A stretch of 64,000 nucleotides of DNA. It comes from Buchnera aphidicola (Melaphis rhois) (GTDB taxonomy: Bacteria > Pseudomonadota > Gammaproteobacteria > Enterobacterales > Enterobacteriaceae). Location: contig NZ_CP033004.1 in NCBI RefSeq assembly GCF_005080745.1, forward strand, positions 75,241-139,240, given 5' to 3'. The notes beneath the pieces are model-generated. The model did no database searches. It was not told the origin of the DNA and saw nothing but the letters and a program-made list of their open reading frames with translations. The first letter of the stretch is position 1, and each line of letters begins with the position of its first letter. The translations under genes and the position numbers were made by a program. This document shows positions 1 to 64,000 of the stretch, one piece after another.

Positions 1-2
1 TA

Positions 3-704
3 TTAGGGGATAAAAATGCAAAAATGTTATTTAATGAGATTAAAGATAATAAAGATCTTATTTGTGGTATCAAACAGTTAAATACAATTAATCCTAAGAA
101 TATTTCTGATTTAATAAAACATGAACATCCTCAAATTATTGCAACTATGCTAATTTATTTAAATTGTAATCAATCTTCAGCTATTTTATCTTATTTGGAA
201 GAACAATTAAGTCTAGATGTAATTTCGAGAATAGTTCAATTTACTAGTTTAAAAAGATCGGGAGAACACGAGTTAATTAAAATTATTAATTATTTATTAA
301 ATAATAATCAACAAAATATATCTAATAAAGGTGGAATAAAAACTGTAATAAAATTGTTAAAATTAATGACGTATGATCAAGAACAACGTATTATAAATAG
401 AATTGGAAAATCAGATAAAGCATTAGCGAACGTTATTAAATCTAAAATATTATTATTTGAGGACATTGTACATCTTGATGATATTTATATTAAAAATTTG
501 ATTAAGAAAACTACATTAGATGATTTATCAGTAGCTATAAGTGCATCTAATGAATTATTAAAAGAAAAAGTATTGAAAAATATGTCTCAGAAAGATTCAG
601 ATTATTTAAAAAATTATTTTTCTAAAAAAGTTATTGTATCTAAAGACATTATTAAAGAAAAACAAAATAGTTTATTGAATATAATTAAGAATTTTTTGAA
701 ATAA
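3..704 (+). CDS. fliG: Flagellar motor switch protein FliG, C-terminal part (5' end outside window)
   Basis: The reading frame is already open at base 3, so the gene begins left of the window; the first internal ATG at 24 is not the start. What remains covers the middle and C-terminal FliG domains. The EHPQIIATML segment (the EHPQ motif) and the GG linker (NKGGIKT) are clear, and the C-terminal NMSQ segment is kept. FliG normally joins the MS ring to the C-ring and contacts the stator. By residue-for-residue alignment with E. coli FliG recalled from memory, torque residues K264, D288, D289 and R297 correspond to S, N, Y and S, and R281 to K. It is the first visible gene of the fli operon, 37 bp before fliH. 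Confidence 0.95.
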   Translation, partial: LGDKNAKMLFNEIKDNKDLICGIKQLNTINPKNISDLIKHEHPQIIATMLIYLNCNQSSAILSYLEEQLSLDVISRIVQFTSLKRSGEHELIKIINYLLNNNQQNISNKGGIKTVIKLLKLMTYDQEQRIINRIGKSDKALANVIKSKILLFEDIVHLDDIYIKNLIKKTTLDDLSVAISASNELLKEKVLKNMSQKDSDYLKNYFSKKVIVSKDIIKEKQNSLLNIIKNFLK

Positions 705-741
705 TATTAGATTTATATGTATGTAAAATATAGGAATGTAT

Positions 742-1439
742 ATGTCTCAAAATGCATCAGAAGTAATTTGGAAGAAATGGCATCCCGAAGAACTAAAAAA
801 AAAAATGATATTGAATTAGATAATAATGTACATATCGATGACAAAAAATATAATGAGAGAGAAAAAAATCTGATTAACACGAACAGTGATCATACTATTA
901 ATAAAAGTGCAAAAAGTTATGATTTAGATCAAAAAAATGGTTATCAACAAGGTTTTTTAAAAGGAGAAAAAGAAGGTTTTATTGTTGGACTAGATAAAGC
1001 TTTATTAGAATTCAATAAAAAAAATGATGTTATTTTGACTAAAATGAATAACTTATTAGTAAGTTTTGAACAATCTTTAGCAGAATTAGATGATGTCATT
1101 GCTTCTCGTATAGTGCATTTAGCATTAAGTATCGCTAAAAAGGTTATAGAAAGTAATTCGTATTCCAATGATCAGAATTTGTTAAATAAAATAAGAGAAC
1201 TGCTTAGAAATGAAAAAATTGTTTTTAATAAACCAAAATTGTTCATTCATCCTAATGATAAAGAGATAGTTGAGAAAAATTTTGGAACTATATTTTCTAA
1301 ATATGGATGGTTAGTTTTTTATGATATCAAAGTATCTATGGGAGGATGTATTATTTCTTCGGGTGATACTATATTAGATTCAACTATATTTGGGCGTTGG
1401 ACTGAATTATGCAGGTTAGTTTTAAAAAAGAGAACATAA
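742..1439 (+). CDS. fliH: Flagellar export ATPase regulator FliH, frame split at an A11 tract
   Basis: FliH holds the export ATPase FliI and docks it on FliN/FlhA. Frame 1 starts at ATG 742 and reads MSQNASEVIWKKWHPEEL, matching the E. coli N-terminus with its WxxW docking motif, but it hits TAG at 817. The rest of FliH is in the -1 frame, from the A11 run (795-805) to TAA 1437-1439. One extra A joins them into 232 residues (E. coli 228). The -1 frame stays open upstream to 717, but that N-terminus looks nothing like FliH and is treated as spurious. The middle has Gly/Gln-rich periodicity (GYQQGFLKGEKEGF) typical of the FliH coiled coil. The stop overlaps the fliI start (TAATG). Confidence 0.85.
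795..805 (+). repeat. A11 homopolymer at the fliH frame break
   Basis: Eleven A. Zero-frame codons are CTA AAA AAA AAA ATG and lead to TAG at 817. Adding one A, or a -1 slip on A AAA AAA, enters the frame that encodes the rest of FliH. Confidence 0.9.
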
Positions 1440-2803
1440 TGAATCTAAGAATAAATAAATGGATGAAAGAAACATTAATTTGTGAGCAAGAAATAATTAA
1501 TCTTCCTAGTACAGTAAGTTATGGACGTTTAGTTGGATTTAATGGAGCTATTTTGGAAGTTAGTGGTTTGCAATTGCCTGTAGGGTCTGTTTGTTTTATA
1601 GAAAACTCTGAAAATATGCATAGTATTGATGAAATAGAAGCTGAAGTAGTTGGATTTAAAAATGAAATATTGTTTTTAATGTTATTACAAAATATAAACA
1701 GTATTATTCCTGGTTCTCGAGTTAGACCAAAAATGTCAGGCGGTATGAATTTCATGGTTCATAGATTACCGATATATGAAGGTTTATTAGGTCGAATATT
1801 AGATAGTACAGGTAAACCGTTAGATGGTTTAAAAGAAATTGACAAAAAACATCAAAAATCATTATCTCATTCAATATTTAACCCATTACATCGACATCCA
1901 GTTTCAGACGTATTAGATACTGGTATTCGTGCTATAAACGCATTATTAACCATTGGAAGAGGGCAAAGAATCGGATTATTTTCTAGTTCTGGATTAGGGA
2001 AAAGTGTATTATTAGGTATGATGACGAAATATACTGCAGCTGATATAGTTGTATTGGGGTTAATAGGAGAGCGAGGACGAGAAGTAAAAGAATTTATTGA
2101 AACTATTCTTACCAAAGAGTCTCTTAAAAAATCAGTAATCATTGCATCTCCTGCTGAATTTTCCCCGTTATTTCAAGTTCAGGGAGCTAATTATGCAGTT
2201 CGAATTGCTGAGTACTTTCGAGATAAAAACTTTCATGTATTGTTAATTATGGATTCTTTAACTCGTTATGCTATGGCTCATCGGGAAATAGCTTTATCTA
2301 TAGGAGAGTTACCTGCTATAAAAGGATATCCTCCTTCGGTGTTTTCTAAAATATCATCATTGATAGAAAGAGCAGGAAATGGAAAAGAACGAAGTGGTTC
2401 TATTACAGCATTTTATACAGTATTAACAGAAGAAGAGGAAAAATATGATCCTATTGCAGATTCGTCTCGGTCTATATTAGATGGACATATTATATTATCT
2501 CGAGAATATGCTGAATCTAGTCATTACCCGGCTATTAACATTGAAACGTCTATTAGTAGAGTAATGTCAAATATCGTGGATTCTGTTCATAATACCAAAG
2601 CTTGTTACTTTAAAAAGTTACTTTCTTGTTATCAGAGAAATCGTGATTTAATTAATGTTGGAGCATATGTTTCAGGTACTAATTCGGAGTTAGATATAGC
2701 AATTACCTTATTACCAAGATTAACGAAATTTTTACAGCAAGGCATGCAAGAAAAGAGCTCATTTTCTGAATCTAAAAGAGATTTATATAAACTATTTAGT
2801 TGA
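1439..2803 (+). CDS. fliI: Flagellum-specific export ATPase FliI
   Basis: Type III export ATPase, related to the F1 beta subunit, that unfolds and feeds substrates to the flagellar export gate. The start chosen is ATG 1439, overlapping the fliH stop by one base. An in-frame ATG at 1409 would add ten unmatched residues inside fliH. The 454-residue product has Walker A (SSSGLGKS), the FliI-type GERGREVKEF segment, Walker B (VLLIMDSLTRYAMAHREI) and the GSITAFYTVL motif. Length equals the family norm and no lesion is seen, in contrast to its neighbours fliH and fliJ. Within the operon it is translationally coupled to fliH and followed 12 bp later by fliJ. Confidence 0.97.
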   Translation: MNLRINKWMKETLICEQEIINLPSTVSYGRLVGFNGAILEVSGLQLPVGSVCFIENSENMHSIDEIEAEVVGFKNEILFLMLLQNINSIIPGSRVRPKMSGGMNFMVHRLPIYEGLLGRILDSTGKPLDGLKEIDKKHQKSLSHSIFNPLHRHPVSDVLDTGIRAINALLTIGRGQRIGLFSSSGLGKSVLLGMMTKYTAADIVVLGLIGERGREVKEFIETILTKESLKKSVIIASPAEFSPLFQVQGANYAVRIAEYFRDKNFHVLLIMDSLTRYAMAHREIALSIGELPAIKGYPPSVFSKISSLIERAGNGKERSGSITAFYTVLTEEEEKYDPIADSSRSILDGHIILSREYAESSHYPAINIETSISRVMSNIVDSVHNTKACYFKKLLSCYQRNRDLINVGAYVSGTNSELDIAITLLPRLTKFLQQGMQEKSSFSESKRDLYKLFS

Positions 2804-2815
2804 GGATAGAAATAT

Positions 2816-3258
2816 ATGTTTAAAAATAAAAAATCTATTGAATTATTAAGAAAAATTGATAAAAAAAAAACCAACAATTATCTATTATTTTAGAAAAGAT
2901 CGTTTTAAACAAAAATAAGATTCAAGATCAAATTAATTTATTATTAAAATATCAAAATGAATATCTTGTGAAATTGAATAAAAAATTATTGTATGGAATT
3001 GTAGGATTTAAATTAAACAATTATGATTATTTTATTTCTTCATTAATACATGGTATTGAACAACAAAAAAAAGTTATTGAAAAATATGATAAGCAATATC
3101 AAACATATTTTGTTTTGTGGCAAAAAAGCCAATATAGGTTGCGAATGTGGGATATGATATCTTCTAAATTGTTACATCATAGATATCAAATAATACAGCT
3201 AGAAGAACAAATGCACATTGATGAATGTGTTCAAAAATCTTTTTTTCAAAAAAGGTAG
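2816..3258 (+). CDS. fliJ: Flagellar export chaperone-escort protein FliJ, frame split at an A10 tract
   Basis: FliJ is a small coiled-coil stalk protein that binds the FliI ring and FlhA. ATG 2816 has an SD-like GAGGA upstream and reads about 18 codons, but after A10 (2861-2870) it meets TAG at 2891. The -1 frame is open from the tract to TAG 3256-3258 and contains KYQNEY and a basic/aromatic coiled-coil C-terminus like FliJ. With one extra A the product is 147 residues, exactly the E. coli length. Without rescue only a GTG at 2968 could start a 96-residue fragment. Identification rests on position, length and the YQNEY segment. Confidence 0.82.
2861..2870 (+). repeat. A10 homopolymer at the fliJ frame break
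   Basis: Ten A. Zero-frame codons GAT AAA AAA AAA ACC lead to TAG 2891. One added A or a -1 slip reads into the long downstream FliJ frame. Confidence 0.9.
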
Positions 3259-3270
3259 ACTATTATTTAT

Positions 3271-4456
3271 ATGTTAAAGATTATTAAAACAGTTACTACT
3301 ACTTTATTGCATTCAGAAAAATTTAATTTTCATCAGTTAAAATCCAAATCAAGATTAAAAACTTTTTATGAAATTTTTAATAAAAGTTTCTCATATAGTA
3401 AAAGTAATATTACGACATGCAATGTTAGTAGAAGATTAAAAATGAATAACTTTCTTAATATTGTTTCATTAACTGGAAAGATAAAAAAAAAGTGAATAAT
3501 TTGATAGATGAAAAATATTTTTTAAATAATTTTTTTATATATGGTTATATATCTTATAGGTATCATTCACTTTTTTTGAATAGTATGAAAGGTTGTTTAC
3601 AACTAGAAAAATTGTCTATGAATTTAAAAGTTTATAATAATTCGACAAAGTTTATTTATTTTTTTATTAAACAGTATATAAAACAGATAAGTTGTACGTT
3701 ATTTAATGTATTAAATAAACAAACTAACTACGTTCATGTTTTCAAACATTTATATAGATACTTAATAAAGAATACACTGAGATTTATTTATTTTGCGTCT
3801 TCTGGTATTAACTGTTTAAGCTTTAATAATATATGCAAATTAGCAACGCATATTAAATCTATAATAGCTATGAATAATCTTTTAAAAAAAAACATATGTT
3901 ATGATGAATACGTTCATATCATATTAGACTGCATGCGAACAATATTTTCCTCTGATTTTCATATATATTCAAAATATGATGATTATATAGAAAGAAAAAA
4001 TTATTGTTCATTTCATGATTACAATCCTGATTCAATGAGAAGTTATTATATGCCATTAATTTATAAGAAATTATTAACATGTTTTTCTAAAAATAAAAAA
4101 ATCGTAAAGTTATCTTTAAATGTGCAGCATTTAGGAACTTTACTTATACGATTAGAGATAAAAAAAAATAAATTTCTTAAATTAGATTTGGTGTCTAATA
4201 ATAGTATTACACAAAAAGTTTTAACATCTGATATTTCTACTTTACGAAATATTATTTTCAAAAATGGAATGAAATTTAACGAAATTGTAGTTCGAAACCC
4301 AAATATTCAAGAGATTATATTACTAAATAAAAACAGTAATTGTTGTAGTTATACACGTAATATTATGAATATTATGTCAAAAAAAAAAATAAAACGTTTA
4401 TATTAGAATTATATTGTCCTAAAATAAACCAAGAAATTGTTGATATTTACGTTTAA
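3271..4456 (+). CDS. fliK: Flagellar hook-length control protein FliK, two frame breaks at A9 and A11 tracts
   Basis: FliK measures hook length and switches export specificity. Three frame segments are needed: 3271 to the A9 tract at 3483-3491 (then TGA 3493), the tract to A11 at 4379-4389 (then TAG 4404), and the tract to TAA 4454-4456. Each step is -1, equal to one missing A, and the joined product is 395 residues (E. coli 375). The middle piece holds the conserved FliK C-terminal domain (KLSLNVQHLGTLLIRLEI). The third piece ends IVDIYV, matching the E. coli end VDIFA as I remember it. The N-terminal half is poorly conserved, as is usual for FliK. Confidence 0.78.
3483..3491 (+). repeat. 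A9 homopolymer, first frame break in fliK (A AAA AAG TGA)
   Basis: Nine A followed by GTGA. In the upstream frame the codons are AAA AAG then TGA, so a dnaX-type slippery heptamer A AAA AAG sits directly before the stop. One added A or a -1 slip continues into the main FliK frame. Confidence 0.88.
4379..4389 (+). repeat. A11 homopolymer, second frame break in fliK
   Basis: Eleven A near the 3' end. The uncorrected frame ends 5 codons later (TAG 4404-4406). The -1 frame stays open 22 more codons to TAA 4454 and ends in a FliK-like VDI(Y/F) terminus. Confidence 0.7.
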
Positions 4457-4600
4457 TAATAAAATACTTTGTGCCACTAATTTTGAATTATTATGTTTTT
4501 AGTTATTTCATGTAATAATATTGTTATCAATCTACAACGAAATAAACATTTTTCAATGTTAGCGTTTTCTATATTAACATTTACATTTTAAGGTATTGTA

Positions 4601-5536
4601 ATGAAAAATAACATTATTTTTAAAATTGGAAAAGACTATATAACGAAAAAGGGAAATAAGATCGCAATAGATTTTGTTTATAATTCAATAATAGATTATT
4701 ATACCATACATCAAATAGAAAAATCTTTGAAAAATTTTTTTAATTTTTTTTCAAAAAAAATTTCTTTATTTTTTTTAGATTCAATGAATATTAATTTAGA
4801 CGTTAAATTGAATAATATTCAATTAGCTAGGTATAATAGTTATAAAGAACATTTTGTTAATTCAAGATTTACTAATTCTTTTCAATTTATTTCACATGTA
4901 GAAACGGGAATAATAAGTTTTTCTGATGATATATTGCTATCTATTATTAATATTTTGTTTGGAGGTTCAAATTTAACTAAAGTTGTTCGCAGTAATGTTA
5001 ATACATTAACTATATCTGAAACTAATATTATGAAAAAAATGTTAGATATTATCGAAAAAGCGTATAGTTTTTCTTGGAAAAATCAACATAGTATTAATTT
5101 TAATTTATCTGATTTTCAATTAATGACAAAAAGTGATTTTGAAAGAACAATATCTGAAAATAATGTTTTTTTATTTTCGTTATTTTGCATGAAAGTAGGT
5201 AATACAGTAGGATCATTTAGTATAGGTATTCCATTTAGTATTATTAAAATGTTTAAAGATAAATTGGTAAATAGACATGTTCAAAGTAATTTAACAATAA
5301 AAAGAAAAATTGAAACAATGTCATGGCCAGTAATATATAATATAAAAATACATTTGGACATTAAACTAATTGGTTTTTCATTATTTCTATCTAAAATATT
5401 AACTTTGAAAATTGGTGATATTGTTTCTATAAAGGCTCCAGAGGACGTTATAGCATATTCTAATAATACTCCTGTATTATCAGGGAAATGTAAAATGTAT
5501 AAAAAAAAATATGTTTTTTTTTTGAAAAGTTTTTAG
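4601..5536 (+). CDS. fliM: Flagellar motor switch protein FliM
   Basis: C-ring protein linking FliG to FliN. The start is ATG 4601 with AAGG upstream. The 311-residue product aligns through the CheC-like middle domain (ISFSDDILLSIINILFGG) and the C-terminal SpoA-like domain (ILTLKIGDIVSIKAPEDVIA). The N-terminal LSQAEIDALL segment that binds phospho-CheY in E. coli FliM is absent; the protein begins directly at the post-linker region (KNNIIFKIGKDYITKK). This fits a C-ring with no chemotactic input. An A9 run at 5501-5509 is in frame. fliL, which precedes fliM in E. coli, is not found in the 144 bp before this start. Confidence 0.93.
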   Translation: MKNNIIFKIGKDYITKKGNKIAIDFVYNSIIDYYTIHQIEKSLKNFFNFFSKKISLFFLDSMNINLDVKLNNIQLARYNSYKEHFVNSRFTNSFQFISHVETGIISFSDDILLSIINILFGGSNLTKVVRSNVNTLTISETNIMKKMLDIIEKAYSFSWKNQHSINFNLSDFQLMTKSDFERTISENNVFLFSLFCMKVGNTVGSFSIGIPFSIIKMFKDKLVNRHVQSNLTIKRKIETMSWPVIYNIKIHLDIKLIGFSLFLSKILTLKIGDIVSIKAPEDVIAYSNNTPVLSGKCKMYKKKYVFFLKSF

Positions 5537-5570
5537 TATAAATGTAATAGTTATTATTAGGAAAATATTT

Positions 5571-5962
5571 ATGAATGATATTAAAAACGTAGCTAAAAAT
5601 AACAATGAAAATGAGATAAATGAATTAAAAGTAAGTATGGATAAAAAAAAAATGAAGAAAAAGATGATAATAAAAGAGATTTAGAAAAATCTTTAAAAAA
5701 GTTTAAAAACATTAATTTTGTTTCTGATATTCCAGTCAATATTACAGTTGAATTAGGACAAATTAAGTTAAAAATTAAAGATCTTCTTAATATAAACAAA
5801 GATTCCATATTGGCTCTAGATAAATATTCCGGTGAACCATTAAATATATTGGTAAATCAATGTGTAATTGCAACAGGAGAATTAGTAATTATAGAAGAAA
5901 AATATGGCATTAGAATCACTAGTATTATTGATAATTCAGAATATTTAGATAATGTGAATTAA
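5571..5962 (+). CDS. fliN: Flagellar motor switch protein FliN, frame split at an A10 tract
   Basis: FliN forms the base of the C-ring and is the docking site for FliH-FliI. ATG 5571 follows AGGAAA. The first 24 codons run to A10 (5643-5652), after which the same frame stops at TAG 5682. The -1 frame carries the whole SpoA domain (VSDIPVNITVELGQIKLKIK, then LDKYSGEPLNILVN and EKYGIRITSII) to TAA 5960-5962. One added A yields 130 residues (E. coli 137). The conserved domain lacks a good start codon of its own in its frame, so the gene depends on correction at the tract. Confidence 0.87.
5643..5652 (+). repeat. A10 homopolymer at the fliN frame break
   Basis: Ten A. Zero-frame codons GAT AAA AAA AAA ATG lead to TAG 5682. 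One added A or a -1 slip reads into the SpoA domain of FliN. Confidence 0.9.
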
Positions 5963-5997
5963 TTATTGTAAATAACAAAAAATTTTCTGTGGGTATT

Positions 5998-6357
5998 ATG
6001 TTGCAATCTATTTTAACAGAAACAATGTTTTCAAAAGTTGCAATTTGGTCTTTCAAAATAATAGTGATTATTATATTATTTACTTGGGTACTTAAAAGAA
6101 TTATTCTTACAAAAAATGCGATAAATAATTCTTCAATAAAGGTCTTAGAACGAATATCAGTTGGATCTAATGTAAGTATCGTTGTGCTAGATGTAAAAGA
6201 AATGAGATTAGTCATAGGTGTTACTTCAACAAATATTTCCATTTTATATAAATTGCCACCTGTTATAGAAAAAGGTAAACAAGGATTGTCAATTAAATCT
6301 GAAGATATTGAAAATATAAAAAAAGATTTGTCACACGTTTTTGGAATAAAACAATGA
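5998..6357 (+). CDS. fliO: Flagellar export apparatus protein FliO
   Basis: Small bitopic inner-membrane protein that assists assembly of the FliP ring. One membrane segment lies near residues 13-35 ([18 protein letters not shown]). It is followed by the FliO domain with [20 protein letters not shown] and the LYKLPP motif shared with E. coli. ATG 5998 is preferred; a GTG at 5989 is in frame and equally possible. About 119 residues, normal length. The stop overlaps the fliP start as ATGA, implying coupled translation. Confidence 0.9.
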
Positions 6358-7085
6358 TTTATCGGATAGTTTCATTATTTCTATTATTATTTTGTCCTAT
6401 GGTATATGCGGGAGATTTTAATTTTTTTAGTCATCCATTATCAGATGGAGGACAAAGTTGGTCTGTTCCAGTACAAATGTTGGTATTCATTACATCATTA
6501 ACGTTTATTGCACCAGTTTTGTTAATGATGACTAGTTTTTCTAGAATTATTATTGTTTTTAGTTTATTACGTAATGCTTTAGGAACTCCTTATTCTCCTC
6601 CAAATCAAATTCTGTTAGGTCTATCTCTTTTTTTAACTTTTTTTATTATGGCCCCAGTGTTCGACAAAATTTATCAGGATGCGTATTTGCCATTTAGTGA
6701 AGATAAAATTAATATGGATGTAGCTTTTGAAAAAGGTATGAAACCTTTACGTCAATTTATGATTAAGCAGACTCGAGAAAATGATTTAGCTTTTTTTTCC
6801 AAATTAGCTAATATTTCTAATTTTTCACATATAGAAGATATACCAACGCGCGTGCTATTGCCGTCTTTTGTTACTAGTGAACTGAAAACAGCTTTTCAAA
6901 TTGGATTTACTATTTTTATTCCATTTTTAATAATTGATTTGGTAGTAGCTAGTGTTCTTATGGCTTTAGGAATGATGATGGTTCCTCCTTCAACAATATC
7001 GTTGCCTTTTAAGTTAATGTTATTTGTATTAGTAGATGGTTGGCAATTGTTGATTACATCTTTAACTCATAGTTTTTTTCATTAA
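6354..7085 (+). CDS. fliP: Flagellar export gate protein FliP
   Basis: Pentameric core of the flagellar type III export channel. The 243-residue product begins with a cleavable signal peptide (about residues 1-19, ending VYA). It has the family's hallmark stretches [32 protein letters not shown] and [20 protein letters not shown], and ends in hydrophobic helices. Length equals E. coli FliP (245). It overlaps fliO by 4 bp and is 74 bp upstream of fliQ. Confidence 0.97.
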
Positions 7086-7159
7086 GTATTTAACGTTATT
7101 ATGACGATATTTACGATATTTAATATTTTATTTTTTAATATTGTATATTAAGGAGATGT

Positions 7160-7429
7160 ATGACAGTTGAATCTGTAATGACTCTTTTTCATGAAGCAAT
7201 GAAAATTGCGTTAATGCTTGCTTCACCTTTACTATTATCTGCTTTGTGTAGTGGTTTAGTTATTAGTATTATTCAAGCTGCTACTCAAATAAATGAACAA
7301 ACGTTATCGTTTATTCCTAAAATTATTACAGTATTATTATCTATTGTTATTTTTGGTCCTTGGATGTTAACTTTAATGTTAGATTATACTCGCTCTTTAT
7401 TTAATAATTTGTCATTGATTACTAGTTAA
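7160..7429 (+). CDS. fliQ: Flagellar export gate protein FliQ
   Basis: 89-residue protein with two membrane helices (about 17-40 and 53-76) that packs on the FliP/FliR helical export gate. The GLVISIIQAATQINEQTLSF segment is characteristic of the family. An AAGGAGAT ribosome-binding site precedes ATG 7160, the strongest in the operon. The stop TAA and the fliR ATG overlap (TAATG). Confidence 0.97.
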   Translation: MTVESVMTLFHEAMKIALMLASPLLLSALCSGLVISIIQAATQINEQTLSFIPKIITVLLSIVIFGPWMLTLMLDYTRSLFNNLSLITS

Positions 7430-8202
7430 TGATTACTTTGAATGTTCATGATTTTATGTCTATTTTTTGTAATTTTCTTTTTCTAGCAATACGGATTTTA
7501 TCTTTTGTCGCAATTGCTCCACTATTAGGAGATAAGTCTATCCCAAAAAAAATACAATTGTTTATTACATTTATTTTAAGTTGGTTTTTTATGCTTATTA
7601 TACCTAAAGTGAAAATTGATTTATTTTCTAGTGATGGATTGTTAATATTATTTGAGCAAATATTAATTGGTATGTCTTTAGGATTTGCGATGCAGTTGAT
7701 ATTTTCAGCTATTAAAGTAGCTGGAGAGATTATAAGTTTTCAAATGGGTTTATCTTTTTCATCTTTATTAGATTGGAATACTCATTCTAATATATCTGTG
7801 TTATCTCGGTTTCTCTATATATTTTTATTATTATTGTTTTTAGAGTTTAATGGTCACATTCTGATGATATCAGTATTATTTGATACTTTTAGAGCGTTTC
7901 CAATAACACCAATTAAATTAGATTCAGAAAAATATCTTCATATTGTTATGTTTACGAAATTTGCTTTTATTGATGGATTCATGTTAATGTTGCCAGTTAT
8001 TATTATTCAATTAATACTTAATTTTTCTATGGGTATCTTAAATAGGATTGCATCTCAGATTTCTATTTTTTCTATTGGATTTACGGTAACGTTACTTATA
8101 GGAGTATATACTGTTTACTTGTTTATTCCAACTATCCCGTATGTTTATAATAATATTTTTAATCGTTTAATGTGGATTTGTTCTATTTTGTCTAAGGGAT
8201 AG
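7429..8202 (+). CDS. fliR: Flagellar export gate protein FliR
   Basis: 257-residue inner-membrane protein with about six helices that completes the FliPQR gate. Family landmarks include GDKSIPKKIQLFITFILSW near residue 38 and GEIISFQMGLSF near residue 98. Normal length (E. coli 261), no lesion. It is the last gene of the operon and is followed by about 257 bp of AT-rich spacer before convergent rpmG. flhB and flhA, the partners of the gate, are not in the window. Confidence 0.96.
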   Translation: MITLNVHDFMSIFCNFLFLAIRILSFVAIAPLLGDKSIPKKIQLFITFILSWFFMLIIPKVKIDLFSSDGLLILFEQILIGMSLGFAMQLIFSAIKVAGEIISFQMGLSFSSLLDWNTHSNISVLSRFLYIFLLLLFLEFNGHILMISVLFDTFRAFPITPIKLDSEKYLHIVMFTKFAFIDGFMLMLPVIIIQLILNFSMGILNRIASQISIFSIGFTVTLLIGVYTVYLFIPTIPYVYNNIFNRLMWICSILSKG

Positions 8203-8459
8203 ATGCAAATTTAAATATATATAGAAATGATATAATTAGATTTTTTTAAGTATTATGGAATTGTAAAATATTATATTGTTGTATTTATTTTTTATTGCAT
8301 TAGTACAAGTATTATATTTCATTACTATGGTATGTAAATAGCAATTTTAAGTATAAGTTTTTTTCTATAAAATGCTAATCTATTCTTTTTTTAACAGTGA
8401 TATAGTTAGCATTATATAGTCTAAGTTTAATTATAGTGATTTATTTATTATTAGAATAA

Positions 8460-8627
8460 TTATTTCATTTTTTCTTCTCTATATAAGACATGTTTTTTAA
8501 CAATAGGATCGTATTTTTTTAGTGTCAATTTTTGAGTTTTATCTTTTTTATTTTTTGTTGTAGTATAATAATGTTTACTACCTGACGAAGAAATTAATTT
8601 TATTTTATGTCGTATACTTTTTGCCAT
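8460..8627 (-). CDS. rpmG: 50S ribosomal protein L33
   Basis: 55 codons, identical in length to E. coli L33. The product starts [17 protein letters not shown] and has the L33 core YYTTTKNK followed by [16 protein letters not shown]. The bacterial zinc-ribbon cysteines are absent, as in E. coli. An AGAGGA ribosome-binding site lies upstream within the end of rpmB. It is second in an rpmB-rpmG operon, the same order as in E. coli. Confidence 0.96.
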
Positions 8628-8865
8628 TTTTTTGTCCTCTATTTTTTAATAGATTTTTTTTTAATATTATTTCTAGCCCAATTTTATCTATGCAGCGTAT
8701 ACCTTTTGCAGATACTTTTAATGAAATAAATTTATTTCTTTGTACATCCCAAAATTTATGAAAATGTAAATTTGGTAAAAATCGTTTTTTAGTAGCATTC
8801 ATAGCGTGAGATCGATTATTTCCAATCATTGGTTTTTTACCAGTGATTTGACATTTTTTAGACAT
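8605..8865 (-). CDS. rpmB: 50S ribosomal protein L28, C-terminus probably altered at an A9 tract
   Basis: The N-terminal 65 residues are clearly L28 ([20 protein letters not shown], then [13 protein letters not shown] and [11 protein letters not shown]). The uncorrected frame gives 86 residues, 8 longer than E. coli, and runs 23 bp into rpmG. Adding one A to the coding-strand A9 (plus-strand T9 at 8654-8662) ends the protein after KKKSIKK at a TAG at 8639-8641. That gives 75 residues and leaves the rpmG ribosome-binding site between the two genes. The corrected form looks more natural, but both are possible. Confidence 0.93.
8654..8662 (-). repeat. A9 homopolymer (coding strand) near the 3' end of rpmB
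   Basis: T9 on the plus strand. One added A on the coding strand would end L28 at 75 residues before rpmG; as written the frame continues into rpmG. Confidence 0.6.
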
Positions 8866-9000
8866 AATTACAATTTTTACCTCGATATTGTTTTAGACGT
8901 TTAAATGTTTGTTGAATTATAAATATTTTATGTAATTCTTATATATTAGAGATTAATTTTTAAAATTATAGATCAAATATTGCTAATAGGATTTATTTTA

Positions 9001-11658
9001 ATGAATTTTTTTAAAAGATTATTATTATCTATAATTTTATTATGCACATCTTGTGTTTGTGTTTTGATCTTTTTAATTTATAGTCATTTCGGATTAAATA
9101 TTGTTTGCTATCTAGTTCATTATTATATACCACAATTGGAAATAAAAAAATCGATAGGTAAATTAAATAATTGTATATTTCAAGACATAAAATATTCTAC
9201 TCATAATAGAAATTTTTTCGTTAAAGAATTAAAAATAAAATTTAGTTTTAACTTTTTTAAAAATTTTTATATTTGTATTGACGAATTATCGTTTAAGAAA
9301 TGTAGTTTATATATTAGCGATATTTTGTTGATGAAATCTAATAGAAAAATGTTATTCTTAAATATAGCATCTCTTTTTAGAGTTCCCGTTTTTTTTAAAA
9401 ATATAATATTTGATAATTTTTACTATTCTACAAATAATATATCATTAACTTTAGATAATTTTTTCGGAAAATGTTATTGGACTGGAGAACAGTTAGAAGG
9501 TTTATGTAGTAAAATTGATAATATTTATATCAAAACATTTCAGAATATAGACAATGATAAAAATTTATATGATAGATTTAAAGTAAATAGAATTATGTAT
9601 TTAAGAAATTTTTTAGAGCAACCTCTAAAATATTTTAAAAATTTTAATAATATTTTTCTTATTAATCTTAATATACAGAGCTTTTACAGTAATAACATAT
9701 ATTTTTTAGGGAAAAATAGTGTTAAGTTATCTAAGTTTTTTTTTAATGGTCAGGTAAATGTCAGTAAAATAAATATAATAAAATTGTGTTTTCGTAGTTA
9801 TAATTTTGTTAACCATATTTATGGTACTATTATCTTTAATAATAATTTTTTAACTAATATTGTTATTAATTGCGATAACTATATAAATTATAGATATCAT
9901 GAAAATGTCAGTATTATTATTAGAGGATTTTTATTACAAGACTTAAGTATAAATGCAAAATTTTTTGGTATTATAAATACAAAGATATATATCAAGTTTA
10001 CTTTTAAAAAAAATAGTTCTATTTTTAATTTTAAACTGCATCTTCCGTACATTAGTATAATTGAAAATGATAACAATCATTTATTTTTAAAAAATCTAAA
10101 AATTCATATTTTAGGAAACCCATGTAATTATACTTTTGTTTTAGATAGTACTATTAATATTCATTTAGTTTCTACAATGAAACTGCATATGTCAGGAAAA
10201 GGAAATTATTTTTCAATATTTATTGATACTATTCAATGTTTAACTACAGATAAAAAAACAATATTTGATTATTTATTTAGTATTGTTTATTCGAAAAAAG
10301 ATCTTGTGATTACTGAGTTAAATAAAAATAGTTATAATTATTATATAAAAAATATAATGAGAAACGTAATATTCAAATTTATTAGTTTTATAAAAAGTTG
10401 TAGTTTATTATTAAATATAAAAATTTTGTTTAAAAATATTCTAGCTGTAGAAAATTTTGATAAATTAGAAAATATTAATATAATATTTCAATTAGATAAA
10501 TTGAAGAGTATATGTTTAAATAGTTTTGGAAACATTAAAGGTAATATTAAATTTACTAATATTAATAATAATCATAAATTTTTAATAAAATGTATAGGAC
10601 ATAATTTGAATTTAAAAATCCTTAAAAATTCCAATATTAATTTTTTTATAATAGTACAAAAAAATAATATAAATTTTTTTGGATCTACTTTATTCATAAA
10701 AAACTGTGTTATTTTTAATTCACATGTTTTTTCATTTGTTCTGGAATTAAACTATAATAGATATAATCATAGTTTTTATTTAAATATATTACGTAAAAAT
10801 TGTTCTTTTAATTTAAATTTTCGAGGAAAATTTGATATTTATTCAAATAAATGGATTGAAATAGTAAATAATATTGATTTCGATACATTGTTCTTTAATA
10901 TTCATGTTAATAAAATTATATTGAAATTTAATAATAACAATATAATAAATCATTTAAACTTAATTGTATTAGATAAATATCTTTTGTTAAAAACAAGTAT
11001 TATAAATAAAACGAAATGTGAAATATTTACTTTTCTGAATAGTAACTATAGGAATATTTTTAATTTATTTTCAAGGTTAAGACATTTATATACTTCTCAC
11101 GCATTGTTTGTGTCCAGGATCAAAATTTATTCAAATTATCGTTGCAGTAATCATCAGAAAAGGTTTAAATGGAACTTTAATATAATAAATGATAATAATG
11201 TTAATGCAGTGTTCATGGGGTTTATAAATATTAAAGAAATTGATAAAAATTTTTTTATTTCGGGTAGTGTTAATTTCAAAAATGTACCAATATCTTTATT
11301 TAAGTTATTTGAACTAAATATTGAATATATTAGCGGAATATTGAATGGAACGCTTCGTTTTAGGGAAGACATATATAACAATATAAAATTATTAGGTAAT
11401 ATATCAATTGTACATTGTTGGATAAATAATTGGTTGTATGTAAGACAATTGTATTTTAATAATATAGAATTAATTTTTAGTTCTAATAAAATTACTTTTA
11501 ATAGCATCGTTCATATTAAAAGTTTGTTTGAAACTATATTTGATTTAAAAATATTAGGTTTTCATTCATGGAATAATAAAATATGTCAACGTATTTTTAT
11601 TAAAGTATTTTATTTATTTTATTATAATGTTAACGTTATACATATATTAGATATTTAA
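9001..11658 (+). CDS. tamB: TamB (YtfN) family envelope protein, C-terminally truncated
   Basis: TamB is a long inner-membrane-anchored periplasmic beta-rich protein linked to outer-membrane assembly and lipid transport. The 885-residue product has an N-terminal anchor helix (about 6-26) and then an N-terminus aligning with E. coli YtfN (the YIPQLEIKKSIGKL and CIDELSFKKC regions). The body is low-complexity Asn/Ile/Lys-rich sequence with beta periodicity. E. coli TamB is about 1,259 residues; the conserved C-terminal DUF490 end is missing here. ATG 9001 with AGG upstream is preferred to the in-frame TTG at 8980. The in-frame remnant after the stop suggests truncation by nonsense mutation. TamA is not in the window. 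Confidence 0.72.
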   Translation: MNFFKRLLLSIILLCTSCVCVLIFLIYSHFGLNIVCYLVHYYIPQLEIKKSIGKLNNCIFQDIKYSTHNRNFFVKELKIKFSFNFFKNFYICIDELSFKKCSLYISDILLMKSNRKMLFLNIASLFRVPVFFKNIIFDNFYYSTNNISLTLDNFFGKCYWTGEQLEGLCSKIDNIYIKTFQNIDNDKNLYDRFKVNRIMYLRNFLEQPLKYFKNFNNIFLINLNIQSFYSNNIYFLGKNSVKLSKFFFNGQVNVSKINIIKLCFRSYNFVNHIYGTIIFNNNFLTNIVINCDNYINYRYHENVSIIIRGFLLQDLSINAKFFGIINTKIYIKFTFKKNSSIFNFKLHLPYISIIENDNNHLFLKNLKIHILGNPCNYTFVLDSTINIHLVSTMKLHMSGKGNYFSIFIDTIQCLTTDKKTIFDYLFSIVYSKKDLVITELNKNSYNYYIKNIMRNVIFKFISFIKSCSLLLNIKILFKNILAVENFDKLENINIIFQLDKLKSICLNSFGNIKGNIKFTNINNNHKFLIKCIGHNLNLKILKNSNINFFIIVQKNNINFFGSTLFIKNCVIFNSHVFSFVLELNYNRYNHSFYLNILRKNCSFNLNFRGKFDIYSNKWIEIVNNIDFDTLFFNIHVNKIILKFNNNNIINHLNLIVLDKYLLLKTSIINKTKCEIFTFLNSNYRNIFNLFSRLRHLYTSHALFVSRIKIYSNYRCSNHQKRFKWNFNIINDNNVNAVFMGFINIKEIDKNFFISGSVNFKNVPISLFKLFELNIEYISGILNGTLRFREDIYNNIKLLGNISIVHCWINNWLYVRQLYFNNIELIFSSNKITFNSIVHIKSLFETIFDLKILGFHSWNNKICQRIFIKVFYLFYYNVNVIHILDI

Positions 11659-11727
11659 ATAAAATGTCTATTTTAACAGCGATATCTTATTTTAAAAGGA
11701 ATAATAGATATTCCGTTTAAAGAAATA
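11659..11727 (+). pseudogene. Possible decayed continuation of tamB after in-frame stops
   Basis: The tamB frame is closed by TAA 11656 and again by TAA 11674. It then reads QRYLILKGIIDIPFKEI before TAG 11728. The G-x-I-x-IP-x-x-x-I spacing resembles the start of the TamB C-terminal repeat region (SPDI...G.(V/I).(I/V)P.A.(I/V), from memory). This is too short to be certain. Confidence 0.35.
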
Positions 11728-11845
11728 TAGCTGTTATTTATATTATTTAAATTATAATTTTAAAGCATTTTATATATAAGTTGTTTTTAATTTTATAAAA
11801 TTAAATTATTATATTATTTTTTTTTTAGTTAATGTTAGTTATTTA

Positions 11846-12361
11846 TTATTTTAATGATGATAGAATTTCTTGACACGCTATTTCTTTATCTTCCCATCCA
11901 ATAATTTTGACCCATTTATTTTTTTCTAGATCTTTATAATGTTTAAAAAAATGTACAATTTGGGTTTTTAATGAGTTAGAAAGATCATTTATATTTTCTA
12001 TATTAGAATATTCGTGACAAATATGTTTATTAGGGAGTGCAATAACCTTATTATCTATTCCAGATTCATCTATCATACGTAATATCCCTATCGGTCTACA
12101 TTGTATTACTGAATTAGAAATTAAAGGATATGGAGAGTGTACTAATACGTCTATAGGATCACCATCGCAAGATAAGGTTTTATTAATAAATCCATAGTTA
12201 CAAGGATAAAACATAGAAGTCGGTATAAATCTATCTACAAATAAAATTCCTGAATTTTTGTTTATTTCATATTTTACTGGATTAGAGTGTGATGGAATTT
12301 CAATGATAACGTTTATATTATATGGAACATTCTCACCTGGAGAAATATTTTTTAAACTCAT
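11846..12361 (-). CDS. ppa: Inorganic pyrophosphatase
   Basis: Cytoplasmic family I pyrophosphatase hydrolysing PPi to two phosphates, which pulls tRNA charging and nucleic acid synthesis forward. The 171-residue product (E. coli 176) shows EIPSHSNPVKYE, the YPCNYGFI segment and the metal-binding signature DGDPIDVLV. It is divergently placed from pmbA with about 111 bp between the starts. Conserved length and motifs argue for full activity. Confidence 0.97.
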   Translation of the reverse strand: MSLKNISPGENVPYNINVIIEIPSHSNPVKYEINKNSGILFVDRFIPTSMFYPCNYGFINKTLSCDGDPIDVLVHSPYPLISNSVIQCRPIGILRMIDESGIDNKVIALPNKHICHEYSNIENINDLSNSLKTQIVHFFKHYKDLEKNKWVKIIGWEDKEIACQEILSSLK

Positions 12362-12472
12362 TTTTCTGCCTATTTTATTATTGATTTTTTATATTTATAT
12401 TAAAGGATAAAGTTTTATTTTATTTTTTTTCAGTGTACTATAACAAATAATTTGATATTTTGATAAAAAATT

Positions 12473-13819
12473 ATGAAAACAGAACGTAATTTTACATTAC
12501 AAAAACAAAAATTTAAAAATATAATTGAATATATATTAAATATAGTAAAAACTTATTCAGCTACTGCTGAAGTTTTAATTGTTTATAATATTGGTGTTAA
12601 TCTTGGAGTTAGAAATAGCAAAATTGATTATGTTGAATTTAATAATGATAGTCTTTTAACAATTAAAGTTTATAAAAATAACAGGAAAAGTATTGTTTCT
12701 TCTACTGATTTTAGTATACAAGCGATAAAAAAAATAATTTCTTGTGCGATAGATATTATTAATCATACATCTGTTGATTTGTGTTCGGGTTTACCTGATA
12801 TAAAATTACTAGCAATCGGAGGTTTAAAAGACCTTAATCTATATCATTATTGGAAATGGGATATAAATTACGCTACTCATTTAGTTTTTGTAGCCGAGCA
12901 AGAGGCTTTTAAAGTAGATAACAGAATTGTTAATACAGAAGGATCTAATTTTAATAGTTGTATGATTATGAAGGTATTTGGAAATAGTTATGGTATGTTA
13001 GAAAGTTATAATGCTACTTCGTATTTTATGTCAAGTTGCATGATAGCTAGAGAGAATGGTGATATGCAAAGAGATGTATCATATACAATTTCGAGAGATA
13101 TTAGTAATCTTACGTCTCCAAAAGATATAGGTATAACAAGTGCTAATAAAGCTTTATCTAGATTGAATTCTAAGAAGCTATCTTCTATGAAAAGTCCTGT
13201 AATTCTTTCTTCTGAGTTATCTTCAAAATTTTTTTCCTATTTAGCGCAAGCGATTAGTGGAAGTAGTGTTTATAAAAAATCGACATTTTTATTGCAAAGT
13301 TTGCATAAACAAATTTTTCCGAATTGGTTAAGTATTAAAGAAAATCCTTATATAAGTAAAGGATTAGGATCTAAATGTTTTGATTCTGAAGGTGTTCGTA
13401 CATCTTTAAAAACAATAGTTAGAAATGGTGTACTACAAACCTGGTTATTAGATAATTATTCAGCTAAAAAAATGAATTTAACTAGTACTGCTAATTCAGG
13501 AGGAATTCATAATTGGTTAATATTAGGTATTTCTAATATGAATTTAGAAGAATTAATAATATTTATGCATCGAGGTGTATTAATAACAGAATTATTGGGA
13601 GATGGTTTGAATTTAGTTACAGGAGATTATTCATGCGGTGCAGTAGGTTTTTGGATAGAAAATAGTATTATTAAAAATTCTGTTAGTGAAATTACAATTT
13701 CTGGAAATTTAAAGGATATGTTTAAAAACATTGTTTCTATAGGAAACGATATTGATATAAGACATAAAATATTATCGGGATCTATTTTGCTATCTTCTAT
13801 GCAAATATCAGGATTATAA
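12473..13819 (+). CDS. pmbA: Metalloprotease PmbA (TldE)
   Basis: PmbA/TldE is the non-metal-binding partner of TldD in a heterodimeric peptidase. The 448-residue product matches E. coli PmbA in length (450). Recognised segments are EVLIVYNIGVNLGVR near the N-terminus, the FDSEGVRT segment near residue 300 and TGDYSCGAVGFWIENS near residue 385. TldD is not in this window. What the enzyme would process in a reduced symbiont is unknown. Confidence 0.93.
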   Translation: MKTERNFTLQKQKFKNIIEYILNIVKTYSATAEVLIVYNIGVNLGVRNSKIDYVEFNNDSLLTIKVYKNNRKSIVSSTDFSIQAIKKIISCAIDIINHTSVDLCSGLPDIKLLAIGGLKDLNLYHYWKWDINYATHLVFVAEQEAFKVDNRIVNTEGSNFNSCMIMKVFGNSYGMLESYNATSYFMSSCMIARENGDMQRDVSYTISRDISNLTSPKDIGITSANKALSRLNSKKLSSMKSPVILSSELSSKFFSYLAQAISGSSVYKKSTFLLQSLHKQIFPNWLSIKENPYISKGLGSKCFDSEGVRTSLKTIVRNGVLQTWLLDNYSAKKMNLTSTANSGGIHNWLILGISNMNLEELIIFMHRGVLITELLGDGLNLVTGDYSCGAVGFWIENSIIKNSVSEITISGNLKDMFKNIVSIGNDIDIRHKILSGSILLSSMQISGL

Positions 13820-13987
13820 ATTACTACAATGTATAGTAGAATATATACTTACTATGTATTATAATAGAACATTTTATAAGTTTTAAATTAAAATAAAATG
13901 TATTTCGAACAAATATTTTTAATTTATGTTAACAATTACTATTAACATTCATAATACAATTAAATATTATTTAATAATATTCTTTCT

Positions 13988-14366
13988 TTTAGAAGCTGAT
14001 CTATAAGCCGGGTTCTGTGTGAGACAGTCATTTATCTAGGATAATAATTACTTATTATCTCAAGCAGCCTACCCGAGTATTATTTAAAAGGGCAATTAAT
14101 ACATAAATACTCCTATTTGGCTTTGCTCCAGGTGGAGTTTACCTAGCCATACTGGTTACCAAGTATGCGGTGAGCTCTTACCTCACCTTTTCACCCTTTC
14201 CTTATAATACTATTTAATATTTATAGGTGGTTTGTTTTCTGTTGCACTGGTCGTAAGCTTGCGCTTCCCAGATGTTATCTGGCACCTTTGCCCTATGGAG
14301 CCCGGACTTTCCTCTATTATTTATTTATAAATCGAGATAGATAATAGCGACTGTCTGATCAGCTTC
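13988..14366 (-). ncRNA. rnpB: RNase P catalytic RNA (M1 RNA)
   Basis: The minus strand starts GAAGCTGATCAGACAGTCGC, almost identical to the 5' end of E. coli M1 RNA. It contains the invariant GAGGAAAGTCCGGGCTCC block (plus 14297-14314) and CATAGGGCAAAGGTGCCAG just after it. It also has GGTAAACTCCACCTGGAGC and ends with ACAGAACCCGGCTTATAGAT before the closing helix. Length is about 379 nt (E. coli 377). The exact 3' end is set by analogy. It processes tRNA 5' ends. It lies 16 bp beyond the rsmI stop codon (14383), on the same strand. Confidence 0.97.
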
Positions 14367-14382
14367 TATTAGGGTTTTTAAA

Positions 14383-15225
14383 TTATTTTTTACTAGTAAT
14401 ATGACTATATAATAAATTTTTAGAGATTTTATATAGTTTTGCTGTTATATGTATAGCTTCTTTTAATGATAGTTTTGATTGCAATATTTGTAAAGCGTTT
14501 AATACTGTTTTTGGTAAGATATTAATCTTTTTTTCTTGAAAACCTGATGTGATTATTGTTATTTCTCCTCTTATATTACATTTATTGTTTTCTAACCATG
14601 ACAAAATATTTATTGATGTATTACGTTGGATAAGTTCCCATTTTTTAGTAAGTTCTTTTGCTAGTACTATTTGTCGATCTGCTCCTAATTCTTGTGTTAT
14701 ATCGCGCATGCTTGAAATTATCCTATTAGAAGTTTCGTAAAATATGATGGTTCTTGTTTCTTTTTTTAAATTATTTAATAATTTTTTTCGGATTATGTTT
14801 TTAGATGGAATAAAACCTTCATAGCAAAATTTGTTATTAGATAAACCTGAGGCACTTAAAGCAGTAATTGCTGCACAAGGACCGGGAAGAGGTACTATTT
14901 TGATTTCAAATTGATGACAATAATTTATTAAATAATAACCTGGATCATTAATTGTCGGGGTACCAGCGTTAGAAACTAATGCAATATTTTTACCTTCTTG
15001 TAATTGTATAATTAATTTTTTACTTTTTGTTCTTTCGTTATGTTTGTTAACGGATATGATGTTTTTGATAATTTTATAGTTTCTTATTAATATTTTAGTA
15101 TGATTTATGTTTTCTGCAGCAATGATATCTATTTTTTTTAGAACTGATATTGCTCGGTAAGTTATATCAGTTAGATTTCCGATGGGAGTAGGTACGATGT
15201 ATAATGTTCCTTTTTTTTTATTCAT
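14383..15225 (-). CDS. rsmI: 16S rRNA 2'-O-ribose C1402 methyltransferase RsmI
   Basis: SAM-dependent tetrapyrrole-methylase-fold enzyme that modifies the ribosomal P site. The 280-residue product has the N-terminal YIVPTPIGNLTDIT motif, AAEN at the first loop, the NAGTPTINDPGY segment and PLPGPCAAITALSASGL. These are all diagnostic of RsmI (YraL). Length is normal (E. coli 286). The start at 15225 is the first ATG upstream of the conserved region. Confidence 0.96.
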   Translation of the reverse strand: MNKKKGTLYIVPTPIGNLTDITYRAISVLKKIDIIAAENINHTKILIRNYKIIKNIISVNKHNERTKSKKLIIQLQEGKNIALVSNAGTPTINDPGYYLINYCHQFEIKIVPLPGPCAAITALSASGLSNNKFCYEGFIPSKNIIRKKLLNNLKKETRTIIFYETSNRIISSMRDITQELGADRQIVLAKELTKKWELIQRNTSINILSWLENNKCNIRGEITIITSGFQEKKINILPKTVLNALQILQSKLSLKEAIHITAKLYKISKNLLYSHITSKK

Positions 15226-15574
15226 TTTTATGGTTATTTATTATCATTTTATTTATGAAATAAGTACATTAATCATAACATTTTTATAGTAAATATATGT
15301 ATATGTCTTGCTATCGTAAATGTATATAAATATTATTTATTATCAGTATAAATGTTAAATATTAGTTAATTTCTTGCTTTGTTATCTTATAAAGAAATTA
15401 TTGATGTTTAATGTAGCTAACTTGGATTTGTTTATTCAGAATGTCGAAATAAATATCAATATTTTTGTATAAAAGAATATTATTATTTTACGTAATATAT
15501 TGTCTAAAGATTAAGTGTATTAACGTAAAGTTATTATTAATAATAATGTTGGTTGAGTATAACGAGGTAATTTA
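15226..15574. other. Intergenic spacer between divergent rsmI and fabB
   Basis: About 350 bp of AT-rich sequence between divergent genes; it must hold promoters for both, but no convincing -35/-10 pair stands out. No ORF, tRNA or strong hairpin seen. Confidence 0.5.
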
Positions 15575-16795
15575 GTGAAAAGAGTAGTAATTACTGGATT
15601 AGGGATAATTTCTAGTATTGGTAATAATAAGTCGGAAGTTTTGATTTCGTTGCTAAATACTAAATCGGGTATCTCTTTTTCAGAGGAGATGAAGCATTTT
15701 GGTATGCGTAGTCATGTATGGGGTAATATAAAATTAGATTTATCACAATGCATAAATCGCAAGATAATGCGATTTATGAGTGATTCATCGATTTATTCAT
15801 ACTTATCAATGGAAGAAGCTATTAAAGATGCTAAGTTAACTCCTAAAATATATCAAAATAATTCTAGAATAGGTTTAGTTATTGGTTCTAGCGCTGGATC
15901 TCCAAAATGTCAAATACGTGGAATTAGTTCTATGAGTAAGAAAGGACTAAAGTCAGTTAGTCCTTATGTAGCTATTCAATCTATGTCATCTAATATTTCT
16001 GCTTGTTTGGCTACTTCATTTAAAATATATGGGGTTAATTATTCTATTAGCTCAGCATGTTCTAGTTCAGCACACTGTATAGGTAATGCAATGGAGCTAA
16101 TACAGTTAGGAAAACAAGATATTATATTTGCTGGTGGAGGAGAAGAAGTAAGTTTAGAATTAGCGTGTACATTTGACGTAATGGGAGTATTGTCAACTCA
16201 TTATAATGTTAATCCTACTGTATCATCTAGAGTATTTGATTTATATCGTGATGGATTTGTCATTTCAGGAGGAGCTGGGATAGTAGTTCTAGAAGAATTA
16301 AATTATGCATTATCTAGATCAGCTAATATATATGCAGAAATTATTGGATATGGTACATCTTCTGATGGTATGAATATGGTTGTTCCATCTGGAGATGGAG
16401 CTGTTAGATGTATGAATTTGGCTATGAAAAATATACAAAATGGGTCTATAGATTACTTAAATGTACATGGTACATCTACCAAGTTAGGTGATTTAATAGA
16501 ATTAAATGCTATTCGAAAGGTGTTTAACAATACTAGGATACCAATTATTTCATCAACTAAATCTATTACCGGACATGCGCTAGGTGCATCGGGAGTACAA
16601 GAGATAATTTATAGTTTATTAATGTTAGAACATAGTTTTTTAGTTCCTAGTATTAATATTATAAAATTAGACCCTAACGCTAAAGATTGTAACATTTTAA
16701 CAAATATTTTAAGAAGACGTATTTCTATTATTATGTCAAATAGTTTTGGCTTTGGTGGGACTAATGTTTCTTTAATAATTAAAAAATATTTTTAG
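15575..16795 (+). CDS. fabB: 3-oxoacyl-[acyl-carrier-protein] synthase I
   Basis: KAS I condenses malonyl-ACP with acyl-ACP in fatty acid elongation. The 406-residue product equals E. coli FabB in length. The catalytic Cys is in SISSACSSSAHCIG (about residue 163), with His in NVHGTSTKLGD and His in TKSITGHALGASG. The C-terminal NSFGFGGTN loop is intact. The start is GTG 15575, preceded by an AGG-containing site (ACGAGG). It is flanked by long spacers on both sides, so it is probably monocistronic. Confidence 0.97.
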   Translation: MKRVVITGLGIISSIGNNKSEVLISLLNTKSGISFSEEMKHFGMRSHVWGNIKLDLSQCINRKIMRFMSDSSIYSYLSMEEAIKDAKLTPKIYQNNSRIGLVIGSSAGSPKCQIRGISSMSKKGLKSVSPYVAIQSMSSNISACLATSFKIYGVNYSISSACSSSAHCIGNAMELIQLGKQDIIFAGGGEEVSLELACTFDVMGVLSTHYNVNPTVSSRVFDLYRDGFVISGGAGIVVLEELNYALSRSANIYAEIIGYGTSSDGMNMVVPSGDGAVRCMNLAMKNIQNGSIDYLNVHGTSTKLGDLIELNAIRKVFNNTRIPIISSTKSITGHALGASGVQEIIYSLLMLEHSFLVPSINIIKLDPNAKDCNILTNILRRRISIIMSNSFGFGGTNVSLIIKKYF

Positions 16796-17554
16796 TATTT
16801 AATAGTGATATAACGTTAAATATTTAGAAATGTAAGTAGTGTTTATATGAAACATAAGAACTTATTTTAAGTATAAATATTTATAGATTGTATGGTTATT
16901 TTAAATAAATAGATATATAGTGTGTGATTTAAATAGTATACATATATTCTGTATTTATGTGTTATGAAAAGTGATTTTAAAAAAATAGAGTTTAAAGAAT
17001 TTTAATTATCTCTTATAATAGAAAAACGATTTGAGTTAAATTTAATTTTTAATTAAATTTATACTTAACATAGTGTAATAGCATTTATATAAATTCTTAT
17101 AAGTTCGTATTAATAATATTTCATTTGGAATAATTATATTTTGATTTATGTTGTGGTATAAATAATATTTTATAACAATTTTTGTTTACATTTAGATATG
17201 TATAATTTAGTAGTTATTATCATAAAATTTTGAGAATGTTTTAATAAGTAATTATATTAATAAAGTCATAAAATATTAATTTAAAATAAATTACGTATTT
17301 TGAGATATTGAAAAATTTTATGATATTCAAGTTAATATAATAGTATTAAAATAAAAAATATGTTAATTTTTTTGTTGTATATTTTAAATTTTAATATTGA
17401 ATTAATTAATTCAAGAATTTTGTATGTTTGCTATAATATTAATATATGATGTATGTATGAGTTTTTAAAGCTAAAATAAAGTTTTGTTATTCTAAGTTAT
17501 TAATAATATCTTACAAATAATTTTATTTTATATAATATAAAGGAATTTCATAAA
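16796..17554. other. Intergenic spacer fabB-talA, 759 bp
   Basis: A very AT-rich stretch with stops in all frames and no recognisable RNA gene. It probably represents decayed genes plus the talA promoter. AAAGGA at about 17540 is the talA ribosome-binding site. Confidence 0.5.
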
Positions 17555-18508
17555 TTGAACCGGTTAGAATCGTTAAAAAAATATAGCAAAATAGTAGTAG
17601 ATAGTGGAGATATGCAATCTATACAAGAATATCTTCCTGAAGATATTACTACGAATCCCTCTCTTATTTTAAAAGTCATAACTTTACCTAAATATGAATA
17701 TATTATAAATAATTCGATAGCTTATTCAAAAAAAAAGGGAGGTACATATCATAATCAATTGATTAATGCTGTTGATAAAATTTCTGTTATGTTAGGACAA
17801 GAAATTTTAAGTATTATTTCTGGTAAAATTTCTACTGAAATTGATGCACATTTATCATTTAATTCTGACATGTGTATAGAAAAATCTAAAAAAATTATTT
17901 CTATGTATGAAGAAGAAGGAATTAGTAGATCAAAAATATTGATTAAATTAGCTTCTACGTGGGAGTGCATAAAAGCGGCAGAAGAATTAAAAAAATTTAA
18001 TATTAATTGTAATTTAACATTATTATTTTCTTTCGCTCAGGCAAGAGCTTGTGCTGAAGCAAATGTTTATTTAATTTCTCCTTTTGTTGGTCGAATTTAT
18101 GATTGGTATAAATCTAAATCATTAATACAACAAGAATATTCAGTTGATAAAGATCCAGGGGTTTGTTCAGTTCGAAAAATATATTATTATTATAAACAAT
18201 ATGGATATAAAACTATAATTATGGGAGCGAGTTTTAGAAATATTCATCAAATTTTAGCATTGTCTGGTTGTGATTACTTAACAATTTCTCCGGATTTGTT
18301 AAAGGAGTTAAAATCGAGTACTGGAAATGTTGTAAGACAATTACATTGTCCTAAAGTAATGGAACAACCTATTGATTTACTGTCTAGAAGTCAATTTTTA
18401 TGGTTACATAATGAAGAACCTATGGCTGTAGAAAAGTTGTCTGAAGGAATACGGCAATTTGGAGAAGACTATAGAAAGTTAAAACAAATCATAAAAGCAA
18501 AAATGTGA
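17555..18508 (+). CDS. talA: Transaldolase A
   Basis: Pentose-phosphate enzyme that swaps dihydroxyacetone units between sedoheptulose-7-P and glyceraldehyde-3-P. The 317-residue product matches E. coli TalA better than TalB ([20 protein letters not shown] and [10 protein letters not shown]). The Schiff-base Lys is in [10 protein letters not shown], and [18 protein letters not shown] is intact. The start is TTG 17555 after AAAGGA; no ATG is available upstream in frame. An A9 run at 17728-17736 is in frame. It is followed by tktB, the same pair as in E. coli. Confidence 0.96.
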
Positions 18509-18597
18509 AAATATTTTTTTAATTCAATTGTTATATTTTATTAAAAATAATTTTTATATATTTTATAAGTATTAACAAAACATTTTAAGGAATAGTT

Positions 18598-20601
18598 ATG
18601 TATTCTCGAAAAAAGTTAGCTGATGCTATTAGAATTTTGAGTATAGATTCAGTACAAAAAGCACAATCTGGACATCCAGGTATGCCTATGGGAATGGCTG
18701 ATATAGCTGAGGTATTATGGAGAGACTTTTTGAAACATAATCCATCTAACCCTTCGTGGAGTAACAGAGATCGATTTGTTCTTTCTAATGGACACGGTTC
18801 TATGTTATTGTATAGTTTATTACATCTTACTGGATATGATTTATCACTTGAAGAATTAAAAAATTTTAGACAACTAAATTCTAGAACTCCAGGTCATCCT
18901 GAAATAGGGCATACTCCAGGAGTAGAGATCACCACTGGCCCGTTGGGTCAAGGTTTAGCGACTGCAGTAGGTATGGCTATTGCCGAACGTACGTTAGGTG
19001 CAACTTTTAATCGACCTGGTTATGACATAGTTGATCATTACACTTGGGTATTTGTTGGTGATGGTTGTTTAATGGAAGGAATTTCTCATGAAGTATGTTC
19101 GTTAGCTGGTACGTTTAAGTTAGGAAAATTAGTTGTATTTTATGATAGTAATGGTATATCAATTGATGGGAATATAGTTAATTGGTTCACAGATGATACA
19201 GATAAACGATTTAGTTCTTATAATTGGCATGTAGTATCTAATGTCGATGGACATGATTCTAATTCTATTTCTAATGCGATTAAGGAGTCTATATTAGTTA
19301 AAGATAAGCCTTCTTTAATTATTTGTAAGACAATTATTGGTTTTGGTTCACCTAATAAATCAGGAAAAGAAGATGCTCATGGATCTCCATTAGGTGAATT
19401 AGAAGTACGATTAACGAAAAAGAATTTAGATTGGGATCATCCTTCGTTTATTATTCCTCAAGAAATTTACGAAAATTGGAATTTTTTAGTACAAGGAAAA
19501 TTATTAGAAGACGATTGGAATAAAAAATTTATAGATTATGAAAGACAATATCCTCGTTTAGCAGGTGAGTATATTCGACGTATAAATCGTATTATGCCAA
19601 GTATATGGAAAGAAGATTATAATGAATTTATTAATGATTTATGTTTAAATCCTAAAAATATAGCTACTAGAACAGCTTCACAGCATGTATTAGAATTTTT
19701 TAGTAAACATTTTTCAGAAATAATTGGTGGATCTTCTGATTTATCCCCAAGTAATCTTAGTATGTGGTCTGGTTCTAGGTCTATCAAAGACGATTTGTCT
19801 GGAAATTACATTCATTATGGAGTACGCGAATTTGGAATGACTGCTATTGCTAATGGATTATTTCATCATGGAGGATTTATTCCTTATACTTCTACTTTTT
19901 TAATTTTTACTGATTATGCTCGAAATGCAGTTAGAATGGCTGCGTTAATGAAAACACAACATATCTTTATTTATACTCATGATTCTATAGGGTTGGGCGA
20001 GGACGGTCCTACACATCAACCTATAGAACAATTAGCTACTCTTCGCTTAACTCCTAATACATGTGTATGGAGACCTTGTGATCAGATAGAGACTTTAGTT
20101 GCATGGAAATCAGCATTAGAAAATAAATTTGGACCTACGGCATTGGTATTATCTCGTCAAAACCTCTTACAAATTTCTAGAAATAAAACACAAGTAAATA
20201 ATATTTCAAGAGGAGGTTATATTTTAAGAAATAGTAGTTCTTCTGATCATATTGATGCTATTATTATTTCTACTGGATCAGAAGTTAGTATCTCTCTTTC
20301 AGTCTATAACACGTTAGTTAAGAAAGGTTATTGTATTAGAATAGTTTCTATGCCATCTACTAATGTTTTTGATCAACAGGATGATAATTATAAAGAGTCA
20401 GTACTACCTAAGTTGATTAAAAATCGTGTTGCTATTGAAGCAGGTATATCTGATTTTTGGTATAAATATGTAGGGCTTGATGGAATAATAATTGGTATGA
20501 ATTCTTTTGGAGGATCTGCTCCTTCTGATAAATTGTTTAAAAAATTTGGTTTTAGTGTTGATGATATAGTACAAAGAATAGTAAACTTATTAACTGTTTA
20601 A
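18598..20601 (+). CDS. tktB: Transketolase
   Basis: Thiamine-diphosphate enzyme of the non-oxidative pentose phosphate pathway, supplying ribose-5-P and erythrose-4-P for the his and aro pathways encoded nearby. The 667-residue product has the SGHPGMPMG start, the ThDP motif [10 protein letters not shown] running to the N of [10 protein letters not shown], and [14 protein letters not shown]. The name tktB rests on adjacency to talA, as in E. coli; the sequence alone does not separate tktA from tktB. AAGGA precedes ATG 18598. Confidence 0.96.
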
Positions 20602-20797
20602 GTTTTAAAATATAATGATTATTAATTAAGTTAATTTCTACGTATTTATCATTTTTTAATTAGATAAAGTAATTATTTTGTTTTATTTTGAAATTACAGT
20701 GGTATTGTTTGCTTAGTTAAATTACAGAAGTATATAAGATAATATAATTTCATGTATTAATAAAATATTATTTACGAACATATTTCGAGGAATTTGT

Positions 20798-21934
20798 ATG
20801 ACTTGTCCTATAACAAATTTAGCTAAACAACTTATTTCAATTCCTTCTATCAGTCCTATGGATTTAGGATGTCAAAAAATAATATCTGATCGATTAATAA
20901 ATTCTGGATTTTCGATTGAATATATGAATTATGGCAGCACCAATAACATATGGGCTTATAGGGGAAAAGGTACTACTTTAGCATTTTCAGGTCATACTGA
21001 CGTTGTCCCAAGTGGAAAATATGAAAATTGGAAATTCCCTCCTTTTGTTCCAACCATATATAATGGTTATTTGTTTGGTAGGGGATCAGCTGACATGAAA
21101 GGAGCAATAGCAGCCATGATTATTGCTATTGAACAATTTGTTAAACAATATCCCAATCATATTGGAAGACTTGCGATTTTAATTACCTCTGATGAAGAAG
21201 CAAAGGCTATACATGGTACCAAAAAAATAGTTGAGAATTTAATTAAGAATAAAGAAACAATCGATTATTGTGTGGTAGGAGAACCGTCTAGCGTTAAATC
21301 GTTAGGAGATGTTATTAAAAATGGTCGAAGAGGTTCTTTAACAGCACACTTGTCTATTTATGGTAAGCAAGGCCATATTGCATACCCACATTTAGCTGAC
21401 AACCCTATCCATAATGTATTATCATTTTTAGTACGTTTGATATCTATCAATTGGGATCCAGGAGATGCTTTTTTCCCTCCTACGAGTTTACAAATTTATA
21501 AAATTCAATCTGGAATAAACAATAGTAATAATATTATACCGGATCGGTTATTAGTAAAGTTTAATTTGCGTTTTGGCAGTTTAACTACCATTGATATTAT
21601 AAAAAGTAGAGTTCAGTCATTATTAATTGATTGTAATTTAAAATATAGCATAAAATGGAAATTGTCTGGAAAACCTTTTATAACTAAATCAGGATTATTG
21701 ATAAGTGTTGTACAAAACGTAATTCAAGATGTATGTGGCATCACTCCAAAATTATTGACAACAGGAGGTACATCTGATGGACGTTTTATAGCAGAATTAG
21801 GATCTCAAATATTAGAATTAGGATTAGTTAATAAAACTATACATCAGTCTAACGAATGTGTTAAAATTTCAGATTTAAAGTTGTTGAGTTATATATATAA
21901 ATGTATTATTGAAAAATTGTTATTAGCTAATTAA
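20798..21934 (+). CDS. dapE: Succinyl-diaminopimelate desuccinylase
   Basis: Zn-dependent M20 hydrolase releasing LL-diaminopimelate from the N-succinyl form, for lysine and peptidoglycan. The 378-residue product (E. coli 375) shows metal motifs SGHTDVVPSG and GRGSADMKGAIAAM, catalytic SDEEAKAIHGT, VGEPSS, and the C-terminal TGGTSDGRFIA with an ending His region (NKTIHQSNE). Its ribosome-binding site is CGAGGA. It belongs with dapA on the other strand to the symbiont's lysine supply. Confidence 0.97.
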   Translation: MTCPITNLAKQLISIPSISPMDLGCQKIISDRLINSGFSIEYMNYGSTNNIWAYRGKGTTLAFSGHTDVVPSGKYENWKFPPFVPTIYNGYLFGRGSADMKGAIAAMIIAIEQFVKQYPNHIGRLAILITSDEEAKAIHGTKKIVENLIKNKETIDYCVVGEPSSVKSLGDVIKNGRRGSLTAHLSIYGKQGHIAYPHLADNPIHNVLSFLVRLISINWDPGDAFFPPTSLQIYKIQSGINNSNNIIPDRLLVKFNLRFGSLTTIDIIKSRVQSLLIDCNLKYSIKWKLSGKPFITKSGLLISVVQNVIQDVCGITPKLLTTGGTSDGRFIAELGSQILELGLVNKTIHQSNECVKISDLKLLSYIYKCIIEKLLLAN

Positions 21935-21987
21935 CAAGTAAATAATAAAAATTATTGTTGGTAATAAAATACGAACACATGTAAAAT

Positions 21988-22022
21988 AACAGAGTATCAA
22001 ATATTTTAACACCCTGTTTTTG
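21988..22022 (+). terminator. Weak hairpin with T-run downstream of dapE
   Basis: AACAGAGT pairs with ACCCTGTT (one mismatch) across a 15-nt loop and is followed by a short T-run. Possible dapE terminator. Confidence 0.35.
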
Positions 22023-22200
22023 TAAATAAATGTTATTTATTTTTTATCAATGTATGTACATAAGTTTTACTAAATATTTTATATTAATATGTTGATTAAA
22101 GTTTCGTATGATAAATTTTTTATTTTTAAACGTATATTTAATATGTTAATTATTTTTGAATTAATTAACAATAGTTTTGTATTCAATAATAGATATGTAA

Positions 22201-23085
22201 TTATATGTTAGTAATGTTGGAATAACTAAAAGATTTTTCAAGGATCAAACGTGTCTTTTGTGAAATATTTGTCAATGGCAAACGTAAGGTATCTGTTGTA
22301 ATTAAGCCAATTTTTTTTGCTAACCATTTTACAGGCATGGGATTAGGTTCTTTGAATAGGTTATGATGTAACGACATTAAATGATTGTTTAATAATCTTG
22401 CTGATACAAAATCTTTATTTAAAGCAAAATTATATATTCTAGTCATTTCTTTTGCTGCGATATTAGCAGTTACTGATATTACACCTTGTCCTCCTAATTG
22501 CATAAAGTCTAAAGCTGTAGCGTCATCTCCACTAATTAGTAAGAAATTTTTGTCTACTAGATTTTTTATTTTTTGTACTCTAGACAAATCTCCTGTAGCT
22601 TCTTTAATACCAATAATATTTTTTAATTTAGAAAGTTTAACCACTGTTTCTGGTATTAAATCACATCCGGTCCGTATAGGAACATTATATAATATTTGAG
22701 GTAAATGTGTATTTTTTGAGATAGCTTTAAAATGTTTATATAATCCTTCTTGAGTTGGACGGTTGTAATAAGGGGTAACGGTTAAGCATGCAGAAACTCC
22801 TGATGATTCAAATTTTTTAGTTAAAAGGATAGCTTCTGATGTTGCGTTTGATCCAGTTCCAGCTATAATTGGAATTTTATTTTTAGAAAATTGCAATGTA
22901 AGCATTACTACTTCAATATGTTCTTCTTGACTTAAGGTAGCTGATTCTCCAGTTGTACCAACGGATACAATTGCTTTTGTACCATTTTCAATATGATAAT
23001 TAACTAATTTTTTTAGGCTACTTTGACAAATTCGACCTTTTTCATCCATTGGTGTTATAAGTGCAACAATATTTCCTTTGAACAT
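22201..23085 (-). CDS. dapA: 4-hydroxy-tetrahydrodipicolinate synthase
   Basis: Condenses pyruvate with aspartate semialdehyde, the first step specific to lysine/DAP synthesis. The 294-residue TIM barrel (E. coli 292) carries TTGESATLS, the catalytic Tyr in [13 protein letters not shown] and the Schiff-base Lys in [12 protein letters not shown]. The start at 23085 has a modest ribosome-binding site (AGAGAA). It converges with dapE. Confidence 0.97.
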
Positions 23086-23908
23086 TTTTAATTTCTCTTA
23101 TAAATAAGTTCTTTATAGTATATTTGACAGATATTTGATATTTTTTAAACAAAATAGCTAATGTGTGTTATTAAGTGTAATTTAATCATTATGAAAATTA
23201 ATTTTTTAGAGTATATTCATAGTATCGTTTGTAATTTTATTTATAAAAATAAATTTTTGTAGCATCAGATATAAGTGCAATCTGAATAATAATTTCATAT
23301 ATTTAATTTTTTTATTATCTTATAAAATGGTTAATATAAAAAATATATGTTTTTAACTTATACATAATTTTTTTAAAATATGAATATTAAAACGAAGATC
23401 TAATTTTTTGTATATTAAAAAGCGTTTGTTGTTTTTTCAATAAGAAATTTATCATTAAATATTTTTAAAAAATTAATAATACTAAATGTGAAAAAAGTAA
23501 CTAATTTAAGTAAAACGTTTTTAAATCAAATTAATATAGTTTAAGTTAACGTATTATATAAAATAATATTTAAATGCCATTAATGTATGCTTGCAACAGT
23601 AAATAAACATATATTGAAATATGACTTAAAATTTAATATTTATATCGTTTGGTATGTATTGAAACTTTTTATTAATTACTAATATTAGGAATATTTTAAT
23701 TTATTTTTTATAAAATCTATTTTCTTAAATTGGTATAATTAATATTAATTTTTTGTTAGCTTAAAATATATTTTAAATAAAAATATTTTTAAAAAATAAT
23801 ATGATGTATTTTAAGCTTTTTAAATAATATTACTTATAAAGTATACGTAATAATATACTAAAGCATTATTATTTTAAACGGAATTATAATCATCGATGTT
23901 ATTTATTG
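23086..23908. other. Intergenic spacer dapA-aroC, 823 bp
   Basis: The longest gene-free stretch in the window. It is very AT-rich, with no ORF of note and no tRNA-like cloverleaf. It should hold the dapA promoter on the minus strand; nothing decisive is visible. Confidence 0.5.
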
Positions 23909-24976
23909 TCATAGTTTTTTTTTACATTGTGCTCGATATCTTAAAAGGTGATCCATGATTATTATAGCCATCATAGATTCTGCTATTGGCACAGCTCTAA
24001 ATCCTACACAAGGATCATGTCTTCCTTTAGTAATGATTGTACTTTCTTTTCCATTGTGATCAATAGTTTGTCCAATTTTTCTTATACTAGACGTAGGTTT
24101 AAGTGCTATTTTTGTAACAATGTTTTCTCCGTTACTTATGCCACCTAGTATTCCACCTGAATGATTACTAATAAATCCATTTTTGTTCATTTCATCTCGA
24201 TGTTGACTTCCTTTTTGATTCACGACGGAAAACCCGTCTCCGATTTCTATACCTTTAACTGCATTAATACTCATTAATCCATGTGCTAAATCAGCATCTA
24301 ATCGATCAAATACAGGTTCTCCTAATCCTATGGGGACTTTTTCAGCTATTATTACGATTTTAGCTCCAATAGAATCACCTTCTTTTTTTAAACTTCTTAT
24401 TAATTTTTCTATTTCTTGGATTTTTGTAATATCTGGACAAAAAAATGGATTATTTTCTACGTCGTTCCACGATTTTAGTTCGCAATGAACATTTCCTATT
24501 TGTTCTAAGTATCCTCGAATTAGTATTCCATAATTTAAGTAGAGATACTTTTTAGCTATAGCACCAGCGGCTACTCGCATAGCTGTTTCTCGCGCAGATG
24601 ATCTTCCTCCTCCATTAGGATCTCTAATTCCGTATTTTTTGTAATAAGTAAAATCTGCATGGCCCGGTCTAAATAAAGTATTAATATCTTTGTAGTCGTT
24701 TGGTCTGGAATCTATATTGTTTATTATCAGTCCAATGCTAGTTCCTGTTGTAATTCCATTATAGGTTCCGGACAGTATGGTAACGTTATCCGGTTCAGAT
24801 CTCGGGGTAGTATACTGAGATTTTCCAGGACGTCTTCGGTTTAATTCTTTTTGTAGATCAGATTCTGATATTTTCATTCCCGGTGGCATTCCGTCAATGA
24901 TACATCCCAAAGATAATCCATGAGATTCTCCAAATGTTGTTACTTGAAAAAGTTTTCCGATGGTGTTTCCAGCCAT
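23909..24976 (-). CDS. aroC: Chorismate synthase
   Basis: FMN-dependent enzyme converting EPSP to chorismate, the branch point to Phe, Tyr and Trp. The 355-residue product has [24 protein letters not shown], the [20 protein letters not shown] signature and the C-terminal RHDPCVG(F)RAVPIAE motif. The last residues (QCKKKL) come from an A9 tract (plus-strand T9 at 23915-23923), and one extra A would give a somewhat longer tail instead. E. coli AroC is 361 residues, so length does not decide. Confidence 0.97.
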
Positions 24977-25368
24977 TATATTTCCTTTATTCTTAGATAA
25001 AACCTTTTTATTTTCGCTTTAGATATAAATGATTAATATCATGTAAATTTTATTTTAAACGTTTATAAAAAATATATCAATTTTAAGAAAAGTATTTATT
25101 TGATTTTATTAGTATTTATAAATAAAATTATAAGATATCTTATTGTTTGATTATTATATTTAAAATTATATTTTTAATAAATGATGTAAATTATATTATT
25201 TAATTATATAATATTTTAGGTTGTAGTGTAATTTTATATAATTAAATAATAATTTAAATTTTTAAAATATTATTTAGTTGATATTGAAATTTATTTATTG
25301 GTATCCCATTAAATGCGATATTTAGAATTTATATTTAAAACATTCATTATAATGGTAATTTTATACAA
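24977..25368. other. Intergenic spacer between divergent aroC and smrB
   Basis: About 390 bp of AT-rich sequence between divergent starts, the same arrangement as E. coli. A TATAAT at 25348-25353 could be an smrB -10 box, but no good -35 matches it. Confidence 0.4.
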
Positions 25369-25899
25369 ATGAGAAAAAAACAATTATTATTTCATGAAGA
25401 TTGGTTCTTATTCTATCAAGGATTAAAAGGATTTCAAAAAATGAAGCAGGATACTATTTTTCACATGAGATATCATAAAGAAAAAAAAAATATGGTATTG
25501 AAAAAAAGTATTTTTGAACAAGATGCTCATTGCCATTATTTTTCTTCTAACAAACCAAAAATGTTAATTAATTTGGATCCTATATATTATATTAGAGATA
25601 ATAGTTATTTAAATGAGCTAAAAAAACTTAAAGTTGGTGCATATATTCCAGATATTATTTTAGACTTGCACGGTTTAACTCAATATCAAGCTAAGAGAAA
25701 ATTAGGTGAATTGATTCATATTTGTTATAAAAAAAAATTTTTTTGTGCTAATGTAATTCATGGACATGGTAAAAATATTTTAAAGAGACAAATACCATTA
25801 TGGTTGTCCAAACATCCTGATATAATAGCATTTCATCAAGCACCTAAAATGTTTGGTAGTGATGCTGCTATTTTAGTATTAATTGATTTTAAAGTTTAA
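25369..25899 (+). CDS. smrB: Ribosome rescue nuclease SmrB (YfcN)
   Basis: SmrB is an Smr-domain endonuclease that cuts mRNA at collided ribosomes. The 176-residue product (E. coli 183) keeps the N-terminal KMKQDTI segment, the Smr landmark LDLHGLTQYQAK near residue 103, and the IHGHGKNILK motif with WLSKHPDIIAFHQAP. The DxH and GHG motifs needed for cleavage are present. An A10 run at 25491-25500 is in frame here, unlike those in the fli operon. Its position divergent to aroC is the E. coli order. Confidence 0.95.
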   Translation: MRKKQLLFHEDWFLFYQGLKGFQKMKQDTIFHMRYHKEKKNMVLKKSIFEQDAHCHYFSSNKPKMLINLDPIYYIRDNSYLNELKKLKVGAYIPDIILDLHGLTQYQAKRKLGELIHICYKKKFFCANVIHGHGKNILKRQIPLWLSKHPDIIAFHQAPKMFGSDAAILVLIDFKV

Positions 25900-26547
25900 T
25901 GAATATTATATAAAATATGTTTTCAAAATGTGATTTAATATTTTATTTTTTATGTTTCTAATATTAAAAGATGTAGAAGTATTCATTTTATATAAAACAT
26001 TCCACACATGATTTAGTTCAATTGTAAAATATAGAATAAAGTATATGTATTGTTATGCATTTAAATAATTTTTCTAATATTTTATTTTTATTTCTTATCT
26101 AATATTATTAATAGTTTACGTTGATCATATATAATCAAAATATTTGCATTTTATGGTTAATTATTACGATTATATAGTATATATATTATAAACAAAGTAA
26201 GTACAACTCGTTTTTATAAACTATTTATATTTTGTATACTTTAGTCTTATATCGTTTTGTTGTGTTTTTATATATCAAAATACGCAATTTTTTGAACATC
26301 TTATAAATCGATTTAATTCAAGTTGTTTTTAGCAGCAATTACTATATTAAAGATAAACGTTTTAAAAATTTTATTTGTAATATATAAATATTTTAAAATA
26401 ATATGTTTAAAATATTTTATATCTCTTTGTTATAATATTCATATGTTATCCAGATATAATTTTTTAAGATTTATAGGTAAGTTATAAAAATAAACTTATA
26501 CTTTTTGAACTACATAATTGTACTATAAATTTATTAAAGGATTAAAT
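25900..26547. other. Intergenic spacer upstream of the his operon
   Basis: About 650 bp of AT-rich sequence. It must contain the his promoter. No hisL-like leader with a run of His codons and no terminator/antiterminator pair is visible, so E. coli-type attenuation appears to be lost. AAAGGA just before 26548 is the hisG ribosome-binding site. Confidence 0.5.
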
Positions 26548-27447
26548 ATGATTCATAATAATCGATTACGAATAGTAATGCAGAAAACTGGAAGGTTAAG
26601 CAGTGATTCGAAAGATTTATTAGTTCGTTGTGGTATCAAAATTAATTTGTGTAAGCAAAAGTTAATTGCGTTTTCTGAAAATATGCCAATAGATGTTATG
26701 TGCGTAAGAGATGATGATATTCCTGGTTTAATTATGGATGGTATTGTAGATATAGGAATTATTGGAGAAAATGTTTTGGAAGAAGAAGTACTTAGTCGAA
26801 AATTAAGATTAGATAGTGTAGATTATATTAAATTAAAGCGTTTAGATTTTGGAGTTTGTAGATTATCTTTAGCTGTCCCGATTGATAAAGAATATACAGA
26901 CATATATTGTTTAAATAATTCAAGAATTGCTACATCTTATCCTCATTTATTAAAAAAATATTTTGATAAAAAAAATATTATATTCAAGTCTTGTATGCTA
27001 AATGGATCAGTAGAAGTAGCGCCTCGTGCAGGATTGTCTGATGCTATTTGTGATTTAGTATCTACAGGAGCGACTTTAGAAGCTAATGGATTACGTGAAG
27101 TTCAAATTATATTTCGATCTAAAGCATGTTTAATTTGTAAAACTGGTAATATTTCTGTTGAAAAGCAAAATGTTATCAATACATTAATGACACGTATTCA
27201 AGGTGTAATTAAAGCAAGAGAATCAAAATACATCATGTTGCATGCACCTATAAAAAAGTTAGAAGAAGTAATCGATTTATTACACGGTGCTGAACGTCCT
27301 ACAATACTAAAATTAGCTGGAGATGATTCTCGAGTAGCTATGCATATGGTTAGTAGTGAGACATTATTTTGGGAAACAATGGAAAAATTAAAATTATTGG
27401 GAGCTAGTTCTATTTTAGTATTACCAATTGAAAAAATGATGGAATAA
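26548..27447 (+). CDS. hisG: ATP phosphoribosyltransferase
   Basis: First and feedback-controlled step of histidine synthesis (PRPP + ATP). The start is ATG 26548, supported by AAAGGA and by the N-terminus [20 protein letters not shown]; an in-frame TTG at 26518 is unlikely. At 299 residues it is the same length as E. coli HisG. The PRPP-binding region is in [16 protein letters not shown]. The C-terminal regulatory domain ([18 protein letters not shown] and [20 protein letters not shown]) is kept, so His feedback is probably possible. It leads an eight-gene operon. Confidence 0.97.
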
Positions 27448-27451
27448 CTAC

Positions 27452-28759
27452 ATGAAAAATTGTTTAAAAATTATTCATTGGGATCGTTGTAGTATTGAAG
27501 AACGAGAAAAAATATTATCTCGACCAATTTTAGATGACTTAAGTGCTATTAAAAAACAAGTAAAAACAATCATTTCTGATGTTAATAGTTTAGGAGATCA
27601 AGCTCTATATAATTATACTAACATATTTGATAAAATTAAATTAAATAATATTAAGATTAGTCATCAAGATTTAGTTAAGGCAGAATTATGTATTGATGTA
27701 AAAGCAAAAAATGCTATTCAGGTAGCTATTGATAATATTAGGACATTTCATATATCTCAAAATATAAGTACACTTAATATAGAAATTAATAAAGGTATTT
27801 ATTGTCAGCAAATTGTACGTCCTATTGGATCTGTTGGTTTGTATATTCCAGGTGGTTCAGCGCCTCTATTATCTACAGTGTTAATGCTAGCAATACCAGC
27901 TAGAATTGCTGGATGTAAAAAAATTGTTCTTTGTTCCCCTCCTCCTATTACGAATGAAGTGTTATATGCAAGCAAAATTTGTGGAGTACAAGAGATATTT
28001 CAAGTAGGCGGTGCTCAAGCAATAGCAGCATTAGGTTTCGGCACTGAAACAATACCAAAAGTCAACAAAATATTTGGGCCAGGAAATGCATATGTTACGG
28101 AAGCAAAATCTCAAATTAGTCGATCTTTATATGACGTAGGTATTGATATGTTGGCTGGACCATCTGAAGTATTAATTATCGCGGATTCTTCAGCTAATGT
28201 TGATTTTATTGCTTCTGATTTGTTGTCTCAATCAGAACATGGCAATTATTCTCAAGTTATATTAATCACTTGTGACATTAATTTAGCTAATGCAGTGTTA
28301 GAACAAATACGCAAACAAGTTAAAAATTTATTAAGGAGTAGGATTATTATTCAATCGTTAAAACATAGTAAAATTATTATAGTAAAAAATTTATTAGAAT
28401 GTTTTGAGTTGTCCAACTATTATGCTCCCGAACATTTAATGATTCAATGTGAATATCCACAACGTTTATTAAAATATGTTTTAAATGCTGGTTCTATCTT
28501 TTTAGGTCATTGGTCTCCAGTAGCATCGGGAGATTATGCAACTGGTGCTAATCATGTTTTACCTACATATGGTAGTGCTAAAGCGTATTCTGGACTTAGT
28601 CTTATTGACTTTCAAAAGAGAATTACAGTACAAAAATTAGATAAAGTAGGTTTTAAAAATCTTGCTTCTACTATTATGTCATTGTCAACTATAGAGAGAT
28701 TAGATGCTCATACAAATTCAATTTTAATTAGGTTGTCTTCATTAATGGATGAAATGTAA
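27452..28759 (+). CDS. hisD: Histidinol dehydrogenase
   Basis: Zn- and NAD-dependent four-electron oxidation of histidinol to histidine, the last two steps of the pathway. The 435-residue product (E. coli 434) shows GLYIPGG near residue 130, the GPGNAYVTEAK motif and DMLAGPSEVL. The catalytic His/Glu region is SEHGNYSQVI, and ASGDYATGANHVLPT follows. It starts 4 bp after hisG and ends 2 bp before hisC. Confidence 0.97.
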   Translation: MKNCLKIIHWDRCSIEEREKILSRPILDDLSAIKKQVKTIISDVNSLGDQALYNYTNIFDKIKLNNIKISHQDLVKAELCIDVKAKNAIQVAIDNIRTFHISQNISTLNIEINKGIYCQQIVRPIGSVGLYIPGGSAPLLSTVLMLAIPARIAGCKKIVLCSPPPITNEVLYASKICGVQEIFQVGGAQAIAALGFGTETIPKVNKIFGPGNAYVTEAKSQISRSLYDVGIDMLAGPSEVLIIADSSANVDFIASDLLSQSEHGNYSQVILITCDINLANAVLEQIRKQVKNLLRSRIIIQSLKHSKIIIVKNLLECFELSNYYAPEHLMIQCEYPQRLLKYVLNAGSIFLGHWSPVASGDYATGANHVLPTYGSAKAYSGLSLIDFQKRITVQKLDKVGFKNLASTIMSLSTIERLDAHTNSILIRLSSLMDEM

Positions 28760-28761
28760 TT

Positions 28762-29841
28762 ATGAATATCAAAAAATTAGTTCGAAAGGATATTCGGGAA
28801 TTAATACCTTATCAATCTGCACGAAAAATAGGTGGGAAAGGTGATATATGGTTGAACGCGAATGAATTTCCTGAGTTTAATAATATTAAGTTAAATAACA
28901 TTATTTTAAATCGTTATCCAGAATGTCAACCTGAACAATTAACATCTTGTTATTCTTCTTATATTGGTATTAATAAAAGTAATATATTAATAACTCGAGG
29001 TATCGATGAAGCAATTGAATTATTAATAAAAACTTTTTGCAATCCTCAAAATGAAAAAATTATTTTTTGTCCTCCTACTTATGATATGTATAATATTAGT
29101 GCAAAAATTATTGGAATTAAAAGCTATGAGGTACCATTATTAAATTTTTCTTGGCAATTAGACATTAATAATATTGCTAAGTATATTAGTGATGCTAAAT
29201 TAATTTATATATGCAATCCTAACAATCCCACCGGTAACTTAATTAATTATCAAGATATTATTACTTTATTGAACATAACTTTAGGAAAAACACTCGTAAT
29301 AGTAGATGAAGCATATATTGAATTTTCTCCAATACATAGTTTAACGAATTTAATAGATACGTATCCTAACTTAGTTATATTGAGAACGTTATCTAAGGCT
29401 TTTGCTTTAGCTGGACTACGATGTGGTTTTATATTAACGAATGTCAATATAGTAAAGTTTTTATTAAAAGTTATTAATCCCTATCCTATTCCTATTCCTA
29501 CTACAAGTATAGCTGTTCAATTTCTAAGTAAAAATAATATTAATGAGATGAGAAATAGAATTTTTGATTTGACGTTGAATCGTTTTTGGTTGGTAAATAA
29601 ATTAAAATCCATGAATAATTGTGTAGAGCATGTTTTTAATAGTTTTGCTAATTACATTTTAGTTCGATTTTACAATTCTCGTAAAGTTTTTGATATATTG
29701 TCAAAAAAAGGAATTATTGTTAGAGATCAAAGTAATAAATTGCATTTAAGTAGATGTTTAAGAATATCCATAGGAACTAGTAAAGAATGTTTAGAAGTTG
29801 TTCGAGTTATTCAGAAGATTAATAGTTTATGTGTATATTAA
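28762..29841 (+). CDS. hisC: Histidinol-phosphate aminotransferase
   Basis: PLP enzyme transferring an amino group from glutamate to imidazole-acetol phosphate. The 359-residue product (E. coli 356) contains WLNANEFP, the CNPNNPTGN motif, VDEAYIEF and the PLP-lysine in RTLSKAFALAGLRCG. The C-terminal Arg motif is in LRISIGTSKE. It lies between hisD and hisB in the complete his operon. Confidence 0.97.
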   Translation: MNIKKLVRKDIRELIPYQSARKIGGKGDIWLNANEFPEFNNIKLNNIILNRYPECQPEQLTSCYSSYIGINKSNILITRGIDEAIELLIKTFCNPQNEKIIFCPPTYDMYNISAKIIGIKSYEVPLLNFSWQLDINNIAKYISDAKLIYICNPNNPTGNLINYQDIITLLNITLGKTLVIVDEAYIEFSPIHSLTNLIDTYPNLVILRTLSKAFALAGLRCGFILTNVNIVKFLLKVINPYPIPIPTTSIAVQFLSKNNINEMRNRIFDLTLNRFWLVNKLKSMNNCVEHVFNSFANYILVRFYNSRKVFDILSKKGIIVRDQSNKLHLSRCLRISIGTSKECLEVVRVIQKINSLCVY

Positions 29842-29850
29842 GGAAATAAT

Positions 29851-30918
29851 ATGAATAAAAAAGTTTTATTTATTGATCGTGATGGAACATTAATTGCAGA
29901 ACCTAATCAAAATTTTCAAGTAGATGATATAAATAAATTAACTTTTGAAAAATGCGTGATTCCAGCTTTAATTAAACTAAAAGAGTTTGGTTATACATTT
30001 GTTATAATTACTAACCAGGATGGATTGGGTTCTAAAAAATTTCCATTAGCTTCATTTTCTATACCTCATCAATTTATGATAAACGTTTTTCTATCTCAAG
30101 GTATAGTATTCGAAGATATTTTGATTTGTCCTCATGAAGTTGAACATCGTTGCAATTGCCGAAAACCTAAGATAGGGATGATAAAACATTGGTTAGATAG
30201 TGATCAGTTAGATAAAAAAAATAGTTATGTTATTGGAGATCGTGATTCAGATATGGAATTAGCAAAAAATTCTGAATTATTAGGATTCCATTATGGAAAG
30301 AATGGATGTACGTGGAATACTATACAGTCTAAGTTGACCCAAAGAAATAGATATGCATGTATTATTAGGAATACTAAAGAAACCAAAGTTAAAATAGAAG
30401 TATGGTTAGATAGATGTGGGGAAAATTTAATTAATACTAAATTGCATTTCTTTAATCATATGTTAAATCAAATAGCAATTCATAGTAATATTAGAATGAA
30501 AATAGTGTCTAATGGAGATACTCATGTTGATGATCATCATACAATAGAAGATGTTGGCATTGTTTTAGGACAAGTTTTAAATAAAGCGTTGGGAAATAAA
30601 ATAGGTTTAGATAGATTTGGTTTTACTTTACCTATGGATGAAAGCGTAGGATATTGTTTAATGGATATTTCTGGTCGTCCTTTTTTAAAATTTGAATCTC
30701 AATTTAAATTTCAGCATATAGGTGATATGAGTACAGAAATGGTAGAACATTTTTTTAGATCTTTAGCTTTTTCGATGCAAATAACTTTACATTTAAAAAG
30801 TACAGGTGAAAACGATCATCATCGGATTGAAAGTTTATTTAAAGTTTTTGGAAAGACGCTAAGACAAGCTATTAACGTAAATGGAACGACCTTACCGAGT
30901 TCTAAAGGATTTTTATAA
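29851..30918 (+). CDS. hisB: Bifunctional imidazoleglycerol-phosphate dehydratase / histidinol-phosphatase
   Basis: Two-domain enteric-type HisB catalysing steps 7 and 9. Residues 1-165 form the HAD phosphatase (FIDRDGTLI at the N-terminus, TNQDG, a Cys/His zinc loop [12 protein letters not shown] and [11 protein letters not shown]). Residues 167-355 form the Mn-dependent dehydratase with [13 protein letters not shown], the [11 protein letters not shown] motif and [10 protein letters not shown]. Full length (E. coli 355). The stop overlaps the hisH start by one base (TAATG). Confidence 0.97.
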
Positions 30919-31508
30919 TGAGTGTAGTTATCATAAATACCGGTTGTTCTAATTTATCTTCTATAAAATATGCTATTTGTAGACTAGGTTATAATCCAAA
31001 AATTAGTACTTCTGTAAGAGATATATTAAGTGCAAATAAAATATTACTACCGGGTGTAGGTTCAGCATATTCAGCGATTCGAGTATTATCAGAATCAAAT
31101 TTATTAAATATTATTAAAAAATGTCAGCAGCCGTTTTTAGGTATTTGCTTAGGTATGCAATTGTTAAGTGCTTTTAGTAGCGAAGCACAAGGTTTGGATC
31201 TTTTGAGTATTATTAATTCACCTGTATATAGGTTAAATTCCGGTTCGTTACCATTGCCTCACAATGGATGGAACAATGTAGAAATATGCAGAAATAATGT
31301 GTTATTTGAAGATATTGAGAATCATTCTAAATTTTATTTTTTACATAGTTATTCTGTAGACATTACTAAATATACTATAGCAAAAACGTTATATAATACT
31401 TATTTTAGTGCTGCTATACAAAAGAACAATTTTTTTGGAGTTCAATTTCATCCAGAAAAATCTGGAAAAGTTGGTTTAAAATTATTAAAAAATTTTTTGG
31501 AGATATGA
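30918..31508 (+). CDS. hisH: Imidazole glycerol phosphate synthase, glutaminase subunit
   Basis: Class I glutamine amidotransferase that feeds ammonia to HisF. The 196-residue product has LPGVGSA and the nucleophile Cys in [11 protein letters not shown] (about residue 77). The remaining triad residues are in [10 protein letters not shown] near the C-terminus. Length is the same as E. coli HisH (196). It overlaps hisA by 4 bp (31505-31508), consistent with coupled production of the HisHF pair. Confidence 0.96.
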
Positions 31509-32248
31509 TATTGATCATACCATCTGTAGATTTAATTAATGGGAAAATTGTTAGATTATATCAGGGAAAATATAATTGTAAAACTTCTTATGAAGATGAT
31601 ATATATGACGTTTTATCAAATTATTATTCACAAGGATCATCTATTGTACATTTAGTAGATTTAGATGGAGCACTGAACCCTAAAAGAAAACAAATTCATA
31701 TTATTGAAACTTTACTTTCTAATTCTAATTTTAATATACAAGTAGGAGGTGGAATACGAACACGTCAAGACATAGAGTTGTTATTTTCGTTAGGTGTTAA
31801 GCGAGTAGTAATTGGTTCTTTAGCTATATACGATTCTATTACAGTAAAGACATGGTTAAAAGAATATGGAGGAGATGCTATTATATTAGCATTTGATATA
31901 AGAATTAATAATCATGAATATAAAGAAGTAGTAGTAGATGCTTGGAAAAAATTTTCTGGAGTTAGTTTAGAAAAATTAATAGATGAGTTTTCTTCATGTG
32001 GTCTTAAGTATGTTTTATGTACTGATATATCTAGAGATGGAACATTGTTAGGTCCTAATATAAATTTATATAAAGATCTCGTAAAGTCATTCAGCCATAT
32101 TAGTTTTCAATCTTCTGGTGGCATAGGATCTCTGAATGATATAACATCTATTAAGCAATCTGGAGTAGAAAGTATAATTATTGGAAGAGCTTTATTAGAA
32201 AAAAAATTCAGTTTAATAGAGGCTATACAATGTTGGCAAAACGGATAA
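31505..32248 (+). CDS. hisA: Phosphoribosylformimino-5-aminoimidazole carboxamide ribotide isomerase
   Basis: TIM-barrel Amadori isomerase of histidine synthesis. The 247-residue product (E. coli 245) shows [18 protein letters not shown] with the catalytic Asp near residue 8, VQVGGGIR-like [11 protein letters not shown], and the second Asp in [10 protein letters not shown]. The phosphate loop is [10 protein letters not shown]. Its 3' end overlaps hisF by 19 bp. Confidence 0.97.
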
Positions 32249-33006
32249 TTCCTTGTTTAGATGTAAGTAATGGACAAGTAGTAAAAGGTATTCAATTTAA
32301 GAATCATAAAATAGTTGGCAATATACTTCCATTAGCACAATATTATACTGATCAAGGAGCAGATGAATTAGTATTTTATGATATTAAAGCTTCATCAGAT
32401 AATAGATTATTAGATAAAAAATGGATTACTCAAATAGCAGAGGTAATAGATATTCCATTTTGTGTAGCTGGAGGCATTAAAACAGTGAATGATGTTAAAG
32501 ATATTTTGTCTTTTGGTGCGGATAAAATTTCTATTAATTCTCCAGCTTTATCAAATCCAGATTTAATTAGTCGTATTGCTGATAGTTTCGGTATACAATG
32601 TGTAGTTATTGGAATAGATTCATGGTTTGATAAGATAAGCAATAGTTATCAAGTATATCAATATACTGGAAGTACACAGAGAACAGTAAGAACGAAATGG
32701 AATACGTTTGATTGGATAAAAAGAGTACAAGACTTAGGTGCTGGAGAAATAGTACTAAATGTAATGAATGAAGATGGAATGCGTAATGGATATGATTTAA
32801 AGCAATTAACTCAAGTAAGAAAAATATGTCATGTACCTCTAATTGCTTCTGGTGGAGCAGGTGAATTACAGCATTTTTATGACGTTTTTCATAAATCTCG
32901 AGTAGATGGTGCATTAGCTGCTTCCGTATTTCATGAAAATATAATAAATATAAAAACTCTTAAGAATTTTTTAATTGAAAGAGGTTTAGAGATTAGAAAA
33001 TGTTAA
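32230..33006 (+). CDS. hisF: Imidazole glycerol phosphate synthase, cyclase subunit
   Basis: Cyclase subunit that forms IGP and releases AICAR, using ammonia from HisH. The 258-residue TIM barrel (E. coli 258) begins [20 protein letters not shown] with the catalytic Asp near residue 11. It has [10 protein letters not shown] and keeps the second catalytic Asp in [15 protein letters not shown]. The ASGGAGEL phosphate loop is intact. It overlaps both neighbours, hisA by 19 bp and hisI by 7 bp. Confidence 0.97.
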
Positions 33007-33626
33007 AAAAAATAAATGTTTCTGATATAGATTGGAACAAGGTTGGTAATATGGTACCGACTATAATTCAACACAGTATTTCCGGTGAAGTATTGATGTA
33101 TGGAGTTATGAATCAAGAAGCCGTTTTAATAACGCAAAAAGAACATTATGTTACTTTTTATTCTCGAACGAAAAAGCGATTATGGAAAAAAGGAGAAATA
33201 TCTGGAAACTATTTACGAGTAGTTAATATGATACTTGACTGTGATAAAGATACATTATTAATTTTAGTACTTCCTCAAGGAAATACGTGTCATTTAAATC
33301 ATACAAGTTGTTTTAAATCGTTTACTTCAGATTTGACTTTTTTTTATCATCTTGAAAACATATTAAAACTAAAACAAAAACATATTTCTAAACACTCTTA
33401 TACTTCTCGTTTACATGTTATGGGTATTAATAAAATTGCTCAAAAAGTTGCTGAAGAAGCAGCAGAAACAGTTATTTCTGCTATAACACAGAATAAATTA
33501 GAATTAATTGATGAAGTTACTGATTTAATTTATCATGTGTTAGTATTGTTACATCATTGTGATTTAGATTTTTGTATGATTGTTGAAAATTTAAGAAAAA
33601 GAAGAAACAATAATACTGTAATATGA
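33000..33626 (+). CDS. hisI: Bifunctional phosphoribosyl-AMP cyclohydrolase / phosphoribosyl-ATP pyrophosphatase
   Basis: HisIE fusion catalysing steps 2 and 3. Residues 1-115 form the cyclohydrolase ([29 protein letters not shown], metal site LDCDKDTLL and a Cys near TCHLNHTSC). The C-terminal 85 residues form the MazG-like pyrophosphatase ([14 protein letters not shown] and [16 protein letters not shown]). At 208 residues it is close to E. coli (203). It is the last gene of the operon, and gnd follows after 93 bp as a separate unit. Confidence 0.97.
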
Positions 33627-33719
33627 TATAAATTTTTATATTTATTTTTAATGTATGTCCGAAAAATTAATTTTGCTAACATTTTAATTTTATAATCTTA
33701 GAGTATAGAGGAGTAAAAA

Positions 33720-35132
33720 ATGACAAAAAAACAAATTGGTATAATAGGAATGGCAACAATGGGTCAAAATTTAGCTTTAAATATAGCACGTAATAAATAT
33801 ACTGTATCTGTATTTAATAGATCATCTGAAGTTACTAAACAATTTGTTTTAAATAATGTTAATGAAAATATATTTCCATTTTTTTCAATTAAAGAGTTTA
33901 TTCGATCTTTAAAAGTTCCACGATGTATTTTAATAATGATTAAGTCTGGTATAGCTGTTGACGACATTATTGAATTGATGAAGAAATATTTAAATAAAGG
34001 AGATATTATTATTGATGGAGGAAATACTTTTTACCAAGAGACCATTCGACGAAGTCATGAGTTATCTAAGCATGGGTTATATTTAATAGGGGCAGGTATT
34101 TCTGGAGGCGCTGAAGGTGCGTTATATGGACCTGCTATTATGCCTGGAGGATCTAGAAAAGCTTATGATTATATTGCTCCTATATTAAAAAAAATTTCTT
34201 CAAAATTTGAAGGACAACCGTGTGTTAGTTATATAGGTAAAGATGGATCAGGACATTATGTTAAAATGGTACATAACGGTATTGAATATGGTGATATGCA
34301 ATTAATAGCTGAATCTTATTTTTTAATGAAAAACTTGTTAAAATTAGATAATCAAGAATTATCGGATATATTTTTAGAGTGGAATAAAGGAGAATTAAAT
34401 AGTTATTTAATATCAATTACGACAAATATTTTAATTAAGAAAGATATTAATAATAGTTATATAGTGGATTATATTTTAGATGAAGCTGATAATAAAGGAA
34501 CAGGAACATGGGCTACTAAGAGCGCTCTAGATCTTAACGAACCTTTAACTTTAATAACTTCATCGGTTTTTTTTCGTTATTTGTCATCTTTAAAATCAGA
34601 ACGAATGTTAGCATCAAAAATGTTATTTGGACCTAAAAATAATCATATGCTGTCTAATAAGATCGATTTAATTGAAAAAATTCGTAAGTCTCTTTATTTA
34701 GGAAAAATTATATCTTATGCTCAAGGTTTTTCACAACTAAGTAGCGCTTCTAAGAAATATGATTGGAATTTACAATATTCAGAAATAGCTAGAATTTTTC
34801 AATCTGGATGCATTATTCGTGCAAAACTGTTAAAATATATTAGTCAAGGATATTTAAAAAATAAAGATATTGTTAATTTATTGTTGATTAGCTATTTTAA
34901 AAATATTGTTAATAGTTATCAAGATGCGCTTCGAGATGTTGTATCAATTGCTATTAAATCTGGGATTCCAGTTCCAGCTTTATCTTCTGCAATAACGTAT
35001 TTTGATTGCTATAGATCTGCTATATTACCTGCAAATTTAATTCAAGCTCAAAGAGATTATTTCGGATCACATACGTATAAACGAATTGATAATTGTAATT
35101 TTTTTCATACTGATTGGAACGAAAATAGTTAA
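33720..35132 (+). CDS. gnd: 6-phosphogluconate dehydrogenase, decarboxylating
   Basis: NADP-dependent oxidative step of the pentose phosphate pathway, producing ribulose-5-P and NADPH. The 470-residue product (E. coli 468) has the Rossmann motif [36 protein letters not shown] and the catalytic-region Lys in [38 protein letters not shown] is intact. A strong AGAGGAG site precedes ATG 33720. The his-gnd neighbourhood is conserved from E. coli. Confidence 0.97.
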
Positions 35133-35358
35133 TAAATCATTAGTAGTTGAAATTTCACATTATTATAGTAATTAACAATTATAACTTGAACATATATTGT
35201 TTTATGTAATTATAGAGCTTTTAAACGCTATATGTATTTTATTGTTTTATTTATTGAAAGTTTATATTTCAAATTTTTATAGAATAACAGTATTAAACTG
35301 TTTTGATTCGTTATTTTTGTATTTTAAATTAATTAGATAGCATTATAGGTTGTTCGAA

Positions 35359-35939
35359 ATGAGATTAAGTGATAGAGATATTGAATTATGGTTGAAAAAA
35401 AAAAGTTAGTTATTATACCTACCCCGAATAAAAAATTTATCCATGGAGTAACTATTGATATTCGCTTGGGTAATCAATTTTATACTTTTTGCCAAAGTAA
35501 AAAATATAGTATTGACTTAAGTAAATCAAAGAATGAAATTGCTTTAATGCTACAAGAAATTATGAGTAAAAAAAAGGTTATATCGAATAGCGAGAGGTTT
35601 GTGTTAAAACCTAAATCATTAGCACTAGCAGTTACTTTAGAAAAAGTTGTTATGCCTAATGATTTAGTAGGATGGATAGATGGTCGTTCGTCTTTAGCTC
35701 GACTTGGATTAATGATTCATGCTACTGCACATCGTATAGATCCAGGTTGGAGTGGAAATATTGTTTTAGAGTTTTTTAATTCTGGTAATATGATATTGAC
35801 ATTATGTCCAGGAATGCTAATAGGTGCTTTGAGTTTTGAATTGTTATCTAGTCCATCTTTGAGACCGTATAATATGAGAAGAGATGCTAAATACTTCAAT
35901 CAAGATGGAGTGACATTGAGTAAAATATATGAAGATTAA
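35359..35939 (+). CDS. dcd: dCTP deaminase, frame split at an A10 tract
   Basis: Homotrimeric deaminase making dUTP, the source of most dTMP in enterics. ATG 35359 encodes MRLSDRDIELWL, matching E. coli MRLCDRDIEAWL, but after A10 (35395-35404) that frame stops at TAG 35407. The remainder (GVTIDIRLG, GRSSLARLGLMIHATAHRID with the catalytic Glu region, EFFNSG) is in the -1 frame. One added A gives 193 residues, exactly the E. coli length. A translation start at ATG 35388 in the second frame would drop 12 conserved residues, including the conserved DRDI. It overlaps metG by 11 bp. Confidence 0.9.
35395..35404 (+). repeat. A10 homopolymer at the dcd frame break
   Basis: Ten A. Zero-frame codons TTG AAA AAA AAA AGT TAG give a stop 4 codons into the run. 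One added A or a -1 slip yields the conserved Dcd frame. Confidence 0.92.
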
Positions 35940-37560
35940 AAAAATTTTAGTTACTTGTGCTTTTCCGTATTCTAATGGTTCTATTCATATCGGACATATG
36001 TTAGAACATATTCAAGCTGATATTTGGGTTCGTTATAAAAGAATGAAAGGTCACGAGGTATGGTTTATTTGTGCTGATGATGCGCATGGTACTCCCATTA
36101 TGTTGAAATCTAAGCAACTTGGAATAGATCCAGAACAATTTATAATATCTATAAGGGATGAACATATTAGTGATTTTTTAAGGTTTAATATAAATTATGA
36201 TAATTATTATTCTACACATAGTAAAGAAAATTTATCATTTTTAACGGAAATATATCATTGCTTAGAAGCTAAAGGATTAATTAAGAAAAAAGTTATATCT
36301 CAATTTTTTGATTGTGAAAAGAATATGTTTTTACCAGATCGTTTTGTAAAAGGCTCATGTCCTATGTGTTTATCTCAAGAACAGTATGGCGACCATTGTG
36401 ATCAGTGTGGAAGAACATATTCTTGTATTGAGTTGATTAACCCAAAGTCAGTTTTATCAGGAAATAAACCTATATTAAAAAATTCATTACATTTATTTTT
36501 CAATTTACCCTATTTTAGTACCATGTTACAATCCTGGATTTGTTCTGGAGTATTAGAAGTATCTATAGTAAATAAAGTTATGGAATGGTTTCAACATGGA
36601 TTAAAAGAGTGGGATATTTCGAGAGATGGTCCATATTTCGGGTTTAATATTCCTGGTTTTCTAGATAAATATTTTTATGTATGGTTAGATGCACCTATTG
36701 GATACATCAGTACATTTAAAAATTTATGTAATAAAATAGATCATTTAATTTTTGATGATTTTTGGAAAGAAGGTACAAAAAGTGAATTATACCATTTTAT
36801 TGGAAAAGATATTGTATATTTTCATAGTTTGTTTTGGCCAGCAATATTAGAAGGAAGTAATTTTCGAAAACCTACCAAAATTTTTGTTCATGGTCATGTA
36901 ACTCTTAATGGATTAAAACTTTCTAAATCTAAAGGATCTTCTATATCAGCAAAAAATTGGATTAAGAATTTAAGTTCAGATAGTCTGAGATATTATTATT
37001 CTACTAAGATCTCATCGAAAATTAAAGACGTAGAAATTAATAGTGATCATTTTCTACATAAATTTAATTCTGATATTGTCAATAAGATAATTAATTTAGC
37101 ATCTAGAGTTGCATATTTCTTGTCTAATTATTTCGATAACTTTTTATCTAAAAATATAGAAAATCAATCTTTATACAGTGATTTTGTAGATAACACTAAA
37201 AAGATTGAGTTTTTTTTAGAGAAATGTGACTTTAATTTAGTTACTGTTATTATTATGCAGTGTGCAGATATAGCTAATAATTATATTGATACAAAAAAGC
37301 CATGGATAATATCAAAAAATATTGAAAAATACGACAATCTTCATGATGTATGTACATTAGGAGTTAATTTATTCAAGATATTAATGACATGGTTAAAACC
37401 TATTATGCCCGATTTAGCTAAAAAAACTGAATCTTTCTTAAATATAGAGTTAGTTTGGAATAATGTTAATTTACCTCTTTTGGATCATAAAATTTCTGAT
37501 TTTAAACCGTTATGCAAACGAATTACTAAGCGTCAACTAATATTTTTGTCTCAAAAGTAA
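35929..37560 (+). CDS. metG: Methionyl-tRNA synthetase, short form without C-terminal domain
   Basis: Class I synthetase charging tRNA-Met. The 543-residue product has the HIGH-type motif SIHIGHMLEH, the zinc knuckle (CPMCLSQEQYGDHCDQCG), the KMSKS-type loop LSKSKGSS and the anticodon-binding helix bundle with NNYIDTKKPW. E. coli MetG is 677 residues; the C-terminal Trbp111-like dimerisation/tRNA-binding domain is absent here. The start codon lies inside the end of dcd, so translation is probably coupled. Confidence 0.96.
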   Translation: MKIKKILVTCAFPYSNGSIHIGHMLEHIQADIWVRYKRMKGHEVWFICADDAHGTPIMLKSKQLGIDPEQFIISIRDEHISDFLRFNINYDNYYSTHSKENLSFLTEIYHCLEAKGLIKKKVISQFFDCEKNMFLPDRFVKGSCPMCLSQEQYGDHCDQCGRTYSCIELINPKSVLSGNKPILKNSLHLFFNLPYFSTMLQSWICSGVLEVSIVNKVMEWFQHGLKEWDISRDGPYFGFNIPGFLDKYFYVWLDAPIGYISTFKNLCNKIDHLIFDDFWKEGTKSELYHFIGKDIVYFHSLFWPAILEGSNFRKPTKIFVHGHVTLNGLKLSKSKGSSISAKNWIKNLSSDSLRYYYSTKISSKIKDVEINSDHFLHKFNSDIVNKIINLASRVAYFLSNYFDNFLSKNIENQSLYSDFVDNTKKIEFFLEKCDFNLVTVIIMQCADIANNYIDTKKPWIISKNIEKYDNLHDVCTLGVNLFKILMTWLKPIMPDLAKKTESFLNIELVWNNVNLPLLDHKISDFKPLCKRITKRQLIFLSQK

Positions 37561-37627
37561 ATATGTTTCTTATTTTTTTTTGATATATGTTTTATTTTTA
37601 GAATTAATGTAAGTATTTATATTCATA

Positions 37628-38935
37628 TTAATTGTGAATATTATTAATCCATGACAATGTCCATGTATGTTCACTTTGTTTACGATCATCGTGTATTACA
37701 TTGAATATTCCTAAAGCACTTATTAATGTATTATTATAAAATAATAAAGGGATATTTGTTCTATTCCATGGATTAATTTTATGTTCTTGCCATATTTTTT
37801 TAATCTTTTTTCTTATAGGATTACCTTGAATTAAAACTTTTCCTGATGTTTGAAAACGAATGTTTACTATTTCATTTTTTTTTGGGACAGGTAGTACAAT
37901 ACCAAATTTATTTTGAATAATAAATCCTAAATTATTAGGCAATTTTAGATAGTTCCATGGTGGATACCACATTAAAATTAAATTTTTTATACAAGGTACT
38001 ATCTTTACGAAATATAAGTTTTGTTTGTATCTTTTGATTTCTTGATTGTTTACTTTTACTTTCGCTTTAGAATCAGGTTTAGATAAAATTACTTCATAAT
38101 ATATCGCTTTTATTATTTTATATGAAGGTGCGGTGTAGTTATTAATTTGTATCCATTTTCTTAATAATGAATATCTAATTTCTGATTTCATTTCAGCAAA
38201 ATCTGTAATATTGAGAATAGAGTTACATATAAGATATTTATTAAGTTTTTTTTCTAAAATTTGATCTAATATACTTTTTTCTTTTTTTAAAATACATGTG
38301 CTTGTTGCACATTTCTCAATAAAATTTGGCCATCTTTTTGTAAACAAAGGTAATATTTTATGCCTTAAAAAATTTCGGTCATATGTAGTATCATAATTAC
38401 TAGTATCTTCTATCCAATGAATATTATTTTTAGAAATCCAAGATTGTATTTCAGATCTATCAATATTTAATAGCGGTCTAATAATTATATATTTATTAAA
38501 TAATTTACTTTTATAAGACATCCCACTTAAACCAGTAATTCCGCTACCTCGTTTTAAAGCTAGAAATAACGTTTCACATTGATCGTTTAAGTTATGCGCT
38601 GTTAAAATTATTTCTGTTGGTAATGCTTCATTACATATTATTTCATATCGTTTTAATCTGGCAGCTGCTTCTATTCCTAGTTTTTTTTTATTTATTATTG
38701 TTTTTTTTTCTATTAAAGTAATATTATGTTTTTCACATACTTGTCTGCAGTGTCGATTCCACTCATTTGAGTTTTTATTTAATTGGTGGTTTATATGAAT
38801 AGCGCGAAATTTCAATTTTGGTTGAACTTTTTTAGCTTTCAATAGTTGATAAAATAGGAATGTTGAATCTAAACCGCCGCTATATGCTAATAAAAAAGAT
38901 AAACCTGATATTTTTTTTATGTATTTTGTTATCAT
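37628..38935 (-). CDS. tilS: tRNA(Ile)-lysidine synthase
   Basis: Modifies C34 of the CAU-anticodon tRNA-Ile to lysidine so that it reads AUA and is charged with Ile. This is important in an AT-rich genome full of ATA codons. The 435-residue product (E. coli 432) has the PP-loop LLAYSGGLDSTFL, AIHINHQLN, the GIEAAARLKRYE motif, TAHNLNDQCET and the C-terminal RKKIKKIWQEHKINPWNR segment. All three domains are kept. Confidence 0.96.
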   Translation of the reverse strand: MITKYIKKISGLSFLLAYSGGLDSTFLFYQLLKAKKVQPKLKFRAIHINHQLNKNSNEWNRHCRQVCEKHNITLIEKKTIINKKKLGIEAAARLKRYEIICNEALPTEIILTAHNLNDQCETLFLALKRGSGITGLSGMSYKSKLFNKYIIIRPLLNIDRSEIQSWISKNNIHWIEDTSNYDTTYDRNFLRHKILPLFTKRWPNFIEKCATSTCILKKEKSILDQILEKKLNKYLICNSILNITDFAEMKSEIRYSLLRKWIQINNYTAPSYKIIKAIYYEVILSKPDSKAKVKVNNQEIKRYKQNLYFVKIVPCIKNLILMWYPPWNYLKLPNNLGFIIQNKFGIVLPVPKKNEIVNIRFQTSGKVLIQGNPIRKKIKKIWQEHKINPWNRTNIPLLFYNNTLISALGIFNVIHDDRKQSEHTWTLSWINNIHN

Positions 38936-38986
38936 GTATAAAATGGTATTTTAAAAATAATGAAATAAATTATTTTCTAAAAGTTT

Positions 38987-39061
38987 TGTGTCCGAGTGGA
39001 TTTGAACCACTGACTTCCACCATGTCATGGTGGCACTCTAAACCAACTGAGTTACGGACAC
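38987..39061 (-). tRNA. valV: tRNA-Val (anticodon GAC)
   Basis: The minus strand folds as a cloverleaf. The 7-bp acceptor is GTGTCCG/CGGACAC and the D arm is ACTC...GAGT. The anticodon stem CCACC/GGTGG has loop ATGACAT, giving anticodon GAC. The T arm is GTGGTTCAAATCCAC. It resembles E. coli valV/valW, which also lie near mdtK and ribC, supporting orthology. The 3' CCA is not encoded, so it must be added by CCA transferase. The symbol is by synteny. Confidence 0.93.
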
Positions 39062-39142
39062 GATAAAATAATATGTTCATGTATAATATTATATGTAATT
39101 AGTTTTATTTTCAATAGAATTGTTTATTAAAATTCAAAGTTT

Positions 39143-40498
39143 TTATACTTTTTTTAAGATTGATGGTATGGATAGTATTCTATATAAGGTCATTAAAGAT
39201 GATGCGACTAATGCAATAAAAATTCCTATCCAAAATCCTGTTGCTCCCATTCTCGGAGTTATTATATCGGTTAGTGCTAATAGATAGCCAATAGGAAATC
39301 CAAGTATCCAATAAGATACACATGTAATGATAAAAATCATATTAGTATCTTTGTAACTTCTTAAAATTCCATTTCCTATAATTTGTAAAAAATCAAATAC
39401 TTGGTAACCTGCAGCAATAAGTATTATTTTTTGCGCATACTGTATGACATTATTATCTGAAGTGTATAAATGTATTATGTTATTGTGTAGAATGATTATT
39501 AGCATTGATATTGTAAGAGATAAAATTAGTCCTGTAGTTTGTGCTGATACGATAATATTAGAAATCTTTTTTAAGTTCTTTTTTCCTAAATAGAATCCAA
39601 TTCGAATACTAGTTGCAGTTCCTATTGACATTGGAAGAATAAAAATGAATGAACTAATACTTAAAATAATTTGATGCGCAACAATTTGATCGATATTTAA
39701 AGAAGCTATTAGTAATGTTATTAAAGTAAATAACATAACTTCAAAGAATAGTGATAATGCAATAGGCAGTCCTATTTTTATCAAGTTTAAAATAATTTTA
39801 AAATTTGGAAAATATTCGGATTTTTTTAGAAGAGTTGGATTGTGAATTAACGTATCATCTTTAGTGATTATTTGCATGGCAAAAAACATGAACCAATATA
39901 CTATAATTATTGAAAAAGCACATCCTATATTTTTGGAATTAAATGATAATAATTTTCTGTATATTAGGAAATAATTTATTATTATATTTAAAATTAATCC
40001 AATTAATCCTACTGTCATGGCGGGTTTAGGTTTTAAAAATCCTTCGCATTGATTTTGTATTACTTGAAAATATAGATATCCAGGAGTGCTCCACAACAAA
40101 ATTCTAATATAATCGATGCTTTTTTTTTCTATAATAGGATTAATGTTATTCATTATATTTATAATAAAATGAGAATTCCATAAAATAATCATGATTATAA
40201 TTGCAATACATGTAGCTAACCAATATGCATTGATAACTTGACATTTAATATTTTTAATTTTTCCTGATCCGTTCATATATGATATAATCGGTACTAATGA
40301 TAGCAGCAGCCCATGTCCGAACAAAATAATTGGATACCAGATGGATATTCCAATTGATATAGCAGCTATATCAGTACTATTTAAGGATCCAATCATGATA
40401 CTATTAATTAATCCTATACTCATTTGCGATATTTGAGCAAACATAATAGGAATAGTAATTTTTAACAATATTTTTATTTCTTTTAAATATTTTTTCAT
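39143..40498 (-). CDS. mdtK: MATE family multidrug/Na+ efflux pump (NorM/MdtK)
   Basis: 451-residue inner-membrane protein with about 12 membrane helices in two similar halves (E. coli MdtK 457). The N-terminus LLKITIPIMFAQISQMSIGL and the SFFEVMLFTL-type second half are typical of MATE transporters. The class exports cationic compounds by Na+ or H+ antiport. Retention of an efflux pump in an endosymbiont suggests a housekeeping substrate, which the sequence does not reveal. The neighbours tRNA-Val and ribE are as in E. coli. Confidence 0.93.
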   Translation of the reverse strand: MKKYLKEIKILLKITIPIMFAQISQMSIGLINSIMIGSLNSTDIAAISIGISIWYPIILFGHGLLLSLVPIISYMNGSGKIKNIKCQVINAYWLATCIAIIIMIILWNSHFIINIMNNINPIIEKKSIDYIRILLWSTPGYLYFQVIQNQCEGFLKPKPAMTVGLIGLILNIIINYFLIYRKLLSFNSKNIGCAFSIIIVYWFMFFAMQIITKDDTLIHNPTLLKKSEYFPNFKIILNLIKIGLPIALSLFFEVMLFTLITLLIASLNIDQIVAHQIILSISSFIFILPMSIGTATSIRIGFYLGKKNLKKISNIIVSAQTTGLILSLTISMLIIILHNNIIHLYTSDNNVIQYAQKIILIAAGYQVFDFLQIIGNGILRSYKDTNMIFIITCVSYWILGFPIGYLLALTDIITPRMGATGFWIGIFIALVASSLMTLYRILSIPSILKKV

Positions 40499-40694
40499 TT
40501 CTAACCTTTATAGTATAAGATTTTATCTTAGTAAAAAAATGAAATATTAATAAATAGATATTATATTATTTTATGTTTTTTGCTTCCAAAAATAGTGTTT
40601 CATTTTGTGTAAGTTTTATCATTTATTTTTAATTTCATTTAAATCAAAGTTAATATAATTTTATTATTAATTAATAAGAATTATTAGGTATTTT

Positions 40695-41309
40695 ATGTTT
40701 ACTGGAATTATTCAAGACGTTGCAAAAATAGTATGTATAAAGAAATGCAAAAACTTTTCTCAATGGACTATACAGTTATATAATATTGATATAAACACAT
40801 TGTTGTTAGGATCATCTATATCGTGCAATGGATGTTGTTTGACGGTGAAGAGTATTTATAATGATCACGTTAATGTAGATATTATACAAGAAACTTTAAA
40901 GTTAACTAGTTTAAAGAATTTTCATGAATCGCAATATATTAATATAGAAAGATCTGTCAAATTTGGAGAAGAAATTGGTGGACATTTAGTGTCTGGTCAT
41001 ATTATGACAACTGCAAAAATATGTGAAGTTATCATATGTGATGATCCAATTCGACAGTTGTGGATGAAATTAAATGATATTTCTTTTATGAAATACATAT
41101 TTTATAAAGGTTTTATATGTATTGATGGTATTAGCTTAACAATTGGAAATATTAAAAAAAATTTGTTTTGTGTATTTTTGATTCCTACAACAATATTAAA
41201 TACTACTATTGGTAGTAAAAGTATTGGAGATATAGTAAACATAGAAATAGATTATTTTACTAAACTTACTGTAGATAGCGTAGAGCAAGTGATATCGAAA
41301 GTTAAATAA
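40695..41309 (+). CDS. ribE: Riboflavin synthase, alpha chain
   Basis: Dismutates two 6,7-dimethyl-8-ribityllumazine molecules to riboflavin, a vitamin aphids get from the symbiont. The 204-residue product has the typical MFTGIIQ start and two similar lumazine-binding barrels: GSSISCNGCCLTV in the first, and GFICIDGISLTIG in the second half. GGHLVSGHI marks the linker. E. coli RibE (RibC) is 213 residues. No FMN riboswitch is visible upstream. A hairpin terminator lies directly over the stop. Confidence 0.96.
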   Translation: MFTGIIQDVAKIVCIKKCKNFSQWTIQLYNIDINTLLLGSSISCNGCCLTVKSIYNDHVNVDIIQETLKLTSLKNFHESQYINIERSVKFGEEIGGHLVSGHIMTTAKICEVIICDDPIRQLWMKLNDISFMKYIFYKGFICIDGISLTIGNIKKNLFCVFLIPTTILNTTIGSKSIGDIVNIEIDYFTKLTVDSVEQVISKVK

Positions 41310-41355
41310 ACAAGGTTACATTAACATATATAATACTAATGTGTTTATTTTTTTT
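41304..41355 (+). terminator. Candidate Rho-independent terminator after ribE
   Basis: AAATAAACA (41304-41312, covering the ribE stop) pairs with TGTTTATTT (41342-41350). An inner CATTA/TAATG stem is also present, followed by more T. Plausible terminator; the AT-only outer stem is weak. Confidence 0.45.
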
Positions 41356-41918
41356 AGTATGTTTTTTAATAGCATTTTAAAATATAATATAACTATAGAA
41401 TTAATATTTATTCGTAACATTATATAGAATTATCGAATATTAAACATTAAATTTACTTAACTAAACAATTAATATCTGCATAAATTAAGCAGATATAATT
41501 AATATTATAGTATACTTTTAATTATGTTACTTAATTTTCAAAATATTGTTTTATGTTGGTTGTTATCTAAAATTTTTGTAATAATGTACTTTAGGTAAAT
41601 ATTTTTATATTTTATTAATTTTATAATATTTAGCAATATCAAGTTAATACATAAGGTTAAGTAATTATTATGTATAGTTAATGTTTTCAGAAAAATATTT
41701 AATTTAGATTACGTTTTTAAATTTATTTTAAAATTTATATTTATTCCTAATTTGTATATTTACATCATAAAATAAATTAAATAACATTCAAATGTTCATA
41801 AAATATACATTCGACATTTATGTGATCTAGAACATATATTAAAATGTATTGTATTTTATTTAAATAGTTTTAAACATTTGAACTAATGAATAGTATTTAA
41901 ATGTAGGTATTGATTTGT
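41356..41918. other. Intergenic spacer ribE-rsxA
   Basis: About 560 bp of AT-rich sequence with no ORF or RNA gene recognised. It contains an isolated perfect hairpin at 41472-41496 (listed separately) and presumably the rsx promoter. Confidence 0.5.
41472..41496. other. Isolated 8-bp hairpin in the ribE-rsxA spacer
   Basis: ATATCTGC and GCAGATAT flank a 9-nt loop. No T-run follows directly on the plus strand. Function unknown; it could be a remnant or an operator-like site. Confidence 0.35.
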
Positions 41919-42497
41919 ATGAACTATTTTTCATTATTCTTAAGTAATATATTAGTCAATAATTTAGTGTTGATAAATTTTTTAGGATTATGTCCTTTTA
42001 TGGGGACTTCTAAAAAATTTAGTACTGCTATAGGTTTAGGCAGTGCTACTGTTTTTGTAATAACAATCATTTCTATCTTATCGTGGTTAGTAAATTATTA
42101 CATTTTAATTCCATTAAATTTAATATGTCTTAGAATTATGACTTATATGTTAATTATTTCAGTCAGTGTTCAAATAATTGAAATAGTCATAAGAACATTT
42201 AGCCCTATATTATATAGATTATTAGGCATATATTTACCATTAATTACTAGTAACTGTTCAGTATTAGCAATTCCTCTATTATGTTTAAATTTAAATTTTA
42301 ATTTTTTAGAATCTGTTGTATATGGTTTTAGTTCTTCTATTGGTTTTTTTTTAGTTTTAGTTGTTTTTTCTAGTATACGAGAACGTTTGCTATTATCTGA
42401 CATACCTTTTCCTTTTAAAGGAAATCCAATTGCATTAATTACTGCTAGTTTCATGTCTGTTGCTTTTATGGGTTTTAATGGATTAGTGAGAGTATGA
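41919..42497 (+). CDS. rsxA: Electron transport complex (Rnf/Rsx) subunit A
   Basis: Multi-helix inner-membrane subunit of the RNF-type complex that, in E. coli, keeps SoxR reduced and in other bacteria couples ferredoxin/NADH electron flow to ion transport. The product (192 residues, E. coli 193) has [18 protein letters not shown] near the N-terminus and [13 protein letters not shown] in mid-sequence. ATG 41919 is chosen over an in-frame TTG at 41910. The end overlaps rsxB as ATGA. Confidence 0.96.
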
Positions 42498-43018
42498 TTT
42501 TTTTTGTATGTAATGCTATATTTTTTTTTAGTTTTTTAAGTATTTCTTTAGGATACTTGATGAATTATGTTATATGTAAATGTCATATAGATTATGATCC
42601 AATAGTAGATAAAATTGATGAATTATTACCTCAAACACAATGTGCTCAGTGCAATTACCCTGGATGTCGTGCATATGCTAATGCGATTGTAAATAATAAT
42701 GAAAGGATAGATAAGTGTATTCCTGGTGGTAATGAAGTAGTGTTACGAATGGCAAATGTATTAAACAATGATGAATTAAAATATAATAATCTAGGTTCTT
42801 CGGAAGATAGTTTTTATAAAATAGTTTTTATTGACGAGAAAAATTGTGTTGGTTGTTCAAAATGTAGGTTAATTTGTCCTGTAGATGCTATAGTTGGATC
42901 ATATAATTTTATGCATACAGTTCTTTCAGACATGTGTACTGGTTGCAATTTATGTGTATCATTATGTCCTACTAATTGCATAAAAGAAAAAAAAGTGTTT
43001 TATGATTGTATTAATTAA
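42494..43018 (+). CDS. rsxB: Electron transport complex (Rnf/Rsx) subunit B, iron-sulfur protein
   Basis: 174-residue ferredoxin-like subunit. It has an N-terminal membrane anchor (about 1-24), a 4Fe-4S Fer4_7-type cluster CAQCNYPGC, and two classical 4Fe-4S motifs: [12 protein letters not shown] and [12 protein letters not shown]. All cluster cysteines are kept. E. coli RsxB is 192 residues, so the C-terminus is somewhat shorter. It overlaps rsxA by 4 bp and rsxC by 17 bp. Confidence 0.96.
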
Positions 43019-44660
43019 CTTTTTAAATAAGTTTTTATACCAGTGTAGCAATATTTTTACAAATTTTATTAAAATGTGTTCATGTTTTGTGAATAGAAAA
43101 ATTTTTTATAGAGAAAAACATAGATTTTATGGAGGAATTGACTTCGTTTCTATGAAAATAAATCGTTCTTCTTCTAAGTTTCATAATATAGTTCTTCCAA
43201 AAAATTTTTTTATTTTGATAGATGATGTTATTACCTTAAAAAATAAAATTGTAGTTAACGTAGGACAGTTAGTATTACGTGGTCAGATTTTAGCATTGGG
43301 GGATAATAATATAGCTCCTGTACATTCTCCTACTTCAGGATTAATTATTGCAATTGTTAAAAAAAAATTTAGTTTTTTTTCAAAAAAATATTTTAGTATA
43401 ATTAATATAAAAACTGATGGAAAAGATAATTGTATAAATTTTCATTCATTTAATAATTATAAATGTTTTAGTACAAGTAAAATTATTCAATTAATTTATA
43501 ATTCTGGTATTATTGGATTAGGAGGAGCAGGATTTTTATCTTCTAAAAAATTAAAACTTGCTATAAAAAAAGCGCATACTTTAGTCATAAACGCTGTTGA
43601 AAGTGAGCCATATATAACATCCGATGATTGTTTAGTTCAACATTTTGCTAAAGAGATTATTGAAGGATGTAAAATTATTACATGGATTTTAAAAATTAAA
43701 TGTGTTTTGATTGTTTTAGAAGATGGTAAACACAAAGCATATATTAAGCTAAAAAAAGAACTAAAATTATTTTCTAATTTTTCAATACGTCAAATTAAAA
43801 AAAAATATCCTTCTGGTAGTAGTAAACAATTAATACAGATATTATTTAATAAAGAAATTCCATATGGAAAACATTCAATTGATTTAGGAATTGTTATATT
43901 TAATGTTTCTACTGTATTTTCGATTAAACGGGCTGTTATAAATGGCGAACCTCTTATTGAAAGAATAGTAACTATTTCTGATAGTGAGTTATTATATCAA
44001 AAAAATGTCCTAATACGGATAGGTACACCTATTAGTCATGTATTGTCTGAATGTAATATTAATATCCACAATAGTACTGTTATTATAGGAGGTCCAATAA
44101 CTGGAAGAATAGTTAATGATTTAAGTTTTTCGATTTTAAAAACTAATAGTAGTATTTTATGTACAAAATTAAATTTTATGAGTAATAAATTAGAAGGTCC
44201 ATGTATTCGTTGTACAGAATGTTCTAGATTATGTCCTATTCGTTTATTACCAGAGCAATTGTATTTTTATAGCAAAGTTTCTGACCACAAAAAATCTCAA
44301 GAGTACCATATTAATGAGTGTATTGAATGTGGAATTTGTGAGCAAGTATGTCCTAGTAATATTCCACTTATAACGTATTTTAAAAAAGAACAATCAAAAT
44401 TGAATAAGATAAAATTTAAAGAAAATATGTCTAAAAGATTTAAAAAGTTATTTTTATCTCGTCAATCTAGATTATACCATTCAGATTTGATTCATAAAAA
44501 TATTGTGAATTCTAACAGTCCTTTAGATGAACAATGTAACAATAGTATTATTATTAATAACAATATTGAACGTATTACCATACAAAAGTCTAATTATTTT
44601 AGAAAAATAGAATTGAAAGCTGCAATAAGTAGAGCTAAACTTAAAAAAGATATGAAATAA
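43002..44660 (+). CDS. rsxC: Electron transport complex (Rnf/Rsx) subunit C
   Basis: NADH/FMN-binding peripheral subunit. The 552-residue product shows GIIGLGGAGFLSSKK, NAVESEPYITSDD, YPSGSSKQLIQ and two 4Fe-4S motifs, CIRCTECSRLCP and CIECGICEQVCP. In E. coli the protein is 740 residues because of Ala/Lys/Glu-rich C-terminal repeats; here only one repeat-like unit remains (AAISRAKLKK). The first 24 residues do not match E. coli, so ATG 43074 is an alternative start. An A9 run at 43359-43367 is in frame. Confidence 0.94.
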   Translation: MIVLINFLNKFLYQCSNIFTNFIKMCSCFVNRKIFYREKHRFYGGIDFVSMKINRSSSKFHNIVLPKNFFILIDDVITLKNKIVVNVGQLVLRGQILALGDNNIAPVHSPTSGLIIAIVKKKFSFFSKKYFSIINIKTDGKDNCINFHSFNNYKCFSTSKIIQLIYNSGIIGLGGAGFLSSKKLKLAIKKAHTLVINAVESEPYITSDDCLVQHFAKEIIEGCKIITWILKIKCVLIVLEDGKHKAYIKLKKELKLFSNFSIRQIKKKYPSGSSKQLIQILFNKEIPYGKHSIDLGIVIFNVSTVFSIKRAVINGEPLIERIVTISDSELLYQKNVLIRIGTPISHVLSECNINIHNSTVIIGGPITGRIVNDLSFSILKTNSSILCTKLNFMSNKLEGPCIRCTECSRLCPIRLLPEQLYFYSKVSDHKKSQEYHINECIECGICEQVCPSNIPLITYFKKEQSKLNKIKFKENMSKRFKKLFLSRQSRLYHSDLIHKNIVNSNSPLDEQCNNSIIINNNIERITIQKSNYFRKIELKAAISRAKLKKDMK

Positions 44661-44723
44661 TTATTTTAATTAAAGTAGTGTTATTATATATCTTATATGA
44701 ATTAATTTATTGAAGACAAAATT

Positions 44724-45785
44724 ATGGATTATCGATATACAAAAATTAGCAATATATATTTTTGTAGAAGTACTAATGATATAATGATATTAGTAATAAT
44801 AGCTATTATTCCTAGTATAATAATGGAATGTTATTATTTTACAATAGCAGTATTAATACAAATATTTTTGTCTATTACTGCATCTGTTATATTCGAGATC
44901 ATTGTTTTAAAATTGAGAAAAAAAAATTTATATGCAAGTTTGTTTGATGTTTCTCCAGTATTAACCGGCATTTTGTTAGGACTAAGTTTGCCAGCTTTTT
45001 CACCGTGGTGGTTATCTATTATAGGTTCATTTTTTTCTATCATAGTAGCCAAACAGTTATATGGAGGATTAGGAAATAATATATTTAACCCATCTATGTC
45101 AGGATATGCAATATTATTGGTATCATTTCCTATTTTAATGACTAATTGGTCTTTTCAAAACAACTTAGAATTTGTTAGTAAATTAAGTATTAAAGATATC
45201 ATATCAATTATTTTTTTTACTAATTTAAACGACTATTATAAAGTGATTTCACAGTTGTATGAAATTTCTCATTTTATTACTCAAGCTACGCCTTTAGAGC
45301 AGATAAGAATGCAAAATAAATGTATAATTACAAATGTTTTGCCTTGTACATTTCTTATGGAAAATATTTCTTTTTATCGACATTGGATATGGATTAACTT
45401 TACTTTTTTTTTAGGAGGTGTTTTTTTATTAATCAATAAAATTATTTGTTGGAGAATTTCGTTTAGTATATTATTTTCTATATTATTTTGTTGTTTACTA
45501 GATTTTTTCTATTTTCAATATGCAGATGTTTTTCCATTAACTCAATTATTTTTAGGCAGTACTATGATTACAGCATTTTTTATTGCTACGGATCCTGTTA
45601 CTACTTCAATTACTAAAATGGGACGCATAATATTCGGAAGTTTTATTGGAATATTCATTTGGATAATTCGAATGTTTGGTGGATATCCTGATGCTATTTC
45701 GTTTTCTGTATTACTTGCTAATTCTTTTGTTCCATTAATAGATTATTATACTCAACCTCGTATTTATGGTAAATCGACGAAATAG
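44724..45785 (+). CDS. rsxD: Electron transport complex (Rnf/Rsx) subunit D
   Basis: Integral membrane flavoprotein subunit with several helices. The 353-residue product (E. coli 352) has LTGILLGLSLPAFSPWW and AKQLYGGLGNNIFNPSMSGY. The region binding covalent FMN is in STMITAFFIATDPVTTS. The start is ATG 44724 after a 63-bp gap from rsxC. It ends 2 bp before rsxG. Confidence 0.96.
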   Translation: MDYRYTKISNIYFCRSTNDIMILVIIAIIPSIIMECYYFTIAVLIQIFLSITASVIFEIIVLKLRKKNLYASLFDVSPVLTGILLGLSLPAFSPWWLSIIGSFFSIIVAKQLYGGLGNNIFNPSMSGYAILLVSFPILMTNWSFQNNLEFVSKLSIKDIISIIFFTNLNDYYKVISQLYEISHFITQATPLEQIRMQNKCIITNVLPCTFLMENISFYRHWIWINFTFFLGGVFLLINKIICWRISFSILFSILFCCLLDFFYFQYADVFPLTQLFLGSTMITAFFIATDPVTTSITKMGRIIFGSFIGIFIWIIRMFGGYPDAISFSVLLANSFVPLIDYYTQPRIYGKSTK

Positions 45786-45787
45786 TT

Positions 45788-46417
45788 ATGTTAAAACAAA
45801 ATAATTCAATCATTTTTACGTTATTTTTTGTCTCTATTATTACAGCAAGCAGCGTAATTTTAGTTTATTTATCAACTAAAACTAGGATCAATTTGCAACA
45901 AGAAAATTATCAACAAAAAATGTTAGATATTATTTTTCCTAAAAGAATATTTGAAAAAGTAAAAACCTCTTGTTTTGTTATAAATAATAAATTATTAGGA
46001 GACGATAAAAATCATCGATTTTGGACAGTAAAAAAAGATAATAAGTTACAAGCTTTAATCTTTGAAACAATTGCTCCAGATGGATATTCTGGCAATATAA
46101 AAATGATTATATCTTTAAATTTACATAGTACAATTTTAGGCATACGTATTTTGAATCATCATGAGACTCCTGGATTAGGTGATAAAATTGATATTCATAT
46201 TTCTAATTGGATTACTAAATTTTCAGGTATAACAGTTTCAGGATTAAACGACACTCATTTTTCATTAAAAAAATATGGAGGTGATATTGATCAATTTACA
46301 GGAGCAACTATTACTCCATTAGCAGTAATTAACGCAATTAAGAGAACTGTTAGTTTACAACAGATGTTAGTATCTAAACACTTGCGTTTTAAACATTGTG
46401 GTTTATATCATGAGTAA
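45788..46417 (+). CDS. rsxG: Electron transport complex (Rnf/Rsx) subunit G
   Basis: Periplasm-facing flavoprotein with one N-terminal helix (about 9-29). The FMN-carrying Thr lies in the FTGATITPLAV motif, and the domain also shows HHETPGLGDKID and APDGYSG. The 209 residues equal the family length (E. coli 206). It overlaps rsxE by 8 bp. Confidence 0.96.
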   Translation: MLKQNNSIIFTLFFVSIITASSVILVYLSTKTRINLQQENYQQKMLDIIFPKRIFEKVKTSCFVINNKLLGDDKNHRFWTVKKDNKLQALIFETIAPDGYSGNIKMIISLNLHSTILGIRILNHHETPGLGDKIDIHISNWITKFSGITVSGLNDTHFSLKKYGGDIDQFTGATITPLAVINAIKRTVSLQQMLVSKHLRFKHCGLYHE

Positions 46418-47111
46418 ATTTTTTAAAATTTTAAATTATGGAATATGGACAAAAAATTCATCATTAGTACAATTACTAGGATTGTGTCCTATCTTAGCAG
46501 TAACTACAAATGTTACTAACGCGTTAGGTTTAGGTGTAGTCACAACACTAGTATTAGTTTTTACTAACGTAATAATATCAATTTTTAGATTTTTTATACC
46601 TAAAAACATTAGAATTCCAATTTATATGATGATTATTAGTGCTATCGTTAGCTGCTTTGATATGTTAATAAATGCGTATTCGCTAAATTTATATCGATCT
46701 TTAGGTGTTTTTATTCCTTTAATTATTACTAATTGTGTTATATGTGGAAGAGCTGATTTTATTGCTATAAATAATTCTGTATGGATTGCATTTTTAGACG
46801 CACTTTTTATAGGATTGGGATCTGATTTAGTTATATTTTTAGTCGGATCAATTAGAGAAATTATAGGAAGTGGAACCTTGTTCTTCGGCATTGAAAATTT
46901 ATTAGGGCCCTGGTCTCATGTGCTTTATATTAAAATAATTAATATAAACTATGCAATGTTATTTTTTTTATATCCTGCCGGAGCATTTATGATTTTAGGA
47001 TTTATTCTTGCTGGAAAAAATTTTATAGATACAAAAAATAGTTTAAATGATTGTGATGCATGTTTAACTAGTTCGTTATTACGTCAAGGAAAAAATAAAG
47101 ACATTGAGTAA
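46410..47111 (+). CDS. rsxE: Electron transport complex (Rnf/Rsx) subunit E
   Basis: Membrane subunit paralogous to RsxA. It has NSSLVQLLGLCPILAVTTN near the N-terminus and SLGVFIPLIITNC at mid-protein, mirroring RsxA. ATG 46410 matches the usual N-terminus; the open frame extends to a GTG at 46398. About 233 residues, normal length. All six rsx subunits are present in E. coli order, so the complex is probably functional. The end overlaps the nth start. Confidence 0.96.
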   Translation: MSKFFKILNYGIWTKNSSLVQLLGLCPILAVTTNVTNALGLGVVTTLVLVFTNVIISIFRFFIPKNIRIPIYMMIISAIVSCFDMLINAYSLNLYRSLGVFIPLIITNCVICGRADFIAINNSVWIAFLDALFIGLGSDLVIFLVGSIREIIGSGTLFFGIENLLGPWSHVLYIKIININYAMLFFLYPAGAFMILGFILAGKNFIDTKNSLNDCDACLTSSLLRQGKNKDIE

Positions 47112-47736
47112 TGATAAACTTAATAAAATTTTATTGCTTTTTTCTAAAGTTAATCCTAAACCGAAAATGGAGTTAAAATTTTCATCGGATTTTGAATTAT
47201 TAATTTCAGTAATATTATCAGCACAGTCTACTGATCGTATGGTAAATAAAGTCACTAAAAGTTTATATGGTATTGCTAATACGCCTGTATCTATTTTATC
47301 TATGGGATTACATAGTTTAAGGGAAAAAATAAAACAATTAGGTTTATTTAATAAAAAATCTGTTAATATTATCAATACTTGTATTATTTTGATAAATAAG
47401 TATCAAGGACGAGTACCTAATAACATGACTGATTTACAGTCTCTACCTGGAGTAGGAAGAAAAACTGCTAATGTAATTTTAAATTGTATTTTTAATAAAA
47501 ATGTGATTGCAGTTGATACTCATGTATTTAGAGTATGTAATAGAATAGGAATTATACAAGAAAAGACAGTATTTGATGCAGAAATGAGATTACTTAAGAT
47601 AGTTCCAGAAAGTTTTAAGTTATATTTTCATAATTGGTTTGTTTTACATGGCCGTTACGTTTGCAGTTCTAAATTACCAAAGTGTTCTATATGTTTGATT
47701 TCTCATTTATGTAAATTTAAACATAAACGAATGTAG
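47104..47736 (+). CDS. nth: Endonuclease III
   Basis: Bifunctional glycosylase/AP lyase for oxidised pyrimidines. The 210-residue product (E. coli 211) has the helix-hairpin-helix with catalytic Lys, LPGVGRKTANVILN, and the catalytic Asp in AVDTHVFRV. The C-terminal 4Fe-4S ligands are four Cys in VCSSKLPKCSICLISHLC. The start is TTG 47104 inside the end of rsxE, with the matching N-terminus SNDKLNKIL. Co-transcription with rsx is conserved from E. coli. Confidence 0.95.
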   Translation: MSNDKLNKILLLFSKVNPKPKMELKFSSDFELLISVILSAQSTDRMVNKVTKSLYGIANTPVSILSMGLHSLREKIKQLGLFNKKSVNIINTCIILINKYQGRVPNNMTDLQSLPGVGRKTANVILNCIFNKNVIAVDTHVFRVCNRIGIIQEKTVFDAEMRLLKIVPESFKLYFHNWFVLHGRYVCSSKLPKCSICLISHLCKFKHKRM

Positions 47737-47873
47737 TCAGAGACTTTTTTGTATTTTTAACTGATTGTATTGATGTATTTAAATTGATATTTAAGACTAT
47801 CGGTTCTTTAAAATATTACATATGATAAGGTTAAAATAAGTTAGTATTATATATTTAATACAAGGATATTTTC

Positions 47874-49145
47874 ATGCATAAATTTGATTTAATTAATGAA
47901 TTTAAAACTAGAGATTTAATAGCACAAGTTACTAACGAAGAGAAATTAATATATAAAATTAATAACGGTAATGTTTCTTTATACTGTGGTTTTGATGTCA
48001 CTGCAGACAGTTTACATATAGGGCATATTTTGCCATTATTATGTTTAAAAAGATTTCAGGATGCTGGTCATAAGCCGATTGTATTAATAGGTGGAGCTAC
48101 TAGTTTAATTGGTGATCCGAGTTTTAAAATTTCTGAGAGACAATTGAACTCTATAGAATTAATTGACGCTTGGAAAGAATCTATTTCTAATCAAATTTCT
48201 CTCTTTTTAGATTTTAATTTAAATTTTAATAGTGCAATGATTGTTAACAATTATGAGTGGTTTGAAAATTTATCTTTATTACAATTTTTATGTACTATAG
48301 GAAAACATTTTTCTGTTAACAAGATGATTAATAGAGATGCTGTTAAAAAACGAATTATTCGAACGGACACTGGAATTTCGTTTACAGAATTTTCTTATAA
48401 TTTATTACAAGCATATGATTTTTATGTTCTATACAAAAAATATAAAGTTATTTTGCAAATTGGAGGGTCAGACCAATGGGGAAATATTACATCGGGAATT
48501 AATTTAATTCGCAGATTTTATTCAGATGAAACATTTGGTTTAACGTTGCCATTATTAACTCAGAAAAATGGCGTTAAATTTGGAAAAACGGAAAAAAATA
48601 CGATATGGTTGGATAAAAATAAAACTAGTTCTTACAAATTTTATCAGTATTGGGTTAATATATCTGATTTTGACGTGTGTAGATTTTTAAAGTTTTTTAC
48701 TGTTTTGAGTATATTAGAAATAAATGCGATAGCATCTGTTAACTCAAGTTTAGAACTTAATAAATCGAAACTTTTTTTAGCAGAGTATCTTACTAAGATG
48801 GTACATGGAGAAAACGCATTAAAAGCAGCTAAACGTATTTCATCATGTTTATTTTATGGTGATGTATTTAGTATGAAGGAATCTGATTTTTTTCAATTAG
48901 AGCAAGATGGTATACCTTCAATAAAAATATCAGGTTTTCTGAGTTTGAAGCAGTTATTAGTTGATTCTCATTTAGCATCATCTCGTACTCAAGCTAGACA
49001 TATGATAGAATCGAATTCTGTCACCATTAATAGTATAAAACAAAATAACGAAATGTATGTTCTTTCGAATAATGATGTTATTTTTAATAAATATACACTA
49101 TTATCTCGAGGGAAAAAAACTTTTTGTCTAATACACTGGATATAA
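47874..49145 (+). CDS. tyrS: Tyrosyl-tRNA synthetase
   Basis: Class I synthetase for tRNA-Tyr. The 423-residue product (E. coli 424) has the HIGH motif SLHIGHILPL, the Tyr-binding YNLLQAYDF and GGSDQWGNI. The KMSKS equivalent is KFGKTEKN, and a C-terminal S4-like RNA-binding domain (SSRTQARHMIESNSVTIN) is present. AAGGATAT precedes ATG 47874. No truncation. Confidence 0.97.
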   Translation: MHKFDLINEFKTRDLIAQVTNEEKLIYKINNGNVSLYCGFDVTADSLHIGHILPLLCLKRFQDAGHKPIVLIGGATSLIGDPSFKISERQLNSIELIDAWKESISNQISLFLDFNLNFNSAMIVNNYEWFENLSLLQFLCTIGKHFSVNKMINRDAVKKRIIRTDTGISFTEFSYNLLQAYDFYVLYKKYKVILQIGGSDQWGNITSGINLIRRFYSDETFGLTLPLLTQKNGVKFGKTEKNTIWLDKNKTSSYKFYQYWVNISDFDVCRFLKFFTVLSILEINAIASVNSSLELNKSKLFLAEYLTKMVHGENALKAAKRISSCLFYGDVFSMKESDFFQLEQDGIPSIKISGFLSLKQLLVDSHLASSRTQARHMIESNSVTINSIKQNNEMYVLSNNDVIFNKYTLLSRGKKTFCLIHWI

Positions 49146-49203
49146 TTAATTTTTGAAAAAATTTTTTTACTATAAATTAAATATTTTGAATAAATAGTTA
49201 TAT

Positions 49204-49581
49204 TTATATGTTAAAACTTTCTCCGCAACCGCATAAGTTTTTAATTTTTTTATTATTAAATTTAAAAACGTAATTTATTCCTGTTTTTATAAAGTCTATT
49301 TCTATTCCATCTAATATGGATATATATTTTGAATCTACTAAAATTAGTATTTTTTTGGAGTTAAAACTGATATCAGTATGACATATGGTTTCTATAAGTT
49401 CCATATAATGTTTCATTCCAGCACATCCTATTTTTTTGATTCCTAATCTGATCCCTATTTTATTTTCTTTTTTTATCAATTTATACATTTGTCGTTCTGC
49501 TTGATGACTGATTTTTATTCCTTTTATATTTTTATTATGTGTTGCTTTTAAAAATAGTGTTAATTCAGTATTTTTGTTCAT
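49204..49581 (-). CDS. sufA: A-type iron-sulfur carrier protein, SufA-like
   Basis: 125-residue A-type scaffold that carries Fe-S clusters to apoproteins. The three conserved cysteines are present: one in KKIGCAGMKHY and two in the C-terminal CGCGESF. The stretch IDFIKTGINYVFKFNNKK matches E. coli SufA better than IscA or ErpA as I remember them. Proximity to ydiK also fits the E. coli suf neighbourhood. The sufBCDSE genes that normally follow are absent here: tyrS lies directly downstream. Confidence 0.85.
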   Translation of the reverse strand: MNKNTELTLFLKATHNKNIKGIKISHQAERQMYKLIKKENKIGIRLGIKKIGCAGMKHYMELIETICHTDISFNSKKILILVDSKYISILDGIEIDFIKTGINYVFKFNNKKIKNLCGCGESFNI

Positions 49582-49991
49582 TTTTTCTTCTCATATTAAT
49601 ATATCAAATAAACTTTATATTTTAATTTTGTAAAAAAATTTTTTAAAAAAATATGATAACATTGTTGTATTAGTTGCATATTTTTAAAATGTATATGTTT
49701 AGATTGGAAAAATAATATGTTTTATGTGTTAATAAATGGTAAAACTTTAACAATTACAAATTTTAATAACTTGTAATATATTATATTTTATTTTTAGATA
49801 AAACTCAACGAGTTTCTCAATATTGTAGTATATATGTGAATGTGTTATATAAGATATGTAATATAAATTATATCTTATTGTAAAAGTTTTTCTAAATTTT
49901 AGAATTATATTGTTGTCAAATTTTTACTTAGTCAATCGTATTGTTCAATTGATTTGCAATAATTAAGGAAATATAAAGGTATAATATTTAT
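49582..49991. other. Intergenic spacer between divergent sufA and ydiK
   Basis: About 410 bp of AT-rich sequence between divergent starts; it presumably holds both promoters. No IscR-like or other operator recognised and no ORF. Confidence 0.45.
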
Positions 49992-51110
49992 ATGCAAGAT
50001 AAACGAGAAGGTATGGATTTGCCACAAGCAATTTTTTCGCTAATATTTATTATTATTATGATATTTTCTAGTTTATGGATCATGCGTCCATTTTTTTTAG
50101 GATTTGCTTGGGCTAGTATGGTAGTTATAGCAACATGGCCTATATTCTTAAAGTTACAAATATTATTATGGGGAAATAGAGCATGTGCTGTTTTAACAAT
50201 GATTATTATTTTGTTATTAATTTTCATTATTCCTATTGTTTGCATAGTAAACAGTTTAATCGATAATAGTACTTCAGTAATTAGTTGGTTAAATTCAGAT
50301 AATTTAAAGTTTCCAGATTTATATTGGTTGCAGGAAATTCCTGTAATTGGATCAAAATTATTTTCTAGTTATCAGAAATTACTAAATGAAGGTGGTTCTG
50401 AGTTAATTACTAAAGTTCAACCTTATATGGGGAAAACTACTGAATTTTTTGTAATTCAAGCAGGTCATTTTGGACGATTTATTATTCATTTAGTGTTTAT
50501 GTTAGTTTTTAGTTCTCTATTGTATTGGAATGGGGAAAGAATGAGAAACGTTATTAGACATTTTGCTGTTCGATTAGGATCACATTCCGGAGATTCAGTA
50601 GTGTCACTCGCTGGTCAAGCCATTAGAGCAGTGGCTTTGGGAGTTGTTGTTACTGCATTAGTTCAAGGTATTTTAGGAGGAATAGGGTTAGCAATTTCCG
50701 GAATTCCATATTCTTCGTTACTAATGATGTTAATAATTGTTTTTTGTTTAGTACAATTAGGTCCATTACCTGTATTAATTCCAGCAATTATGTGGTTATA
50801 TTGGAATGGAAACACTACTTGGGGAACTGTTTTGTTGATTTGGAGTTGTATAGTATGCGTGTTAGATCATATACTACGACCTGTTCTTATACGCATCGGT
50901 GCTGATTTACCAACTGTATTAATCTTATCTGGTGTTATAGGTGGTTTAATAGCATTTGGAATGATTGGTCTGTTTATTGGTCCAGTAGTTTTAGTTATAT
51001 CTTATCGTCTTATTTCTTCTTGGATGGATGAAATACCGGCTCCAAGTTCTTTATCAAAAGATTCAATAGAACAGTTTTTATTAAAAGATAAAATTAAAAA
51101 AAATGATTAG
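49992..51110 (+). CDS. ydiK: AI-2E/PerM family membrane protein YdiK
   Basis: 372-residue inner-membrane protein (E. coli YdiK 370) with about seven or eight hydrophobic helices. The C-terminal half carries the family motif region GIGLAISGIPYSSLL, then LVQLGPLPVLIPAIMWLYW and GMIGLFIGPVVLVI. Base use is slightly richer in G/C than in neighbours, typical of a conserved membrane gene. The family is predicted to transport or export small molecules; the substrate in E. coli is unknown to me. Retention in a reduced genome suggests a useful envelope or exchange role. Confidence 0.9.
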   Translation: MQDKREGMDLPQAIFSLIFIIIMIFSSLWIMRPFFLGFAWASMVVIATWPIFLKLQILLWGNRACAVLTMIIILLLIFIIPIVCIVNSLIDNSTSVISWLNSDNLKFPDLYWLQEIPVIGSKLFSSYQKLLNEGGSELITKVQPYMGKTTEFFVIQAGHFGRFIIHLVFMLVFSSLLYWNGERMRNVIRHFAVRLGSHSGDSVVSLAGQAIRAVALGVVVTALVQGILGGIGLAISGIPYSSLLMMLIIVFCLVQLGPLPVLIPAIMWLYWNGNTTWGTVLLIWSCIVCVLDHILRPVLIRIGADLPTVLILSGVIGGLIAFGMIGLFIGPVVLVISYRLISSWMDEIPAPSSLSKDSIEQFLLKDKIKKND

Positions 51111-51691
51111 CTAATTTTTTAAAATTATTAATATGTATATTTTAATAATTTCAGTTAATATGAATAATATTGATGTTTGTATAATTGGTCATTTTAATAA
51201 TTTTTTAAATTTTATTTTTATTTTTCCTTATAATATATCATTTTTTATAGAATTATTATTTAATACAGTCTAATAGTAAGGTTATCAATAAAATGAATAA
51301 CCTTAATAATCTATTTTATTTTTGATTTATCATTATAGAAATAAAATTTATTTTATTGATTTTTAAAATATGTTCATAAAATTTATTGTACATTTATAAC
51401 ATTGTTATGATGATTTAAATTTATTTTAGTTAAAATATAAGGTTAATGCAATAACAGCATGTTTATAATCATTTTTAAATATGTTTCAGTTATATTTATC
51501 TAATATAATAACTCTATGGTTATTTTTAATGATACATTAATGTTCTTTATTTGTAACATTTTAAAGAGTAGAAATATCTAATTTTTATTGTTTTTGTATG
51601 ATATATTTTATTTGAGTATTGGTCGTTAATGTTTGATTTTTCTAATTATAAATTTTACGTATCATTTTTTAAAACATATTTAGAGAAAAAC
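51111..51691. other. Intergenic spacer ydiK-aroH
   Basis: About 580 bp of AT-rich sequence containing one strong inverted repeat at 51277-51305. No TrpR operator-like palindrome is recognised upstream of aroH. The open frame extending aroH upstream to 51629 does not match the family. Confidence 0.45.
51277..51305 (+). terminator. 9-bp inverted repeat downstream of ydiK
   Basis: TAAGGTTAT and ATAACCTTA flank an 11-nt loop. It is 167 bp past the ydiK stop and is followed by AT-rich but not pure-T sequence, so it may be a terminator or an unrelated hairpin. Confidence 0.4.
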
Positions 51692-52738
51692 ATGAAAAAG
51701 ACAGATGAATTGAGAACGATACGAATTGATCCATTGATTACTCCAGTTGAATTAGCACAACGTCATCCTATTACATCTTCTATCATGGAAACTGTTATTA
51801 CAGCTAGAAAGAATATAGCTAATATTATGACGGGAACTGATCTTCGTTTATTAGTTGTAATAGGACCTTGTTCAGTTCATGATCCCGTAGCCGCAGTAGA
51901 GTACGCAAAAAAGTTAAGCGAATTACGAAAAAAATATTCCTCTCGACTTGAAATTATAATGCGTACTTATTTTGAGAAGCCCCGTACTGTAGTAGGATGG
52001 AAAGGACTTATTTCAGATCCTGATTTGAATGGTAGTTTTCGTGTCAATCATGGTTTATCAATTGCTAGAAAATTGTTATTAGACATTAATAACTTGGGGC
52101 TTCCAGCTGCAACTGAATTTTTAGATATAGTAATCGGACAATTTATCGCAGATTTAATTAGTTGGGGTGCAATAGGTGCAAGAACAACTGAAAGTCAAAT
52201 TCATCGCGAAATGGCTTCAGCATTGTCTTGTCCAGTGGGATTTAAAAATGGAACTGATGGAAATATACGTATTGCAATAGATGCTATTCGCGCTGCAAGT
52301 GTAAAACATTTATTTTTAGCGCCTGATAAACATGGGCAGATGACTATTAATCATACTAGCGGCAATCCATTTGGACATGTTATTATGAGAGGGGGCAAAT
52401 CACCTAATTATCATGCTAAAGATATAGCTTTAGCTGTAAAGTACTTACAGGAGTTTAATCTTTTAGAGTATTTAATGATTGATTTTAGTCATGGTAATTG
52501 TTTAAAACAACATAGACGACAATGTGATGTAGGAGAGTCTATTTCTAAACAAATAAGAGATGGTTCTACAGCTATATTTGGAGTTATGATTGAAAGCTTC
52601 ATTGAAGAAGGTTCTCAGAAAGTAATTCATGATAAGCCACTAATTTATGGAAAATCAATAACAGATCCTTGCTTAGGTTGGAATGATAGCGTGTATCTTC
52701 TTAAAAACTTGGCAGATGCTGTAAGTAGTAGATTTTAA
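51692..52738 (+). CDS. aroH: 3-deoxy-7-phosphoheptulonate synthase, Trp-sensitive type
   Basis: First step of the shikimate pathway (PEP + erythrose-4-P). ATG 51692 gives KKTDELRTIRID, matching E. coli AroH (NRTDELRTARIE) and a 348-residue product of identical length. Motifs are VIGPCSVHDP, RTYFEKPRTVVGWKGL, GARTTESQIHREMASALS and DFSHGNC. The match is closer to AroH than to AroF/AroG. Together with aroC and the transketolase genes nearby, it supports aromatic amino acid supply. Confidence 0.93.
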   Translation: MKKTDELRTIRIDPLITPVELAQRHPITSSIMETVITARKNIANIMTGTDLRLLVVIGPCSVHDPVAAVEYAKKLSELRKKYSSRLEIIMRTYFEKPRTVVGWKGLISDPDLNGSFRVNHGLSIARKLLLDINNLGLPAATEFLDIVIGQFIADLISWGAIGARTTESQIHREMASALSCPVGFKNGTDGNIRIAIDAIRAASVKHLFLAPDKHGQMTINHTSGNPFGHVIMRGGKSPNYHAKDIALAVKYLQEFNLLEYLMIDFSHGNCLKQHRRQCDVGESISKQIRDGSTAIFGVMIESFIEEGSQKVIHDKPLIYGKSITDPCLGWNDSVYLLKNLADAVSSRF

Positions 52739-52743
52739 TTTTT

Positions 52744-52776
52744 AGATACCAGTATTTAATTTTAACTGGTATCTTT
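52744..52776 (+). terminator. Rho-independent terminator candidate after aroH
   Basis: AGATACCAGT (52744-52753) and ACTGGTATCT (52765-52774) form a perfect 10-bp stem with an 11-nt loop. It starts 6 bp after the aroH stop. The following T-run is short (TTTGATTTAT). Confidence 0.6.
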
Positions 52777-52934
52777 GATTTATAGTTACATTGTAATCAA
52801 TAAATAATTAAGACTCATTTTAATATTGAACAAATTAACATATATATTAGTTCTTCATATTTTATGAGGTTATATTGTACTTTTATTTTTTAATAAATAC
52901 AATAAATAGAATTATTTAAAGTTAAGGATTGAAA

Positions 52935-54863
52935 ATGCCTGTCATCACGATGTTTGATGGACAAAAAATAACGTATAAAAATGCTATTTCAGTATTAGAC
53001 ATTGTGAAAAACGTTTCACCTGAATTAGTAAAAAATTGTTGTTTTGGTTATGTAAATAATGTTAGTGTGAACAAAAATACTGTTATAGATTACGATGCTA
53101 ATATTAGAATAATTTATGATAACGATCCAATTTTTTTAAACATTATTCGCAGTGCTTGTATTGGAGTTTTGGGGTATGCAGTGAAAGAATTATGGCCAGA
53201 TTCTAAAATTGGATATAGTTCTATTACAGAAAACGGATTTTATTGCGATATTGATATAGATTTTGCATTTACTGATTCAGATTTAAATTTATTAGAAATG
53301 CGTATGTTAGATATTTCTAATAGAAGATATGATGTTGATGTGAAGCAAGTGACATGGAATAGAGCATACGAAATTTTTGAAAATTGTTTTGAAATATATA
53401 AACTGTCAATCTTGAAAAGGGATTTCAATATTGATCAATTGGTATCTTTGTGTTTTTATCAGAAGTATGTTGATTTTAAAATTGAAATTCCAGTTCCTAA
53501 TGTTTCTTTTTGTCGTTATTTTAAGTTGCAAAAATTTTCTGGCGTATATTGGAATAGAAAGAAAGAAAATAAAATTTTGCAAAGAATTTATGGAACAGCC
53601 TGGTCTACGTTAATTGAATTGAAAAATCATTTAGAATATATAGATCAATATAAGATACGAGATCATAGAAGAATTTCTAAAATATTAGATTTATATCATA
53701 TTCAAGAAGATTCGCCAGGAATGATTTTTTGGCATCATAATGGCATGATTATTTTTCGAGAGTTAAAAAAGTTTATTCGTGAAAAGTTAGAAAAGTATCA
53801 ATATCAAGAAGTTCAAACTCCTTTGATCATGAATAAGAAGATTTGGAAAAATAGCGGACATTTAGATAATTATCAACATTTGATGTTTATGACAGCTTCA
53901 GAAAGCAGTATATACGGTATTAAACCAATGAATTGTCCTGGTCACGTTCAAATATTTAACAATACTTTGCATTCATATCGTGATCTTCCAATTCGTATTT
54001 CAGAATTTGGAAGTTGTCATAGGAATGAGCCATCAGGTTCTCTACATGGACTAATGAGAATTAGACATTTTACTCAAGATGATGCACATATTTTTTGTAG
54101 AAGAGATCAAGTTCGTGATGAAATTAGTAATTGTATAAAAATGATTTATGATGTATATGAGATTTTTGGTTTTAAAAAAAGTTTAGTAAAGTTGTCAACT
54201 CGTCCAGACAATCGAATTGGAAATGATGCGATATGGGATCAAGCTGAAAATGATTTAGCAATGTCATTAAAAGAAAATAATATACTTTTTGAGTATCAAA
54301 AAGGGGAAGGAGCTTTTTATGGCCCTAAAATTGAGTTATCATTACTTGATTCTTTAGGAAGAATTTGGCAATGCGCAACGATACAATTAGATTTTTATTT
54401 ACCAATGAATTTAGGTTCTTTTTATGTTGATAAAAATAATGAAAAAAAAGTACCAATAATTATTCATAGAGCTATATTGGGTTCTCTTGAGCGTTTTATA
54501 GGGATTTTAATAGAAAATTATTCTGGGAATTTTCCAACGTGGTTATCTCCTGTACAGGTAGTATGTATAAGTGTGAATAATAATCATATCGTATACGTTA
54601 AAGATTTATTTAACACTTTTTTTTCTGTAGGTATACGAGTTAAATTAGATATAAGAAATCAGAAAGTTGGTTTTAAAATTCGAGAACAAATCATAAAAAA
54701 AATTCCATACATTGTTATTTGTGGCGATAAAGAAGTAGTTAGTAATAAGATTACTTTTAGAACTCGATCAGGAAAACATATTCAGTTAATTGATATACAA
54801 TATTTTATTAAAAAATTACAACAAGAAATAGTTAATCGAAATTTATATTTATTGGAGGAATAA
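52935..54863 (+). CDS. thrS: Threonyl-tRNA synthetase with degenerate editing site
   Basis: Class II synthetase for tRNA-Thr. ATG 52935, after AAGGA, gives 642 residues, identical to E. coli. TGS, editing, catalytic and anticodon domains are all present in length. The catalytic core is intact: CPGHVQIF, the motif 2 region EFGSCHRNEPSGSLHGL and the zinc ligands Cys (NCPGH), His (DAHIF) and His (IHRAILGS). In the N2 editing domain the HLLGH motif reads GVLGY, and the CxxxH motif (DMCRGPHVP in E. coli) reads DFKIEIPVP. All four key residues are lost. It heads thrS-infC-rpmI-rplT-pheST. Confidence 0.96.
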   Translation: MPVITMFDGQKITYKNAISVLDIVKNVSPELVKNCCFGYVNNVSVNKNTVIDYDANIRIIYDNDPIFLNIIRSACIGVLGYAVKELWPDSKIGYSSITENGFYCDIDIDFAFTDSDLNLLEMRMLDISNRRYDVDVKQVTWNRAYEIFENCFEIYKLSILKRDFNIDQLVSLCFYQKYVDFKIEIPVPNVSFCRYFKLQKFSGVYWNRKKENKILQRIYGTAWSTLIELKNHLEYIDQYKIRDHRRISKILDLYHIQEDSPGMIFWHHNGMIIFRELKKFIREKLEKYQYQEVQTPLIMNKKIWKNSGHLDNYQHLMFMTASESSIYGIKPMNCPGHVQIFNNTLHSYRDLPIRISEFGSCHRNEPSGSLHGLMRIRHFTQDDAHIFCRRDQVRDEISNCIKMIYDVYEIFGFKKSLVKLSTRPDNRIGNDAIWDQAENDLAMSLKENNILFEYQKGEGAFYGPKIELSLLDSLGRIWQCATIQLDFYLPMNLGSFYVDKNNEKKVPIIIHRAILGSLERFIGILIENYSGNFPTWLSPVQVVCISVNNNHIVYVKDLFNTFFSVGIRVKLDIRNQKVGFKIREQIIKKIPYIVICGDKEVVSNKITFRTRSGKHIQLIDIQYFIKKLQQEIVNRNLYLLEE

Positions 54864-54866
54864 AGT

Positions 54867-55406
54867 ATTAAAGTCGGAAAAAGAATACAGATAACAAAAC
54901 CAAATCGTATAAATCATGAAATTCGTGCTTCAAAAGTGCGTCTTACTGATTTTAACGGAGAACAAATAGGTATTGTTACGTTAAGAGAAGCTTTACAAAA
55001 AGCAGACGAAGCAGGAGTAGATTTAGTTGAAATTAGTCCTAATGCAGAACCACCAGTATGTCGTATTATGAATTATGGTAAGTTTTTATACAAAAAAAGT
55101 AAATCTATTAAAGAACAGAAAAAAAAACAAAAAATAGTTAATGTTAAAGAGGTAAAATTTCGACCTGGAACTGATGAAGGAGATTATCAAGTTAAATTGC
55201 GTAGTTTAGTTCGTTTTTTAGAAGATGGAAATAAAGTAAAAGTTACTTTGAGATTTCGAGGTCGTGAAATGGTGCATCAACAAATTGGAATAAAAGTATT
55301 AAATCGCATTAAAAACGATTTATCGGAACTATCTTTAATAGAAGTATTTCCATTCAAAATTGAAAGTCGCCAGATGATTATGGTTTTAGCACCTAAAAAA
55401 AAATAA
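54867..55406 (+). CDS. infC: Translation initiation factor IF-3 (AUU start codon)
   Basis: IF-3 selects start codons and keeps 30S subunits free. The frame aligns with E. coli IF-3 from the rare start ATT at 54867 (then [20 protein letters not shown]), 4 bp after the thrS stop and behind GGAGGA. The first in-frame ATG or GTG comes only later (54936), which would delete conserved sequence. From ATT the product is 179 residues (E. coli 180). AUU is the basis of IF-3 autoregulation in E. coli, so that loop is probably retained. Core motifs [17 protein letters not shown] and [17 protein letters not shown] are intact. Confidence 0.96.
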
Positions 55407-55429
55407 TGATTTTGTTGTATTGTATTACG

Positions 55430-55450
55430 ACTAAAATGATTTCTTTTAGT
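55430..55450 (+). other. Hairpin between infC and rpmI
   Basis: ACTAAAA and TTTTAGT flank a 7-nt loop, followed by TAGTTTTTA. It could be an intercistronic terminator or part of an L20-type translational operator upstream of rpmI. The stem is AT-rich and weak. Confidence 0.4.
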
Positions 55451-55485
55451 TAGTTTTTATATTTATTTTAAGTTGGAATATTATC

Positions 55486-55683
55486 ATGCCTAAAATTAAA
55501 ACTTTACGTAGTGCAGCTAAACGCTTTAAAAAAACTGCATCTGGTAAGTTTAAACATAAACAAGCTAATTTGCGTCATATTTTAACAAAGAAATCTACTG
55601 ATCGCAAACGGCACTTACGTTCAAAAGCAATGGTGTCTAAGGAAGATAAAAATAAGGTTAGTTTGTTTTTACCTTATGTATGA
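55486..55683 (+). CDS. rpmI: 50S ribosomal protein L35
   Basis: 65 residues, same as E. coli. The highly basic product starts [20 protein letters not shown], and [20 protein letters not shown] follows; both are diagnostic. It is between infC and rplT as in E. coli. Confidence 0.97.
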
Positions 55684-55721
55684 ATTGATTTGAATTCGTG
55701 TCAAGAAAAGGAGAACATAAT

Positions 55722-56075
55722 ATGGCTCGTGTAAAACGTGGAATAATTGCTCGTTCTCGTCATAAAAAAATATTAAAACGAGCTAAAGGTTATTATGGTT
55801 CGCGATCGAGAACATATAGATCGGCTTGTCAAGCTGTTACTAAATCGGAACAGTATGCTTATCGTGATCGTCGTCAAAAAAAACGTCAATTTAGAAAATT
55901 ATGGATTACCCGTATTAACGCTGCAGTACGTGAGAACAAAATATCTTATAGTAAATTTATGTATGGTTTAAAGAAAGCGTCAATAAATATTGATCGAAAA
56001 ATGTTATCTGAAATTGCAGTTTTTGATAGTGTTACTTTTAGCTTGTTAGTACAAAACTCAAGAAATGCTCTTTAA
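55722..56075 (+). CDS. rplT: 50S ribosomal protein L20
   Basis: 117-residue basic protein beginning [23 protein letters not shown] 55722 with AAGGAG upstream is the true start; the frame extends upstream to 55698 without family similarity. [20 protein letters not shown] is the conserved core. Besides assembling 50S, L20 represses rpmI-rplT translation in E. coli. It is followed by two hairpins before pheS. Confidence 0.97.
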
Positions 56076-56091
56076 TAAAAATTAATATATG

Positions 56092-56111
56092 AGGGAGTAA
56101 CCAGTCTCCCT
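56092..56111 (+). terminator. AGGGAG/CTCCCT hairpin after rplT
   Basis: A 6-bp GC-containing stem with an 8-nt loop, starting 16 bp after the rplT stop. It is followed by TTAATTT. Unusual GC content for this genome; possible terminator or 3'-end stabiliser. Confidence 0.45.
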
Positions 56112-56222
56112 TAATTTAAAAGTTGTTTTATGGTATAAAATTATATCGGGTAATGATAATAATACAAGTAAATTATTTTAACTCATATCGTTAAAATTTT
56201 CTTAGTTCGTTATATGTGTTTA

Positions 56223-56250
56223 AGAGCTTCCGAGTTGGAAGCTTTTTTTT
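56223..56250 (+). terminator. Rho-independent terminator or attenuator upstream of pheS
   Basis: AGCTTCC (56225-56231) pairs with GGAAGCT (56237-56243) across a GAGTT loop and is followed by T8. It is the clearest intrinsic terminator in the window. Its place, 69 bp before pheS, matches the pheM attenuator terminator of E. coli. Confidence 0.85.
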
Positions 56251-56318
56251 AACATATTAGTTATGTTTTTGAGTATTAAACAAAATGTAATGTTTATTTC
56301 AAATATGTGAGGGAAGTT

Positions 56319-57302
56319 GTGTGTGATTTTTTAGAATTAATGGAATCAGTAAAGTTAGAGATAAAAAGTATTAAAACTTTAAAAGAATTAGATACATTTA
56401 GAATTAAGTATTTGGGAAAGAAGGGATATATTTCTTCAAAAATGATTCAATTGCGTAATGTATCGTTAAAAAAAAGAAAAGAGATTAGTTCTATACTTAA
56501 TAGATTTAAAACTAATTTAAAATCTAATATCAATGAGTATAAACAAGAATTAGAAAAGCAAACTTTTTGTAAGGTATTAGAAAAAGATTCCATTGATGTA
56601 TCATTAGTGGGACGTCGTAATAGTATTGGAACGTTACATCCAGTAACTCGCATGATTGATGATATAGAAAATTTTTTTTTGAAATTAGGATTTGGGATTG
56701 TTAGAGGTCAAGAAATAGATGATGATTATCATAATTTTGATGCATTAAATATTTCTAAAAATCACCCGTCTAGAACTGATCATGATACTTTTTGGTTTGA
56801 TTCTAATCGTTTGTTACGTACTCAAACTTCTAATATGCAAATTAGATCTATGATCAAGATGAAATTACCAATTAAAATTATCGTACCAGGTAAAGTATAT
56901 AGAAACGATTATGACAGTACTCATACACCTATGTTTCATCAAATTGAAGGATTAGTTATCGATAAAAATATAAATTTTTCTAATTTAAAATGGATTATTG
57001 AATTATTTTTGAATTATTTCTTTTATAAAAACATTAATATTCGTTTTCGACCATCTTATTTTCCTTTTACTTTTTTATCTTCTGAAGTAGATATTTTGGG
57101 AGATAATAACAAGTGGTTAGAGATATTAGGTTGTGGAATGGTTCATCCTAATGTATTGAATAACGTTAATATTGATTCAGAAATATATTCGGGTTATGCT
57201 TTCGGTTTAGGGGTAGAAAGAATTGTCATGTTACGTTATGGTATTTCAGATATACGTATTTTTTTCGAAAACGATTTAAAGTTCCTTAAACAGTTTAAAT
57301 AA
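56319..57302 (+). CDS. pheS: Phenylalanyl-tRNA synthetase, alpha subunit
   Basis: Catalytic class II subunit. GTG 56319 is chosen because the product CDFLELMESVKL then lines up residue by residue with the E. coli N-terminus, and total length is 327, identical to E. coli. A GTG at 56307 is also in frame. Motifs: LHPVTRMIDDIE, DDYHNFDALNI, DHDTFWFDSNRLLRTQTS (motif 2) and FGLGVERIVMLRYG (motif 3). It is followed 13 bp later by pheT. Confidence 0.96.
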   Translation: MCDFLELMESVKLEIKSIKTLKELDTFRIKYLGKKGYISSKMIQLRNVSLKKRKEISSILNRFKTNLKSNINEYKQELEKQTFCKVLEKDSIDVSLVGRRNSIGTLHPVTRMIDDIENFFLKLGFGIVRGQEIDDDYHNFDALNISKNHPSRTDHDTFWFDSNRLLRTQTSNMQIRSMIKMKLPIKIIVPGKVYRNDYDSTHTPMFHQIEGLVIDKNINFSNLKWIIELFLNYFFYKNINIRFRPSYFPFTFLSSEVDILGDNNKWLEILGCGMVHPNVLNNVNIDSEIYSGYAFGLGVERIVMLRYGISDIRIFFENDLKFLKQFK

Positions 57303-57315
57303 GAGTAAATAGGTC

Positions 57316-59715
57316 ATGGAATTCAGCGAAAAATGGTTGAAAGAATGGACAGGGTCAGATATTAATACTTGTTTATTAAGTGATCAGATGACACAACTAG
57401 GATTAGAAGTAGAAAAAGTTACTAAAATCAAAAATATATGTACTAATTTAATTGTTGGTAAAATAATTAAATGTTTAAGACATTATAGTATGTCTAAATT
57501 ATTATTGTTTCAAGTAAATATCGGGAACGATAAACACATTCAAGTTATATCAAGAGAAATCAATTTTATATTAGGAATGAACATAATTATAGCGACTAGA
57601 AGTTCTGTACTATTTGATTATGCATTTATTAAATTGATTGAATTAAAAAGATTAAAATATGATGGAATTATTTGTTTTTGTGAAGATATTGGCGTAATAA
57701 ATTTTGATAATGGTTTAATTGTTTTACCGTCTGATCTTGCTGTAGGTTCAGATGTAAATAAATATTTCTCTTTAGACGATAATATAATTAAAATTAGTAG
57801 TACTCCTAATCGTGCAGATGCATTAAGTATATTGGGTATAGCAAGAGATATTGCAGCGTTGAATAATTTACCTTTGTCATGTATTAAGAAGTATCCTCGT
57901 GCAGTTAATATGTCAGAAAAGTTAGATATATTGATTAATATTCCAGATGTATGTTTTCGTTTTTTTGGACGAGTTATAAGAAATATTAATGTATTGCAAA
58001 ACACTCCATTTTGGATGTCAGAAAAGCTTAGACGCTCTTCTGTTTTTTCTTCTAATATTATTAATAACATTATAAATTATGTTTTAGTAGAGCTCGGACA
58101 ACCTTTATATATTATTGATTTAAATAGTATTGTGAAAAAAATTATTATAAGAAAATCTTTAAAAAATGAAACGTTTTTAAATTGTAACAATGAACGTAGC
58201 ATCATTGACGATGATACAATTGTTATTTCAGATGAAGAAAAAATATTAGTTCTAGGTGGGCATATTAACTCTTGTGTTTCAAATATAAGTTTTAGTTCGA
58301 AAAGTTTATTTTTAGGGTGTGCTGCTTATAATCACAGTGACATATTTAAGACGTCTCTAAAATATGGGTGTAAAAATATTTTTACCGATCGTTATGAGCG
58401 TGGAATCGATTTAAACATGCAATTTGAAGCGTTAGAATATGCTACAGATTTAATTGTTCGATTTTGTAATGGTGAATCTAGTGACATTACAACGAAAATT
58501 GAAAATAAAAAAATATTTAATCAAAACCTTATCAAATTATATCAAAAAAAATTATATAATATTATTGGATTTGTTATTGATAGTGAATTAGTTACTTATA
58601 ATTTAGTAAAATTAGGTTTTAAAGTAACTATTTTTGATCAGTATTGGTTAACTATTCCTCCTAGTTGGAGATTTGATATTAAAATAGAGGAAGATGTTAT
58701 TAGTGAATTATTGCGTATATTTGGATATAGTAAAGTATTTTCTGCTCCTTTAACGAGGCATACTAATATTTCATATGATGATGAGATGTATACTTCATTA
58801 AAAAGAGCTAAATTATATTTAGTAGATCAAGGGTATCATGAAATAATTACATATGGATTTGTTAATCCTGACATTCAAAAATTATTGTTTCCTAATATTA
58901 CCCCTTTATATTTATCTAATCCTATTTCTAGAGAAATGTCATCAATGAGAATTTCTTTATGGACTGGTTTACTATCAAGTGTTAGCTATAACCAAAACAG
59001 ACAAGAAAACAGGCTTCGTCTTTTTGAAAGTGGATTATGTTTTTCATATAATTCTAGAGAACAGTTAGGAGTAACTCAAAGTATGTATTTGTCTGGTGTA
59101 TTAAGTGGGTATAGAAATACGCTTCATTGGGATATATTAGATAAACAAGTTGACTTCTATGATGCAAAAGGTGATGTCGAATCTATATTAGATTTATTAG
59201 GAAAGTTGTCTGAAGTAGAATTTAAAAAATGTGATATCCTGGGATTACATCCTTGTCAAAGTGTTTCTATTTATTTAAAAGATAAAATCGTTGGATTTTT
59301 AGGTGTTGTTAATTCAAATATAGAGAAAAAATTAAATTTAAAAGGTAAAGCTGTTGTTTTTGAATTAATTTGGGATAAGATTACATTTCTTAAACATGTT
59401 AAAATACAAAAAGTTTCTGAATATCCTAGAAGTGTTAGAGATATTTCTATAATTGTGGATGATATAGTTTCAGTAGGAGAAATTATTACAGAATGTAAAA
59501 AGTTTTCTTTCGAAAACATCGTAGATATAAGTTTATTTGACATTTTTCGTAGTGATAAAATAGGGATAAGAAAAAAAAGTTTAGCTTTTCGTTTTTTATT
59601 TGGAAATAAAAATAAAACTTTAACAGAAGAAGAAATTTCAAACATTTTGAGACAATGTATTTTGGCGTTAAAATTAAAATTTAAGATAATATTGAGAAAA
59701 GATATTTTAAATTAG
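57316..59715 (+). CDS. pheT: Phenylalanyl-tRNA synthetase, beta subunit, with altered editing domain
   Basis: 799 residues (E. coli 795), with the N-terminal FSEKWLKEW start, an OB-fold/EMAP-like domain, B3/B4 editing domain, B5, catalytic-like core and C-terminal ferredoxin-fold anticodon domain. Structural landmarks (STPNRADALSILGIARDIA, PPSWRFDIKIEEDVISELLR, RISLWTGLLSSVSYNQNRQ) are kept. In the B3/B4 region PMHAFD reads PLYIID, LLECAFF reads FLGCAAY and HTDAS reads KNIFT. So the residues I recall as H261, E334, T354 and A356 are replaced. Tyr-tRNA(Phe) editing is probably lost. The EMAP-like CGAPN motif is also gone. Confidence 0.95.
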   Translation: MEFSEKWLKEWTGSDINTCLLSDQMTQLGLEVEKVTKIKNICTNLIVGKIIKCLRHYSMSKLLLFQVNIGNDKHIQVISREINFILGMNIIIATRSSVLFDYAFIKLIELKRLKYDGIICFCEDIGVINFDNGLIVLPSDLAVGSDVNKYFSLDDNIIKISSTPNRADALSILGIARDIAALNNLPLSCIKKYPRAVNMSEKLDILINIPDVCFRFFGRVIRNINVLQNTPFWMSEKLRRSSVFSSNIINNIINYVLVELGQPLYIIDLNSIVKKIIIRKSLKNETFLNCNNERSIIDDDTIVISDEEKILVLGGHINSCVSNISFSSKSLFLGCAAYNHSDIFKTSLKYGCKNIFTDRYERGIDLNMQFEALEYATDLIVRFCNGESSDITTKIENKKIFNQNLIKLYQKKLYNIIGFVIDSELVTYNLVKLGFKVTIFDQYWLTIPPSWRFDIKIEEDVISELLRIFGYSKVFSAPLTRHTNISYDDEMYTSLKRAKLYLVDQGYHEIITYGFVNPDIQKLLFPNITPLYLSNPISREMSSMRISLWTGLLSSVSYNQNRQENRLRLFESGLCFSYNSREQLGVTQSMYLSGVLSGYRNTLHWDILDKQVDFYDAKGDVESILDLLGKLSEVEFKKCDILGLHPCQSVSIYLKDKIVGFLGVVNSNIEKKLNLKGKAVVFELIWDKITFLKHVKIQKVSEYPRSVRDISIIVDDIVSVGEIITECKKFSFENIVDISLFDIFRSDKIGIRKKSLAFRFLFGNKNKTLTEEEISNILRQCILALKLKFKIILRKDILN

Positions 59716-60121
59716 TTTTAATGGTATAATATGTAGCTGCTAAAATAAATATTAACTCAAGCAGAATGCTAGAATGTATTATCTAAATTATAATTAACAA
59801 TGTTTAATAATAGAATTCGTCATTGATAGTTTATCATATTAATTTGGCGTGCATATTTCAAATATGTATTGGATTATCTTAAAAAACATTTTTTGATTTT
59901 CTATTATTTATCTATATCGCATTATTAAAAAAGTTTAAGATATACGATTAGACAAGATAGTATTATATTATGAAAGAATTTTAATTATGTTTGAAATTTT
60001 AAATTTATATAGTATTTTAAAATAGACATTATAAAAAATATTTATATTTTATTAGATTTGATTTAAATTTTATTTTGATGTTGTAAAATAATTAAATTAT
60101 ATAAAGGTTTTTCTTAAATAT
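59716..60121. other. Intergenic spacer pheT-secD
   Basis: About 400 bp of AT-rich sequence. In E. coli pheT is followed by ihfA; no IHF-alpha frame is found here, and no yajC before secD. Nothing else recognised. Confidence 0.5.
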
Positions 60122-61981
60122 ATGTTTTCTCGTTTTGCATTATTTAAATTATATATAATAATAATTTTATTATTATTAGGAATAGTTTATGCATGTCCTA
60201 ATTTTTATAAAAATACTTTTTTAATAAAAATAAGCTTGATAAAAAATTATAGTTATCATTATTCTCCTAAAAAGCATATATTAGACGTTGTTAATGTTTT
60301 AAAAAATAAACATCTTAATTATGTTAAATTAGAAGTAAAAGATAGAAGTGTATTTCTACATTTCAAGAATATCAATTCACAATTAGAAGCATTTGAAGTA
60401 TTAAATAAAACATCGTTATGTAAAACGAGTGTTATATCTCTTCGTTCTAATACTAGTTTTCCTAAGTTTTTTAGTATTTTTGGTGCTAAACCAATTTTAC
60501 TAGGATTAGATTTACAAGGTGGAACTCGTTTTTTATTACAAGTAAATACTAATAATGTATTTGAAATACATCGGTTAAGTATAATAAAATATTTTTTAAG
60601 TTATTTTTCTAAAAATAACTACAATAATGTACAAATAAAACCCATTAGCAATTATGGAATAGAATTTAGTTCACCAAATTCTTATTTATTAGATAAAATA
60701 AAATATGAATCTAATGTAAAACGTTTTAATTTGATTTGTAATCGAAAAAGTCAATACGTATTAAGTGCAAATTTCAGTAAAACGTACTTAACATCTATAA
60801 TACAATCGGTTATTGAGAAAAATATATATATATTAAAGAATCGTATACATCATTTGGGTATTTCAGAACCTATAGTACATCAACAAGGTGTTAATTTTAT
60901 TGCTGTAGAATTGCCTGGATTAGAAAATAATATACAAGTTAGAGAAGTGCTTAAAAATAATGTTTCTATAGAATTTCATTTAGTTAATAATAGTGTAGAT
61001 ACTCGTGCAATAAGAAGTAATAATTATATTACTAATGATTCTAAATTATATCGGATGGATAATGTTTTAGTGTTATTGTATAAAAGGCCATTTATGACAG
61101 GAGATTATATTACAGACGCTAACTATATAGTAAATGATTTGAACCAAATATTAGTCAACGTAAAATTAAATCGATTGGGTGGTAAAATTATGTCAGAGAT
61201 TACAAAAAATAATATAGGAGAACATATAGCCATATTGTCTGTAGAATATACTAATGACAAAACAAAATCTAGTAACAATAATATGTTATTATATAAAAAA
61301 GAAAATATTATTAATATAGCTAAAATTAGTTCTATATTGGATGATTCATTTCAAATTATTGGAATACGCGATGTTTCTGAAGCAAAAAAATTGTCTATTT
61401 TACTTAAAACAGGATCTTTTATTTCTCCTGTAACTATCGTAGAAGAAAGTATAGTTGGCCCTTCAATTGGAAAAAAAAACATAAGGAATGGAATTTTAAG
61501 TTGTATAATAAGCATAACATTGTGTTTATGTGTAATGATAATTCGTTATCGTAAGTCTGGATTAATTGCTTTTATTGCATTGATGTTTAATTTTTTATTA
61601 ATTCTTGCAATAATGTCTATTTTGCCGGAAATGGTTTTAACTATGCCTGGAATAGCTAGTATATTATTAACATTAGCTTTTTCTATTGATGCTAACGTCT
61701 TGATTAACGAACGAATAAGAGAGGAAATAAATAACAATGTGTATATACGTGAAGCAGTACATAAGGGATATAACCGGTCATATTTGAGTATATTTGATGC
61801 TAACGTAACGATGTTAATTATATCTATAGTTCTGTATATTGTTGGAACTGATGTGATAAAAAATTTTGCCATAACTACTATTGTAGGTATTTTTACTTCT
61901 CTTTTTAGTTCTTTATTTGTTACTCGAACCATAGTTCAAGTTTTTTATCCTGACAATAAAATTAGAAATTTATCTATATAA
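60122..61981 (+). CDS. secD: Protein translocase subunit SecD
   Basis: RND-like membrane protein that with SecF uses the proton motive force to complete export through SecYEG. The 619-residue product (E. coli 615) has an N-terminal helix (about 9-27) and the conserved LGLDLQGGTRFLLQV. A large periplasmic P1 domain follows, then about five C-terminal helices with GPSIGKKNIRNG, LTMPGIASILLTLAFSIDANVLINERIREE. Full length. It lies 9 bp from the proposed secF start. Confidence 0.96.
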   Translation: MFSRFALFKLYIIIILLLLGIVYACPNFYKNTFLIKISLIKNYSYHYSPKKHILDVVNVLKNKHLNYVKLEVKDRSVFLHFKNINSQLEAFEVLNKTSLCKTSVISLRSNTSFPKFFSIFGAKPILLGLDLQGGTRFLLQVNTNNVFEIHRLSIIKYFLSYFSKNNYNNVQIKPISNYGIEFSSPNSYLLDKIKYESNVKRFNLICNRKSQYVLSANFSKTYLTSIIQSVIEKNIYILKNRIHHLGISEPIVHQQGVNFIAVELPGLENNIQVREVLKNNVSIEFHLVNNSVDTRAIRSNNYITNDSKLYRMDNVLVLLYKRPFMTGDYITDANYIVNDLNQILVNVKLNRLGGKIMSEITKNNIGEHIAILSVEYTNDKTKSSNNNMLLYKKENIINIAKISSILDDSFQIIGIRDVSEAKKLSILLKTGSFISPVTIVEESIVGPSIGKKNIRNGILSCIISITLCLCVMIIRYRKSGLIAFIALMFNFLLILAIMSILPEMVLTMPGIASILLTLAFSIDANVLINERIREEINNNVYIREAVHKGYNRSYLSIFDANVTMLIISIVLYIVGTDVIKNFAITTIVGIFTSLFSSLFVTRTIVQVFYPDNKIRNLSI

Positions 61982-61990
61982 GGTTTGTAC

Positions 61991-62920
61991 GTGTTTTATT
62001 CATACAATATAAATATATTAAATAAAAAGCAATCAATACATAATTTTATGTATTGGAAAAACTTTTATTTTTTTTTATCAACAATTTGTATTTTATTGTC
62101 AATATTGAGTATTGGAATATTTGGGTTTAACTGGAGTATTGATTTTACAGGTGGTTTTCTTTTAAAAGTTCACTGTGACGAATTAATAGAAATTGATAAA
62201 ATATTAGATATTTCAAATAGTATTGGATTAAAAAATATTCACATTAGTCATTTTGGAAGTATTCATGATGTTATAATACGTTCTTCTTATTTGCCTAATA
62301 TATCTATATTAGATTTTTCTCATAAAATACTTTCAGTATTTTACAGATATTCACAATCAAAATCTCAGATTACTTGTTCTGAATACATTGGTCCTAGTGC
62401 AGATAATAATTTAATAAAGACATTATTTTTATCTTTAATACTAGCTTTTTTATTTCTGTCTATTTATATAGTATTAAGATTTTCATGGAGTTTATCTATA
62501 GGAATTTTGTTGTCATTACTACATGATGTTTTATTAACTTTAGGCTGTATTTCTATTTTTAGAATTGAAATGAATTCTATAATTATAGTGTCTTTATTGT
62601 CTATTATAGGATATTCACTGAATGATAGCATCGTAGTTTCAGATCGAATTCGTGAAAATATTAAAATATTTGAGTATTTATCATTTTTGGATGTATTGAA
62701 TTTATCTTTAACTCAAGTATATAGTAGAACATTAATTACTTCAGCTACTACATTTTCAGTAGCAGCAATATTATATTATTTTGGCAATGAGATAATTAAA
62801 TCTTTTTCTTTTACAATGATGCTTGGTATATTTGTTGGCACATTATCTTCTATTTACGTTTCTTCGTCGCTATCGTTTCAATGTTACAAAATTATAAATA
62901 ATGATAAAAAAAGATCATAA
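61991..62920 (+). CDS. secF: Protein translocase subunit SecF
   Basis: Partner of SecD with six membrane helices. Key segments: FGFNWSIDFTGGFLLKV near the N-terminus, YIGPSADNNLIKT, LLHDVLLTLGCISIF and IIGYSLNDSIVVSDRIREN. GTG 61991, preceded by AAGG, is preferred to the in-frame TTG at 61985. The product is about 309 residues (E. coli 323). It is convergent with glyS, 12 bp apart. Confidence 0.95.
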   Translation: MFYSYNINILNKKQSIHNFMYWKNFYFFLSTICILLSILSIGIFGFNWSIDFTGGFLLKVHCDELIEIDKILDISNSIGLKNIHISHFGSIHDVIIRSSYLPNISILDFSHKILSVFYRYSQSKSQITCSEYIGPSADNNLIKTLFLSLILAFLFLSIYIVLRFSWSLSIGILLSLLHDVLLTLGCISIFRIEMNSIIIVSLLSIIGYSLNDSIVVSDRIRENIKIFEYLSFLDVLNLSLTQVYSRTLITSATTFSVAAILYYFGNEIIKSFSFTMMLGIFVGTLSSIYVSSSLSFQCYKIINNDKKRS

Positions 62921-62932
62921 AATATAATTTTT

Positions 62933-64000
62933 TTAATATAAAATTGAAAAGTTAGCTACATTTAGAAATAAATTTTGGATTTTTTTTAACATAGTTAGTC
63001 TATTGATTTTTATAGAATAATTTTTATCTTGTATTTTAATATTGTTAAAGAAATCACAAACTGGTTTATATAGATTATACAATTCGAGTAAAATTAATTT
63101 ATATTCTTTTTTTACAAAAAGTAATTGTATCTTGTTTTGTATACTTTCTAACAATGATATTATTATTTTTTCTTCTTGTTTTTTTATAAGTTCATATTTT
63201 ATTTCTTCATATAGAACTTCATTAGATAAAATTAATATACTAGAAATTCGCTTATGAGTTAAAATTAGTAACTTTAAAGCGTCTGAATGATATATATCAG
63301 ATATTGCTTTTATTCGAGCGTCTATATCTAGTAATTGTGTAATATTACATGTTAATACAGATTTTATTACAGAAGGAATATGTTTTTGTTTAATATATAT
63401 AAAATAAATTTTATCTAAAATAAATTTTTTCAAACTTTTTAAAATAAGCGTTTTATCTTCGATATTATTATATATATTTAACGATTGATTTAGTAACTTG
63501 AATAAATCAATAGACAGCTTATTTGTTAAAATAATTCGAATAATTGCAATAGCTAAGCGCCGTAGAGAAAATGGATCTTTATCTCCAGAAGTAGAATTTT
63601 TACCGATAGTAAATAAACCAACTAAAGTATCAATTTTATCGGCTAATGCTAGAGAATAAGATACAGGATTCAATGGAACTATATCTTGAGATGTTCGAGG
63701 CAAGTAGTGTTCTTTTATAGCTTTAGCTACATTTTTTGATTCACCATGGTGTAATGCGTAATACATCCCTATATAACCTTGCATTTCTGGAAATTCGAAT
63801 ACCATATCGGTCATTAAATCACATTTACATAGATTTGCGGCTCGTATGCAATCTTTTATATCGGCGTGAGTAAATTGTATTATCCAAGTAACGAGTTCTT
63901 TAATTCGATTTGTTTTTTCAAAAATAGACCCTAAAGAAGTTTGAAAAATGACATTTTTTAATAACGATCTATAGTTATTAAACGGTATTTTTTGATCTTT
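62933..64000 (-). CDS. glyS: Glycyl-tRNA synthetase beta subunit, C-terminal half (5' end outside window)
   Basis: The frame is open through the right edge; the ATG at 63814 is internal. The visible part includes LKNVIFQTSLGSIFEKTNRI, CKCDLMTDMVFEFPEMQGYI, EHYLPRT, YSLALADKIDTLVGLF and SGDKDPFSLRRLAIAIIRI, in GlyS order. It ends FLNVANFSILY like E. coli (LFLRVADISLL). About 355 of the usual 689 residues are present. It is the tRNA-binding subunit of the alpha2beta2 GlyRS; glyQ would be expected upstream, outside the window. Confidence 0.95.
   Translation of the reverse strand, partial: KDQKIPFNNYRSLLKNVIFQTSLGSIFEKTNRIKELVTWIIQFTHADIKDCIRAANLCKCDLMTDMVFEFPEMQGYIGMYYALHHGESKNVAKAIKEHYLPRTSQDIVPLNPVSYSLALADKIDTLVGLFTIGKNSTSGDKDPFSLRRLAIAIIRIILTNKLSIDLFKLLNQSLNIYNNIEDKTLILKSLKKFILDKIYFIYIKQKHIPSVIKSVLTCNITQLLDIDARIKAISDIYHSDALKLLILTHKRISSILILSNEVLYEEIKYELIKKQEEKIIISLLESIQNKIQLLFVKKEYKLILLELYNLYKPVCDFFNNIKIQDKNYSIKINRLTMLKKIQNLFLNVANFSILY

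Follow-up and report, generated by a model that had tools for sequence, protein, structure and literature searches.

Frame changes at long poly(A) runs shared among Buchnera genomes are probably old mutations tolerated through RNA polymerase slippage

The window, the whole stretch of 64,000 nucleotides that was analysed, contains six poly(A) runs at which the genes fliH, fliJ, fliK, fliN and dcd change reading frame, fliK doing so twice. The run in fliJ is one base short in all nine ingroup congeners (A9+G once, in G008), and both halves of the gene are similar among them. The window has a GC content of about 25% and comes from a Buchnera-type chromosome of 616,452 bp, a reduced, AT-rich symbiont genome. 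Some of these off-length runs are found again in related species, which suggests genuine mutations of long standing, and we think it likely that they persist because RNA polymerase slippage would return part of the mRNA to frame.

Our comparison used 11 genomes (G000-G010), nine of them ingroup, with G003 (Baizongia-type) and G007 as outgroups. Frame changes were called by frameshift-aware alignment to open reading frames of congeners, plus two-frame readings; in fliJ two references backed the call. Many single-reference events were shadow-ORF noise and were excluded from counts. Short pieces escape automatic calling; rsmC (G000 and G006) and fliJ (several genomes) were read by eye, as was lepB, where G009 is less sure because its downstream frame is also open upstream of the run.

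An earlier note on this DNA had proposed seven poly(A) splits, and six of them were confirmed (Table 1). In each, a single-base change lies in a run of about nine or more adenines, one base short relative to congeners, in a gene that is otherwise open. The seventh, rpmB, was rejected: its frame is that of RpmB in relatives such as G005, G006 and G010, and Pfam L28 matches over positions 1-59 of 60. Runs said to be in frame, the A10 of smrB and the A9 runs of talA, rsxC and fliM, were indeed not called out of frame.

Table 1. Genes and poly(A) runs in the window (positions of the window, plus-strand numbering).
Feature	Position	Strand	Remarks
fliH 5' piece	742..794	+	MSQNASEVIWKKWHPEEL
A11 run, fliH to -1 frame	795..805	+	frame change here in this genome only, among 11 congeners
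fliH 3' piece	806..1439	+	Pfam FliH
fliJ 5' piece	2816..2860	+	15 codons, MFKNKKSIELLRKID; alike across the 9 ingroup congeners
A10 run in fliJ, one base short	2861..2870	+	same run and shift in 9/9 ingroup congeners (G008: A9+G)
fliJ 3' piece, -1 frame	2869..3258	+	129 codons and stop; Pfam FliJ
fliK 5' piece	3271..3482	+	two-frame reading
A9 run, first fliK frame change	3483..3491	+	frameshift-aware alignment
fliK middle piece	3492..4378	+	Pfam Flg_hook match weak, under cut-off
A11 run, second fliK frame change	4379..4389	+	frameshift-aware alignment
fliK 3' piece	4390..4456	+	two-frame reading
fliN 5' piece	5571..5642	+	two-frame reading
A10 run, fliN frame change	5643..5652	+	G005 and G004 shift at this site too, in the same direction
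fliN 3' piece	5653..5962	+	Pfam FliMN_C
dcd 5' piece	35359..35394	+	MRLSDRDIELWL
A10 run, dcd frame change	35395..35404	+	besides, only G009 changes frame at the run, in the opposite direction
dcd 3' piece	35405..35939	+	NCBIfam dCTP_deam, above cut-off
rpmB, whole, in frame	8605..8865	-	A9 (T9 on plus strand) at 8654-8662, no frame change

The comparison of tracts in related genomes, which the note had recommended, found several recurring off-length runs, among them that of fliJ. In the 3' half of fliJ the -1 frame is open for 129-138 codons in all nine ingroup genomes, and the other two frames carry 9-19 stops. Mismatches in this half by codon position are.235/.183/.334, highest at the third. 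An internal start for the 3' piece was not supported: read in the -1 frame, all 9/9 genomes have a TAA that overlaps the beginning of the run, and the first downstream ATG, GTG or TTG lies 5 to 58 codons in, varying by species. The fliJ off-length run probably predates the split of the nine congeners. A limited literature search found no report of it.

This sharing bears on systematic under-calling of homopolymers by the assemblies, an option in the earlier note to which we give next to no credence. Sequencing errors likewise increase with run length, and a passage in PMC3890641 describes 454 data as unreliable in AT-rich regions. However, the off-length tracts of fliJ, rsmC, ung and ftsI are common to separate genomes, eight of the nine with the fliJ change have runs of at least 11 called, and long runs are no scarcer in the window genome than in its relatives. 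Among the genomes compared, we found neither restriction of the changes to one assembly nor a ceiling on run length.

The frame changes depended steeply on run length. On the coding strand of the window, the frame is lost at 5/6 A runs of at least 10 and at 1/19 of length 9, but at none of seven T runs of at least 9 within aligned genes. We pooled isolated frameshifts with at least two references over collinear 66-kb stretches of the 11 genomes, a count that leaves out runs with fewer than three covering references, such as fliJ of the window. Frameshifts fell on 2/727 A7, 0/351 A8, 1/170 A9, 9/48 A10, 8/14 A11 and 1/2 A12 runs; for T runs the counts were 1/394 (T7), 0/200 (T8), 0/74 (T9) and 2/4 (T10). 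A separate threshold count of out-of-frame runs also rose steeply, from 2/700 at A8 to 8/319 at A9 and 23/100 at A10. We conclude that the coincidence of frame changes with long A runs is not chance. The out-of-frame runs of at least 10 include, at least, those in pheS (G008), fabB (G009), murG, murF, fabD (G008) and NAD kinase, all essential genes in E. coli.

We also took a census of coding A runs across 300 kb, covering five of the ingroup genomes (G000, G001, G004, G006 and G008) and, of the two outgroups, G003. Among runs of at least 10, 42/155 were out of frame in the ingroup and 0/35 in G003, where long coding runs are as numerous; this also argues against under-calling. Loss of mismatch repair was rejected as a cause. 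An intact mutS is present in G001, G003, G007, G008 and G009; in G000 and G006 the gene is reduced to a remnant full of stops, and it gave no match at E<=0.001 in G002, G004, G005 and G010; A runs of at least 10 were out of frame in 18/69 cases with mutS (G008 and G001) and 24/86 without (G000, G006 and G004; p=0.86). GreA explains nothing here because it is present in 11/11 genomes.

The note had held that every split needs one more A. That stood within the window, where 6/6 changes are to the -1 frame (p=0.03). Elsewhere it is a bias, not a rule: over the 300 kb, out-of-frame runs of at least nine A in the five ingroup genomes divided 39:15 in favour of the -1 direction (p=0.0015), and the opposite direction occurs in congeners at least in fliH and fliK of G005, fliK of G001 and dcd of G009.

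Direction is relevant to another proposal of the note, that ribosomes slip by -1 at A AAA AAA/G and so connect the two frames in translation; sliding of ribosomes along AAA stretches would have a like effect. As in dnaX-type programmed -1 frameshifting the motif is in phase, A AAA AAA being so within any A run of at least nine, and A9 is followed by G in fliJ of G008 and ftsI of G010. The direction that fits such slipping is the commoner one, ribosomes slide on A stretches according to a passage in PMC4363877, and under a strict rule 0/11 T10 against 32/130 A10 runs were out of frame (p=0.07), leaning to A-specific rescue. Nevertheless, T10 runs were also out of frame under looser rules (3/8 and 2/4), and 15/54 out-of-frame runs, roughly one in four, go in the opposite direction. 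Unlike dnaX-type sites, fliJ had no conserved downstream structure in the nine genomes (consensus -2.58 kcal/mol), and at four window sites no fold clearly beat shuffles (z -1.24 to -0.11). We regard ribosomal slipping as unlikely.

Other off-length runs are widely shared, in 8/9 ingroup genomes for rsmC (G009 with a second frame change further on), 7/9 for ftsI and 6/9 for ung; lepB is out of frame in 8/9, four in each direction. If the genes were simply unneeded, with the run merely the site of the first break, we would be looking at early pseudogenes. Indeed, fliK appears eroded in G006 and G002, dcd has decayed in G005, and dN/dS of fliJ (0.42, G006 vs G002), although based on few substitutions, is the highest measured in this analysis, above every control (maximum 0.338). 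In contrast, fliJ, ung, ftsI and rsmC are otherwise open after the change in nearly all genomes, and genes such as pheS, fabB, murG, murF, fabD and NAD kinase also have out-of-frame runs of at least 10. For frame changes common to G006 and G002, dN/dS of the separate pieces was 0.13 in ung and 0.07 in ftsI, at the level of 49 control genes (median 0.146), which shows that ung and ftsI are under ordinary constraint; lepB gave 0.28. The test for purifying selection covered fliJ, ung and ftsI and found such selection on both halves in all three, in fliJ from the similar halves and the codon-position pattern despite its dN/dS. Early pseudogenes are therefore a highly improbable general explanation. 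In G006 and G002 every frame of the first 330 bases after fliJ is interrupted by stops, so fliK may be on its way out and fliK of the window may be an early pseudogene; the fliH and dcd changes, particular to the window genome, could be recent losses.

Out-of-frame runs also tended to be kept. A homologous run of at least nine was retained for 26/46 out-of-frame and 31/106 in-frame A runs of at least 10 (p=0.002, with shared loci counted repeatedly). Among lysine codons conserved in nine genomes and AAA in G000, G006 and G004, the other six use AAA at 87/178, or about 0.12 for three AAA in a row if independent. At this rate the uninterrupted runs in fliJ, ung, ftsI and rsmC are beyond chance, with the caveat that these genes were chosen for being out of frame and that the rsmC run of G010 is interrupted to A9. 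Long runs are retained in frame as well: ackA has A12 in three genomes, and the T9 of pheS stays at 9 in 8/9.

Buchnera ploidy is high, and polyploid cells could hold mixed DNA tract lengths, with a minority of in-frame copies yielding protein. Tract length and direction do vary between species at murF, lepB, emtA, ung and ackA, and single-base indel polymorphisms inside two Buchnera are described in part of PMC3164680. Yet a free mixture should often give an in-frame majority, whereas fliJ is off-length identically in 9/9 genomes, and we judge this explanation very improbable.

The interpretation in the note is partly supported. Of its four options, transcriptional slippage fits best, and contraction bias probably contributes beside it. 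Replication slippage in long A runs would produce single-base length changes, with hot sites at A10 and longer. Where the RNA:DNA hybrid lies wholly inside the run, RNA polymerase may re-add the base in some transcripts; a fraction of the mRNA would be in frame and protein would still be made, at a lower level. Once a gene relied on slippage, synonymous breaks of the run would become costly and the run would be retained, fliJ being the putative fixed extreme. The slippage itself, the production of full-length protein and this locking-in of the run we infer from the comparison of genomes. In passages of PMC5574713, homopolymers hold 151/157 insertions vs 16/57 deletions among Buchnera transcription errors. 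Since insertion is the commoner error there, one-base-short runs should be better tolerated, which fits the 39:15 bias. PMC5009743, citing other work in the part available, gives 12-50% corrected transcripts at such runs in one aphid symbiont and one ant symbiont. Counting against slippage, the same Buchnera transcriptome survey (PMC5574713) reports, in the part available, no restored frame. A further reading, which we hold as a tentative possibility, is that the fliJ A10, and likewise the rsmC, ung, ftsI and lepB runs, are lasting recoding elements. At least fliJ would have been expressed only via polymerase slippage since before the nine species diverged, selection would keep the run uninterrupted, and its placement near the 5' end, giving short failed products, might make slippage an expression dial.

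Tamas et al. (2008) reportedly described, for Buchnera and Blochmannia, frameshifts in poly(A) tracts that transcriptional slippage rescues, and Wernegreen, Kauppinen and Degnan (2010) are said to have found ancient frameshifts in homopolymers maintained by selection. The slippage-rescued class, ancient cases included, is thus already published for these symbionts. Our cases resemble the former in the reduced, AT-rich insect symbiont, the long A run altered by a single base in an otherwise conserved gene, and the involvement of cell-wall genes (murF is also out of frame here), and the latter in the retention of an off-length run between species without decay. They differ from the former in that they are known from DNA sequence and in that as many as nine congeners (fliJ), or most of nine (rsmC, ftsI, ung and lepB), share an out-of-frame run. 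Degnan et al. 2011 (PMC3164680), in the part of the text available, count 8-18 homopolymeric frameshifts per Aphidinae genome, 1 in Baizongia and 3 in Cinara; that part notes convergent cases such as murF, suggests regulation by slippage and holds no mention of fliJ, and unlike here most of its frameshifts (42/69) are confined to single genomes. In Buchnera of Myzus persicae (PMC3890641, available part) both sides of tracts are likewise conserved, with the pieces merged by annotators; unlike here, sharing between species is absent from that part's discussion.

Annotation would treat these genes as broken, although some are essential in E. coli; here the broken state is itself old and conserved, and pseudogene counts in such genomes are then misleading. 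A 2022 comparison of Buchnera cell-wall genes (PMC9116674, available part) discarded frameshifted coding sequences as likely pseudogenes. The runs in fliJ, rsmC, ung and ftsI offer natural cross-species replicates for asking how far a gene can depend on polymerase error for its expression. The Baizongia-type genome, where long runs are equally numerous but all in frame, provides a convenient comparison.

The genome of the window, G000, is a single contig of 616,452 bp, with a GC content of about 25% in the window, and we compared it with ten congeners, G001 to G010. In a tree of 25 concatenated intact proteins, G003 (a Baizongia-type genome) and G007 grouped on a long branch. We set the root between these two and the rest, which is an assumption, and the remaining nine genomes, including G000, then form the ingroup. 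The tree also paired G000 with G005, with almost no support (0.182).

Coordinates of the features discussed in the text
Feature	Genome	Reference	Position
Window	G000	contig C1	75241-139240
ORF of 892 aa	G000	window	8980-11658
T9 run in pheS	G000	window	56672-56680
mutS remnant (outside the window)	G000	contig C1	437256-437799

We called frame changes by frameshift-aware protein-to-DNA alignment, using congener ORFs as references. The earlier note had claimed seven poly(A) sites at which one more A would restore the conserved protein. Six were recovered (fliH, A11; fliJ, A10; fliK, A9 and A11; fliN, A10; dcd, A10), all passing into the -1 frame, and the seventh, rpmB, was ruled out as a frame-change site because it is in the same frame as in its relatives. 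Within the window, 5 of 6 coding A-runs of at least 10 were out of frame, as was 1 of 19 of length 9; none of the seven T-runs of at least 9 within aligned genes was. The fliN run is one base short at the identical place in G000, G005 and G004. The fliH changes in G000, G005, G004 and G001 look independent of each other, because their positions differ. Many frame changes unconnected with long runs were found in G005, in dcd and in what we take to be the secD-secF region, where either the genes have decayed or the sequence is of poor quality. The same was observed in the G006 and G002 homologues of the 892-aa ORF. In the rsx cluster of G010, frame changes extend across several kb with up to ten references among the matches listed, and this cluster is in the process of decay.

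We then counted runs more widely. Isolated frameshifts supported by two or more references, counted along the 66-kb stretches that are collinear across the 11 genomes, lay mostly on runs of at least 10 (A10, 9/48; A11, 8/14; A12, 1/2; T10, 2/4; A7 to A9 pooled, 3/1248). Single cases backed by ten references each were an A11 in G007, found in the 66-kb stretch (the 300-kb census excludes G007), an A12 in pheS of G008, and an A11 in fabB of G009. A looser census of 300 kb outside the window, covering four genomes including G003 and accepting one reference, gave 4/1253 for A7, 2/700 for A8, 8/319 for A9, 23/100 for A10, 2/11 for A11 and 1/6 for A12; the T-runs gave 0/371 for T7, 1/179 for T8, 0/63 for T9 and 3/8 for T10. 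Under a stricter rule applied to 300 kb of six genomes, coding A-runs of at least 10 were out of frame in 10/31 cases in G000, 8/20 in G006, 6/35 in G004, 11/34 in G008 and 7/35 in G001. We therefore conclude that G000 is not an outlier among its relatives. Such runs were as numerous in G003, yet none of 35 was out of frame there, compared with 42 of 155 in the five ingroup genomes (p = 7.5e-5). Under this rule, 0 of 11 T10 runs were out of frame in the five ingroup genomes; one T10 in G003 was, with five references. The state of mutS did not track the frameshift rate among these genomes. This gene is a stop-riddled remnant in G000 and G006, is intact in G001, G003, G007, G008 and G009, and had no match in G002, G004, G005 or G010.

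That all sites change in the same direction held within the window, where 6 of 6 are one base short, but beyond it there was only a bias toward one short, at 30:10 for A-runs in the four-genome 300-kb set (p = 0.002) and 39:15 for A-runs of at least 9 in the five ingroup genomes of the stricter census (p = 0.0015, our own tally).

A comparison with the congeners found the off-length fliJ run in all nine ingroup genomes. Each fliJ begins with MFKN, followed by GAT (AGT in G008) and then A10 (A9 plus G in G008). Past the run, the -1 frame is open for 129-138 codons without a stop in all nine, and the two remaining frames hold 9-19 stops. In the -1 frame a TAA lies over the beginning of the run, which places the predicted frame switch inside the A-run. 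The outgroups G003 and G007 encode fliJ in a single frame without the run. Among A-runs of at least 9 in the 66-kb stretches of the ingroup with at least six alignable orthologs, only that of fliJ stays at 9 or more in all nine genomes; 100 of the 118 other entries do so in just 0-3 other genomes. Amino-acid constraint can also preserve runs, since the pheS T9 keeps length 9 in eight of nine ingroup genomes with no frame change called.

Other sites are shared less completely. The A10 of rsmC is one short in eight of nine ingroup genomes and in frame in G010, with a further downstream change in G009. The ftsI gene is one short in seven, in frame in G008 and G001, and in two frames at the corresponding place in G007, in the opposite direction via T10. 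For ung, A10 is one short in six, A11 is in frame in G009 and G001, and G008 changes in the opposite direction; G003 has an in-frame A11 and G007 two frames at A12. Eight ingroup genomes have lepB out of frame, four in each direction, and G010 lacks the run. In the stricter census, the same codon was affected in at least two genomes in murF, murG, emtA, NAD kinase, ackA and rimM, mostly with differing lengths or directions; in ackA, A12 is in frame in G000, G006 and G004, and A11 out of frame in G008 and G001. Codon 38 of murE was affected in two genomes and codon 73 in a third.

We computed dN/dS on the separate gene pieces between G006 and G002, which both carry the changes, and obtained 0.13 for ung, 0.07 for ftsI, 0.28 for lepB and 0.42 for fliJ. 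Set against 49 intact control genes (median 0.146, maximum 0.338), ung and ftsI are therefore under ordinary constraint and fliJ is more loosely constrained than every control. Homologous runs of at least 9 were retained in 26 of 46 comparisons for out-of-frame runs of at least 10 versus 31 of 106 for in-frame runs (p = 0.002), and 13 of 26 out-of-frame A-runs of at least 10 lay within the first 40 codons versus 9 of 56 in-frame ones (p = 0.003), p values that are too good because loci shared among the three genomes used (G000, G006 and G004) were entered repeatedly.

Frameshifts of this kind at poly(A) runs are already known. Passages of PMC3164680 describe homopolymeric frameshifts in Buchnera, and PMC4389277 appears from its excerpts to be a further prior account. 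An excerpt of PMC3890641 has annotators joining poly-A-split genes because both sides were conserved, and one of PMC3017870 speaks of frameshifts conserved 'even between different species'. Among the matches listed, none reported a fliJ, rsmC, ung, ftsI or lepB frameshift common to several Buchnera species, a weak absence as supplements lay outside the search.

Ribosomal slipping at the A-runs would join the two frames and agrees with both the A-run and the direction, but a search for a stimulatory structure at fliJ in nine genomes and at four window sites found none. For transcription, excerpts of a Buchnera indel survey count 70 deletions and 157 insertions, with 151 of the insertions lying in homopolymers, and state that no restored reading frame was observed (PMC5574713); at such runs in an aphid and an ant symbiont, an excerpt of PMC5009743 puts corrected transcripts at 12-50%. 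Judged from the sequences, polymerase slippage fits the length threshold, the bias toward one short and the presence of both directions.
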